Source: Siphonodentalium dalli
Lineage: Eukaryota; Mollusca; Scaphopoda; Gadilida; Siphonodentaliidae
DNA length: 64,000 bases
Direction of reading: 5' to 3'
Assembly: GCA_032622095.1 (NCBI GenBank)
Contig: CP136069.1
Span: 101,956,278-102,020,277, forward strand
In this document: piece by piece, positions 1 to 64,000 of the stretch
Numbering within the stretch: the stretch's first letter is position 1
How the letters are laid out: each line of letters begins with the position of its first letter
Notes under the pieces: generated by a model
The model's input: only the letters and a program-made list of their open reading frames with translations
What the model was told of the DNA's origin: nothing
Database searches by the model: none
Made by a program: the position numbers and the translations under genes

Positions 1-1173
1 GTGACCCTTCTGATGGGGTCATCCGAAGTACCATCTGGGGTTCTTATAAAGGTTCCCCGAAGAACCATGTGGGGATATATTATGGTTCCCTTAAGAACCC
101 TGTTCTGTTATGAACGTGTACACCATCCAGCCCGAGTGTACGAGCATGGCGGAATATGCATTATAGCTATAGGTAGAAAACTAAGAATTCGAATTATGTT
201 ATATGGAGTATGGGTTAACGCATTGGGTGTGCGGTATTGATGTTGTCGATGCCGAATAACGATGGGTGCTGTATCGCAGAACACCTGCTTAGGCGAAGAA
301 CCACCAATATCAATATATATATATACATGTACATGTCTACTGAATATCTGTCTTTAAAATAAAATAATTTGCACTGGTTTTAAGAACAATTATTTTTTGC
401 GATTTTTTTTTATCTGTTGGTCCAGGTTATCTTATAATGGCTCTTAAAGCTCCATAAAGTGACGAAATGCTCGATGAATTGTGAGAATAAGCTTCCATTT
501 TTCAAATTTGTGCGTTTTCAGCTCCAAGATGAGTGCATGGTGATAAATTTGGACTTGTTGTCAACGTTAGGATAATGTGGGGAACGATGCGACGCGGGGC
601 ATAATGCGACAGCCGGTCGTTAACATATATCTTTTATTCTTCCATGTCTGAAGAGTCAATATATAATCAAGCAAAATACATAGAATATAAATAAGGAATT
701 ACACAAACATTTCATGCACAAACACAGAGACACAGGACATTAATATAAATGGACACACACATATATAGTGGCATGAAACCCGTAATAATGAACTAATGTC
801 TATTGTCCCCGAACATCCAAAGGTTCCATATTTGAGCGGCTTCTCTTACCATAAAATCGACAATCTCCAGGACATCATCAGCGATGCCATGGAGAGAGTT
901 TGGGATATTATTATAGAGTAAAATACATAGGGTTTTAATTTTGATATAATTCTGAATCAACGAATTATCTCAGTAAGGTATGTCGGCCGATAAAGTATTG
1001 TATGACACAGTTTAAGGTCTGATTTCGATATATGTAAATATACATATATCACATAGTCATAAATGGAGGTGGTTATATACACCTACATAAACGTTCAATA
1101 ATTCTATTACAGGTTAGCCACTGTCGCGTATCATACTGTCTTACATAACTCGTGCATTAGATTTCACAAAGCC
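1..1173. other. Unassigned AT-rich noncoding DNA
   Basis: No convincing gene. Two near-palindromic motifs, GGTTCCCCGAAGAACC at 51-66 and GGTTCCCTTAAGAACC at 84-99, lie in a short stretch of repeated GGGGTTCT/AAGAACC phrases, which suggests the edge of a small repeat family. The open frame covering 1-240 has no protein-like features and is probably fortuitous. The 16-base phrase GGGGCATAATGCGACA at 596-611 recurs at 2322-2337. The rest is AT-rich, with short TA runs near 311 and 1035. Confidence 0.4.
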
Positions 1174-1337
1174 GTCAATGCGTATCGATGGTGTGGTATA
1201 TCAAGTATACGTCCTCAACGAATTCCAACATGCTAGTAATTGCACAATGAGAAAGTCAATGCGTATCGATGGTGTGGCATATCAAGTATACGTCCTCAAC
1301 GAATTCCAACATGCATAGTAATTGCATAATGAGAAAG
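1174..1337. repeat. 81-bp tandem duplication, two copies
   Basis: A segment beginning GTCAATGCGTATCGATGG at 1174 is repeated from 1255 with a few substitutions and small indels. It is noncoding, and the similarity of the copies points to a recent local duplication. Confidence 0.85.
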
Positions 1338-1639
1338 TAAAATTTCTTGTATCTGGGGTATTTGTGGCATGCTTTCCAAAGATGGGACATGTGTAGGTTT
1401 GTTTGGACGGTAGCGAAACGACCGAAGTCACTCTGTGTTGTTACAAGGTGTTGCCATTCGTTTCTAGAGTTGGACATCATTGCTTTGTTGTTAATCTCAC
1501 ATGCGAAATGACGGAGTAGAGGTACCCACATTTGGTGACCCGATTTTTGAATGGTTTATAACTTTCGGCAGGTCTTGTAAATGTAAAAACGAGAACATCT
1601 TACCACTACCACCAAAGCTATTATGCCTATTTTGGTACA

Positions 1640-2295
1640 GTAAGACGAGTGATATAGTAATTTGATCAGTTCTATGTGCACCGGTTATTCACATTCATTC
1701 ATACTGCGAACTTACAGAACTTTCAAAGACAATTATGACATAGAACCGTACCTGAGGCACGTTCGATTGTCCGCGACAAGAGAGATGTTCACTCGACTAC
1801 GTGTTAGCAATCATATTTTAGCTATAGAACAGGGTCGACACACGCAACCGAAGACGCCATTAAAAGACAGAATTTGTCACATGTGTGATAAACTTAAAGT
1901 TGAAACAGAAACAACATTTTATTATGGAATGCAGTGCGTACGCTGACTCTAGAAACGACTTGTTTAATATTGCTCAAAATTATAGCATAGATTTCATAAA
2001 CATGAGTGATGATCATAAGTTCATTTTTATAATGAAAAACAATGACAAACAAAACAAATAATCAATTTCGTGTGCAACATGGTCCGGTTATTCTTTCTAA
2101 AAAGACAGAATGTCAATATGGGGAAATAAACGTTGAAAGTATTAATTTATAATACTAATGATTATTTATCGTATGCCTATTACATGTATTTCATTTCAAT
2201 GTGTAACTTTTCATGTATTAACTGTTATTTGCAACTGCCTCCATTGGTGTATTGCAATAAATCATCTTATCTTATCTTATGTTATCTTATTGAGT
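1640..2295 (+). mobile_element. LINE 3' end: ORF2 C-terminus, 3' UTR and (CTTAT)n tail
   Basis: A 5'-truncated non-LTR retrotransposon on the + strand. It holds the extreme C-terminus of ORF2, then about 200 bp of AT-rich 3' UTR, then AATAAA near 2257 followed by a short (CTTAT)n tail at about 2265-2290. A simple-repeat tail directly after the 3' UTR is typical of CR1, L2 and related LINEs. The 5' boundary is not sharp and I saw no convincing target duplication. Confidence 0.7.
1662..2061 (+). pseudogene. LINE ORF2 C-terminal zinc-knuckle fragment, frameshifted
   Basis: The fragment codes for the tail of a LINE ORF2 protein, downstream of the reverse transcriptase. The first frame (1662-1946) contains a signature seen at the end of many invertebrate LINE ORF2 proteins: RLRVSNHILAIEQGRH, then a CxxC pair (ICHMC). 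A one-base shift near 1919 moves the reading into the next frame, which continues with the Cys of the second half of the knuckle and runs to a stop at about 2061. With the reverse transcriptase missing and the frame broken, it is not functional. Assignment to the LINE C-terminal domain is firm; the clade is not. A similar domain, on the other strand, lies at 55542-55990. Confidence 0.75.
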
Positions 2296-2573
2296 GAGAG
2301 GCATGTTGTCTGCATGGTTGTGGGGCATAATGCGACACTCGGGTGCAAACAGTACGAGAAAACGTTCTGATTAGGCATAATTTTGGCAAATCAAACCTGG
2401 AAAAATAAACCTTATCGTGACCTTCGTTCAAAAGAATAGAAATGAAAAAAACATATTCGATAACTCCTACAGGATTATTATGTTTTGCTAATATACTGTT
2501 CATTTCATTTCAGATAACTGTGGTCATTGTTTGAGACTGAGATTCACAATACAATATAGTTTAACAAACAAGT
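2296..2573. other. Short spacer between LINE tail and foldback element
   Basis: It contains the second copy of GGGGCATAATGCGACA (2322-2337) and otherwise plain AT-rich sequence. The last three bases, AGT at 2571-2573, are the candidate left target duplication of the next element. Confidence 0.4.
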
Positions 2574-4765
2574 TAGTCCAGGAGATATTGGTCGACCTCT
2601 TCACCCCCCACCCCCCAGGACTTAACTTCACCCCACTAATTTTCTTCCTTAAGGTCTCCTCTGATTTTGTTCACTTGTTAACAAGAAAAAAAAGTAGCCG
2701 CAGAGACTCCAGACAAGATGGCGTCCATCATGGCGGCCATTTTTTTTAAATGCACCAGGTCTCTTTGATCGCCATTATAGTAAAGATGATAGCACATGCG
2801 GTCTTGTTTTCCGCTTGATTCGTTATGCTAATATACAACCCTTACAAATTACCCAAAACTCCGACCCCAGAATCCAATATGGCGGCCAAGATGGCCTCCG
2901 AAATGTGAAAATATGCTATTTTTCTGACATGTTACCACCTTTCGTTTGTCTCTGTGGGAAAATGTTAGAATTTTTGCGTCATGTTATACATTTATCATAT
3001 AGAGGAGTCATTGGCGAATACATGGGGACCATAATATGCATTCATTGCGGGATATTTTTGTCCGATATCATGTTTTCCCAAATGCCGGTATCATAGGTCA
3101 AAGCCGAATCTCCGTTAATAACGCGATGTTATGTTTCGAATCAATGAATGTTATTGCTATTATAACAACACCCATGCATATATATTTGCAGGAGATACTC
3201 GAGCTAGGATTCCTCTTATACCTGAGTTGAGGAATATTTACCCAAATCCAAGATGGCGGCCAAAATGGCCACCAGAAATAAAAAATCGCCGAAAATCGCA
3301 GATTTTAACATCAGTGAGCATTATTGTCATGACAACTCCACACTTGCTTACTATTGTAAGTTGGGAACACTTAGGCGAAGAACTTTCCTTGTACCATATC
3401 CAAATAAAAGTCCCCCAAATCCAAAATCCGAAATTCCCTCATATTCACATCATTGGGCATTATTGTCGAGACAACTCCATCCATGCGTACAGTTGAGTTG
3501 GAAATACTGAGGTGAAGTAATTACCTTACATCTCATGCAAGAAATGGTTTTCCAAATCGAAGATGGCGGCCAAAATGGCGACCGAAATTTGAAAATAAGT
3601 CTACATTACTTTACTTTCTTAGGATGGGCGTTATTGTTTCGCGATTTCTACCCACCATTACATGTTGATATGTATGAATTATTCATTAGGGTTTGGCAAG
3701 TGATACTCACAGTCAATATCGCGGCCAAATGGCGGGCAGAAATTGAAAATAAGCCGATATTATCACATACTAATTTCAACTTTTTGTCATAATATTGATT
3801 TGTATAAACGAAACGGTACATAATATAAGCCATATATTAGTTCCAATGTAAGTCGTAGCCTTTTGGAAGGATGAAAACCCACAATCGCAATGTGGCATTT
3901 CAAAATCCATTCTCCACTAAGGGCTCATACTGGCCGTAACCGTATATAGGTGCGCCGAATAGTCATATTATGACTTCCAAGAATCAAAACAACAGTACCT
4001 GAGCTTATTCTGAATTGCCACATTCAGCATTATCTAGACTCGTTTCCGTCTCTTCGTCAGATTAATCTATCTCACTCACAACAACAGTTCAGTACTCTTC
4101 TTTGTAGGAGTGTGCCACTAATCGGAATGTTTCAAACAATACATATGCTGGTGTCCAGCTCACGTGTTGGTTTCGAAAGCTTGGAATTCTTAGCGAGCTT
4201 CATTCGTGGTATAGCTTATGGTATAATTCAGATGCTACATATGGGGTATATGCGTCATCTTTTGCGATACACTATACAGGTATTCGGTGACCTAATGGGG
4301 TTAACAACGTGTACAGCTGGTGATCTTCCAAAAGAGCCACTTCTCAATATATGGTTCATCAATTCACATACTCATCTAATGCACTGACGTACCCGGACAA
4401 CTTCTGTATATGGCTTCGAATGTTGAAAGCCCGATATTTGACGGATGCATTTCTGCTAAGGCGTAGAAGACCATAATGCATAATATATCCAAACTCCTTG
4501 AACATGATCATAAGAACAAGCTTGTTGGCGTCCAGCAATCGTCTCACCGAACATATCCAAGCAGATGATAACAATACACACGGTGCTAGTTTGTGGGTAT
4601 GTGTCATGATAGTGGAAATGAAATTGGACCATGACTGCACCGCCCCTTATTTTGTTATGTTTTAGATTCAGACATGATCTCATGTGTGGCTTTGCTTTCC
4701 TTGTATGCTAAGATTGTATGTCCCCATCCGTTTTGAAGCCGTTCCTAAACAACTGGACCAGGAGT
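2574..4765 (+). repeat. Left arm of foldback element 1
   Basis: The arm opens with the terminal inverted repeat and is largely built from degenerate units of about 155 bp that start with a variant of CCAAATCCAAGATGGCGGCC and contain a weaker CATTATTGTC..GACAACTCCA segment. ATGGCGG-type starts are visible near 2718, 2879, 3253, 3563 and 3720. One unit start, near 3412, has lost its GC-rich core, which the right arm keeps near 6590. From about 4020 the arm is non-repetitive and carries decayed open frames with counterparts in the other arm. The frames at 3131-3510 are by-products of the repeat, not genes. Confidence 0.8.
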
Positions 4766-5314
4766 ATGCCATTTGCTACTGCTGTATAAGCCCCACCAAG
4801 ACTGGGGTGTAGTCTTAAAGGCGATACCTTTGATAGTTGGTTGATATGTCATACTCACGCTGGGTGGTATGGTTCAAGAAAGTACAAATGCCATCAACAA
4901 AAGGGTGAAATGTTCAACGCGAAGAACATCCAGAGGAATGTTACGTTGATGAGCACTTGCATTCAGTTCAACAAACGTTGGTACACCAAGTGATTTCTTG
5001 GTAACATCACCATTTTCCTGCATGAGACATTAACTACTATATTCTAAAGTTATATATATATAAAGCTATATGATCATAAAGGTCGCGTTCCCCAACGGCC
5101 ACAGCCATTGCCATCGAGACTGTAAATTGTTCTTTAAATACATAGTGAAATAAATGCACCATAGTTACTGACATTTTCTTGAATAATACCGCCCACATAC
5201 TGACACTAACCCCGAGAGAGGATAACAAAACACGCATACATTCATGCTATAAAGACGTTATCCTTTAGTCCATCCGACTGTTTTGAGGGAGGCTAGCATA
5301 TTATTATCCAGACA
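4766..5314. other. Unpaired centre of foldback element 1
   Basis: About 550 bp that I could not align to either arm. It contains a short TA run near 5053 and no convincing coding sequence. It would form the loop of the hairpin. Confidence 0.5.
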
Positions 5315-7465
5315 AAAGTGTACGTAGTTGAATCAGAAAGGCTTCGAAACGGATGTGGAAATACAATCTTACCACACCAAATAAAACCGACACGCACGAC
5401 ATTCGATATCTTAAACATGCACCAGGTGTAGGGGTGGTGTATACAGTGGCCCATTTCATTCCCACTATCATGGCGCATGTCCACAAACTAGCACCGCGAG
5501 CATTGTTCTTCTCTGCTGGGAGATATTCGACGAGACAACTGCGGGGCGTCACACAGTTTGCTTCGGATAATGGTCAAGAAGTGTGGGTAGTCTGTACACT
5601 CGGGTCTTCTCCTTAGCAGATAGACATCTGTCCAAGGGAATGAGACAGCTAGCAACATTCGAAACACTGTCGAAGTTGTCCACATATGCCAATGCGTTCG
5701 CTGAGTTTGTGAGTTGACGAACCATTTATTGAGAAGTGACTAGTTAACTGGTTCGCCAGGTGTACATGTCGTTATCCCATGGGGTATGAGACACATACAT
5801 AGAGATGACCTGTAAGCTAGACACCGGAAAATGAATTGTTTGAAACGTTAAGATTAGAGGGACCCTACTCCCAGGAAGTGGTGAATACTTTGTCGGTGTG
5901 CGCGACCTAGATTTTTCAGACAAAGAAATGGAAGCTGGTCCAGATAATTATGGACGTGACGTGGCATATCAGAATCTGTTATCATGTAATTGTTCTGATA
6001 TAACTATTCGGCGCACCTACGCTTACGGCCATTATCGGCGCTAAGTGGAGACTGGATTTCGAAATGCCACATCGCGATATTAATTGTGGTGTTTCATATT
6101 TCCAGAAGGATACGAGCTATGTTATGCGTTTTGATACCTTTAAGTTAATTAGTAGATGGTTTATGTACAGTTTCGTCCATACATACCGATATTATGACAA
6201 AAAGTTGAAATTAATATGTGAAAATATCGATTTCTTTTCTATTTCTAGCCGCCAATTTAGCAGCGATATTGGCTGTGAGTATCAATTGCCAAACCCTAAT
6301 GAATACTTCATGTCACTATTCCATATCAACATGTAATGGTGGATAGAAATCGCGAAACAATAACGCCCATCGTAAGAAAGTAAAGTAATGTAGACTTGTT
6401 TTCAAATTTCGGTCGCCATTTTGGCCGCCATCTTCGATTTGGAAAACAATTTCTTGCATGAGATGTAATGTAATTACTTCACCTCAGTATTTACAACTCA
6501 ATTGTAAGCATGGGTGGATTTGTCTCGACAATAATGCCCAATGATGTGAATATGAGGGAATTTCGGTGATTTTTCAAAATCTGTCCGCCATTGTGGGCGC
6601 CATTTTGGATTTGGGGGACTTTTATTTGGATATGGTACAAGGAAAGTTCTTCGCCTAAGTGTTCCCAACTTACAATAGTAAGCAAGTGTGGAGTTGTCAT
6701 GACAATAATGCTCACTGGTGTTAAAATCAGCGATTTTCGGCGATTTTTTATTTCTGGTGGCCATTTTGGCCACCATCTTGGATTTGGGTAAATATTCCTC
6801 AACTCAGGTATAAGAGGAATCCTAGCTCGAGTATCTCCTGCAAATATATATGCATGGGTGTTGTTATAATAGCAATAACATTCATTGATTCGAAACATAA
6901 CATCGCGTTATTAACGGAGATTCGGCTTTGGCCTATGATACCGGCATTTGGGAAAACGTGATATCGGACAAAAATATCCCGCAATGAATGCATATTATGG
7001 TCCCCATATGTTCGCCAATGACTCCTCTATATGACAAATGTATAACATGACGCACAAATTCTAACATTTTCCCACAGAGACAAACGAAAGGTGGTAACAT
7101 GTCAGAAAAATAGCATATTTTCACATTTCGGCGGCCATCTTGGCCGCCATATTGGATTCTGGTGTCGGATTTTTGGCTAATTTGTAAGGATTATATATTA
7201 GCATAACGAATCGAGCGGAAAACAAGACCGCATGTGCTATCATCTTTACTATAATGGCGATCAAAGAGACCTGGTGCATTTAAAAAAAATGGCCGCCATG
7301 ATGGACGCCATCTTGTCTGGAGTCTCTGCGGCCACTTTTTTTTCTTGTTAACAAGTGAAAAATATTAGAAGAGACCTTAAGGAAGAAAATTAGTGGGGTG
7401 AAGTTAAGTCCTGGGGGGGGGGGGGGGGGGGGGGGTGCAGAGGTCGACCAATATCTCCTGGACTA
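5315..7465 (-). repeat. Right arm of foldback element 1
   Basis: Reverse complement of the left arm. The best-preserved part runs from about 6330 to 7465. A 23-base poly(G) run at 7413-7435 replaces the C-rich stretch of the left arm. In the inner part, the minus-strand frame at 5454-5507 parallels the plus-strand frame at 4570-4623 (NNARGASLWTCAMIVGMK against NNTHGASLWVCVMIVEMK). Both arms may therefore derive from one old coding sequence that now has stops and frameshifts. I do not recognise the protein. Confidence 0.78.
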
Positions 7466-7542
7466 AGTAGACATCGTTCTTATTTATGACCACAGATTTG
7501 TTTCTACAACTCCAATAAAACCGATTCGCCAACAACAACGCC

Positions 7543-7640
7543 ACCATGCCTGCAGTACAGTGTCCAATCGCCGGCTGCGCATACCTAACACCTAGACGAT
7601 GTAATAGTAGCCGCTCTAATCACCACCACAGTACAACGCA
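7543..7640 (+). pseudogene. Gag N-terminus of the gypsy relic
   Basis: The first 33 or so codons of gag, beginning MPAVQCPIAGCAYLTP, carry a CxxxxxC pattern and a histidine run near residues 28-30. The frame is cut by the insertion starting at 7644. It resumes in phase immediately after the second target-site copy (9455 onward), so the insertion entered an uninterrupted gag. The ATG at 7543 has a strong Kozak-like context. Confidence 0.7.
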
Positions 7641-7643
7641 TGT

Positions 7644-8101
7644 GGAATCACGGAACTAAATGGTTTCCCATAGGCGACAGTGTTAACGTTTCGGCCAAAT
7701 TCGCTGAATTGAAGCCTGAAGGCCATACCAGTGATGTTTACCCAGCTAGATTGACACCAGTTGATCACGAAAATGCAAGAAAAATCATAGGTCATGTGTT
7801 TACTTTTTAAAATAAATCCCCAAGTGTACGACAGGGCTATCTCACAGCCAAATTTGATCTGGAAAAACCCAGATCTACAACAGCTAGTTAAATACATTTC
7901 CCGCTCACAAAAATCCGTTCCCCCATTCATTCACCAGTTTAAATTATTTAGATATTATGTACAAATCAAATAAACGCGATGTCATCCTTTAATAACGTGT
8001 CGCATGTATCAGGTGAAGGTCATTCTTCAGTTACCTTCACCTTTAGGGTTCCACGGTGTACTCGCTCCCCGACTCTAGAACACATTTAGCTCCCTGATTC
8101 C
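7644..8101. repeat. Left 458-bp terminal direct repeat
   Basis: First copy of the LTR-like repeat. It contains an AATAAA at about 7967-7972, which could act as a polyadenylation signal if this is an LTR. The open frame read on the minus strand (7616-7930) occurs in both copies and has no protein-like features. Confidence 0.85.
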
Positions 8102-8992
8102 GATATATATGTATATGTGTGAATAACAGCGTTTCTTATAGTATTTTATCAAAATATAGACCTTACTGAAATCAAAAATGGATTATATCGAGCAGTAGTG
8201 GTTTATTTTTCCAATATGAGGCATCCTGAAAATTAGTGTCAATCCTCAAAATAAAGCAAAAAAATTTAGCTTTTTTTTCAATTTTACTAGCTAATGCATC
8301 TTGTATAACTGAAGTATGTCCTTATATACCGTAATATTACTAAATTGAAGAGGAAATGTTAATATACATTTTGAGAGGGATATATTGTCCAATTTTAAAC
8401 CCTTTTCATGCAGAATTTGGCAATTTATAATAAATATTTACCAAAATTAACAGAAAATATAAATTAAAAATATTTTAATAGCAATGTAAAGCAACCATAA
8501 GTCAATTTAAATATCGAAACATTATGATACAACATCAGACACAGCCTCAGGCATGAAATTTTACCAGATGGCAGGGCATACTGTCTGTTTAACAAAGCTG
8601 CCATGACAGTTTTGCACGACAGTAACTCTAGTGGTGATGTCATCACCCCCCCCCGACTTGGGGTGGGGCTACGGTCCCAGATAAGGCTACTGGGTGCCGG
8701 AAAAGCTTAATTGGGTCAAATGACACATTTTCCCAATGGGGGGGGGGGGGGGGCTAACACTCCTCAAAATTGTGGGGAGGGGGCTTAAGACCCCCTGACC
8801 CCCTAATGGTACCTGACATCCATGGAAAATTACCAGATTTATCACTTTCTCACTATCTACAGGGGAATCCATGCGTTTCTTCTTTAAATCTGTCCAAAAT
8901 GTGGTCATTTTCATTTGAAAATAAGAAAATATGGAAATAACAACTTATCATGGTGAGACGTGAAATTTCGTAAAATTCTAATTTTTCTTATA
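8102..8992. other. Noncoding interior of the LTR-like insertion
   Basis: 891 bp of AT-rich sequence with C-rich and G-rich patches at 8646-8655 and 8738-8753. No gag, protease, reverse transcriptase or integrase similarity is visible, so the element would depend on proteins supplied in trans. Confidence 0.6.
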
Positions 8993-9450
8993 GGAATCAC
9001 GGAACTAAATGGTTTCCCATAGGCGACAGTGTTAACGTTTCGGCCAAATTCGCTGAATTGAAGCCTGCAGGCCATACCAGTGATGTTTACCCAGCTAGAT
9101 TGACACCAGTTGATCACGAAAATGCAAGAAAAATCATAGGTCATGTGTTTACTTTTTAAAATAAATCCCCAAGTGTACGACAGGGCTATCTCACAGCCAA
9201 ATTTGTTCTGGAAAAACCCAGATCTACAACAGCTAGTTAAATACATTTCCCGCTCACAAAAATCCGTTCCCCCATTCATTCACCAGTTTAAATTATTTAG
9301 ATATTATGTACAAATCAAATAAACGCGATGTCATCCTTTAATAACGTGTCGCATGTATCAGGTGAAGGTCATTCTTCAGTTACCTTCACCTTTAGGGTTC
9401 CACGGTGTACTCGCTCCCCGACTCTAGAACACATTTAGCTCCCTGATTCC
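8993..9450. repeat. Right 458-bp terminal direct repeat
   Basis: Second copy of the LTR-like repeat, ending CTCCCTGATTCC directly before the second ATGT target copy. It differs from the first copy at two positions I could find (A to C near 9068 and A to T near 9206). Confidence 0.85.
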
Positions 9451-9454
9451 ATGT

Positions 9455-11295
9455 GCCAATACCTCCTGCCATCGCTAAAGTGGAAAACGTGAAACGACCT
9501 ACCATATCTGCAGCAGGTACCAGCGAAGAAAGGACGTACTTCACAGTTGTTAGAATGTTGTGACGACCCACTCAGAAAGGACCTAACGAGATCAGCTGGC
9601 GGCAGCCTCACAAATAAAACTGAAAATGAAGTAAAAAGACTAGCTGTCCGAGAAGAAAACACCATGGTTGCCCGTGTGACGCTGCATAACATGCGACAAG
9701 ACCGAGACGAAGCAATTCGTAGTTTCGCTGGACCACTTCGTGGACAAGCCAGTGTATGCAAATTTCTAATGCAATGCCAAGGATGTGACGGTGAAGTCAA
9801 CTACACAGAAGAAATACTTCGTGACGTTCTTTCGCGTGGACTTGCTGACCCGGAGCTTCAATTTGACCTTCTCGGTGACAAAAACCAAGATATGCCTCTA
9901 GAGGAGGTCTTTCAGTTTGTTGAAGCCAAGGAAGCCGGTAAACGCTCAGCTTCTCGCCTCCTGGATTCTCGCGCAGTGGAAGCCGCTCGTAGCTCCTATA
10001 AACACAACAAACAGTCTGACATGAAGGACAAATGTGAACCATGTTCATACTGTGGAAAACGAAAACTCTGCAATCGTGATCATCACCTGGAATGTGTTTG
10101 CCACAACAAAGACAAGCCGAAAGTGCAAAAACCCGCTGCTTCTAGCATGGTTGAATGTGATGGTGCAGTGTTAGGTACGTTATGTTCCGCGAGTGACTCT
10201 CAGGACAATCGGGATCATCACCTGGAATGTGTTTGCCGCAGCAAAGACAAGCCGAAAGTGAAAAAACCCGCTACTTCTAGCATGGTTGAATGTGATGGTG
10301 CAGTGTTCGATGCGTTATGTTCCGCGAGTGACTCTCAGGACAGAAAAAGTGACAAGGCCATCGCACATCACGTTTACGACATGCTTTCGGACGCTTGGTT
10401 CAGGAAAAGTTTGAAGCCTCAGCCATTCGTTGAACTCAAAGCAAAAGTCCTACCAGCAGACTACGATGCACTTGGGTTCATAACCACCTTCCGACCCAAG
10501 ACAGCTCATTTGTCGGCAATGGCAGACACGGGATGCCAGAGTTGCCTCGCCGGCATTAGAGTCAATCATCGCCTTGGTCTGCGACAATCTGACCTAATTC
10601 ATGTCACTACGAAGATGCACGCTGCTAACAGAAAAGGTATCAAGATCATCGGCGCCACCGTAATTCGACTTTCCGGTGTTTATGGACAAGGACAATCTGT
10701 CGAAACTAGGCAAATGACTTATGTGACAGAGTCTTCTGACAAACTATTTCTCAGCAGGGAGGCATGCACCGACATTGGTATCATTTCTACCACCGTTCCC
10801 AATTCCCATGGTAGGCGAAATACACAACATGTCAACTACAGTACTGCCGACGCCGTGCATACTGATGGGGATGGGTACAATGACGTTATGAACATGAATG
10901 GGATTTCAGCGTCATGTGACTGTCCACGACGTCAGCCAACACCACCGCCACCAACCAAATTTCCATTTCCTGCCACCGAAGAAAACAGGTCGAAGTTGCA
11001 CAACTATCTCATGAATCACTACAAATCTAGCACATTCAACATCTGTGAACACCAACCTTTGCCTCTGATGGATGGACCACCTATGCGGGTAATGGTCGAC
11101 TCGAATGCAACACCGGTTGCTTACCACACGACTATACCTGTCCCACTTCACTGGCAAGATAAAGTCAAATCAGGACTTGACCAGGACGTAAGGCTGGGAG
11201 TACTGGAACCAGTCCCTGTGGGCGAACCGGTCATTTGCACTAAGAAGAATGGGATGCCGCTAAGAACAATTGGCGATCCCATATGCACGTGGTAA
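9455..11295 (+). pseudogene. Gypsy gag, protease and start of reverse transcriptase
   Basis: Gag resumes at 9455 and changes frame near 9530-9547. The main open frame is 9547-11295 (582 codons, no ATG at its start). Residues 1-150 are gag. Residues 155-190 hold a degraded zinc knuckle (CSYCGKR and later H and C residues). Residues 176-265 are two copies of a 45-residue block. The aspartic protease active site DTG is at residues 327-329 (10525-10533). A proline-rich linker near residue 465 is followed by the reverse-transcriptase N-terminus with LPLMDGPP and VPLHWQDKVKSGL, as in Ty3/gypsy pol. The frame ends at 11295, just after a deletion that removed part of the fingers domain. Confidence 0.85.
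10072..10341 (+). repeat. 135-bp in-frame tandem duplication within gag
   Basis: Two head-to-tail copies of 135 bp (10072-10206 and 10207-10341) encode 45 residues each. Both begin NRDHHLECVC and end CSASDSQD. The length is a multiple of three, so the frame is kept. The block includes the last Cys and His of the zinc-knuckle region. Confidence 0.9.
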
Positions 11296-11580
11296 AAAGA
11301 AGACAGTATTCGACGCATGGAATGGATACCACAGTATACAATCCATGAATCGGACCGTCACCTGACTACTTTCATTACACCATGGGGGAAGATATCGTTA
11401 CAAGACAGCACATCAAGGCTATATCGCTCCCGGTGACGGCTACACCAGACGTTATGATGAGATAGTGTCAGACTTTCCAAACAAAACAAAGTGCATTGAC
11501 GACGTATTGCTGAATGGCTTGACATTTGTGGTCGACACGGGATCATCCTAAATCCTGAAAAATTCGAGTTTAGGCAAGAT
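11296..11580 (+). pseudogene. Broken reverse-transcriptase core of the gypsy relic
   Basis: Across the frames one can read typical Ty3/gypsy palm motifs: DAWNGYH near 11312, a TTFITPWG block near 11370, a GYTRRYDEIVSD block near 11440, and the catalytic box as CIDD at 11492-11503. At least three frameshifts or small deletions separate them. The enzyme cannot be made from this copy. Confidence 0.8.
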
Positions 11581-12186
11581 GTGGTGGAATTTGCTGGCTT
11601 TGAGATAACATCTGACAACGTTCGACCCTCAGTGAAGTATCTGCGTTCGATTCTGGACTCCCCGGACACCAAAAACATCACAGCCATCCGTTCGTGGTTC
11701 GGCCTAGTCAACCAGGTGTCATATGAATTTAGTATGACTGAGAAGATGTTACCATTCCGCCAGCTACTGATACCGGGAACATCATTCAAATGGGACGAAG
11801 ACATCGACAACCTATTCGAGGACTCGAAAACCATAATTGTCCGAGAAATAGAACATGGTGTCAAGATCTTCGACAAGAACAGACCCACATGCCTGGCTAC
11901 AGATTGGTCGAAGGGCGGCATTGGTTTCTGGATGCTTCAGAACCACTGTAATTGTCCGAACTCAGAACCCGTCTGCTGTCCTACTGGGTGGAAAATCACT
12001 CTTATCGGCAGTCGGTTCACACACCCAGCTGAAACAAGATATGCGCCAGTCGATGGTGAAGCCCTAGCAGTGGCCGATGCACTTGATAAAGCCAGATACT
12101 TCGCACTAGGCTGTAAGGATCTTATCGTTGCGGTGGATCACAAACCCCTTCTTAAAATATTCGGTTATCTGTATAACTATCAGTAG
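11581..12186 (+). pseudogene. Gypsy reverse-transcriptase thumb and RNase H fragment
   Basis: A 201-codon open segment. Its first part (VEFAGFEITSDNVRPS, IRSWFGLVNQVSY) is the reverse-transcriptase connection region, and the second part is RNase H with catalytic Asp in ATDWSKGGIGFW (Asp codon at 11902-11904), Glu in GEALAVADALD, and Asp in VAVDHKPLLK. Homology ends at about 12165, and the last residues before the stop are unrelated. Integrase and 3' LTR are missing. Confidence 0.85.
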
Positions 12187-12595
12187 AAGTCTTATTGACA
12201 TTACTGACTTCCAATCTAACTACTTCTATTGAAAATAAAAGAAAACATTTGATGGAAATTTAAATTAAAAATAAAATTTCGCCCATCTATGGAAAATAAG
12301 CTTGATATCATTACGACAATATTAACACGACATAATTCTCTTAAAAGTGTAACCCCTGGGGGGGGGGGGGTTAAGTCTATTATAAGTTACACGTTCACGG
12401 ACTAGAGGTCCAGTTTAGCGATATCTCCTTCTCTCTTTCTGGAACACAACGTAACAAGAAAACCATAGTCAGAAATGGTAACGCGCTCAAGATAATATAT
12501 TATATACCCATGATTGTAATTAATATTATAGAATATAAAATATATTGGTTCCGTGAATGACTAACTCAGAATTCCGTTAAAATAAAAATAACAAC
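12187..12595. other. Noncoding spacer with dispersed-repeat segment
   Basis: It contains a 13-base poly(G) run at 12358-12370 and a 31-base stretch at 12454-12484 that recurs almost exactly at 54709-54739, with weaker similarity for about 80 bp beyond. No coding features were seen. Confidence 0.5.
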
Positions 12596-13325
12596 CAGCA
12601 CCTAATTAACGAACCGGCGGCCGACTCGGCCGTCTCCGACCACAACCATCAATGGGCTGCAGAACGAAAAATGCTTATAACAGTTGAAATATAAAACCTA
12701 CAAATTATCTTTTCATTTATTTTATTTGTAATTGACATAGCTTGTCACAAACCAAAAATCAACATTATTGACATAATAATGTAAAGGGCAATAAAGAAAT
12801 TGAAATTCCCAACTACACCTTTTACCGGACTTGGCCTTCGAATTTTAAATATCCCAAAATTTCCCATTCTATAAATAAAACACCTATGTTAATGTCAGCT
12901 CCCACGGTTATCTAGAATCTCTAGGACAGTATACATGCGGCGCGCGTAATAATCATTTGTATGATACCTTACGGCAATGTGTAGTGTAATCAAAGAATTT
13001 CTGCATTATTCATCTTATTATATAACGTCCCCGGTGTATACTTTTCTACAAATTTTAGAAAGCTGTGATCCGCTGGACATTTTATAAATAGATAATGGGG
13101 TTTTCCGGTTATTTTGGGACGCATTGAAGTTGTACTGCGACCCCGAGCCCGGTAAAAGGTGTAGTTGGAATTTCAATTGCGTTTATTGTCGTTGATTTTG
13201 GTTTGTGATAAGCTATGCCAATTACAAACAGAAGAAATGAAAAATATAATTTGTAAAATGCGTATGTCAATTGGTACGTGTTGTATGAGTGTAGTCTGAG
13301 CCAACGGTTCGTTAATTAGGTGCTG
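12596..13325. repeat. 730-bp inverted-repeat (MITE-like) element
   Basis: CAGCACCTAATTAACGAACC at 12596-12615 is the exact reverse complement of 13306-13325. Similarity continues inward, for example 12720-12840 against 13135-13240, which share an AACTACACCTTTTACCGG segment in opposite orientation. The core between the arms is about 200 bp. No transposase and no clear target duplication are seen. Confidence 0.7.
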
Positions 13326-13656
13326 ATCGGTGTGACAGTTTGCGGTAGGTCACCTATTTGCTGAGTATTTGCGAAAGTCCCTGAATTCGCGGAGGTCCCC
13401 TTAAATGGTCGAAATATGTTGATTTTAATGAGAGAACGGGTGCGTATATATCTCAATTGATACGTATTTAAAAGAGGTTAGTCGGATACAGCCGAGTCCG
13501 CCACCGTTCGTTAATTGGTGCTGATCGGTGTGACAATTTGCAGTAGGTCCCTATTTGCGGAGGTCACCGAATTCGCGGAGTTCCCCTAAAATGGTCGAAA
13601 TATGTTGATTTTAATGAGGGAACGGGTGCGTATATGTCAATTGATACGTATTTTAA
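13306..13656. repeat. Direct duplication of about 150-165 bp
   Basis: 13306-13471 and 13506-13656 share a segment from GTTCGTTAATT to GATACGTATTT, including TCGAAATATGTTGATTTTAA. A third copy lies in the opposite orientation at 55004-55152. The first unit overlaps the right terminus of the inverted-repeat element. Confidence 0.75.
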
Positions 13657-13698
13657 ACAAATAACGACACGGTCATCATAATAGTGGTTTGTTCTATC

Positions 13699-13745
13699 AA
13701 TCATCATCATCATCTTCATCATCATCATCGTCATCATCATCATAA
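13699..13745. repeat. (CAT)n trinucleotide microsatellite
   Basis: An imperfect run of CAT/ATC repeats interrupted by single substitutions. The methionine-rich minus-strand frame over it is an artefact of the repeat. Confidence 0.9.
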
Positions 13746-14267
13746 TACGGAACAAGTCTTGCGACTTTTCGTCCAATAACATTATTTGCAATGTTTGTTT
13801 ACAAATATATGTATCGTCATTCGATATTTACTTGTGAGTCACTTGAACATATATATATTACTAACTAATTCTTGTCGTCGAACTCGTATTTTATATAATA
13901 GAAGAATGAGTCTAATTTATATTTTGAATTGATCGTGTGTTGGAGCCTCATCAGCGAAGTCTGGCAGAGAGTTCCAGCTATTTATTATATGACTGTCATT
14001 ATTTTCACTAAATACCACCATTGTTTGGTGATGGTTTTCTGATTAATCGGATCATGATGGTATCGTGATCCGATTCCATACCATGCGTGTCTGAATCAGA
14101 ACGAGGCTCCTGAACTATTTTCAATTGAGACACTTCTTCTTAAAATTGTTGTTGATTAAATTGTTGCGATTCGTTCATTAAATTTGAATTCAACTTATCA
14201 CCTTTTTCGCAATACAATTTCAGAGGTTCGTTGTAATAATTAAGTTCAATTGGTCATATAATAACCA
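13746..14267. other. Unassigned AT-rich spacer
   Basis: About 520 bp without a recognisable gene or repeat apart from short TA runs near 13850. Confidence 0.4.
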
Positions 14268-14432
14268 TATTATTACTACAGTGAAGTTATCTGAGTCTCC
14301 ACATTACGTCTCGTTGAGAAGGTGAGATCACGGATCAGACTCGCAGCCTGCGACAGCTCGTCTGATCCGTGATCTCACATTCTCAACTCGGTGTGATCTG
14401 GAGACTCAGATCACTTCACTGTAGTGATAATC
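14268..14432. mobile_element. Mariner-like hairpin MITE
   Basis: A 165-bp near-perfect palindrome with a short loop near 14345. The core ends are CAGTGAAGT at 14279 and its complement ending at 14421, each bordered by TA (14277-14278 and 14422-14423), as expected for Tc1/mariner-type MITEs that duplicate TA. The complementarity extends about nine bases beyond the TA dinucleotides. It abuts the C-terminal end of a LINE fragment, which it may have cut. Confidence 0.7.
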
Positions 14433-14888
14433 TCTATTTACCACCCTCTGCGCGAAGAAACATTTCCCTATGGCCTTGTTAAGAATGGGCATCTGTAGCT
14501 TTTTATTATGTCCTCTTGTTCTTCCTGATGTATGTCTTTCTAATAGGTCACAGGCATTGGTATTGCAATGACCATTCAACAGTTTATATACCTCGATTAG
14601 ATCTCCTCTAAATATTCGATATTTTAAAGACATCAGATTGAGTCTTATCATTCGGTCTCGGTAGCATAGAGTTTTGATTTGACGAACTAGTTTCCTGGCT
14701 TTTCTTTGTATTTCTCTAACACAATGCTTTAATATTTGTGATGTGGGCTCCATGCAGAGTTACAGTATTCGATGATAGGTCTTACCGTGCTTATGTAGAG
14801 CGATTAGAAAGTGTCGATGTCCAAGTTCGTGAAAGTTCTATTGACTATGCCGATGAATTGAGAAGCTTTATTGTTTTAGGATATTGTA
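14433..14888 (-). pseudogene. LINE ORF2 C-terminal fragment (CR1/L2-like)
   Basis: On the minus strand the sequence from about 14888 down to 14433 reads, with one or two frameshifts and stops, as the region after the reverse-transcriptase palm of a CR1/L2-like LINE: FIGIVNRTFTNLDIDTF, then VRPIIEYCNSAWSPHHKY, then (open from 14753) RKARKLVRQIKTLCYRDR, GDLIEVYKLLNG and FFAQRVVN. Its last codons run into the hairpin element. The upstream part (14785-14888) lies inside the first 6.1-kb tandem unit and is repeated at about 20941-21044 and 27059-27162, so the tandem breakpoint falls within this relic. Confidence 0.75.
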
Positions 14889-15159
14889 GGAAGGCTAATC
14901 TGGCCGTGTCAAATTGAGCTTTAGCTATGGGATATCTCGCAGGACAACACATTTCGGGTTTTCGTGGGCTGTGTATTCGCTGGATGTCTTATAGTTGCAG
15001 TATGTAACTATTATGACCGCGTTAATTGCGTTCGATGTTTAGGTATGAACAATGGCTGGGCCATGCACATTTGAAGATTTTATGGCGGGAACACAATTTT
15101 TGATCCGCATTTAGAAGCTTTCTGGTGTAGTAAATGAGACACCTGCAGTAATAAGCCGT

Positions 15160-15240
15160 AGCTATTAGCTCACCTGAGACGAAGTCTCCGGTGGAGCTAT
15201 AGTCATCACTCCTCGTGCTTCGTCCGTCCGTCCGTCCAGA
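15160..15240. repeat. Hairpin terminus with TCCG repeats (also in units 2 and 3)
   Basis: TAGCTCACC and GGTGGAGCTA form a short stem around GAGACGAAGTCTC, followed by CGTCCGTCCGTCCGTCC. I recall similar stems followed by TCCG runs in repeat families of molluscs and other marine invertebrates; this is from memory and not verified. Counterparts lie near 21315 and 27433. Confidence 0.5.
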
Positions 15241-15924
15241 ATAATCTTCTCCAGAACCGTAAGACGGAATGGGTTCATATTTGGTGTGGATGTTCCCTAT
15301 GTGAATCACATTCAGATTTGTTAAAATGAGGTAACCCGGTCAAATAGTTGCGAAGCTAGGACCATAACTCTTTCCCATCATAGTAATTCTTACAACAACT
15401 TCTTCTCAAATTTCATTGGGTCGAATGAATTCATATTTGGTACAAAGGGTCCTTGGGGGACTGTGATTCAGATTTGTTCAAATGATGTCACTGGGTCGAA
15501 TGTGGGCGGAGCTAGTGACATAACTCCAAAAAAAAAAAAATTAATTCAGATTTTGGGAATTTTCACCTTGTTCAATTTAACAAACAAAAACATTATTTTT
15601 AAACATGTTATAAAATTTGAAAAAAAGTGACACCATTATAACATCTGCAGAGTTATGAAATTTTAATCTTTAATGAAATTACGGAAACATTCTATTACCC
15701 ATCCCCCTCCCTCATGGCCCAGAATCCACCCGCCCCACCCTGCCCCAACCAACATCCATTCCAACCGATATCATCTCCAACTTCCAACTTTAATACCTGT
15801 TCTACCCAGAAGCAGATATCTCTTTCTGCAGGGAGACAGAGAGAGACACAGGTCATTAATCTAGATTATAATATTATGTCATCTGGCAGCTTGTGTAAAC
15901 AACACTGCTATCAAATTAAACAAA

Positions 15925-16370
15925 CTGCCTGAATATTGTGTGTCTGACATTTGCAGAATGAGGTCCCCAGAGGGTGAATTTAGTGTTGCTACCCCATACA
16001 GAAGGCTAGCATCACCAAATACACCATACAGGGACCTAATTCCGCTTAGTCATCATCTTCTGGGAAGTATCTTAAGTATCAAATTGAAATTTGGTTTTAG
16101 TTAATTTTTGACCTTTTCCCTTCTGTTCAGTTTCTATGCCCCCCTAATTAGCAGAAGATAAAATGCATAATTGAGGTGCTCAATGGGTGTGCATTACAAA
16201 CTTCAACTGTAGAACTTAAATCTGTTCATAGGTTTCCCATGGCTGTTGAGGCCTAATCAGACTGAGGATGAATCCGGTGATGCTAGCCCGCCTTGCGGAA
16301 TAGTGTAATTAAAATCACCTTTTCGGGACCTCATTCTGCAAATGTCAGACACACTATATTCAGGCTTGGC
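15925..16370. repeat. Inverted-repeat element inside each unit
   Basis: The segment starts with GCCTGAATAT then GTGTGTCTGACATTTGCAG, and its reverse complement occurs near 16324-16366, giving terminal inverted repeats of about 40 bp around a 350-bp core. A related partial copy (AATGAGGTCCCCAGAGGG near 16794 and a complement near 16869) follows in the same unit. Equivalent copies are at about 22080-22525 and 28198-28643. It looks like a MITE; no target duplication was resolved. Confidence 0.65.
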
Positions 16371-17664
16371 TGGCATATTATTTTCTTAACCACCACTTAT
16401 CCAGATGAAATCATACCCTGATTTTTCAAAGAAAAATTGGGGGGTATATTGGATTGAATTTGTCTTCTGTCTGTCAGGCGGTCCTTCCACCCGTCGGTCT
16501 GTTGGGATGTCTATCCATCCATCTATCAGCAATTGTTTTCTTCTCCATATTAAAGACCAAATATTTTTATATATTGCAGTGTGCATGTTCCCTTGGTGAC
16601 TCACAATCAGATTTGTTCAAATACGTTCATCAGATCAAATAGGTGCGAAGCTAGGGCCATAACTCTTCCCTCCATAGTAAATCTTAATATAATTTCTTCT
16701 CAAGAACCATTGAGCCTATATCAGCTCATTTTTGTTATGGATGGGCCTTGGGTGGCCGGGTTCAGATTTGTTCAAATGGGGTCATTTTTAGGAAATGAGG
16801 TCCCCAGAGGGTGAATTCGTTGATGCTATTCCACATTGGGGAATGGAGTCATTAAATTCACCTTTTTTGGACCTCATTCTGCAAAGGTCAGACACACTAA
16901 ATACAGACTTGGCTGTTCCAATATTATTTTCTTAACCACCACTTATCCAGGTGAAATCATACCCTATTGGATATTGGGGGTATATTGATATTACTAGATG
17001 AATGGATCTCATAGATGGGGATTCACATTTGTTCTAATAGGGCAGAGATAAGAGATTTAACTCTCCTCTATCCTGTTTGGTACTGGTATAATAATATTGA
17101 TTTCTAGGCAGCCTGGGTGGGGGCAATGTTTGAGACAATAGGGAAGGAGTGTAGATGGGTGGAATTTTGACCCCCTACTTTGCCTGATACAACATTAGTT
17201 GTAGATTAGATGTTCACATAAAAAATAGGTTACAATTGTTCGCATAGTTTGGTTTGATTTTCCAACATATATGTTTTAAACCAACAGTCCATATGTTCCT
17301 ACTTCATGTTAAACTGTTGGACCAAATTGGCCACAAATTTTAACTTTATGGGGTTGGTAATTTTCAAACGTTTGAGAGCTTGAAGTACTGGTACCAGTTG
17401 TAAAATTCAACCTAAGAGGGATGTGCAAAAGAATTTTTGTGAACTTAGTACTGTGGTATGGTTGTCCTCTTTAAAAGGTAAGAGGTTGGAGATTTGTCAG
17501 TGGTGTGCAATTAGAAATTTCAAGTTGAAGAGCCCTGCTCATCTGAGAACCCCCAGCTATGTCCATGTTGAGAACTACTTATCTTAAGTGATATTGTCAC
17601 GTACTGACTCTTGTCTTCAGAGTCCCAGTCTTCTCAGTCTTTACAGTCTGGTGAGCGACCCACA

Positions 17665-17667
<3 letters not shown>

Positions 17668-17715
<48 letters not shown>
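17668..17715. repeat. (TA)n microsatellite, variable between units
   Basis: About 48 bp of TA repeats in unit 1. The equivalent tract is only about 13 bp in unit 2 (near 23823) and about 46 bp in unit 3 (near 29938). Confidence 0.9.
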
Positions 17716-17717
<2 letters not shown>

Positions 17718-17794
17718 TTATTTCCTCCATTCACGGAGAGTTATGAATAATATAAATTGACAAAAGGAAATTCAAATAATACAAGAACAGTAAA

Positions 17795-20690
17795 CACTAG
17801 CAGGGTTACCCGGCGTTGCCCAGGTTAAAGTGATGTGAAACCCTCTGTGGATATTTGGTGGGAATAGAGAATACTCTTGCTCACAAAGTGTTACACGTAT
17901 TCTCATAAATTGTATATCCAAATGCCATCACAAAACATTATTCTTACACATTGAATATAAGTAGTGGCTTACCTTGTCAGGTCGGACCGATTCTCATTTT
18001 GTTTATCGCGTTTAATCGTTTAATCTGTCCAACCAATAAAGAAGTATTTATTTATTTACAACTGCGTATACTTCAGACGTTATAGCATGAAACATGAACA
18101 GCATAAACACATTAGTTCGAAAAGATAAAAGACGACAATTGTGTTTTACATAGAGATGTATCAATCAACCAATCAATCTAGAATATGTTTTAAAGATATG
18201 TCCAGGTGCTCCTCTGTTCTGGTGCTATATATACTGGCTAATCACTTTCAGTTTAAACGAATTGATGTTGTGCATGTATAGCAGCTACATATGCCCGACA
18301 CAGCGATATTTTGAGTTGTTTATGTTAGGCGATGAGTCTGTTCTAAAAAATGAAAGAAATCCTCTGTATCGGGCAGATATACCCTTGTCAGATGTCAATA
18401 TTGGAGGATCCTGAAAAGTCATGTGCTACGGACTGCGTTTTCCTTTATCTCAGAAGTAACCATATTTGACTGCACACTGTGACCACTATTTTGAACAGGC
18501 CTGCTCTACATTTCCATATCTCTTGGCAATTGTAACTTTTTTTGTGGAAACTATATTGAAAGGGACAGACTCAATCGTGTTATGATATATACATGAGCCA
18601 TTCTAATACGCAATCCTCTGACGATTCAAGGTCCCTCAGATTGAAGGAATATATGTATCTCTTAAATAGATTGATATAAATATACTTTTAATGCTTTCTT
18701 CTATGTATCTATGTTGCTAGATCATTATAGGAATGCCCTGAATTCCACCCCCATATACATATGACAGTTGAGAAGATATAATTGTTCAAGTGACTTAATT
18801 CGGTCACCAGTTGTCGAGATTGTGAAATTGGAATGCCAAAAACTCCTTAGAATGACATGGAGATGGCCTGGGAGATGACTATATATATAACTTTGTTGAA
18901 TATCGGCGAATTGAACAATCTTATAAATGCTAGTGAATCTCCTCTCGCCATCCATGACCCAAACAACCCCAAATGTGATTTAATTCATCATATCATCAGA
19001 GAAGAACGTGCATGAATTTGGTAGAATCAGTGCTAAATATATGTGTATCAACTTTGGTGCAACTCCCCTCATGCGTGACTTGAAACGCGCCACTTGTGTC
19101 ATAATTAAACCACGTCTATAGCCTCATGCATGCATTATATAATGGAGATGATTATATATAAGTTTGGTGCTAATCGGCAACTAAACAAATTCTTATCATA
19201 GTTATTACCCCCCCCCCCCAATCTCTCACCCAAACGGCACCAATTTCGTGTCTTTAAATCACACGTTTATATTCCTCGTATCACGGAGAAGAATAATATA
19301 TCAATTTGGTCGAAATATATTCTAAAAATAGCACCTCCCCTGACACCAACAACGTCACTTTAGAAAATTTTAACCCGCACCATTATCTTACTCATAAAGA
19401 GTTACCCCTGTTAGACCGCCTTGTATTGGTGCCATCTCGATTGTACCCTTAAAGTTATATATAGAACACAGACAGATATTCGCAAATATTTGATTCATTG
19501 TATCATTTGAGAAGAACGTGTATGATTTTGATGGTAATTGGCACTAAACATATTTGTATAAGTTTTGGTGACCCTCCCGTCCCTATTTCGGACTCAAGCG
19601 GCGCCACTTTTGACATAATTAAACCACACACTTAGACTCATTATAGAGATGAATGTATATATAACATGTATGAAAATTGATGAGTATACAAATTCGTATC
19701 AAATTTAGGGCCACCATTGCATATCTCTCACCCAAAAGGCTCCAATTTGGCGCATTTTAACCACACGATTAGATTATTCGTATCACGAATATGTATCAAT
19801 CAGGTGGAAATCGGCGCTAAACATATTGTTTATCAATGTTTGTGTCCCTCTCACCCTCTGGGCACCACTGACTCGAATGGCCCCACTTTTGATTGACATC
19901 TATAAACCACACAATTAGACTCCTGATATCATGGAGATTATTATTTGTAAGTTTGGTGCTAATCCGCGACTAAACAATTTTTTATCAAATGTAGTGCCCA
20001 CCCCCATCTCTCACCAAAGCAGCACCAATATGACGTCTTTAAAATGACACGATTAGATTCCTCATATCATGGATAAGAATGTGTATCAATTTGGTGGAAA
20101 TTGGCGCTAAAAATATTGTGTATCAATTTTGGTGCCCCTCTCCCTTTCAGTGCACCCCTGACTCGAATGACGCCACTTTTGACAGCTTTAAGCCACGCCA
20201 TTAGACACCTCATACCATAGGGATGAAATTGTATAAGTTTCGTGGCAATCGGCGACAAAACCAATTCTTGTGAGATTTAGTACCCACCCACCGCCCCGCC
20301 CCAATCTCTCATCCCAACGACACCAATTTGGCGTCTTTAAATCACACAATACGATTCCTTGTATGCCCCTCTCCCTTCCGGGCATCCCTGACGCGAACGG
20401 CGCGACTTTTGACATATTTAAACCACACCATTAGATTCCTCATATTATGGGGATGATTATATATAAGTTTGGTGGCAATCGGCGACAATATTTTTTTCTG
20501 CCCCTCCCCCCTTTCTGCCCCTGACAACAACGATCACTTTAGAAAGTTCTAACCCTCGCCATTATCTTTCTCGTACAAAGTTACCCCTATTAGACACCTT
20601 TTGTGCTATCTAGGTGGTCCCCTGTGGATTTCTATAGAACACAGACAGACAGACAGACAGACATTCGCAAATATAGATATAGATATATAC
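17795..20690. repeat. Degenerate noncoding repeat region of the unit
   Basis: It begins near ACTAGCAGGGTTACCCGGCG. From about 18940 it consists of roughly 290-bp degenerate units that alternate phrases like TTTGGTGGAAATCGGCGCTAA and CTCTCACCCAAACGGCACC. It closes with ACAG repeats and ATTCGCAAATATAG. No coding potential is seen. It resembles one old noncoding repeat family with internal tandem structure; the class is unknown. Equivalent regions lie at about 23912-26808 and 30060-33035. Confidence 0.55.
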
Positions 20691-20940
20691 AGTGAACATA
20701 ACAACAAAGACTAGCCGCTAAGAGTTCAGCAAGCATACACACACGCATACACCCATGTATATATTGATACTTACAGACACCCATCGTACATACTCGCATG
20801 CCATCATACATGCAAATCCCACACTAATACATGCATGCACACATACATATCCATACTCACACACAGACAGATAAAAGTATATATATATAAAACATACATG
20901 CAATACAATACATGTGCTCGCATACATACATACATACATA

Positions 20941-23900
20941 CCGTGCTTATGTAGAGCGATTAGAAAGTGTCGATGTCCAAGTTCGTGAAAGTTCTATTGA
21001 CTATGCCGATGAATTAAGAAGCTTTATTGTTTTAGGATATTGTAGGAAGGCTAATCTGGCCGTGTCAAATTGAGCTTTAGCTATGGGATATCTCGCAGGA
21101 CAACACATTTCGGGTTTTCGTGGGCTGTGTATTCGCTGGATGTCTTATAGTTGCAGTATGTAACTATTATGACCGCGTTAATTGCGTTCGATGTTTAGGT
21201 ATGAACAATGGCTGGGCCATGCACATTTGAAGATTTTATGGCGGGAACACAATTTTTGATCCGCATTTAGAAGCTTTCTGGTGTAGTAAATGAGACACCT
21301 GCAGTAATAAGCCGTAGCTATTAGCTCACCTGAGACGAAGTCTCCGGTGGAGCTATAGTCATCACTCCTCGTGCTTCGTCCGTCCGTCCGTCCAGAATAA
21401 TCTTCTCCAGAACCGTAAGACGGAATGGGTTCATATTTGGTGTGGATGTTCCCTATGTGAATCACATTCAGATTTGTTAAAATGAGGTAACCCGGTCAAA
21501 TAGTTGCGAAGCTAGGACCATAACTCTTTCCCATCATAGTAATTCTTACAACAACTTCTTCTCAAATTTCATTGGGTCGAATGAATTCATATTTGGTACA
21601 AAGGGTCCTTGGGGGACTGTGATTCAGATTTGTTCAAATGATGTCACTGGGTCGAATGTGGGCGGAGCTAGTGACATAACTCCAAAAAAAAAAAATTTAA
21701 TTCAGATTTTGGGAATTTTCACCTTGTTCAATTTAACAAACAAAAACATTATTTTTAAACATGTTATAAAATTTGAAAAAAGTGACACCATTATAACATC
21801 TGCAGAGTTATGAAATTTTAATCTTTAATGAAACTACGGAAACATTCTATTACCCATCCCCCTCCCTCATGGCCCAGAATCCACCCGCCCCACCCTGTCC
21901 CAACCAACATCCATTCCAACCGATATCATCTCCAACTTCCAACTTTAATACCTGTTCTACCCAGAAGCAGATATCTCTTTCTGCAGGGAGACAGAGAGAG
22001 ACACAGGTCATTAATCTAGATTATAATATTATGTCATCTGGCAGCTTGTGTAAACAACACTGCTATCAAATTAAACAAACTGCCTGAATATTGTGTGTCT
22101 GACATTTGCAGAATGAGGTCCCCAGAGGGTGAATTTAGTGTTGCTACCCCATACAGAAGGCTAGCATCACCAAATACACCATACAGGGACCTAATTCCGC
22201 TTAGTCATCATCTTCTGGGAAGTATCTTAAGTATCAAATTGAAATTTGGTTTTAGTTAATTTTTGACCTTTTCCCTTCTGTTCAGTTTCTATGCCCCCCT
22301 AATTAGCAGAAGATAAAATGCATAATTGAGGTGCTCAATGGGTGTGCATTACAAACTTCAACTGTAGAACTTAAATCTGTTCATAGGTTTCCCATGGCTG
22401 TTGAGGCCTAATCAGACTGAGGATGAATCCGGTGATGCTAGCCCGCCTTGCGGAATAGTGTAATTAAAATCACCTTTTCGGGACCTCATTCTGCAAATGT
22501 CAGACACACTATATTCAGGCTTGGCTGGCATATTATTTTCTTAACCACCACTTATCCAGATGAAATCATACCCTGATTTTTCAAAGAAAAATTGGGGGGT
22601 ATATTGGATTGAATTTGTCTTCTGTCTGTCAGGCGGTCCTTCCACCCGTCGGTCTGTTGGGATGTCTATCCATCCATCTATCAGCAATTGTTTTCTTCTC
22701 CATATTAAAGACCAAATATTTTTATATATTGCAGTGTGCATGTTCCCTTGGTGACTCACAATCAGATTTGTTCAAATACGTTCATCAGATCAAATAGGTG
22801 CGAAGCTAGGGCCATAACTCTTCCCTCCATAGTAAATCTTAATATAATTTCTTCTCAAGAACCATTGAGCCTATATCAGCTCATTTTTGTTATGGATGGG
22901 CCTTGGGTGGCCGGGTTCAGATTTGTTCAAATGGGGTCATTTTTAGGAAATGAGGTCCCCAGAGGGTGAATTCGTTGATGCTATTCCACATTGGGGAATG
23001 GAGTCATTAAATTCACCTTTTTTGGACCTCATTCTGCAAAGGTCAGACACACTAAATACAGACTTGGCTGTTCCAATATTATTTTCTTAACCACCACTTA
23101 TCCAGGTGAAATCATACCCTATTGGATATTGGGGGTATATTGATATTACTAGATGAATGGATCTCATAGATGGGGATTCACATTTGTTCTAATAGGGCAG
23201 AGATAAGAGATTTAACTCTCCTCTATCCTGTTTGGTACTGGTATAATAATATTGATTTCTAGGCAGCCTGGGTGGGGGCAATGTTTGAGACAATAGGGAA
23301 GGAGTGTAGATGGGTGGAATTTTGACCCCCTACTTTGCCTGATACAACATTAGTTGTAGATTAGATGTTCACATAAAAAATAGGTTACAATTGTTCGCAT
23401 AGTTTGGTTTGATTTTCCAACATATATGTTTTAAACCAACAGTCCATATGTTCCTACTTCATGTTAAACTGTTGGACCAAATTGGCCACAAATTTTAACT
23501 TTATGGGGTTGGTAATTTTCAAACGTTTGAGAGCTTGAAGTACTGGTACCAGTTGTAAAATTCAACCTAAGAGGGATGTGCAAAAGAATTTTTGTGAACT
23601 TAGTACTGTGGTATGGTTGTCCTCTTTAAAAGGTAAGAGGTTGGAGATTTGTCAGTGGTGTGCAATTAGAAATTTCAAGTTGAAGAGCCCTGCTCATCTG
23701 AGAACCCCCAGCTATGTCCATGTTGAGAACTACTTATCTTAAGTGATATTGTCACGTACTGACTCTTGTCTTCAGAGTCCCAGTCTTCTCAGTCTTTACA
23801 GTCTGGTGAGCGACCCACAATCATATATATATATCTTTATTTCCTCCATTCACGGAGAGTTATGAATAATATAAATTGACAAAAGGAAATTCAAATAATA

Positions 23901-26900
23901 CAAGAACAGTAAACACTAGCAGGGTTACCCGGCGTTGCCCAGGTTAAAGTGATGTGAAACCCTCTGTGGATATTTGGTGGGAATAGAGAATACTCTTGCT
24001 CACAAAGTGTTACACGTATTCTCATAAATTGTATATCCAAATGCCATCACAAAACATTATTCTTACACATTGAATATAAGTAGTGGCTTACCTTGTCAGG
24101 TCGGACCGATTATCATTTTGTTTATCGCATTTAATCGTTTAATCTGTCCAACCAATAAAGAAGTATTTATTTATTTACAACTGCGTATACTTCAGACGTT
24201 ATAGCATGAAACATGAACAGCATAAACACATTAGTTCGAAAAGATAAAAGACGACAATTGTGTTTTACATAGAGATGTATCAATCAACCAATCAATCTAG
24301 AATATGTTTTAAAGATATGTCCAGGTGCTCCTCTGTTCTGGTGCTATATATACTGGCTAATCACTTTCAGTTTAAACGAATTGATGTTGTGCATGTATAG
24401 CAGCTACATATGCCCGACACAGCGATATTTTGAGTTGTTTATGTTAGGCGATGAGTCTGTTCTAAAAAATGAAAGAAATCCTCTGTATCGGGCAGATATA
24501 CCCTTGTCAGATGTCAATATTGGAGGATCCTGAAAAGTCATGTGCTACGGACTGCGTTTTCCTTTATCTCAGAAGTAACCATATTTGACTGCACACTGTG
24601 ACCACTATTTTGAACAGGCCTGCTCTACATTTCCATATCTCTTGGCAATTGTAACTTTTTTTGTGGAAACTATATTGAAAGGGACAGACTCAATCGTGTT
24701 ATGATATATACATGAGCCATTCTAATACGCAATCCTCTGACGATTCAAGGTCCCTCAGATTGAAGGAATATATGTATCTCTTAAATAGATTGATATAAAT
24801 ATACTTTTAATGCTTTCTTCTATGTATCTATGTTGCTAGATCATTATAGGAATGCCCTGAATTCCACCCCCATATACATATGACAGTTGAGAAGATATAA
24901 TTGTTCAAGTGACTTAATTCGGTCACCAGTTGTCGAGATTGTGAAATTGGAATGCCAAAAACTCCTTAGAATGACATGGAGATGGCCTGGGAGATGACTA
25001 TATATATAACTTTGTTGAATATCGGCGAATTGAACAATCTTATAAATGCTAGTGAATCTCCTCTCGCCATCCATGACCCAAACAACCCCAAATGTGATTT
25101 AATTCATCATATCATCAGAGAAGAACGTGCATGAATTTGGTAGAATCAGTGCTAAATATATGTGTATCAACTTTGGTGCAACTCCCCTCATGCGTGACTT
25201 GAAACGCGCCACTTGTGTCATAATTAAACCACGTCTATAGCCTCATGCATGCATTATATAATGGAGATGATTATATATAAGTTTGGTGCTAATCGGCAAC
25301 TAAACAAATTCTTATCATAGTTATTACCCCCCCCCCCCAATCTCTCACCCAAACGGCACCAATTTCGTGTCTTTAAATCACACGTTTATATTCCTCGTAT
25401 CACGGAGAAGAATAATATATCAATTTGGTCGAAATATATTCTAAAATAGCACCTCCCCTGACACCAACAACGTCACTTTAGAAAATTTTAACCCGCACCA
25501 TTATCTTACTCATAAAGAGTTACCCCTGTTAGACCGCCTTGTATTGGTGCCATCTCGATTGTACCCTTAAAGTTATATATAGAACACAGACAGATATTCG
25601 CAAATATTTGATTCATTGTATCATTTGAGAAGAACGTGTATGATTTTGATGGTAATTGGCACTAAACATATTTGTATAAGTTTTGGTGACCCTCCCGTCC
25701 CTATTTCGGACTCAAGCGGCGCCACTTTTGACATAATTAAACCACACACTTAGACTCATTATAGAGATGAATGTATATATAACATGTATGAAAATTGGTG
25801 AGTATACAAATTCGTATCAAATTTAGGGCCACCATTGCATATCTCTCACCCACAAGGCTCCAATTTGGCGCATTTAAACCACACGATTAGATTATTCGTA
25901 TCACGAATATGTATCAATCAGGTGGAAATCGGCGCTAAACATATTGTTTATCAATGTTTGTGTCCCTCTCACCCTCTGGGCACCACTGACTCGAATGGCC
26001 CCACTTTTGATTGACATCTATAAACCACACAATTAGACTCCTGATATCATGGAGATTATTATTTGTAAGTTTGGTGCTAATCCGCGACTAAACAATTTTT
26101 TATCAAATGTAGTGCCCACCCCCATCTCTCACCAAAGCAGCACCAATATGACGTCTTTAAAATGACACGATTAGATTCCTCATATCATGGATAAGAATGT
26201 GTATCAATTTGGTGGAAATTGGCGCTAAAAATATTGTGTATCAATTTTGGTGCCCCTCTCCCTTTCAGTGCACCCCTGACTCGAATGACGCCACTTTTGA
26301 CAGCTTTAAGCCACGCCATTAGACACCTCATACCATAGGGATGAAATTGTATAAGTTTCGTGGCAATCGGCGACAAAACCAATTCTTGTGAGATTTAGTA
26401 CCCACCCACCGCCCCGCCCCAATCTCTCATCCCAACGACACCAATTTGGCGTCTTTAAATCACACAATACGATTCCTTGTATGCCCCTCTCCCTTCCGGG
26501 CATCCCTGACGCGAACGGCGCGACTTTTGACATATTTAAACCACACCATTATATTCCTCATATTATGGGGATGATTATATATAAGTTTGGTGGCAATCGG
26601 CGACAATATTTTTTTCTGCCCCTCCCCCCTTTCTGCCCCTGACAACAACGATCACTTTAGAAAGTTCTAACCCTCGCCATTATCTTTCTCGTACAAAGTT
26701 ACCCCTATTAGACACCTTTTGTGCTATCTAGGTGGTCCCCTGTGGATTTCTATAGAACACAGACAGACAGACAGACAGACATTCGCAAATATAGATATAG
26801 ATATATACAGTGAACATAACAACAAAGACTAGCCGCTAAGTGTTCAGCAAGCATACACACACGCATACACCCATGTATATATTGATACTTACAGACACCC

Positions 26901-27058
26901 ATCGTACATTCTCGCATGCCATCATACATGCAAATCCCACACTAATACATGCATGCACACATACATATCCATACTCACACACAGACAGATAAAAGTATAT
27001 ATATATAAAACATACATGCAATACAATACATGTGCTCGCATACATACATACATACATA
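20941..27058. repeat. Tandem unit 2
   Basis: Same content and order as unit 1, bounded on both sides by (CATA)n/CCGTGC junctions. It has a much shorter (TA)n tract. It shares with unit 1 the absence of the 75-bp block found in unit 3, yet at several single sites it agrees with unit 3 against unit 1 (for example GATTATC near 24109). Confidence 0.92.
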
Positions 27059-29935
27059 CCGTGCTTATGTAGAGCGATTAGAAAGTGTCGATGTCCAAGT
27101 TCGTGAAAGTTCTATTGACTATGCCGATGAATTGAGAAGCTTTATTGTTTTAGGATATTGTAGGAAGGCTAATCTGGCCGTGTCAAATTGAGCTTTAGCT
27201 ATGGGATATCTCGCAGGACAACACATTTCGGGTTTTCGTGGGCTGTGTATTCGCTGGATGTCTTATAGTTGCAGTATGTAACTATTATGACCGCGTTAAT
27301 TGCGTCGATGTTTAGGTATGAACAATGGCTGGGCCATGCACATTTGAAGATTTTATGGCGGGAACACAATTTTTGATCCGCATTTAGAAGCTTTCTGGTG
27401 TAGTAAATGAGACACCTGCAGTAATAAGCCGTAGCTATTAGCTCACCTGAGACGAAGTCTCCGGTGGAGCTATAGTCATCACTCCTCGTGCTTCGTCCGT
27501 CCGTCCGTCCAGAATAATCTTCTCCAGAACCGTAAGACGGAATGGGTTCATATTTGGTGTGGATGTTCCCTATGTGAATCACATTCAGATTTGTTAAAAT
27601 GAGGTAACCCGGTCAAATAGTTGCGAAGCTAGGACCATAACTCTTTCCCATCATAGTAATTCTTACAACAACTTCTTCTCAAATTTCATTGGGTCGAATG
27701 AATTCATATTTGGTACAAAGGGTCCTTGGGGGACTGTGATTCAGATTTGTTCAAATGATGTCACTGGGTCGAATGTGGGCGGAGCTAGTGACATAACTAA
27801 AAAAAAAAAAAAATTAATTCAGATTTTGGGAATTTTCACCTTGTTCAATTTAACAAACAAAAACATTATTTTTAAACATGTTATAAAATTTGAAAAAAAG
27901 TGACACCATTATAACATCTGCAGAGTTATGAAATTTTAATCTTTAATGAAATTACGGAAACATTCTATTACCCATCCCCCTCCCTCATGGCCCAGAATCC
28001 CCCCGCCCCACCCTGCCCCAACCAACATCCATTCCAACCGATATCATCTCCAACTTCCAACTTTAATACCTGTTCTACCCAGAAGCAGATATCTCTTTCT
28101 GCAGGGAGACAGAGAGAGACACAGGTCATTAATCTAGATTATAATATTATGTCATCTGGCAGCTTGTGTAAACAACACTGCTATCAAATTAAACAAACTG
28201 CCTGAATATTGTGTGTCTGACATTTGCAGAATGAGGTCCCCAGAGGGTGAATTTAGTGTTGCTACCCCATACAGAAGGCTAGCATCACCAAATACACCAT
28301 ACAGGGACCTAATTCCGCTTAGTCATCATCTTCTGGGAAGTATCTTAAGTATCAAATTGAAATTTGGTTTTAGTTAATTTTTGACCTTTTCCCTTCTGTT
28401 CAGTTTCTATGCCCCCCTAATTAGCAGAAGATAAAATGCATAATTGAGGTGCTCAATGGGTGTGCATTACAAACTTCAACTGTAGAACTTAAATCTGTTC
28501 ATAGGTTTCCCATGGCTGTTGAGGCCTAATCAGACTGAGGATGAATCCGGTGATGCTAGCCCGCCTTGCGGAATAGTGTAATTAAAATCACCTTTTCGGG
28601 ACCTCATTCTGCAAATGTCAGACACACTATATTCAGGCTTGGCTGGCATATTATTTTCTTAACCACCACTTATCCAGATGAAATCATACCCTGATTTTTC
28701 AAAGAAAAATTGGGGGGTATATTGGATTGAATTTGTCTTCTGTCTGTCAGGCGGTCCTTCCACCCGTCGGTCTGTTGGGATGTCTATCCATCCATCTATC
28801 AGCAATTGTTTTCTTCTCCATATTAAAGACCAAATATTTTTATATATTGCAGTGTGCATGTTCCCTTGGTGACTCACAATCAGATTTGTTCAAATACGTT
28901 CATCAGATCAAATAGGTGCGAAGCTAGGGCCATAACTCTTCCCTCCATAGTAAATCTTAATATAATTTCTTCTCAAGAACCATTGAGCCTATATCAGCTC
29001 ATTTTTGTTATGGATGGGCCTTGGGTGGCCGGGTTCAGATTTGTTCAAATGGGGTCATTTTTAGGAAATGAGGTCCCCAGAGGGTGAATTCGTTGATGCT
29101 ATTCCACATTGGGGAATGGAGTCATTAAATTCACCTTTTTTGGACCTCATTCTGCAAAGGTCAGACACACTAAATAGACTTGGCTGTTCCAATATTATTT
29201 TCTTAACCACCACTTATCCAGGTGAAATCATACCCTATTGGATATTGGGGGTATATTGATATTACTAGATGAATGGATCTCATAGATGGGGATTCACATT
29301 TGTTCTAATAGGGCAGAGATAAGAGATTTAACTCTCCTCTATCCTGTTTGGTACTGGTATAATAATATTGATTTCTAGGCATCCTGGGTGGGGGCAATGT
29401 TTGAGACAATAGGGAAGGAGTGTAGATGGGTGGAATTTTGACCCCCTACTTTGCCTGATACAACATTAGTTGTAGATTAGATGTTCACATAAAAAATAGG
29501 TTACAATTGTTCGCATAGTTTGGTTTGATTTTCCAACATATATGTTTTAAACCAACAGTCCATATGTTCCTACTTCATGTTAAACTGTTGGACCAAATTG
29601 GCCACAAATTTTAACTTTATGGGGTTGGTAATTTTCAAACGTTTGAGAGCTTGAAGTACTGGTACCAGTTGTAAAATTCAACCTAAGAGGGATGTGCAAA
29701 AGAATTTGTGTGAACTTAGTACTGTGGTATGGTTGTCCTCTTTAAAAGGTAAGAGGTTGGAGATTTGTCAGTGGTGTGCAATTAGAAATTTCAAGTTGAA
29801 GAGCCCTGCTCATCTGAGAACCCCCAGCTATGTCCATGTTGAGAACTACTTATCTTAAGTGATATTGTCACGTACTGACTCTTGTCTTCAGAGTCCCAGT
29901 CTTCTCAGTCTTTACAGTCTGGTGAGCGACCCACA

Positions 29936-29984
<49 letters not shown>

Positions 29985-32982
29985 TTATTTCCTCCATTCA
30001 CGGAGAGTTATGAATAATATAAATTGACAAAAGGAAATTCAAATAATACAAGAACAGTAAACACTAGCAGGGTTACCCGGCGTTGCCCAGGTTAAAGTGA
30101 TGTGAAACCCTCTGTGGATATTTGGTGGGAATAGAGAATACTCTTGCTCACAAAGTGTTACACGTATTCTCATAAATTGTATATCCAAATGCCATCACAA
30201 AACATTATTCTTACACATTGAATATAAGTAGTGGCTTACCTTGTCAGGTCGGACCGATTATCATTTTGTTTATCGCGTTTAATCGTTTAATCTGTCCAAC
30301 CAATAAAGAAGTATTTATTTATTTACAACTGCGTATACTTCAGACGTTATAGCATGAAACATGAACATCATAAACACATTAGTTCGAAAAGATAAAAGAC
30401 GACAATTGTGTTTTACATAGCGATGTATCAATCAACCAATCAATCTAGAATATGTTTTAAAGATATGTCCAGGTGCTCCTCTGTTCTGGTGCTATATATA
30501 CTGGCTAATCACTTTCAGTTTAAACGAATTGATGTTGTGCATGTATAGCAGCTACATATGCCCGACACAGCGATATTTTGAGTGGTTTATGTTAGGCGAT
30601 GAGTCTGTTCTAAAAAATGAAAGAAATCCTCTGTATCGGGCAGATATACCCTTGTCAGATGTCAATATTGGAGGATCCTGAAAAGTCATGTGCTACGGAC
30701 TGCGTTTTCCTTTATCTCAGAAGTAACCATATTTGACTGCACACTGTGACCACTATTTTGAACAGGCCTGCTCTACATTTCCATATCTCTTGGCAATTGT
30801 AACTTTTTTTGTGGAAACTATATTGAAAGGGACAGACTCAATCGTGTTATGATATATACATGAGCCATTCTAATACGCAATCCTCTGACGATTCAAGGTC
30901 CCTCAGATTGAAGGAATATATGTATCTCTTAAATAGATTGATATAAATATACTTTTAATGCTTTCTTCTATGTATCTATGTTGCTAGATCATTATAGGAA
31001 TGCCCTGAATTCCACCCCCATATACATATGACAGTTGAGAAGATATAATTGTTCAAGTGACTTAATTCGGTCACCAGTTGTCGAGATTGTGAAATTGGAA
31101 TGCCAAAAACTCCTTAGAATGACATGGAGATGGCCTGGGAGATGACTATATATATAACTTTGTTGAATATCGGCGAATTGAACAATCTTATAAATGCTAG
31201 TGAATCTCCTCTCGCCATCCATGACCCAAACAACCCCAAATGTGATTTAATTCATCATATCATCAGAGAAGAACGTGCATGAATTTGGTAGAATCAGTGC
31301 TAAATATATGTGTATCAACTTTGGTGCAACTCCCCTCATGCGTGACTTGAAACGCGCCACTTGTGTCATAATTAAACCACGTCTATAGCCTCATGCATGC
31401 ATTATATAATGGAGATGATTATATATAAGTTTGGTGCTAATCGGCAACTAAACAAATTCTTATCATAGTTATTACCCCCCCCCCCAATCTCTCACCCAAA
31501 CGGCACCAATTTCGTGTCTTTAAATCACACGTTTATATTCCTCGTATCACGGAGAAGAATAATATATCAATTTGGTCGAAATATATTCTAAAAATAGCAC
31601 CTCCCCTGACACCAACAACGTCACTTTAGAAAATTTTAACCCGCACCATTATCTTACTCATAAAGAGTTACCCCTGTTAGACCGCCTTGTATTGGTGCCA
31701 TCTCGATTGTACCCTTAAAGTTATATATAGAACACAGACAGATATTCGCAAATATTTGATTCATTGTATCATTTGAGAAGAACGTGTATGATTTTGATGG
31801 TAATTGGCACTAAACATATTTGTATAAGTTTTGGTGACCCTCCCGTCCCTATTTCGGACTCAAGCGGCGCCACTTTTGACATAATTAAACCACACACTTA
31901 GACTCATTATAGAGATGAATGTATATATAACATGTATGAAAATTGGTGAGTATACAAATTCGTATCAAATTTAGGGCCACCATTGCATATCTCTCACCCA
32001 AAAGGCTCCAATTTGGCGCATTTAAACCACACGATTAGATTATTCGTATCACGAATATGTATCAATCAGGTGGAAATCGGCGCTAAACATATTGTTTATC
32101 AATGTTTGTGTCCCTCTCACCCTCTGGGTACCACTGACTCGAATGGCCCCACTTTTGATTGACATCTATAAACCACACAATTAGACTCCTGATATCATGG
32201 AGATTATTATTTGTAAGTTTGGTGCTAATCCGCGACTAAACAATTTTTTATCAAATGTAGTGCCCACCCCCATCTCTCACCAAAGCAGCACCAATATGAC
32301 GTCTTTAAAATGACACGATTAGATTCCTCATATCATGGATAAGAATGTGTATCAATTTGGTGCAAATTGTCGCTAAAAATATTGTGTATCAATTTTGGTG
32401 CCCCTCTCCCTTTCAGTGCACCCCTGACTCGAATGACGCCACTTTTGACAGCTTTAAGCCACGCAATTAGACACCTCATACCATAGGGATGAAATTGTAT
32501 AAGTTTCGTGGCAATCGGCGACAAAACCAATTCTTGTGAGATTTAGTACCCACCCACCGCCCCGCCCCAATCTCTCATCCCAAACGACACCAATTTGGCG
32601 TCTTTAAATCACACAATACGATTCCTTGTATCATGGAGAAGATCTCAGAAGAATGTGCATCAATTTGGTGGAATTCGGCGCTAAAATTATTTTGATCAAT
32701 TTTGGTGCCCCTCTCCCTTCCGGGCATCCCTGACGCGAACGGCGCGACTTTTGACATATTTAAACCACACCATTAGATTCCTCATATTATGGGGATGATT
32801 ATATATAAGTTTGGTGGCAATCGGCGACAATATTTTTTTCTGCCCCTCCCCCTTTTCTGCCCCTGACAACAACGATCACTTTAGAAAGTTCTAACCCTCG
32901 CCATTATCTTTCTCGTACAAAGTTACCCCTATTAGACACCTTTTGTGCTATCTAGGTGGTCCCCTGTGGATTTCTATAGAAC

Positions 32983-33017
<35 letters not shown>

Positions 33018-33289
33018 TTCGCAAATATAGATATAGATATATACAGTGGACATAACAACAAAGACTAGCCGCTAAGAGTTCAGCAAGCATACACACACGC
33101 ATACACCCATGTATATATTGATACTTACAGACACCCATCGTACATACTCGCATGCCATCATACATGCAAATCCCACACTAATACATGCATGCACACATAC
33201 ATATCCATACTCACACACAGACAGATAAAAGTATATATATATAAAACATACATGCAATACAATACATGTGCTCGCATACATACATACAT
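27059..33289. repeat. Tandem unit 3, with extra 75-bp block
   Basis: The last unit ends in CATACATACATACAT and passes into unique CA-rich DNA at about 33290, so it keeps the original right flank. It alone carries a 75-bp block at 32631-32705 that fits the internal degenerate repeat, implying that units 1 and 2 share a deletion rather than that unit 3 gained sequence. A one-base deletion near 27306 lengthens a minus-strand frame to 127 codons, but this is still not a recognisable protein. Confidence 0.92.
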
Positions 33290-33367
33290 CGCACAGACGC
33301 GTGGCCCATCGCCAGTGATGACACACACCAGCACACACACCCTCACACACCCTCGACCACCCGCAGG
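33290..33367. other. CA-rich spacer between tandem array and LINE tail
   Basis: About 80 bp rich in ACACAC and CACCCTC. It separates the end of tandem unit 3 from the 3' tail of a LINE. Confidence 0.5.
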
Positions 33368-35990
33368 CTATGAATGAATGAATATTTTATTTGTGCAATA
33401 AATCATGTCAATATACAAATAATCACAAATAACATAAATTATTATTGCACAGGGGGCGACATGGCCAATATAAGCCGTCTTCCTGTAGATGAATATATTG
33501 TATTGTATATAGCGGTTATCCGTATTGGTTCACGCACCTCGGTTGGTGCCACCTATTAATTCGCTTGTCTAGTGCAATCGTGTTATCATCGAAGCAAGAA
33601 TTAAGCCGGAGAAAGGTGGAAAACACACATGTATGATGGTGTGTCCGAGTATGTATATAGTAATGTATTTATGAGTTTGGTTTACTGGTCGCTCTATAAG
33701 CGTTGATCAAAGTATGTTTTGTATATCTCATACCCTTTTACTTCGACGGGTTTTTAGTGATTTTTTTATATGAGATAATAGTCTGACATTCTTCAAATAA
33801 TGATAAGTAAATAGGTAGGTAAAAGGGTAAATCTTCGACCAGGTTAGGTGAGACTTGTGAGAGTTACTATGTTAACGTGTTGTTACAATCAAAACAATAC
33901 GCGTCTCCACAGTTAATAACTTCAGCATATTTTGACAACATATTTTTTATTAAACATCTTTTAAATATGAATCTGTTCTTTGAATTTCTAATTTGTGCAT
34001 TGATTGAATTCCATATATTCTGGTTGAATTTGCAGCAACCGAATGACCCCATACCGGAAGTCCGTATGTTAGATAGCTGTGAATTAATGCGTAGTAGAGA
34101 GTTTTTTTTGCAGTTTTGGGAAGAATACGTTTGACCTTGTTTAGAGCAAACAATGCATGTTTTATTCGTTTGTTAAGCATTGATATATGAGTTTTAAAAG
34201 TAAGGTTTTCATCTATGTAAATGCCCAGGAATTTTAAAGAAGTTTCTTGACACCTATTACCAACTCTAATGAGTTGCTTATTGTTTAATTTTACCTTCAA
34301 TCGCGACCACTTATTGTCATTCATTGGTGGGTGAAGTAGCATATATTTGCTTTTTGATGTGTTGATCGAAAGTCTGTTACAGCAGCACCAAGTTGATAAT
34401 TTTTCTAACTCGATGTTCACTGCTTTTTGTATGGTATTACCATCATTGCCAGAAATATATAGAGTTGTGTCATCCGCGAATGACAACATGTTGAGTGACG
34501 TACAGTTGGGCATGTCATTAACATATAGTAAAAAGAGCATGGGTCCGAGTATATATACCTGAGGTACACCACATAAAATGTTTTGTATATTTGATTTTTC
34601 ACCCATTATTTCTACGTACTGTTGCCGTTCATTTAAATAGCTTTTGAACCAGTTGTTAGAAACCCCCCTAATACCGTAGTATTCAAGTTTTCTAAGTAAT
34701 AGATCATGATTGATGGTGTCGAATGCTTTTGATAAGTCTATAAAAATCGCAAGTGTTGAATCTTTCGTTGGCTTATCATTATTTTCTACAACAGAGTGTA
34801 AGAGGTGTAGCAAAGGGTGAATAGTTGAGTGATCTTTGCGGAAACCATACTGGTGATTATGCAGTATGTTGAATCGCGACATGAATGAGGTTAGTCGTTT
34901 TTGCATTAGTTTTTCGATGAGTTTAGAAAACACTGGTAGTATACTTATCGGCCTGTAGTTTTCAATCAAGTCGTGCGATCCTCCTTTATGTACGGGTATA
35001 ACTTTTGCAACCTTCATGTTTGTGGGAAACTTTCCTTCTTCAAATGACATATTGAATATATACGTTAGCGCGCTTGCAGTTTCGGATATTGTTTTTTTCA
35101 TTAGTTTGGTTGATATATCATTTACATCGGTGCTTCCTTTTCCAAGTAATAATGAACAGGTTGATACTATTTCGTCCATGTCGGTTGGGCGAATGAAGAA
35201 ATTATCAGCGTGAGTTTCTTTTAGGTACTGTGAGAAGTCATGGCCAGGTTTAACTGGAACTTCGGTGCTTGTTTTATATCCGATTAGGGAGAAATAGTCA
35301 TTGAATGATTTGGCAATATCCGTCTGATTTGATATATCGCAGTTTCCGTGACGTAATTTCGATGGAATTTTGGGTCTATTGTTGGTCAAATTCAATGCAT
35401 CTTTCAATATCGCCCACGTTTGTCTCTTGTTGAATTTATTTGCTTGTAACACATCAGTGTAGTAATAATTTTTGCTTTTTCTTTTCATCGTATTGAATAA
35501 TTTGCAGTATTCCTTGTAATTTTTAGAATTAAAATCCGTTGGGTTTTTCAATGTTTTTACGTATAGTTTATTTTTATGTAGAGAGGAATTTAGGAGACCT
35601 GCCGTCATCCATGGTTGTTTCTTGACGTATTTCTTTGATGGTTTGGAGACGACTAATGGGAACGCTTTGTTATATGCATCGAGATATACCTTCATGAAGT
35701 TATCATATGCTAGATTGGCCGATGAACTGTTATATACACTCTCAAATGAGTCGGTTTGTAGAATACTTTTAAAGGTTGAGATATTGTTTTCGCTGAATAT
35801 TCTGATCGGTTTCTGCTGAGTTATAGTTTCGGTATCATCGCGATTTGTGAACATTTCCGCATAAAATGTGGCGAAATGATCCGAAACATCGGTAAGTATA
35901 ATTCCTGATTTTTTTTTTTTCACCACACTATTTGTAAAAATATTGTCTATTAGTGTACAAGCGTACAAGAAAACTAAGATGCATGCATCA
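33368..35990 (-). mobile_element. 5'-truncated LINE with largely open reverse transcriptase
   Basis: A minus-strand non-LTR retrotransposon of about 2.6 kb. The 3' end is at 33368 with a short TTCA-type tail next to an AATAAAATATTC stretch. The ORF2 segment is 33950-35968 and the 5' end is lost near 35990, within the endonuclease. Truncation at the 5' end is the usual result of incomplete reverse transcription. The open 672-codon frame suggests fairly recent insertion. Confidence 0.85.
33950..35968 (-). CDS. LINE ORF2 fragment: endonuclease end plus reverse transcriptase
   Basis: A 672-codon open frame. Residues 5-35 hold the end of the AP-type endonuclease (LIDNIFTN and the SDH of TDVSDHFATF). 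Residues 40-270 are the linker. The reverse transcriptase follows with NYRPISILPVFSKLIEKLM, QYGFRKDHST, IFIDLSKAFDTINHDLLL, GVPQ and the catalytic FADD (codons at 34469-34480), then WCCCNRLSINTSKSK and LKFLGIYIDENLTF of the thumb. The loop usually written GVPQGSILGP reads GVPQVYILGP here, a change likely to harm activity. The first in-frame ATG lies inside, so no proper start remains. The C-terminus frameshifts near 33950-34052. The family is jockey/CR1-like; the precise clade is not certain. It is a defective copy. Confidence 0.88.
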   Translation of the reverse strand: MYACTLIDNIFTNSVVKKKKSGIILTDVSDHFATFYAEMFTNRDDTETITQQKPIRIFSENNISTFKSILQTDSFESVYNSSSANLAYDNFMKVYLDAYNKAFPLVVSKPSKKYVKKQPWMTAGLLNSSLHKNKLYVKTLKNPTDFNSKNYKEYCKLFNTMKRKSKNYYYTDVLQANKFNKRQTWAILKDALNLTNNRPKIPSKLRHGNCDISNQTDIAKSFNDYFSLIGYKTSTEVPVKPGHDFSQYLKETHADNFFIRPTDMDEIVSTCSLLLGKGSTDVNDISTKLMKKTISETASALTYIFNMSFEEGKFPTNMKVAKVIPVHKGGSHDLIENYRPISILPVFSKLIEKLMQKRLTSFMSRFNILHNHQYGFRKDHSTIHPLLHLLHSVVENNDKPTKDSTLAIFIDLSKAFDTINHDLLLRKLEYYGIRGVSNNWFKSYLNERQQYVEIMGEKSNIQNILCGVPQVYILGPMLFLLYVNDMPNCTSLNMLSFADDTTLYISGNDGNTIQKAVNIELEKLSTWCCCNRLSINTSKSKYMLLHPPMNDNKWSRLKVKLNNKQLIRVGNRCQETSLKFLGIYIDENLTFKTHISMLNKRIKHALFALNKVKRILPKTAKKTLYYALIHSYLTYGLPVWGHSVAANSTRIYGIQSMHKLEIQRTDSYLKDV

Positions 35991-36425
35991 GGTCGCCCGT
36001 GAACTATCTACCATAGAATTGTTGTAGCTATCGATTATACATTTTGGAACACCTGTCTGTATGTATGTGTGTATGTATGAATGCATGTGTGTATGTGTTA
36101 TAGACTCTAACACTGCTCGACCGATCCGACTCGGATTTGGTATTTAACGTGTCAACTTGATCTCGCTCATAGGCATGTTTCTGGACCTTGACCGATCCGA
36201 CTAAACAATTGTGTGTAGGACTATTTCGATCCCGGGAGCAATATGGACGGGTCCAATTTCACGTGGGACCATGTCCTCGAACGTGCTGATATAGGCATGT
36301 TTCTGGGCCAATTGAACAATAGTTTGGCCAGACGCTGTATATACTGGGTACTGTCCAGATGGAGGCGATCACAAAAATTCCCTAAATAGCCCGAACGAAG
36401 TCAAGTACATCAGCTAGTCTAATAT
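35991..36425. repeat. Degenerate dispersed repeat ending CATCAGCTAG
   Basis: It contains TATG-rich microsatellite-like sequence near 36060, repeated phrases ACCGATCCGACT and ATAGGCATGTTTCTGG, and ends with CCCGAACGAAGTC...CATCAGCTAG. The same type of ending occurs at 36885-36905, which suggests two members of one family lying side by side. Confidence 0.5.
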
Positions 36426-36915
36426 ATATTTTGGACATTTGTCTGTCTGTCTGTTAGCTATGGCCGGGAAAACTGCCGGACAGATTTGACGAAATTTGAT
36501 ACCTAGGGGAAATTATTTCCATGGAGTATTTTGGACGGGTCAAATCTTGATCCCGACCTGACTTTGACATTCAAAATTGTCAATTCAAGGTCAAATCTGG
36601 TAAAACGGAAGGATTTCAACCAAATTTGATACCTACCGTTACTTTTGTCCCAGGAGTGTTTCGGATGGGTCAAATCATGACCCCGACCTGATCTTGACAT
36701 TCAAAATTGTCAATTCAAGGTCAAATCGGGCGGATTTCGACGGGTACTTTTGTCGGGAACTTTTGTCCGGGGAGTGTTTAGGACGGGTCAAATCGTGACC
36801 CCGACATGACCTTCACCTTTAAAATGGTCAATTCAAGGTTAAATCGCGCAATTCTCCGAAAATCAGAAGGGAACATCCCGGACGAAGTCGGGTCCACCAG
36901 CTACTATTATATATT
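36426..36915. repeat. Dispersed repeat with three degenerate 116-132-bp units
   Basis: The phrase GGACGGGTCAAATC followed by a CCCGACCTGA segment and GTCAATTCAAGGTCAAATC recurs at about 36533, 36665 and 36781. The element ends CCCGGACGAAGTCGGGTCCA near 36880, close to the ending of the preceding repeat. It is noncoding. Confidence 0.65.
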
Positions 36916-37993
36916 TCTAGATTTAGTTACAAACTAAATACCTGTATATTGTACAAAGAAATGTTTGACAAATATATCTATATCCATATTACCATACGAG
37001 TCATACAAATAGATATGACGAAACAAATTTTGAAGGGTGTATGTATCGGGTAAATTTTTATATTTCAAATGATGACAGGAATGCGGAAATTTGAGGTACC
37101 TACGTAATATACTGGCTATCCGCATGAAGAGATATACATGTATATAACAACCAAAATAGAAGATGACTGCTGGCGACAATGTTTTCCAAAAAAATTCAAA
37201 GCATTCGATAGCTACCATCTAGTTTTCAGCCCGAAGATCAATATGAAGTTTGGTGAGTATCAGATGAGGGATATGTCTGTACAGTTGCTAAACAATTCAG
37301 TCATGCAAAAGAGTAAGATACCAAATTGCTGCCTGTGGTCATGTTTTTTAACGAAATTCGGAAAAATTAGATTACTCTCACCCTGGTTATCCAGAAGATC
37401 ATTGTGGAATCTGGTGACGATCGGACGAGGGGTGTCGTCTGTAGGATCAACCAAATTATTTAGCCATAAAAATAGTAAAATTCAAGATCACCGCTGGCAG
37501 TGATGTTTTCACAAGGAAAGTTTGAGAACAAAATATGGCTCACATCTAGCGGTGACCCAAAATATCCACATGAGAAAAAGTTCTCCAATAAAAGCTGGCT
37601 GCAGGGTGCGCCAATTGATTCAAATTTGAAATTTAGCAGGGTATACTGACAAAACCACTGAATCCGTTGAATCAATATACATGTATACATGGATTCATTT
37701 ATATGCATTGTTATACACATTACCGGTATATAAAGGTACTGAAAATAACTATTTTACTATAGTATACACAAAATAAACCATATATCATGGCTATGGGTTC
37801 TAATATCCGAACATGACAACTGAGAACTTGGTGTGAATTGAAGAGTGGTGGTGTCTCAAGCATATCTAACCCTCCACGTTAGGAACATGCCATTAAATGG
37901 CATAAGTATAATCTAGCTTGAGGACAGAAGTGATCCATAAAACCCCCCTTAATTCAATCAGGTCCTCGCGCGCGATGTATGGTCGATCACATG
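36916..37993. other. Noncoding DNA with dispersed-repeat segment
   Basis: The stretch 37160-37330 contains ACTGCTGGCGACAATGTTTT and GAAGTTTGGTGAGTATCAGA. A related stretch is at 47240-47400 in the same orientation, on the other side of foldback element 2. A weaker internal repeat of the CTGGCGAC phrase is near 37490. No gene was recognised. ATG at 37991-37993 is the candidate left target duplication of foldback element 2. Confidence 0.5.
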
Positions 37994-40140
37994 TAGTCCA
38001 GTGCATTTATGGTTTCACCTCAAAATAATTGCAACACAAAGTTTCTCAGTGGGAATAAGTACTTCAATCCATCACAAATAATATACTAAAAATCAACAAG
38101 AATCAAGAAATGCGAAATTGATGAATTTTGGGAAATAAATTTGGCAAAATTTGGTAAAAATACTCATTTTATAGCTTTTTAAGGATGTTTATAAAAAACT
38201 TCCTTTCACATGTCCTTCCATTTATATATCCATTTTGTAGAGTGCACAACCCTGATTACAGAACAGAAAACCTTTCCTAGATACGTTCAGTATTTTTTTA
38301 GTTATGTGCCTCCAAAATTTGGAGTTTGTCTAATTTTGGAGGCTCAATTTCTCAAAATTAGTTAAAATTCATTTTTTATGGTCTTGTATTTTAAAAAATA
38401 AAGACAAAATGAAGGGATTCCTTGTTGTTTTAGTCATTTCCTCTTTAGGTTGTGCACACCATATGATTTCTTTATGCATCTATGATTGAGAGGACAAAAA
38501 TATTCTTAAACAAAATGTGTGTTCCACCATTGTATGGACAGCCAAATTTGCCTGTGGTCCAGAACCGGCGTGATGAAATAGCATATTTGATGTCATACAA
38601 ATCAATAATTATATATCCATATTCCCTGTCTTTCTCATAATCACTTAATAGTGCAGCGGCCAAATCGAAAAAGAGCTCTAGTTTTCGAGATACCCCTACC
38701 CACGGTAGAACAAGTTAAAACTAACTTTTTTTAAATGAGAAATATATACTCTTTACGAAAATCATAGTGAAAAATAACGGAATTGGTGGTGGCTATTCTC
38801 AAATTGACGATGAACGATACCCACCAGTGACTTTCCCCAGAAATTAACGATTTTGGTAAAGTGAGCCCTGCGGCTATGTCCTAAGTTATTTGCCCACATT
38901 GTTGGTGTTAAAATGCCTACAGCATACCTTATTTGTACCTGATATGCAAGAAGTGTTGGTTAATTTGGATTTTCGTGCCATTTGGAGCCGAAACATTTAT
39001 TTTTTGTTGAAAAATCGCTCTTTTTAAAACAAATTATATTTTTCGAACATTATCATTCAAACGTATATTGCAATAATATTGAAATATTTAGGTCATATGG
39101 TGTAGTAGTTATCTAACAAGCATATGAAGAAAGAAGTTAACAACAATTTTGAACGGTTTGCGAGATATTGGATTTTAGCTACCCCTCCCCCAAACACGTT
39201 TTTGGTCGAAAAAAATACATATTTTTGATAATGTCATTACAAACATTTTTGAATTGATCTGAATGGGACCCAATATGAATATTCTACTGAAAGTGTTGTC
39301 CAGAGATGCCGTTTAAACGATTACAGATGTGTTCAGGCTTTCAGACCCCCAGTTACAACAACAACAATTATGTTATAGATAACAGTTAATTTTGCATGCA
39401 TTAACATCGATGTTAAGTACTAAAACCTTTGTTATAAACAACGTGACCAACTATATAACATATGGCTCAGTAGTTATCTGGACAACACAAGTAGAAAGAA
39501 TTTTGACAGAAATTGAAAAATAACGGAATAGGTGGTGGCTGTTGTCAAATCGACGATGAGCGATACCCTCCAGTGACTTTTTCCAGAAATTAACGATTTT
39601 GGTAAAGCGAGTCCTGTGGCTATGTCCTAGCCTATTTGCCCATATTGTTGGGGTTAAAATTACTACATCATACCATACTTCTACCTGATATGAAAAAAAA
39701 TGTTGGTTAATTTAGATTTTCCTGCCATTTGGAGCCAAAATATTTATTTTTTGCTGAAAAATCGCACTTTTTCACAAAAATATTATTTTTCGAACATTTT
39801 CATTCAAATGGATATTGTTATAATGCCCAAATATGTAATTCTTATGGTGATGCAGTTATTTGCAAAGCATATGCAGAAAGAAGTTAACAGAAATTTAGAA
39901 CAATTTGCGAAATAATGGATTTTAGCTACACCTCCCCCAAACAGGTTTTTGGTCGAAATATTACATATTTTTGTTCAGAACTTTACCAAACTTCCCAATT
40001 GATCATACTGGGACCCAACATAATTCTTTTGCTGAAAATTGAGCCCGGGGACATTGCTTAAGTGATTAAAGACGTGTTCAGGCTTCCATACCCCAAATTA
40101 CAACAACAACGCATTTTATTTGCTATTACATACAATAATT
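37994..40140 (+). repeat. Left arm of foldback element 2
   Basis: From 38020 to 38640 it pairs with 45050-45640 in reverse complement, and from 38640 to 40140 with about 42905-44010. Within the arm a 746-bp unit is duplicated head to tail: copy A from 38769 and copy B from 39515, both starting GAAAAATAACGGAAT and containing GATTTTAGCTAC followed by a CCCCCAAACA segment. It is noncoding and AT-rich. Confidence 0.8.
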
Positions 40141-40489
40141 GTCGCATATCAATCAACCAATCAATAGTTTATTCTAAAAAAAACCAATAATGGTATACAG
40201 AGATTACAATAATTGGACAGCTGGAGAACCCAGCATGTCCGACGTATAGACGCACAAGTACTCCATTCGCGTTTAAGATTGAAATGCAGTAGTTTGAACT
40301 ATGGCCAATTGAGTAATCACATTAAAACGTCCCCTCCATGTCATTGCGGCAAATAGAAAAAGCATATCATGACTTTTTTGGAATACAGTGGTCCTAAGAC
40401 AGAACTTCTATGCAGATGCAGACTTTCGGAAACCAACACATATGTAAATTCTGATAAAACCTAACCTTTGGTCAATATATTAATATTGG

Positions 40490-42830
40490 GGTCATATCAT
40501 TTCACCATGTGGTGTCTTCCAAGACTTCAAATAAAGTTGGGGTCCTCAAAATTTTGCCTTTCATATTTTCCAGTCACTTTTCGTTGAGTGCTCATTCTTT
40601 CAGAACCCAAATCCATCTATTTACATTGTTTACGTCCTTGTACAATTAACTCGCCATTGTCCGTACACGCAGTCAATGATGATATCGTTCCAATCCGTGG
40701 TGTGTTCTAGTCTTCACATTGGGAAGGGGGTAATACAAACATTGAAAAATCGCATTATTTATTTTTCAGTCGCTTTTTGTAAAGTGTCCCTGACTGTCGG
40801 GTATTAACCCATCTATAACAATTGTGTATTTCTTTATAGAATAGCCATTTGTCCATATCGTCGTTTGACCATGATGGCACATCCATTCAGTTCGTAGTAG
40901 GTTCAATTGTTTACATGGGGTAGGGGTCCCTTAAAATTCGCCTTCATCGTTTGCCATCTGCTTTGTGTAAGGTGCCACGGTGTTCTCGCGAACGGCGGGC
41001 TCGCGAGACCATTGCCATTCGGCCACAATCTCGGGTAATATGGATAGCTAATGCCTTGAGCTAGTGTTGTGTTCAAGACTTCAGATATGGATGGAGTCCC
41101 CTGAGAGTAAAATTTAGCCCTTTCATTTGCTGACCATTTGTTGTAAAGTGCCATAGGCTACCGGGAACCATCTCATCCATAACAGATTCATATTGCCAGA
41201 TAATAATCCCATTTGTCCACAACTTCAGTTAACATTGAGAGCATATCATTTTGTTAAGACTTCAAGTTGGATAGTGGGGTCATCAAGACATAGAAAATTC
41301 GCCTTCTTGTTTGCCAGCCGCTTTTTGTAAAGTGTTCCAGGATTTCGAGGGAACCAAATCACCCATATATCAATTAATAATTCCATGACAGCAATACCTT
41401 TCGATCACACACTCATCTAAGTGAGAGAATATAACTTCAGTTCATGCTCTGATCAAGATATTAAATGGGTTAATGGGCCCCCCCCCCCAACAGTGAGTAT
41501 TCGCCTTTCTCTTTCATCAACAACTTTTTGTTGACCCAGACATTCAAGACCCTGGTATACTATACTTTTTATATAGCGTCCATTTCTCTACACACGCAGT
41601 TAATAATGGGAGCACATCCTTTCGGTTCATTGTGTGTCCCAAGACTGCAAATGGGGTAGTGTGGCCTAACACATTACATTTCGTATTTGCCAGCCGCCTT
41701 TTGTAAAGTGTTCCAGGATTTCGAGAACAAAACCACCCATACAAATTGTAAATAATACATGAGAGCATATAGATTCGGTTCAGTGTGTGCTAAAGAGCTT
41801 AGAAGGGTTATGGGTACCCAAAACAGTGATATTTCGCCTTTTCTTTGCTAGCCACTTTTTGTAAAGTGCCCCAGACACTGGGAAGCCAGCCAACCCACCC
41901 ATCGTGCAATCAAGAGGTATATTTCCTGAATTACATACCATTTGTCCACACCCCAGTTAATATTAAGAACATGTCCATCCATTAGTGTGTTTAAGACTTT
42001 AAATGGGGTAGGATGCTCAAAGAAAATATTCAGCTTTGGTTTTTGCCAGCCGCCTTTTGTAAAGTACCCTAGGAGTTTGGGAACCAAACTACCCATACAA
42101 CATGTATATTCCCTGATAGCACTACCTTTCGTTCACACTGTGATTTAATAATAAAAGCATGAATATTCGGCGCATGGTGTGTTCAAGAGTTTAAATGGGC
42201 ATATAAAGGGGTCTCGCAAAAAAAAAATATTCGCCTTTGGAGTTTGCCATCCGATTTTCGTAAAGTGTTAAAGGCTTTCGGGATCCAACCAATCCATCCA
42301 TCAACACCATGTATGCGCCCCGATATTACTATTTTTGCCCACATCCTCAGTTAATATTTACAGCAATCATTTCAGTTCGTGAGTTGTTCAACTTTAACAC
42401 TTCAATTGTGTAGGGGGGGGGGGGCCTAAAACAGCAAATTCGTCTTTCTTATTTAACAGCCACTTTGTGTAAAGCGACACATGCACAACCCATCCATACA
42501 AATTATGTATTCTCTGATAGAACTACATTCCCGTCAAACTCTCGGTTAATATAGAGAATTAGAGATCATATAGCTTAATTTCGTATTGCGTTGAAGTCTT
42601 TAAATTGGGTAGAGTGTTCTTGAAAAATATAGCAAATTCGCCCTTCATATTTGCCAAGCAAAGTGCCACACTGTTACGGGAACAAACCCATCCATAAACA
42701 TTGTATATTTCCTTATGTAATTGTCCTTTATAATTGCATGATTCTTAATACTGAGATCATATTTTGTTCAGTTCATGGTGTGTTCAGGACGTCTAATAGG
42801 GCGGGGAGCAACAATGATTTTGTTCTGTAT
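40490..42830. repeat. Degenerate tandem array, about 12 units of 180-205 bp
   Basis: Each unit carries, in order, a GTGTGTTCAAGACTTCAAATGG-like phrase, an AAATTCGCCTTT phrase, GCCAGCCGCTTTTTGTAAAGTG, ACCCATCC, and CAGTTAATATTGAGAGCAT. Units start near 40509, 40690, 40885, 41065, 41250, 41430, 41618, 41771, 41975, 42165, 42370, 42570 and 42770. By eye the units are clearly diverged from each other, so the array is old. It occupies the loop of the foldback element. Confidence 0.85.
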
Positions 42831-42904
42831 GATTATGTTAGTCTATATTATGTGTCGTTTAGAACAAATACTTCAGTTGCTCAAATCGATATGTGTTAAT
42901 ATAA

Positions 42905-45681
42905 AATTACATGTCATAAATAAAATATTGTGTTGTTGTTGTAACTGGGGGTTTAATTGGAAACCTGAGGTCATCTAAAACCAGGCTCGCGGTGTCTACG
43001 GATCAGGTTTTCATCACACGAATAATGATTAGATGCTCATTAGAATAATTTAGAAAGGTCTGTCTTGTTATCATAAATATGTAGTTTTTCTACCAAATCG
43101 CGTCCGGGGGAGCGGTACCTAATTCCAATATCTTCAAAACCGTTGACAATTTCTGTCAAATTCTTTCTACTTGTGATGCCCAGATAACTACTGAGCCATA
43201 TGAATTATATAGTTGGTCACGTATTGTTTATAACAAAGGTTTTAGTACTTGACATCGATGTTAATGCATGCAAAATTAACTGTTATCAATAACATAATTG
43301 TTGTTGTTGTAACTGGGGGTCTGAAAGCCTGAATACATCTGTAATCGATTAAACGGCATCTCTGGACAACACTTTCAGTACAAGATTCATATTGGGTACC
43401 ATTCAGTTCAATTCGAAAATGTTTGTAATGTCATTATCAAAAATATGTATTTTTTTCGACCAAAAACGTGTTTGGGGGAGGGGTAGCTAAAATCCAATAT
43501 CTCGCAAACCGTTCAAAATGTTTGTTAACTTCTTTCTTCATATGCTTGACAGATAACTACTACACCATATGGACTAAATATTTCAATATTATTGCAATAT
43601 CCGTTTGAATGATAATGTTCGAAAAATATAATTTTGTTGAAAAAGAGCGATTTTTCAACAAAAAATAAATGTTTCGGCTCCAAATGGCACGAAAATCAAA
43701 ATTAACCAACACTTCTTGCATATCAGGTATAGATATGGTATGCTGTAGTCATTTTAACACCAACAATGTGGGCAAATAACTTAGGACATAGCCGCAGTGC
43801 TCACTTTACCAAAATCGTTAATTTCTGGGAAAAGTCACTGGTGGGTATCGTTCATCGTCGAATTGAGAATAGCCACCACCAATTCCGTTATTTTTCACTA
43901 TGATTTTCGTCTAGAGTATATATTTCTCCTTCAAAGAAAGTTGGTTTTAACTTGTTCTACCGTGGGTAGGGGTACCCGACCACTTTTGGCGTTTGGCCGC
44001 TGTACTATAAGTATACATCTTTAAACACAGTGTAAAGGAATTTCCCAAATCATGGTGTAGAAAATCAAATTATGGCCCTATGAATCTTTAGAATTGACTC
44101 ATCTAAAAATGCCATTTTGGGGCGTTTTTTTTTTTCATTTTTAAAGGTTTTTGTGTATAAATTGTAAAAACAATGTATGTTTAATGTGCAAAATCATTTG
44201 AACTTTCCTCCTGAAACACTTTAGTGTTGAAATAAATGCATTATGTTGGATATGTCAATGAATGTCACTGAATTTCACTAATTGTTCTGGAAACTGATGC
44301 CGAATTTGAATATCTGAAAAATGGGGGTAGGGGAAACCATATTGACAAAATCTAGAAAATATGGACCTTGATGCATAAAACTTTAACATCACCAGCTCCT
44401 ACAAACCTTATTCTTTCATACAGAGTAAACTGCTTCCTGTTTTTATGTTCATATTTAGAGCTACAATCCTTTTTGTTGTAACTCAATGGCGAAATGGCGA
44501 ATCATTATTTCGGGCTGGTTCTATATAACATGCTGATAAAGTTCTAAATAAACATCTAATAATTATTAAAGTACTATACTGTTTACCATGCAAGAATAAT
44601 CTGCACAAACTGGAATAAAACAACCCTTTGTCTCCAATGACTAGAATATGGTGACAAGATCATAGCCTTTGTGATTTCACCTACCCCATTATCAACATTC
44701 AAATTTGGAGTCAGTTTCTTGAAAAAATATGTGAAATCCAGTGACTGTTGATTGGCATAACCAATGTAATCATATTTTTTCCAACACTAAGTGTTTTAGG
44801 AGGAACGTTCAAATGATTTTACACATTAAACACTAATTGTATCTCATCATTGTTTACTATTTGTGCACAAAATAACTTTAAAATAGACAAAAACACCACA
44901 AAACAGTCCAAAATGGCATTTTTGGAAAGAGTCAATACAAAGGATTCATAGGGCCATAACTTGATTATGGCACATATGTGTTTAGCAATTCCAGCACAGT
45001 GTATACGTAAGAGGTTATGAGAAATACAGGGCATATGGATATCAATTTATTGAGTTGTGTGACCTCAAATATGGTATTTCATCACACCAGTTCTGTGTCA
45101 CAAGGCAAATTTGGCTAAGTCCATACAATCGAACACACATTTTGTTTAAGAATATTTTTGTCTTCTCGATCATAGATGCATAAAGAAATCATTTTGTGTG
45201 CACAATATAGTGAGGCAACTAATACAACAGTAAGATATCCCTTCATTGTTCTCTAGTTTTAAAAATACTAGACCCTAAAATATGGATTTTAGCTAATTCT
45301 TCAGAAATTGAGGCTCTGAAATTAGACAAACTCCCAATTTTGGAGGCACATAACTCGAAAAATTCTCAACGTATCTGGAAAATGTTTTCTATTCTGTAAT
45401 CAGGATTGTGTACTCAACAAAATGGATATATAAATGGATGGACGTGTGAAATGAAGTTTTTTATAAACATCATTGAAAAGCTATAAAATGGGTATTTTAC
45501 CAAATTTTATTTAAATTTATTTCACAAAATTTATCAATTTCGCCTTTATTGATCCCTTTTAGATTTTTAGTTTTTTATGTTGTTTATAATTGGTTAATAG
45601 ACTTATTCCTGCTAAGAAACATTGTCTTGCAATTAGTTTGAGGTTTGGCACTTTATTCTCATAAATGCACTGAACTAATAG
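42905..45681 (-). repeat. Right arm of foldback element 2 with nested insertion
   Basis: 42905-44010 pairs with the left arm's 746-bp unit and its flanks. 45050-45681 pairs with 38000-38640 and ends in a second copy of the terminal sequence (CATAAATGCACTGAACTA). The intervening 44010-45050 has no left-arm partner and contains its own inverted repeat. Confidence 0.78.
44040..45000. repeat. Nested inverted repeat in the right arm
   Basis: About 200-bp arms: 44040-44235 contains TTATGGCCCTATGAATC and AAATCATTTGAACTTTCCTC, and 44770-44990 contains their reverse complements. The spacer is about 530 bp. It is noncoding and could be a separate small foldback element inserted in the arm. Confidence 0.7.
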
Positions 45682-45726
45682 GCACGAAGATCCTTATGAA
45701 CATGGGAGGGAAAGATGTTATGAGTT

Positions 45727-46203
45727 ATGTATTCACTATTCAAGCGAACATCTCAAGCAATAATAATGAGAGCTCCGTCTCTCAAGATCGACAACGACGT
45801 TGTACACATCGACCCACAACTCTTGTTTCAGAGGCTTATCACTGTTGCCAAAGCGCCGACCAGGGGTGATGTAACCTGCTGTGTCAGACTTTTTATATGT
45901 AGAAAAGTATTTCATTTACATACACACTATCACCAGGTGCAGTGTTGGAAGGGGCTTAATTTGGAACCAACTGATTGGGGATGGCAGGTTAAGGATGGGC
46001 GGCTTTATCCTATCAAATGTGAGGAACCACCAGCTCCAAAAGAACTACTGAACATCATTCGTTGTAAATGTAAAACGGACTGCAAAAGCAATAGGTGCAC
46101 ATGCCGAAAACATGGAATTATGTGTTCTATGTCTTGTGGGGAATGCCAAGATGTTGACTGTTCAAACACACAGCCTTTCGACAACAGTGAAATGGAGGCC
46201 TAG
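45727..46203 (+). pseudogene. CXC-domain protein relic (158 codons)
   Basis: Residues 113-145 hold a dense cysteine cluster with spacing CxCxxxCxxxxCxCxxxxxxCxxxCxxCxxxxC, like the Tesmin/TSO1-type CXC zinc-binding motif. Just before it is DWGWQVKDGRLYPI...PPAPKELLNIIRC, a layout I associate with the C-terminus of large uncharacterised proteins repeated in many marine invertebrate genomes. Residues 21-38 (IDNDVVHIDPQLLFQRLI) look like a more N-terminal piece of that family, joined here after loss of the middle. Frame 45727-46203 ends in TAG, about 780 bp before the element's right terminus. It is probably decayed transposon-borne coding sequence; a host-gene origin is possible. Family recognition is from memory. 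Confidence 0.6.
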
Positions 46204-46329
46204 ACTAAAAATCAGAACGATCTATCCAGACATATTATTTTTTCAAAATTCTATATTTTTTTTAAATGAATTTCTATATATTTCTCTCTTTTTTCACTAT
46301 TTTGCCACAAGATATGGATTTAGTGTCAT

Positions 46330-46830
46330 TGATACAACAACCTGGCCCAAAATTGATGGAAAATCCCATATATAACTGACTGACAACAGTCCAAGTCCAA
46401 CTATGGCAATTTTCTAATGCATAAACATGTAATGTGAAATTCCATTTTTCTCTGATTTATTGTCATTTTTACATCTTTTCACCCTAAAATATTTTGATTA
46501 TTTGCTTGTAGTAACAACATGAAAAAACCCACAATTGTGGATATAACTATATAACAATAGTTCCAAGTCCAGTTATGACAATGTTACAACTGCATCAAGA
46601 GTTATTGTAGACTTCCAGTTTTCACTGAATTTTGGCAAATTTTTCAACTTTTTGACCCAAATTTAGAAAATTTAATCAATATTTATAGAATAAAATGATA
46701 CAAAATATTGGATACAACTGTACCACAGTTTATCATAATGAAAATATAAAAATTGTATGTTTACATCAAGAGTTATTAACAAAAAATGTTAATCTCCATT
46801 TTTCACCAATTTTTCATCATTTTCGCCACT
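46330..46830. repeat. Degenerate tandem repeat, about three units of 170-190 bp
   Basis: CCAAGTCCAACTATGGCAAT near 46391 recurs as CCAAGTCCAGTTATGACAAT near 46561 and in weaker form near 46725. Each is followed by a CATCAAGAGTTATT-like or CATTTTTCAC phrase. It lies between the CXC relic and the right end of foldback element 2. Confidence 0.6.
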
Positions 46831-46983
46831 TTTTGCCTCAAAAAGGCCATTTCGCATGTTCAGATTTTTGTTGATTTTTAGCTGAGTATACTCTATGATG
46901 CTCCCAACCAAAATAAAACAAAATCTTTTGTGTTGCAATTATTTTGAGGTTCAGCCCTATTTTCTCATAAATGCACTGGACTA

Positions 46984-47410
46984 ATGATGATCTAGGGGGA
47001 ATTATAATTGTTGTATAAAACAGCACAACATGTAAATATAAAATAAAATAGTGCTACATCTTATTACAGACTATTGCCACATATAATCAGTGACTATACA
47101 TACAGTCTGACAAAATAAAGTTTCAGTGACACTCTATCCGAAGAGGGGAATAATTTCATCTGTTACAGTCAATGGAGCAATTATGAATCTTGAAAGGTGA
47201 AATTTCTAAGTAATACTAGATATCGACATGACGCGATAACATATAACGTAAATGCAATATGGTCGCTGGCGACCATTTTTTTCCTATGAAATTCAAAAAA
47301 TATCTGATAGCTCTCATCTGATAGATCAATATCAAGATAAATAATGAAGTTTGGTGATGATCGGATGAGTGAAGTGGACTGTGGTCTGTGCTAAACGGTT
47401 TAGTAATGCT
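46984..47410. other. Noncoding DNA with dispersed-repeat segment
   Basis: ATG at 46984-46986 is the right target copy. The segment 47260-47400 (CGCTGGCGACCATTTTTTTC and GAAGTTTGGTGATGATCGGA) is related to 37160-37330 in the same orientation. Confidence 0.5.
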
Positions 47411-47747
47411 TAAAAAGATTCTTACCTTAATATTTTTATGTTCACTTTAAAAACTTCACTGAGTCATCTTTGTCATGTATTGAATTTGATATCTTTTGTT
47501 AACAGTTTATAAATCATGTATGCCTCATGTTTGTTATTTTAATTTATGTGTTTATTATCATTAAATAAAGTTGCATTCCTTAAAAAGATTCTTACCTTAA
47601 TGTTTTTATGTTCACTTTATAAACTTCACTGAGTCATCTTTGTCATGTATTGAATTTTATATCTTTTGTTAACAGTTTATAAATTATGTATGTATCGTGT
47701 TCGTTATTATATTGTATGTGTTTATTATCATTAAATAAAGTTATCAT
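47411..47747. repeat. 170-bp tandem duplication with AATAAA ends
   Basis: Two head-to-tail copies begin TAAAAAGATTCTTACCTTAA at 47411 and 47581. Each closes with TTATTATCATTAAATAAAGTT, which includes a polyadenylation-type AATAAA. The content resembles an mRNA 3' end, and no reading frame is present. Confidence 0.85.
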
Positions 47748-47854
47748 TTAAAATAAATGTATTCACGTCCTCAATTATTATTTCACAAAAAAGCTCAAAT
47801 ACCCCAAAACACAATAGTTTAGAGTCGCCAATTAGTTACATATAACACTAAGCA

Positions 47855-48300
47855 CATAAGCCGCTTAACTTTTAAATGGGGCCGACCGTTTACACTTTAT
47901 AGAATGAAAGAACGAAAAGTTGAATAAAATCAACAAATTTGTGAACTTAAGAACAATTCAAACGTTAATGTTGTCCATGTCATAACCCGGACATATGTAC
48001 TATATTTCAGTCTTGTCCATTTATAAACAAAGAAGATAATGCGACATCAAGTCCGCTCACACCTTTTATTTTGGAGCCGGTCGCATACACTTTATAGTGT
48101 GTTTCAGAACGAAAAAAAATGAATAAAATCAACAAATTTGTAAATTTAAAAACAATTCAAACGTTGTTGTATTCCATGTCCCAGCCCGGACATATACACC
48201 AAATTTCAATATTCATTGAGAAACAAGGGACCAAACGCTATATAACACTCCGTATACACCTTTTATTCCGAGCCGGACTCAGCCTCGGGTACATTTTTAG
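47855..48300. repeat. Tandem repeat, about 2.3 units of 190-197 bp
   Basis: CCGCTTAACTTTTAAATGGGG, CCGCTCACACCTTTTATTTTGG and CCGTATACACCTTTTATTCC start successive units near 47861, 48051 and 48247. Each complete unit also contains AATAAAATCAACAAATTTGT and AACAATTCAAACGTT. The 78-codon frame at 48119-48355 runs over this repeat and is not protein-like. Confidence 0.75.
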
Positions 48301-49006
48301 TGTGTACCGAATTGGCACACGTCGACTGGGGCGAGTTGGCCCTGGGGAGATTTGACCGATTCCGACACCTTCTATAATTTACAGTATGTACCAGTTTACG
48401 CGTAGTTTACTTTAGAAAGTTCCGCAATTAATACCGTAAATAGAGCGACTGTATTTGACAGAGAATGCCTCTGTTATTGATTATCAAGTTGCTATACATT
48501 AAAAACGACAAATTCACATGCTCGTTCAAGCGCAGTAGTCTATTTTCCCCATGTTAAAGGACATCCACAAATACTAAATAACGCTAACCTACTGCAAATG
48601 TTTTACACGACAACTGTTAACATAATTGGGCTGAATTCATCTGATGCGGTATTATTCCTCAAAATAAACAACAAAACCATCGTTACTTGGAAATGTAGTT
48701 TGGGCTAACATTTACATATATCCTCCGCATGATTTATCCCGACACACACGTCAGATGAAAAACAGCCACCAGAGAAACGCCCAAATTGGGCGAAATAAAA
48801 ATAAGCACATATACACAGCTTAAATACTGGAGTCTGCTGACACACAGATAGGTAGACATTTATACTAATTGACTGTATGTATACAGATGCATATATGCAT
48901 ATACAATATATGGTTCATGAACATGAAATAGTATTTAGACACTTGTATTAGATTTTGAGCAACGTGAATTTTTTTACTTATTCCTTATTCGCAAAATATC
49001 GGAAAG
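48301..49006. other. Unassigned spacer
   Basis: About 700 bp of AT-rich noncoding sequence. I see no gene and no clear repeat. Confidence 0.4.
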
Positions 49007-49290
49007 TGTGGCAAATGGCCCCAAATTCGTAAGTGGCCAGGTGGGCGGAGCATTTTGGGCCGAAATTATTTTGGGTCGAGTTCGTAAAAGTGGTCCGAAA
49101 AAGTGTCTGACCTGTGCTCGGTCCGATTTTTTGGGGAAAATGTGGCAAATGACGCCAAATTCTCAAGTGGCCAGCTGGGCGGAAATTTTTGATTCGAAAA
49201 TGTTTTGGGTCGAGTTGGTAAAAGTGGTCCGAAAAATTGTCCGACCTGTGCTCGGTCCGATTTTTTGGGAAAAATGTGGCAAATGACCAC
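49007..49290. repeat. 134-bp tandem repeat, 2.1 units, abutting LINE ORF2
   Basis: Units start TGTGGCAAATG at 49007, 49141 and (partial) 49275, and contain GGGTCGAGTT, AAAAGTGGTCCGAAAAA and TGTGCTCGGTCCGATTTTTT. The array cuts into the C-terminal coding region of the LINE to its right, so the minus-strand frame runs on from LINE sequence into the repeat. Confidence 0.85.
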
Positions 49291-49912
49291 GGCAACGTAC
49301 TTAGTGTTCGTACATTGTGAGACGAAATGTATTCTGTCCTCATCAGTTAGTTTGCAGAGTGGACATTGGGCAGAGATGAGGTTTTGTCTGAATCTTTTTC
49401 TATTAATTTGTAGTAGATAAGTATATCTGTCATCAGCCATGTTTTTATAATAGCCTTTGTGTGGCAGCGGGCGAGTATTTCGATGATTCCCATACAAAGT
49501 GACATTTGCTGCTTGAGTTTTCTTGTAGTTTAATCATTGTTAATGTTGCTTTACTGGAGAACTCTTTGTCATTAATATCATGCCAATATTGGTATATAGC
49601 TTTTTTACATATTGCTTTCCATTTGTTGGCATCTTCCCTGCTGTGGATGGTGCTTATTATGTGCAGTGGGTCAGGAAGTGTATATTTGGAAAGTATGTCT
49701 ATGACATGTACAAACCAACTATGGCTGTTGTCATTTTTCATGATAAGTTGTCTTATTGCAAGATCTCGCTCTGCAGAGTTGTGTGTTTTGGCTATATTAA
49801 TATAGAATGTTGTAATTTTGAGATCTATAGTGCCTTCGATGGGAATAGCACCAATAAGTGCATTTGTAGCAGCATTTGTTGTGCGTGTTGAGAGACTCTG
49901 TAATTGCCTCAT
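49291..49912 (-). pseudogene. LINE ORF2 C-terminal region with zinc knuckle
   Basis: 49912-49445 (155 codons) begins MRQLQSLSTRTTNAATNALI, typical of the region after the thumb in this LINE type. A frame change near 49480 leads to TYLLQINRKRFRQNLISAQ and CPLCKLTDEDRIHFVSQC, a CxxC...HxxxxC knuckle. The coding sequence is interrupted at about 49290 by the tandem repeat. Confidence 0.78.
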
Positions 49913-49945
49913 GATTTTCGTTGGAAACGTTCGAGTTCCTCTATG

Positions 49946-50455
49946 TCATTTTTTCATATGTAGGATTTCTATACCATGCAGCATTCTAGGAATGACAAAA
50001 GTATTCCACATTTGGTATGCTATTACTGGTGATATACTATTTGTTCCATGTAGCCCTGTTCCCATCAAGGAGTATAGGGTTCGTCTGCCCATTGTAATTC
50101 GTTTTGGGATATCTGGGGTGTTCGTTGGATTACGCTCTACACCGAGGTGTTTGGTGGAGCCTACAATATTAACAGGTGTTCCGCCTAGGAGAGTTTTTAT
50201 TTCATCATTCATTTTGTGTGTGGATGTTTTCATATGGACAATTTCGCATTTGGTTGCGTTCATTGCGAACCGATCTTTACATGAGTTGTTGTATACAATG
50301 CTTGTGAGAGTTTGTATATCAGCTGTTGTTTTAGCTAAAATGGCTACATCATCTGCACAAGTGGGGGCAGTTATATCAATTGTGCAAATTTTAAATCCAG
50401 CTGCATTGTTACTTAGCTGATTTAGCATATCGTTATTAAACCTCTTATATAGCAT
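49946..50455 (-). pseudogene. LINE reverse-transcriptase palm and thumb
   Basis: 169 codons in the same frame as the segment before it, one stop away. The catalytic box reads CADDVAIL (codons near 50348-50359), followed by NATKCEIVHMK and STKHLGVERN of the thumb. The segment ends at TGA near 49946, and downstream a short frameshifted stretch links it to the C-terminal part. Confidence 0.82.
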
Positions 50456-50470
50456 TGCTGATAATTTATA

Positions 50471-50935
50471 TCATTGTCTTATTCCTTGGTGAAGTAGTAT
50501 ATCTGTGGAGTATGATCCACCCCATTTTACCTTTGTATTCGCCTCATGATGTAATGACTTTACAAGTAGCCATAGGTCACTGTGGATCCCATCAATGAAT
50601 AGTTTTCTCAGTAGGCTTTTATGCCCTACAACGTCAAATGCTTTGTCAGCATAGAGAGTTTCTAATATTAGATTCTCATTTATGTCTTTGCTTTCATTGA
50701 ATGCTTCAGTTATCATAAGCCCGGCCACTAGGGGTGATGTGCCCCGAGTGAAGCCACGTTGCATTTTATTTTGTGATGGTAATAGTATGTTGTCTAGTTT
50801 GTCTTGCAGGGTTGCTTCAAGAATTTTACATATCATGGAGCTGATAGTTATGCCCCTGTAATTCCCTGGTTTTGTTGGGTCTTTGTCCTTTTTTGGTACA
50901 GGTGTTAATTTGCCAGTTTTTATTTCTTTTGGCAC
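50471..50935 (-). pseudogene. LINE reverse-transcriptase fingers and palm
   Basis: 154 codons in the same frame as the preceding segment. It carries LTPVPKKDKDPTKPGNYRGI, the fingers motif, then MQRGFTRGTSPLVAGLMI, then TLYADKAFDVVGHKSLLRKL with the first catalytic Asp, then LHQGIRQ before a TGA (50471-50473). A single substitution could have produced that TGA. Confidence 0.82.
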
Positions 50936-50944
50936 TTCTCGTTT

Positions 50945-51544
50945 TTAATATATAGTATTTATGATGTTCATGATTATTGGGGCAGTTTCTTCTGTGCTAT
51001 ATTTGAGTTGTTCAGCCGTAATTCCAGCATAGTCAGCTGCTTTGTTTAGTTTGAGCTTATTGACAGTTGTTTTAATTTCATGAAGTGTGACTGGTTCTAA
51101 AGATGGTTTATTAGCACGACATATTTGTTCAATAGCTTCAATATCAGCCGATACTTGTTTGTGGAATGTATCATCAAATCTATCAGCAATGTTTGGTTCT
51201 GACAGTCTTTTGAAGTGTATAAACCACACATCCATCATCTGCTCGTCACCATATTGGTGTCCATCTATTTCAATGTATTCAGTGACTATACTCTTGGTGA
51301 GTCTTTGTTTGTTTATAAGTCTATAGCATAGCACTTGGTCATTAGATGCATTGGCTTGAGTGAATTCATCATATAGCTGAGTTCTTTCTGTAGCTATTTG
51401 TTGCCTTTGTGTACATCTTAACTTCTTTTTAGTGGCCATTTTTGCCACTTTAAGTAGATTATTTGTGTCAGCTGGCTTGCCTGCCATGGCTTTCTCTGCT
51501 GTGTTTATTAGCAATTGGCCATACTTCACAATGGATTCTTCCAC
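50945..51544 (-). pseudogene. LINE ORF2 linker and reverse-transcriptase N-terminus
   Basis: 199 codons open. The first half is a helical, charged linker (MATKKKLRCTQRQQ, YRLINKQRLTKSIV). The second half leads into the reverse transcriptase with a LKLNKAADYAGITAEQLKY motif, the usual K-A-D-G-I-x-x-E block before the fingers. It ends at TAA (50945-50947), after which the same frame continues at once. Confidence 0.8.
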
Positions 51545-52757
51545 ATTGTTTTTTTTTTATAGTGGTCTGCGTTCAGCTGCTGCGTTAGGTAATTAGTTTT
51601 ATTTATATGCTGTCTGTAAATGTCTAAATCACATTTTTTCCAGTTTGTTCTTTTTTGTGAGATGTTTTCATTACCATTTTGTATTTTTATAAAAGGTGCT
51701 ATTGTCATTTCGACTTTGATGAGTTCATGATCAGATACATTTGATGGAACATCGATAACTTGCATATTTGATAAAATTTTATCGTGTTTTGTGGATTCAA
51801 CAAAATAATCAATGACAGATTGTGATTTCCCATATGATGTCTAAATGTGAATTCCGGGACATATCCATTGGTAAGCTCGTGGTCTATATAGAACTTTTTG
51901 AAAAGTTTGTCTTGTTCATTATGTGGTTGTCTGTCTAATGAGGCGTTCATATCCCCTGCTATTATTATTTTATGATCTGCGTATTTTATCATAATAGCAT
52001 ATATATTTTCCAGTGTCTCATTGTATTCGTCTTTGTCTTTTTTTTATCAGCCGAGTGAGTGTTACTGGGCATGTATGCATTTATTAAGCATATATTTGCT
52101 GGGCTGCTTTTGATTGTAATACAGATAATTATGTGGTCGCCATCATCTTTGGCATCTATATACTAATAATTTTATTGAGATTTTTGTGCCATAAGGTTGA
52201 TACTCCCCCATAGCCCCAATCCTCATGTTTGGTGGTAGTGGTTCATTCTGATCAACTGACTTACTGAAGTTGTTAAAGTTTTCAGGCAGATCTTTTATTC
52301 GAGCAATTTGATATTGGAAAAGCCAGTGTTCTTGGATACATATGATATATGTTTCTATTGCATGTTGTAATACCACTTTGTTTGTATTTATATTTTGGAT
52401 GTTAATTGAAGCTATATTGAGTTTTTGTGTCTCAGTTATAGTTTCGCTTCTTATAGGAGAATGTTGTTTTATTACTGATGCTGTCTCCCGTGAATATAGG
52501 TCACAATTTCTGAGTTCATGTTCCGCTTCGGTAGTCGGCTGCTTAGCCGAGGGTAGCATGACACTGTGTTTGGTGGAGGTTGTGTTGATATATTGCTTGT
52601 CATTTGTGTTCTGACATGTGGCATAATCTGATGGTTTCGCTTTTCTATTTTGTTTTGTTTCACAATTTATTTTATCTGTCATATTTTCTGTGGTATAGGC
52701 TGGTAATAATTTGTTTGTATAGCTCTTTGGGTGCACCCCCTGCCATGCTCTAAACAA
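51526..52757 (-). pseudogene. LINE N-terminal region and AP endonuclease, frameshifted
   Basis: 52757-52143 (204 codons) begins with a polar region and contains LNIASINIQNINTNK and IICIQEHWLFQYQ, the first strands and the catalytic Glu (QEHW) of an exonuclease-endonuclease-phosphatase fold. 51992-51705 carries IIIAGDMNASLD, the GDMN catalytic block. 51765-51526 holds VSDHELIKVEM with the terminal SDH. The pieces are in different frames and a stretch around 52000-52140 is frameshifted, so no working nuclease is encoded. Confidence 0.8.
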
Positions 52758-53027
52758 AATGATGTTCAGGATCTCGCTGGCAGTTGGTAGTTTTCTGTTT
52801 TCATTCGATTTTGTTGCCGAAAGTTGTGATTATTCCTCGTGTTATCGCCCCGATTATATTGGGGAACTTGATGTTCTACTGTCCTATATTAGGGTCACAA
52901 TTACAACTTCCAGAATCCATTTTATGTTTGTTTTAATTTTTGCCTTTCAATTCTGAGATCCGTTTTATGCTCATTTCAATTTCAACTTTTTAAATATAAT
53001 ATTTTAATTCCAACATTAGAGCTTTTT
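52758..53027. other. Spacer between LINE and minisatellite
   Basis: AT-rich, without a recognisable gene. It may include the 5' end of the LINE, whose boundary I cannot place. Confidence 0.35.
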
Positions 53028-53252
53028 GTAGTAGATTTTAAATATTAAAATAAAACTATTAAGTAAGAATTGAAATATAAAGTTAGAGTTAGAATTAAAA
53101 TATAAGAATTAAAATATTAAGTAAGAATTAAAATATGAAGTTATAATTAAAATATCAAGTTAGAATTAAAATGTTAAGTTAGAATTAAAATATTAAGTAA
53201 GAATTAAAAGATTAAGTTAGAGTTAAAATGTTAAGTTAGAATTAAAATATAA
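53028..53252. repeat. AT-rich minisatellite, left part
   Basis: Repeats of about 18-20 bp with the core GTTAGAATTAAAATGTTAA, with frequent small length changes. The array is interrupted by an insertion and resumes at 53791. Confidence 0.85.
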
Positions 53253-53790
53253 TAACCGAAAAACCGAAAAACATCTGTAAGATAATAACTACATATTTCG
53301 TCCAATCATCCAGACTCCAGACTTATAGAATAATGTGGAACAAAAACGACTTAATTCAATCGACAACCATGACGAATTTCTGCAACAAAAAAAACAAACA
53401 AAAAAAGTCATTTGCACCGGCCTATTGTTATGACCTCCTTAAGATTGATATTCCATTTTGCGGTGGCGCAAATACATTTAGCTAAATTATGTCAACGTCG
53501 AGATCAAGACAACGTTACCAGCAACTGATATATTACAGTAACCATTCTTCTACAACATCATTCATATTGCCACCAGTGGTACGGAAGTAGGCCAGACGCC
53601 CACACGCACAATGCATGTGGTCGTCTGGAACGCGCGCGCCAGTCAAATGTATGCATAAATGTAAGTTGGTTTGGTTACCCCTCCCCCACACGGCCCATTG
53701 ATAAATGTTTGAATGCACACATGTATGTAAAATGACTGCTTATATTTGTATATCTTTGGGTAATAAACATTTAAAAAAAAAAAAAAAAAA
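53253..53790 (+). mobile_element. Poly(A)-tailed retrocopy inserted in the minisatellite
   Basis: 538 bp of sequence unlike the surrounding array, ending in GGTAATAAACATTT then about 18 A residues. AATAAA lies about 10 bp before the poly(A). ATTAAAATATAA flanks it at 53241-53252 and 53791-53802, matching LINE-type target duplication, although the array itself repeats similar words. No long sense reading frame is present, so it is probably the 3' UTR part of an mRNA or noncoding RNA copied by LINE machinery. The 61-codon minus-strand frame is not supported. Confidence 0.75.
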
Positions 53791-54020
53791 ATTAAAATAT
53801 AAGAATTAAAATGTTAAGTTAGAATTAAAATGTTAAGTTAGAATTAAAATATGAGAATTAAAATGTTAAGTTAGAATTAAAATGTTAACTTAGAATTAAA
53901 ATGTTAAGTTAGCATTAAAATATAAGAATTAAAATGTTAAGTTAGAATTAAAATGTTAAGTTAGAATTAAAATATAAGAATTAAAATGTTAAGTTAGAAT
54001 TAAAATGTGAAGTTAGGATT
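53791..54020. repeat. AT-rich minisatellite, right part
   Basis: Continuation of the 18-20-bp repeat (core AATTAAAATGTTAAGTTAG) after the retrocopy, ending near GTGACCCTAATAACC. TATAAGAATTAAAATG variants alternate with the standard unit. Confidence 0.85.
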
Positions 54021-54708
54021 GTGACCCTAATAACCCTCCATAGATTACAGGAGTTTTATGTATATAATTGTTATTATCACTCAAGTCTCAAGATTATTAA
54101 AAGTGTACGATTCAAGTGGTTGAATTAGATCTTTCAAAATTTTACTTTATAGTTAGCTAGGTCTGACAAAAATCGTCTTTCTGAATAAAGCTCATTTAAA
54201 ACAGTTGTACTAAGTAAGTAATGCTTTATTCCCAGCCAATTGGTAATTTGGTACATGAGAAAACATATAATACACTATGTACAAATGAGAACGCTCCGGT
54301 CCAAATATTTGAAAATACACATGCAATCAGTAAATACTGAAAAACAATCATCACACCCAATATATAACAACAATTATGCATACATACACACATACAATTA
54401 TATATATGCGTGAAACTATCTGTACTTCCTTAAATAATTACAACATAAAAAAAGGACTGTTAAATGTATAGCAGAACTTTCGCTTATAAGAATATGAAAC
54501 TATTAAATGCATTTTAATAGAAATTTGAAAGCAAATTATTCAACATTTATAAAAATGCAATTAGGTTTCGTTCTATTAAATTTTGTTGTATATATACTCA
54601 AACATATGATATCCAGACCCCCTCCCCCATCATCGAGTGCTCATTTGTATAGCCGCTGGCAACAGTGACAACGCGGTACTATAATTGACGAACCACCATT
54701 CAAATAGA
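54021..54708. other. Noncoding DNA, possible minus-strand LINE 3' UTR
   Basis: Near 54217 the sequence GCTTTATTCCCAGCC reads on the minus strand as a GGGAATAAAGC polyadenylation-type end. The AT-rich 54230-54640 could be a LINE 3' UTR belonging with the ORF2 fragment at 55542-55990, separated by later insertions. This link is inferred only from order and orientation. Confidence 0.35.
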
Positions 54709-55152
54709 ACAAGAAAACCATAGTCAGAAATGGTAACGCCACCAAGATCATATTATTAGCCATAAATATAAATTATAATATAATTATAATATAAAATATT
54801 ATTCATTAGTTAGCGCTAATATAGGCGCTAACTATGACTTGTTAAATAACATCTAATCAATATTCATCTTATTCACAACTTTAAGGAGTCCTTCTGGCAC
54901 ACGAGAATATTTATCGCAGTTTGATTTGCACCAAGTGAACTCGGCGCATATATAATTGATAGAGCAGACCTCTATTATGATGATCGTGTCGTTATTTGTT
55001 TAAGATACGTATCAATTGACATATACGCACCCGTTCCCTCATTAAAATCTATATATATCGCCCATTTTAGGAGACCTCCGCGAATTCGGGGACTTCCGCA
55101 AAGTGACCTCCACAAATCGGGACCTACTGCAAATCGTCGCACCCAATGCAAT
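54709..55152. repeat. Second copy of dispersed-repeat segments from 12.4-13.7 kb
   Basis: 54709-54739 matches 12454-12484 in the same orientation, with weak similarity beyond. 55004-55152 matches 13306-13471 and 13506-13656 in the opposite orientation (CGTATCAATTGACATATACG, TCCGCGAATTCGGGGACTTC). It is noncoding. Confidence 0.65.
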
Positions 55153-55541
55153 TTGTAAACAAATACGATTGACATGCGTTTTAACGAGGTGAGCTTTAAT
55201 TAAAGATAGATATGTTTAATCTTCCAACCAAGATATACATGGTACGAAGAAAAGAAAAAACAAACAAAACGGAATGACAATAAACAATACCTATTCTTAG
55301 CCACGCGCGGAGAAGTGGAGTCTCGATTCTTATTGTTGCTTTTGGTGGGGGGGGGGGGGGGGGGGGGGGGTAGTGGAGTAGACCAAATTATTGGCGCTGG
55401 CTAAATTTGACAATTTGATTAGTCTTTTCCCGCTTATATAGGGACCCACTTGTCGGCGCATGGCATAGGATTTAACAAACTAGTATATGGAACTGTATGA
55501 TGTAGCAGATTGACAGGTTGCCAGCCTGGTCCGTCCGTTGG
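55153..55541. other. Spacer with 24-base poly(G) run
   Basis: Contains G24 at 55347-55370. No gene was recognised. Confidence 0.6.
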
Positions 55542-55990
55542 CTAACCAGGAGAGGTTCCAACGGTCTGTTGAATGTATTTAAGGAAACGGCAAGTTCTTT
55601 TCATGACTGATGGTCGAGAATTTTGTAAAATTGTTCTCAGTTTCAATAAAGAATAGAGTGATTTATTAAAAATTGGAAATAGAGCCTCGCGTTCTGTGTC
55701 AAAGGTAATACACTCTATGAGGTAATGCAGTTCATCGCCCACCTTTCCTTGATTACAAAGGGTGCAAAATCTTTCTTCTTTTGGTACATTTAGCCAAGTT
55801 CCGCTCTCAATGGGAAGGGTGTGATTTCTGGTTCTGAATCGAGCGAGTATGAACACAAACGTTTGATTTTTAGACGATAAGTACCGTTCAAATTGAAAAT
55901 TGGTCTTGATTATGGAATAAAATGAGCCTTTTCTAGAGTTGAGGATATCGGTATGCCATAAACGAAAGAAGCATTGTACATAAACTATTT
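55542..55990 (-). pseudogene. LINE ORF2 C-terminal fragment
   Basis: The minus-strand frame 55856-55542 (104 codons) contains LARFRTRNHTLPIESGTW, then CTLCNQGKVGDELHYLIEC, the CxxC...HxxxxC knuckle at the end of many LINE ORF2 proteins. Upstream (55990-55857), the same frame without an ATG reads as the preceding helical region (FQFERYLSSKNQTFVF). It resembles the + strand fragment at 1662-2061 but is not close enough to be the same copy family with certainty. Reverse transcriptase is absent. Confidence 0.78.
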
Positions 55991-56178
55991 GTCATGGACT
56001 CAGCCAGGGTGCCATATATATGTGTCAACTAAGGTCGCTTTGCGTGGTAAAAGTGAAAAGTGAAAGTGGAAAATCCTATTGAAAATGAAAGTAGCCTACA
56101 ATTTTGGGATTTCCGCGGCAGATTGCAGTGAATCTATACTATTGGAAGTGAATGTACAATTCCTGGAATTCTATCAGA

Positions 56179-56256
56179 TATCGCGACTCTGCTCGTTTTC
56201 GTGATCATAGGTTATATAGGGCCTATATGACCACGAAAACGAGTCGAGTCGCGATA
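56179..56256. repeat. 78-bp hairpin
   Basis: TATCGCGACTC at 56179 and its complement ending at 56256 bound arms of about 33 bp (shared CTCGTTTTCGTG) around a TATAGGGCCTATA centre. It looks like a small MITE or a structured regulatory hairpin; no target duplication was established. Confidence 0.7.
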
Positions 56257-56451
56257 CATCCATCGGTACAAACACATTGTGTATACGATACAATTTTGAC
56301 TTGATTACCAGAAAATAAAAGATGGCGGTTAATCCAAGTCTCCAACAGAACAGACATGCGCGCTCCAATTAAAATTACCCATGATTCACTTCACTACACC
56401 AGGGGTTCCCAATGGGTTATACATTATTTTCAGGCTATCAGATTATTTATA

Positions 56452-56610
56452 TTTTCAAGAACATATTATTACACCGGTGACTTTAAGTTTATAATTTCAG
56501 CCTGTCCTGACTCTATCGGTATGTTTGAGTTATATTTTCAAGAACATATTATTTACGGTGCCGTTAACTTTACAATTTCAGCATTTACGTAATTCTATCG
56601 GTACGATTGA
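56452..56610. repeat. Tandem duplication of about 80 bp
   Basis: Two copies start ATATTTTCAAGAACATATTA near 56452 and 56533 and contain TATAATTTCAGCC/TACAATTTCAGCA and TCTATCGGTA. They are moderately diverged. Confidence 0.75.
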
Positions 56611-57149
56611 GCAAGGTACAAAAACCTATTCTCCCACAATGTATTCGCTCACTGCTCCATAGATTATCAAAAACTGAAAAACAGCTTACACCACCTTGTG
56701 GCGTAATAAGTGATGGGACTCAGAATTCGACCTTAAGAGTCACACACGCATCGTTTCAGGTCTCATTCTGTCGCCAGGACGCTGTTCGCATGAGCGATTG
56801 ATTTCAATTTGATCGTCATCGGCGGCTTATCATCAGTGATCGCACATGCTAAACGGCACATTACTATCAATCTATATATTCACAATCTTGGGTACAGTTT
56901 TGCGCGAGACTGACAGGTAATATAATTCGATTGAATTCTACAAAAATCACCACTGATGCTAGCTATACGTTGGAAACTTCAGTGAACCATGCCATTCTCC
57001 GTAACGGCTATCCCGATGACGAGGTTGATTGCATTTATAAGAGGATTGGTCACGAATAGGACGTGGTTGTTTGAGGAAGGTAGGGCCTAATTGATCACGA
57101 ATCGCTCTGCGTTATGTTAACACGCGCCTTAAAAAACGCTGCGATTTAT
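56611..57149. other. Unassigned spacer
   Basis: About 540 bp. No recognisable gene, repeat or regulatory motif. Confidence 0.35.
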
Positions 57150-57735
57150 CGCACGCGCGTCAGGGGGGGGGGGGGGGGGGGGGGTCGGAAAAAAAATTCA
57201 GGCACGTATGGCATTTTTTCCCTTTCGATAATTTTTTGTACCCACCCACCCCCACAGCCAAATTTGTTTCCGTTTTCGGCAGTTTTTTCCGACCATTTTT
57301 TGACACCCACCCCCCCCCCCTTTTAACACTAAAACAGAGATTTGCGGGGGGAATTCACTGTAAACAGCAGTATATGAATTTCTGTGCATACTATTTATCA
57401 TGGATGTTAACATGGACATGTAAATAGGAATGAGTCATTTTGAGGTCATTCGGTAAAAAAAACATGGCTGCCAGCACCATCTTGGATTTCAAAATTTGCA
57501 ACAAAATACAACACGATAACTGCCTGCAGTCAGTTTACAGATAGAATTACATTATTTCTCTCATTCAAAGTGGTTTTGAAGCCCAACTCATGGCCAAAAC
57601 ACTAAAAAACAAGCAGGAAATATTTTTAGTTGCGGAAAAAATTGCTTGTTTGTGGCTTTGACCATGTGCACCCACACACCCCGACATACGTGCTGAGATT
57701 TTTTTTTCACCCCCCCCCCCCTGCGCGCGTGGGCA
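57150..57735. repeat. 586-bp element with CACGCGCG..CAGGGGG inverted ends
   Basis: The left end reads CGCACGCGCGTCAGG plus a 22-base G run (57163-57184). The right end reads a C run then CTGCGCGCGTGGGC, the reverse complement with one indel. The interior contains ACATGGCTGCCAGCACCATC near 57465 and is noncoding. It is probably a MITE of unknown superfamily; no target duplication was found. Confidence 0.55.
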
Positions 57736-58009
57736 ATGAGAATAGACCCTTACTCACAACTGTCGTAGTCATCATCTAAATCTTCCGCGTCCGATTCCAA
57801 GAAGGCTGAACTCAATTTGAATGTTCTCGATGCCATGACACTGATGCAGCAATAGTGGGCCATATCGGATCGATATGAATTCAACTGGTTGGAATTTGTG
57901 GTCACCAAATGGTCAAAACAGTTAAGTCGAACACTCGGATAACTCGAAGTAATTCAACGGTCCCTTGCAATTCGACTTAACGAAGTTTAACTGTATAAAT
58001 ACTCCCACC
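57736..58009. other. Possible DNA-transposon remnant
   Basis: A minus-strand 28-codon frame (about 57836 to 57753, beginning MASRTFKLSSAFLESD and rich in Asp/Glu at its end) is followed, on the other side, by CAGTTAAGTCGAA...TTCGACTTAACGAAG at 57918-57985. This resembles terminal sequences of Tc1/mariner (pogo/Tigger) elements. Both observations are weak. Confidence 0.3.
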
Positions 58010-58560
58010 CAAGGATGACAAAACTAGGGTTGCTCATCAAAGATGGCTCTAATCCGGGTTTTTTCCCCCTTCAGAATCATAACTCATAATTAAGGGCCAT
58101 AATTCAGGTAAAAAAATTGGACAAATAGTCTGGTCGATAAAAGGTTTGACCTAGAAAAAATTTGGACTAAGTTGGTTTTTATTCCATTTTGAAGAGGAAT
58201 ATTTCCTCTACAACATATCCAAAATGCTCATTTTTCGACCTTGAGAAGTACGTTTTTCTACAATATCCCTCATCGGCGACACAAGAACGCATTAATCCTC
58301 CATCCGATATATACCAGTTTGTGTAAAAGAGTGTAGGGAGCGAATAGAGTGACAAGGACAGAAAACAATGCAATCGCGGCGATGAAATGGCTGTCAAAAT
58401 GGCCGCAACTACAATCCATGCTACGATGAAATCAACATATTGGATAACCCCCTATAAACGAAAATACACATTTGTAATTTACAAGAATGTTGTTATATAT
58501 CTTTAAAGGTACACATATAATGAAAACAGATCTATCTGAATGATTTATCGATCACTGCTA
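58010..58560. other. Noncoding DNA with degenerate repeat phrase
   Basis: 58080-58130 has TTAAGGGCCATAATTCAGGT, a phrase that recurs in variants at 60003 and 60110. Otherwise no gene was recognised. Confidence 0.35.
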
Positions 58561-58720
58561 CTAGAGATGGGCGGTATTGAAATTTCAAGCTCGGTATCGG
58601 TAAATTTTCGTTGATTTACCGCGGTATCGGTACGGTAATCGGTATTGCTATTAAATTACAAAACCAGAGCAGAGATTCCCGGTAAATTGCGGTAATTCAA
58701 GTTTTTAACTGAACAATATG
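58561..58720. repeat. GGTATCGGTA-rich segment, possible hAT-type end
   Basis: GAGATGGGCGGTATTG followed by several CGGTATCGGTA repeats. Such a start is often seen at ends of hAT-like elements in animals. Only one end is visible here. Confidence 0.3.
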
Positions 58721-59837
58721 CATGTATATATGCCCACGGATTTACTACATTCGTGACAACAGCTAAAAGAGGCAACACAATGACCTACACAATTATTCAA
58801 TTAAGTGATATTCACACATCTGTTTGATGATTTACAAGCACGCCGTCGCATCCCTTTTGAAAAGAATAAGAGATTGCATCATTGCATGGCTACAATATCT
58901 ATACGTGTCAATTTCGTCAAATTTTCGCGAGTGAATAGAATTGTGAGTAGTAATCAGTGATCACACAATTCACAACTCCCTATAAATAGCCGCAACGCGA
59001 AATAAATCTTAGAATTTAATCAATTGATGGATCTGTTCTATTTTTAGAAAGTGAAAGTAGATTATGATTCACTGTACAAATGAAATCGGACCATATTTCT
59101 GTTAATGCCGCTTGCATTGTCGGTGTCTTTGAAGTCGCCAAATCCACGTGCTATACGGACTGCCACCGCCTGGGCATTTAATACACTGTTATTTTGGGCA
59201 TGCAACACACGATGTAATATTTCGTCACACACTGCGTGGTAGTTTCCTTTTGGAATGATGATTAATTATTGAATGTAAAGCAGAAACTGAAGTGCCCACC
59301 CTATCTGTGTAAATACTAGTTATATTTCCAGAATTTTCAACACTCTCCGTGACAATAAACCATACACGTATGTCGTAATGCTGATTATACTGTCAAGAAA
59401 CACTTATCTCTTCAACAGAATAGTAACCTATCTTACTAGATCGAAGAGACTGTACGTCGTACATTTTATTTAGTACTAATTTTCATGGTGCTCCCAAACC
59501 GGTTTCTTAGTAGACAATTATGTTCAAATTAATTCAATCGGCACTTTACAACATGAATATGTACCACGCAATACACACTAGAGCCCGAAGCCGCCATCGC
59601 ACGCCGCCGCCGCCAGCCATATTGGCCACATGCCGCCGCCAGCCATATTATCTCTAACGCCAGCCACATTTAAAAATTTCCTCCGCCGGAATTTTAAAAT
59701 TGCTGAGCCATGTTCATGGGTTTATATGTCAAGCACAACTGTACTGTGAATCGCAAAGAACTAAACCGTATTGCCTAATATTGGCATACTCGTATGGACA
59801 CGGCATGGTTGTTATATTATCAGAACACCGGGCCCCT
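58721..59837. other. Unassigned DNA with GCC-rich patch
   Basis: 59592-59700 is rich in CCGCC and repeats GCCAGCCATATT/GCCAGCCACATT. The rest is plain AT-rich sequence without a gene. CGGGCCCCT at 59829-59837 is the left target copy of the next element. Confidence 0.4.
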
Positions 59838-59930
59838 TAGTCCAAGTCTTCTTGTACTAAAACCAGCTAAGATATTGGTATGGCGAGATGCTGGTGTTTA
59901 GCTGGTTTTAGTACAAGAAGACTTGGACTA
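59838..59930. mobile_element. 93-bp MITE with perfect 33-bp inverted repeats
   Basis: 59838-59870 and 59898-59930 are exact reverse complements (start TAGTCCAAGTCTTCTTG), separated by 27 bp. CGGGCCCCT directly flanks both sides (59829-59837 and 59931-59939), a clean 9-bp target duplication. The perfect arms and duplication mark a recent insertion. The terminal TAGTCCA equals that of the two foldback elements, but the duplication length differs, so common descent is doubtful. Confidence 0.88.
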
Positions 59931-59989
59931 CGGGCCCCTTAACCCAACAGAACGGCCCTGTGCCAATGCATTCTCTTATAAAATTGCTA

Positions 59990-61500
59990 AAATAGACAAT
60001 CTAGGGGCCATAACGCAGGTAAAAAATGGCGGACAAATTTGGTTTTCGAACTCGTTCAGGATATTGTTGTAAAAGATCCATACACCCAAAATTGCTCAAA
60101 AGAGATAAACTAAGGGCTGTAACTCAGGTAAAACAAATTGGACAAAACTGGTTGTTTAACTCAATCAAGACATTGTTGTGAAAGATCGATAAACCAAATA
60201 TGAATTTAATTAGCTGACATTTGTTATAAAGTTACCACACTAATGGACATAAAATTACATATAAATAAGTGGGATAACTCTGGTTAAAAGACGGGGCTGG
60301 CCTGACTTTCTGTCAAATGTGAGAATAAAGTCATGTACCAAAAATTGTCACAATTCATCAATAAATGGCTGTGTTACATAGGTTTGTAACAAACTTAAAC
60401 TTGTTTTTCTTATGCTCATTCATGGTGAAGAGGGGATACTCAGGTCTAAATATCTCAAACCACTTCCACCTCCCATCATGGAAAGAGTTGGCAAATAAAT
60501 ATAGATTTTTTCTTCTTATCCAAGTCATCTTGGTGGACATCACTTGGAATTATACAGAGAACATTTTCCACAACTACCCCTCTGAAAGCTTTAACATCTT
60601 CTTTCCAATCCAACAGACCTCAATTTTTATTCTGATCTTGGTTGTTATCATTTGGAATCATGTAAACAAAATTCATCATTGGGCAATCATGATTATTCTA
60701 AAGGCATGTGAGAGTAATGTTATCAGATTCGTTCAAAATGTAACTTTTGGCATGCAAACTCACAGATGGAGCATTTTTTCCCAATTGGTTAGAATTGTCA
60801 ACATGGTAAAAATGTTACAGTGTCTTGGGTTGTGTGTTATAGCATGATACAAGACTCAACAGGACCAATACCACCCATCGGTTCGTGTTGGTATTGGTCC
60901 CAAATCACCTTGTATCATGCTATACCACACAACTCTTTCAAGTTAAGTTGCCTGGACAAGTAGTCATAACAATTTCTCAGTTGAACTAAAATAAGTCTAA
61001 AATTAATGCAGCTAAAAATTCAAGTTACCTGCGGTAGATCCATAACCTTAATAGTTACTGTTTCATCTATCCTAATTCTTCTTAAGAGTTACCAGTAGCC
61101 TGAGTAGGATCTAAATTCTGTTCACTGTTGGATAGCTTGTATGATATCTTCAAAAAACAGGATGAGATACATGTAATCTATAGAAATAGAGAAAGAATGC
61201 TTATAAATCATATTAGCAGACTTTGAATTCGAACAAGACATTATTAAGCGAGTCTCATATACCGAATATAACAAAATCAGTTGATTAATTTTTTTCAAGT
61301 TATGGCACTATTAAAAATTAACTAATTAAGGGCTGTGCTTCACATACCTGACCGGTTTTCAAACTCGATCAAGACATTGTTGAGCATTAATGAGCAAGTT
61401 TCATATACCTGTATCAAATATCAACAAATCAGTTGATATTTGTTCAAGTTATGATGTTAAATCACTAATCTGAAAATGACCACCCACCACCTGCCCATTA
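59990..61500. repeat. Degenerate noncoding repeat region
   Basis: Related phrases recur: GGGCCATAACGCAGGTAAAA (60005) and GGGCTGTAACTCAGGTAAAA (60116); CTCAATCAAGACATTGTTGTG (60157) and CTCGATCAAGACATTGTTGAG (61365); CAAAATCAGTTGATTAATTT and CAAATCAGTTGATATTTGTT (61272, 61428); TTGGTGGACATCACTTGGAA and TTGGTTGTTATCATTTGGAA (60530, 60640). The 160-codon frame at 60365-60847 runs through this and shows no protein family features. Confidence 0.5.
60829..60933. repeat. 105-bp hairpin element
   Basis: 25-bp arms (TATAGCATGATACAAG core) differ at one base. An inner pair, GGACCAATACC at 60862-60872 and GGTATTGGTCC at 60890-60900, extends the stem. It is a likely MITE; flanking target copies are not evident. 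Confidence 0.7.
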
Positions 61501-62112
61501 CCAAAAATCTGTGAGATAAAAATCGCCCTTGTTATAGTTAGTAGCTAGATAGTAGATACATGGGCCAAGTACTTGCATGGCCAATTTTTCTATTTTATTT
61601 TACTTAGGAAAGAGCTTGGTATAATATATATAATATATATATAATATATACATGTAATACCCCCACCAAGGTATCTTTCTAACGAGGTTTATTAATTTTC
61701 TTATCTGGCTTATTTTGAAAGGTGTCTTAAACCGACCCGTGATGACTGAATAACACCTGCACGAGTGAATACCAAAACTTTGTTTGTTGAAATTGGTTCA
61801 AAGCCTGACCGAGAAAATTTTATGAAGGTCGATTAATCAGACAAAATAAAAACACAAATAACGCAATTGGGCACTCTTTTGAAAGTATTTGTGATGGTAA
61901 ACCTCCATACCAAATTACATTCAGATCGGATAACCATGGCTAGAATAGATTTTGTACCTGTCAATCATAAAACAAGTGGCTCTGTATCCCCTGGATGTCA
62001 GTATGATCGTTTATGTTCCCAAACTGGATTGTAGCGACTAGTATCATATTGATTTGGTCTGAAACCAAACAGAAGAATTGCTCAGAATTTTTGATGCAGC
62101 AAGTTTTATCAC
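61501..62112. other. Unassigned spacer with TA-rich tract
   Basis: TA-rich microsatellite at about 61622-61655. No gene was recognised. Confidence 0.4.
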
Positions 62113-63335
62113 ATTATTATTATTATTATTATTATAGATACATTTAAAACGCATTATACAATAAATTAGTTTCAATGCGCTTACAATACAAACATGGCAC
62201 ACATCGTAAAATAATGCACAAATGGATAAAATTATATACAAACAACCTAACTAGATAATACCAACTTAACCTAATAATCAACCGCAGTAAGGCAATAATA
62301 ACAGCTAGACCATTTAAAATACACGAAGATATACGATTGAATCACAGCTAAAATTATATGGTGAAAGTAAAAGTTAATATATGGGTTAAATGGTCTAGAC
62401 TCGCACGCACATAACAGACTCTGGTAAACAGCTATCGAAGAACACCTTTTTTTGGCAGATTGAAGCATATCTCGAACAAGTGAGTCTTAAGTTTTGACTT
62501 GAATTTGGGGAAAGTAGCACAATTCCGGATGTCCATTGGAAGTCTATTCCAGTTGTTGATGGAAGTCTCTTGGAAGCACCTAATTCCGTAGTTGATGTTA
62601 GGCTTCCTGGTCGCTCTGCGGATATCTTTCCCACTGGTACATGATCGTGTCACACCCCCGCTTTTCAGAACAAACATGTCAGAAATGTACACAGGAACCG
62701 TATGATTTAGCGATTTGAATACTGTGACCGCACATTTGTATTCCATTCTAAACTGAAAAGTCATTATATGTTCACTAATCAACGTCTTGGTTATATGGTC
62801 GAATTTGCATTTATTGTCGATAAGTCTTGCACAGTTGTTAATTAAGACATCAATCCGGTGCATATTCTCCTTGGTGATATTTGTCAGCAGAGAATTCAGA
62901 CTATCAACACGTGACATGACAAGCGATAAGACTGCGCGTTTCATAGCTTTTTTGCTCAGGTGACATCGAACTCTGCGCAGTAATGTAGTAGTAACATGTT
63001 CGCAGTATGTCAGATACCATTTTATCAAGACACATGGTAGAATCAAAGTGCGCACCAAGGTTCCGAAGATCACTACACAATGGAATAACGCTGTCGCCCA
63101 GCTGAATTTAAAACTCTGGCTCTGTGTTTATACCCACAGAGAGCGATAGTTCTTTGATGGAATATTTGGAGCCAATTACCATGAACTCGGACTTGTCGTC
63201 ATTAAGTTTAAGTTTGTTATTCTGCATCCAAGATTTTACTTTACAGAAACACTCTTCCAGACAATGTATTGCGTTGTTATAGCCATTCGGATCATTTCTA
63301 GAAAATTCTACATATATGTGTGTCACATACATGTA
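62113..63335 (-). mobile_element. 5'-truncated LINE with (AAT)n tail
   Basis: Minus-strand LINE. The 3' end is an (ATT)n run on the + strand at 62113-62136, followed inward by about 300 bp of 3' UTR, then ORF2 C-terminal coding sequence (63073-62432) and part of the reverse-transcriptase thumb (63332-63108). The upstream portion is missing. Confidence 0.8.
62432..63332 (-). pseudogene. LINE ORF2 thumb and C-terminal domain, frameshifted
   Basis: 63332-63108 contains CKVKSWMQNNKLKLNDDKSE and VIGSK, the segment right after the catalytic box in many animal LINEs. After a frame break, 63073-62432 (213 codons) continues with INNCARLIDNKCKFDHITKT, VFKSLNHTVPVYISDMF, and FQETSINNWNRLPMDIRNC, then FKSKLKTHLFE, the usual end of CR1/Rex-type ORF2 proteins. 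The two pieces are in different frames and the catalytic region is lost, so this is a defective copy. Confidence 0.82.
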
Positions 63336-64000
63336 ACAGTAAACTATAATGTACGAAAAAATGTTATAAAATATATTTATTACATGGTCCTACCCTTATT
63401 CCATTTTCATATCTGTGATTTAGAGAGAAACAGTGTTCGCGCTGTCGGTAGCCAAATTAGCCAATGGCTAATATTATTCGAATTTGGCTAATAAAAATTT
63501 CATTTGGCTAAACTTTTTTTTACCCCAAATGGAGACGGAAAGCATGGAGTCGTAAAGCTAATTAATAAAAGCGCTGAATAGATCGAAGTTATGTGACGAA
63601 AGTATCTCGTACTTATGCTAATACGCCGTCGATGACATTTAACAAGCCTAATCGTCAAAACGCTTAAGCTGTATACTGGTTATGTAACTGATTAAGCCGT
63701 CTGTAAGATAAAATACCTAAAAGCTTTGTTCAGAAGAGCAGTTCTTAATCAATCGTTGCGTAATCTGCATTCCGTTTAATAAACTGGCTTCTCGTCATAA
63801 AAGTGTCAACGACATAGAGTTATTATGTGCTTTTAAAGTTGTTTTTGTGTTGTTTTAATTATGTTTTTATACTGAATAACAAATAAAGTTTAAAGCGAAT
63901 ATTTTAGTCATTAATTGTGAACCGCCCAGAAAATGAGGATTTAATTTGGCCAAAAAACATTTGGCTAAAGTTTTTTTCATTTGGCTAATAAAATTTTCAT
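63336..64000. repeat. Possible repeat with TTTGGCTAA terminal blocks
   Basis: ATTTGGCTAATAAAAATTTC and CATTTGGCTAAACTTTTTTT at 63471-63520 are echoed at 63958-64000 by CATTTGGCTAAAGTTTTTTT and CATTTGGCTAATAAAATTTT, at the end of the window. The interior (63530-63950) is noncoding. The element may extend beyond the window. Confidence 0.45.

Follow-up and report, generated by a model that had tools for sequence, protein, structure and literature searches.

The window (the whole 64-kb stretch of Siphonodentalium dalli DNA analysed here) holds three palindromic (foldback) elements, designated E1, I and M, with I nested inside M. In the reading that we favour, with moderate confidence, all three are non-autonomous foldbacks, DNA transposons of the cut-and-paste type that represent at least three families with the end core TAGTNCAG and 3-bp target duplications (TSDs). 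Transposases of one superfamily, probably AcademX, most likely mobilised them in trans; the tail adjoining M (T) would be a decayed, shortened gene remnant, and M and T would have moved together as a hybrid. M, I and T make up a composite at 37994-46983 (E2, the second element). With their 3-bp TSDs these foldbacks are a variant within the known foldback DNA transposons.

E1 (2574-7465, 4892 bp, ends TAGTCCAGGAGATATTGGTCGACC) begins exactly with TAGTCCAG at 2574, finishes with CTGGACTA at 7465 and is flanked by AGT on the left (2571-2573) and on the right (7466-7468), and no coding capacity was recognised within it. The composite likewise begins with TAGTCCAG at 37994, ends with CTGGACTA at 46983 and lies between two copies of ATG (37991-37993 and 46984-46986). 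A preliminary description had reported two elements with the same eight terminal bases, 3-bp duplications AGT and ATG and otherwise different interiors: the termini and duplications proved exact to the base, and E1 and E2 gave no BLASTN match at E 1e-3. Its account of both as palindromes holds for E1, but the second palindrome stops at 45677, not at 46983, and contains a third element. The tandem arrays that it placed in both are present as repeats by self-BLAST, but these are degenerate and the corresponding TRF rows are weak or absent: E1 contains repeats of ~172 bp with 73% identity (6399-6615/6571-6788) and yielded no TRF rows, and E2 yielded two weak ones (39737-39790 and 44518-44562).

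The nested foldback I (38649-44007, 5359 bp, ends TAGTGCAG/CTGTACTA) is delimited by its outer arms and by alignment to its empty site. It sits in the left arm of M between two copies of TAA (38646-38648 and 44008-44010), and the arms of M become collinear at the junction once I and one TAA are removed; this alignment is gapless at the junction, as expected for a duplication of 3 bp rather than 2 bp. At the empty site the opposite arm of M reads TAC instead of TAA, and a 12-bp gap begins 8 bases further on. A ~600-bp segment of I repeats at 746-bp spacing with 81% identity by self-BLAST, and an anchor scan of its loop revealed a satellite-like array of ~190-bp units on the plus strand (40569-42476; 10 anchor matches with spacings of 158-209 and one of 376). 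Long inverted arms thus accompany a TSD in both E1 and I, with arm tandem repeats in degenerate form only, and M has arms and unmatched flanks.

The arms of E1 and I do not diverge evenly. In E1, they are 96.2% identical over the outer 1222 aligned positions and 64.8% identical over the inner 1078, with a break at 3796/6188 (likelihood ratio 408). In I, outer-arm identity is 94.6% over 857 positions and inner-arm identity 46%, a low value that is partly due to misaligned tandem repeats, and the likelihood ratio of the breakpoint is 308. Such an abrupt step suggests re-copying of the outer arms: within each element one arm may have served as template for the other, through gap repair or conversion following excision, at a time when the inner parts were already old. 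The step may be a legible trace of copying between arms, of interest for how foldbacks grow and how their palindromes are kept up.

M is an older foldback with arms about 81-82% identical. Its left arm up to the insertion of I (37994-38648) starts at the left end L (TAGTCCAGTGCATTTATG) and is 82.2% identical to 45008-45677 reversed; the remaining left arm, the loop and the right arm (44011-45677) terminate in R1, the right end of M (minus strand, TAGTTCAGTGCATTTATG), which is followed by ATA. Beyond R1 lies the tail T (45678-46983, plus strand), which would be the 3' portion of an autonomous relative and is closed by R2, another copy of the right end (minus strand, TAGTCCAGTGCATTTATG). R1 and R2 are 85.7% identical over 56 bp, after which their similarity ends, and a pairwise, gapped alignment of L with R2 showed 64.4% identity across 166 bp (E=5e-13). 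The flanks of M itself (ATG/ATA) do not match, and the matching ATG/ATG duplication belongs to the outer ends, L and R2. As the outer ends, and not R1, carry the matching TSD, the composite was probably mobilised whole, using ends drawn from two related elements. M would first have landed in a relative that carried a transposase (flank ATA); that enzyme would later have paired the left end of M with the right end of the relative, and the whole stretch from L to R2 would have moved to its present site, creating the new TSD ATG; I could have entered the arm of M before or after this hybrid move. Alternatively, M may have inserted alone, next to an old relative or within it, and that relative would have lost its left part afterwards, with the ATG at 46984 arising by chance. 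The ATA after R1 is only one base off ATG, and a single TSD mutation is plausible for an element as old as M, given its arm identity of about 81%, but this alternative needs a 1-in-64 outer chance match in addition to the mutated TSD, whereas a hybrid move requires nothing more than an old flank (ATA) that chances to lie one base from ATG, as is true of 9 of the 64 triplets. Naive arithmetic on these terms favours the hybrid move roughly 20 to 35 times, and we regard insertion of M alone, without a hybrid move, as unlikely.

Between the two copies of the right end lies a 159-codon ORF remnant (45724-46203, plus strand) with the CXC-like C-terminus CKCKTDCKSNRCTCRKHGIMCSMSCGEC, whose Pfam TCR match falls below the cut-off for that family (E=0.18). 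The spacing of its eight cysteines has this one instance in the window and was seen in none of 100 shuffles. We take a protein with such a CXC tail to belong to an animal transposon family carrying an XPG-like nuclease, and the tail T may be the remnant of the gene for the moving enzyme, a putative transposase. The AcademX nuclease is XPG-like; in the ORF remnant, which is partial, Pfam recognised neither an XPG-like nuclease part nor a DDE domain.

Relatives of the ORF were sought in several collections. There was no significant copy elsewhere in the 64-kb window; pattern searches returned 5 stretches in viral contigs and 26 in prokaryote genome contigs, none of either confirmed; tblastn gave no match in phages and one chance-level match in plasmids (E=0.4, 32% identity), and phmmer gave none in the PDB. 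The back-translated 8-Cys spacing pattern was found in 115 stretches (32 viral and 83 prokaryote), and the translated matches among these were mostly cysteine-rich low-complexity frames, a few of them (e.g. L041, L047 and L073) not extreme. The best 40 tblastn rows for these loci contained no convincing relative, the top one being L073 (E=1e-4 across 36 aa, without composition correction). Because the collections searched are, the PDB apart, prokaryotic or viral and hold hardly any animals, this absence of relatives says little. The end TAGTCCAGTGCATTTATGRG likewise had no matches in viral contigs, and an AlphaFold model of ORF residues 18-159 (142 aa, single sequence) was useless, at a mean pLDDT of 37.4.

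That E1, I and M were moved by one type of transposase is plausible from the octamer, the 3-bp TSDs, the same-plan element I and the protein remnant between the end copies. The proposal in the preliminary description that the same transposase moves both of its elements is partly supported by these features, but no transposase relative was found in the searches above. Terminal identity by itself is not enough to unite E1, I and M with its tail in one superfamily. By the Repbase rule for non-autonomous elements, which, in the available part of the source, asks for the same TSD length and for likeness at positions 1-11 with at most one mismatch (PMC4455052), only L, R1 and R2 go together, and E1, I and M are not united: they differ at 3-4 of 11 positions (3 mismatches for E1 versus L, I versus L and E1 versus I, and 4 for E1 versus R1).

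Harbinger prefers TWA targets, CACTA ends start with CACTR, Zator combines a 3-bp TSD with a Zator transposase, and Kolobok targets TTAA. A 3-bp TSD is shared by AcademX with Zator, Harbinger and CACTA, and the three foldbacks could belong to one of these (Zator, PIF/Harbinger or CACTA) and not to Academ, the more so as the deciding transposase domain is absent from the elements; a possible Zator membership would agree in TSD length with the 3 bp of E1, I and the composite. Against this, AGT, ATG and TAA do not all fit TWA, the ends lack a CACTR start, and the CXC tail, on the assumption made above, belongs with the XPG-like-nuclease family, so that we consider membership of another superfamily rather improbable. 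AcademX itself has TSDs of 3 or 4 bp and encodes a nuclease (PMC10045372, available part); E1, I and the composite have 3 bp each, and no nuclease part was recognised here. TSD length and the tail protein together point to AcademX, on the basis of this published TSD rule and of general knowledge of the family. The resemblance to Academ suggested at the outset thus fits in duplication length and in the remnant, but no homologous transposase was found.

Three specific assignments did not fit. For a Mutator (MULE) foldback the TSD should measure 8-10 bp, and at 4-10 bp there was no match for E1, I, the composite or M. For PIF/Harbinger, TAA agrees with TWA but neither AGT nor ATG does. An assignment to the Tc1 type, with a TA duplication and ends that begin GTCCAG, was rejected because the 3-bp matches of E1, I and the composite lie outside TAG...CTA and the empty site fits 3 bp.

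A less likely possibility is that E1 and E2 are unrelated, moved by different transposases, and share the octamer by coincidence. E1 and E2 lack BLASTN similarity and differ at 3 of 11 terminal bases, and the octamer by itself is weakly enriched (4 exact copies, all of them in the two inverted pairs of E1 and the composite, versus a chance mean of 1.27, with 5 of 100 shuffles reaching 4). On the other side, agreement of two independent foldbacks at all eight terminal bases has a chance of 4^-8, both have 3-bp TSDs, and the nested third foldback matches the octamer at 7 of 8 positions at each end, again with a 3-bp TSD. Inverted octamer pairs 60-12000 bp apart with identical 3-bp flanks number two in the window and none in 60 Markov sequences. 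When a single mismatch was tolerated there were four, compared to 0.97 on average and at most 5 in Markov sequences, without enrichment; such a pair is expected about once by chance, so the end pair of I alone would not count. We consider a coincidence quite doubtful. A motif-free screen of the window for inverted end pairs (272 in all) recovered E1 and the composite and missed I. Its rows with TSDs of at least 3 bp numbered 14; apart from these two, 7 were pairs within E1 or the composite, 3 were AT-rich pairs situated near 53 kb, one was an unrelated pair (8170-14679) and one was a mini-element of 93 bp. Finally, it is most improbable that the palindromes are assembly artefacts from inverted read joins: long inverted repeats are well known to cause misassembly, and a ~99.6% tandem triplication lies in the window too, but the arms are non-identical, with stepwise divergence and indels, and TSDs bound E1, I and the composite.

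The elements resemble known foldbacks in structure. Like them, Galileo of Drosophila (P superfamily) has very long inverted arms lengthened by internal tandem repeats (~140 bp in Galileo), with other transposable elements inserted into the arms and ORF pieces recruited into them, but it has a TSD of 7-8 bp and a P transposase, compared to 3 bp, other ends and a CXC-tailed remnant here (PMC4168063, available part). Tetris of Drosophila virilis is likewise a foldback without transposase with tandem repeats in its arms (~220 bp in Tetris), and its final TIR portions are common to DAIBAM, both probably being moved by the same autonomous element; its TSD differs (8-10 bp), and its authors, in the text available, assign it to Mutator, to which most foldbacks seem to belong (PMC4079207). 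Foldbacks that have 3-bp TSDs and include a nested pair would mean that this form of element evolved in an additional superfamily beyond Mutator. Curated bivalve Academ elements differ in being autonomous, with a mean of 5565 bp (PMC10294476, available part), and the accessible portions of the literature searched contained neither a foldback form of Academ nor a detailed description of an Academ protein.

The hybrid composite, if confirmed, would indicate that ends of different elements can pair, and how minimal the recognised end is. A bolder idea, to which we give little credence, is that Academ-type transposases read little beyond the 8-bp end code (TAGTNCAG) and shape, such that unrelated foldbacks parasitise them, end-swapped hybrids such as M+T transpose, and the branches share an end code, the 93-bp mini-element being AcademH. 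This mini-element (59838-59930) has TAGTCCAA ends and a 9-bp TSD, and AcademH, the sister branch of AcademX, has TSDs of 9 or 10 bp (PMC10045372, available part). Composite-like KolobokP transposons also have repeated terminal units that provide alternative ends, but these are long terminal direct repeats used with a Kolobok transposase, in contrast to the inverted foldbacks with 3-bp TSDs here (PMC9587614, available part). Alternative transposition is represented, in the available parts of the literature, mainly by maize Ac/Ds cases.

The ends and 3-bp flanking repeats that the preliminary description had reported for foldback element E1 (2574-7465, AGT) and a second element, E2 (37994-46983, ATG), were both exact. 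By itself, the number of exact copies in the window of the octamer common to their ends is only mildly unusual (4, against a chance mean of 1.27, with at least 4 in 5/100 shuffles). Inverted octamer pairs with identical 3-bp flanks occur twice in the window and in none of 60 Markov sequences. With one mismatch permitted, the window held 4 octamer pairs compared to a Markov mean of 0.97 and a maximum of 5, and near-match end pairs therefore carry little weight alone. Both elements were also recovered by a motif-free screen (272 inverted end pairs), in which they account for 2 of the 14 rows with a target duplication of at least 3 bp; the other 12 are 7 pairs within elements, 3 AT-rich pairs, an unrelated pair at 8170-14679 and a 93-bp mini-element.

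The palindrome spans almost all of E1, with outer arms of 96.2% identity (1175/1222 aligned positions), inner arms of 64.8% (699/1078) and an abrupt drop at 3796/6188 (likelihood ratio 408). Direct repeats (172-bp spacing, 73% identity) lie within the arms, and the single E1 reading frame examined (6494-6907, minus strand) gave no Pfam match. In the window, ATGGCGGCC, which we take to resemble a putative YY1-type site, is confined to E1 (2730-3571 and 6432-7308; 4 plus, 3 minus), and 3 of the 7 copies read AA[AG]ATGGCGGCC.

E2 had been described as one element; its outer ends and duplication held, and its interior proved composite, with an older foldback, M (37994-38648 and 44011-45677), harboring a nested foldback, I (38649-44007; ends TAGTGCAG and CTGTACTA; duplication TAA). 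The arms of M (37994-38647 and 45008-45677) are 82% identical, the left one being broken at 38649. When 38649-44007 and one TAA are removed, the left arm continues gap-free at the junction with the reverse-complemented right arm (CACTTAAGTATAC versus CTCTTACGTATAC), and therefore I is a separate element. The opposite arm, with TAC instead of TAA at this position, is the natural empty site for the insertion; a 12-bp gap in the arm alignment starts 8 bases beyond the junction. I is a third element starting TAGTNCAG with a 3-bp duplication. Its outer arms share 94.6% identity across 857 positions (BLAST gave 93.4%) up to an abrupt break at 39516/43146 (likelihood ratio 308). The arm identity of 46% inside this break counts misaligned tandem repeats and is a lower bound. 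A ~190-bp array (10 anchor matches, 40569 to 42476) lies in the loop of I.

Past the own right end of M (R1, CTGAACTA, 45677), a tail, T, the putative 3' part of an autonomous relative, runs for 1306 bp up to a further right end (R2, CTGGACTA, 46983). R1 and R2 share 85.7% identity over 56 bp, where similarity ends, and pairwise comparison aligned the left end of M (L) to R2 with gaps (64.4% over 166 bp, E=5e-13). The outer flanks of the composite match (ATG at L and R2), whereas those of M itself differ (ATG at L, ATA at R1). We infer that E1, I and M transpose by cut-and-paste and are mobilized in trans. In the simplest scenario, M would first have landed in a relative carrying a transposase (flank ATA), and pairing of its left end with the right end of this relative would later have moved the stretch between them to its present site. 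Insertion of M alone, with no such hybrid-end move, is disfavored roughly 20 to 35 times by naive arithmetic that ignores correlated histories.

Between R1 and R2 lies an ORF of 159 codons (45724-46203) ending in C-x-C-x3-C-x4-C-x-C-x3-G-x2-C-x3-C-x2-C, a cysteine spacing with no second instance in the window and none in 100 shuffles; its match to Pfam TCR (tesmin/TSO1 CXC) is under the family cut-off (E=0.18). A second open frame in T (63 codons, starting at junction 45678) may be a preceding portion of this decayed gene. The motif HIDPQLLFQRL and the CXC tail are presumably those of a transposon protein widespread in animals, in which an XPG-like nuclease separates the two; given this protein, the nuclease would be deleted in T.

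AcademX duplications are stated to be 3 or 4 bp and AcademH duplications 9 or 10 bp, a difference tied by the author to the encoded nuclease and helicase (PMC10045372). Bivalves have many Academ elements (PMC10294476), which would agree with an Academ assignment here if the host were a bivalve. AcademX membership and hybrid-end movement of M with its relative are, jointly, the most likely account, one we hold to be reasonably probable and not proven. Harbinger elements target TWA, outside which AGT and ATG fall. Mutator-type foldbacks have duplications of 8-10 bp (PMC4079207), which the 3-bp ones here do not fit. The rule used in Repbase for uniting elements, based on 11 terminal bp (PMC4455052), does not unite E1, I and M/T (3-4/11 mismatches). 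Galileo and Tetris share this architecture, with long arms, tandem repeats, and TEs and ORF fragments within or close to the arms, but here the duplication is 3 bp and the ends are shared with a CXC-protein remnant. No description of an Academ foldback was found in the literature surveyed, insofar as its texts were accessible and with the key Academ paper outside the survey.

The 64-kb window, from which all of these results come, gives the impression of a TE-rich nuclear genome of animal type, with Pfam matches to reverse transcriptase and RNase H and no tRNA or Rfam matches. The palindromic mini-element (59838-59930; ends TAGTCCAAGTCTTC, a perfect inverted repeat over the outermost 30 bases) begins with the same 7 bases as E1 and L and, unlike E1 with its 3-bp duplication, has one of 9 bp (CGGGCCCCT). 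A 458-bp direct repeat (7644-8101 and 8993-9450, 99.6%), which we read as LTR-like copies of a retroelement, directly precedes a long frame with no Pfam match (9493-11295); frame 11500-12186 matches RNase H (Pfam). Pfam RVT_1 domains at 33953-36007 (-) and 50474-50944 (-), the latter in a gene split into several frames, are LINE-like in our reading, and a weak DDE_2 (phage Mu transposase) match adjoining this broken gene (49448-49945 (-), E=0.0023, under the family cut-off) is probably due to chance. A ~6.1-kb unit in about three tandem copies (14783-33289, about 99.6% identity), with a 584-bp partial copy (97%) and AT microsatellites at 17668-17715 and 29939-29982, either arose by tandem triplication very recently or reflects an effect of the assembly. 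Arrays of an AT-rich 19-bp unit, TTAGAATTAAAATATTAAG, occupy 53045-54020.
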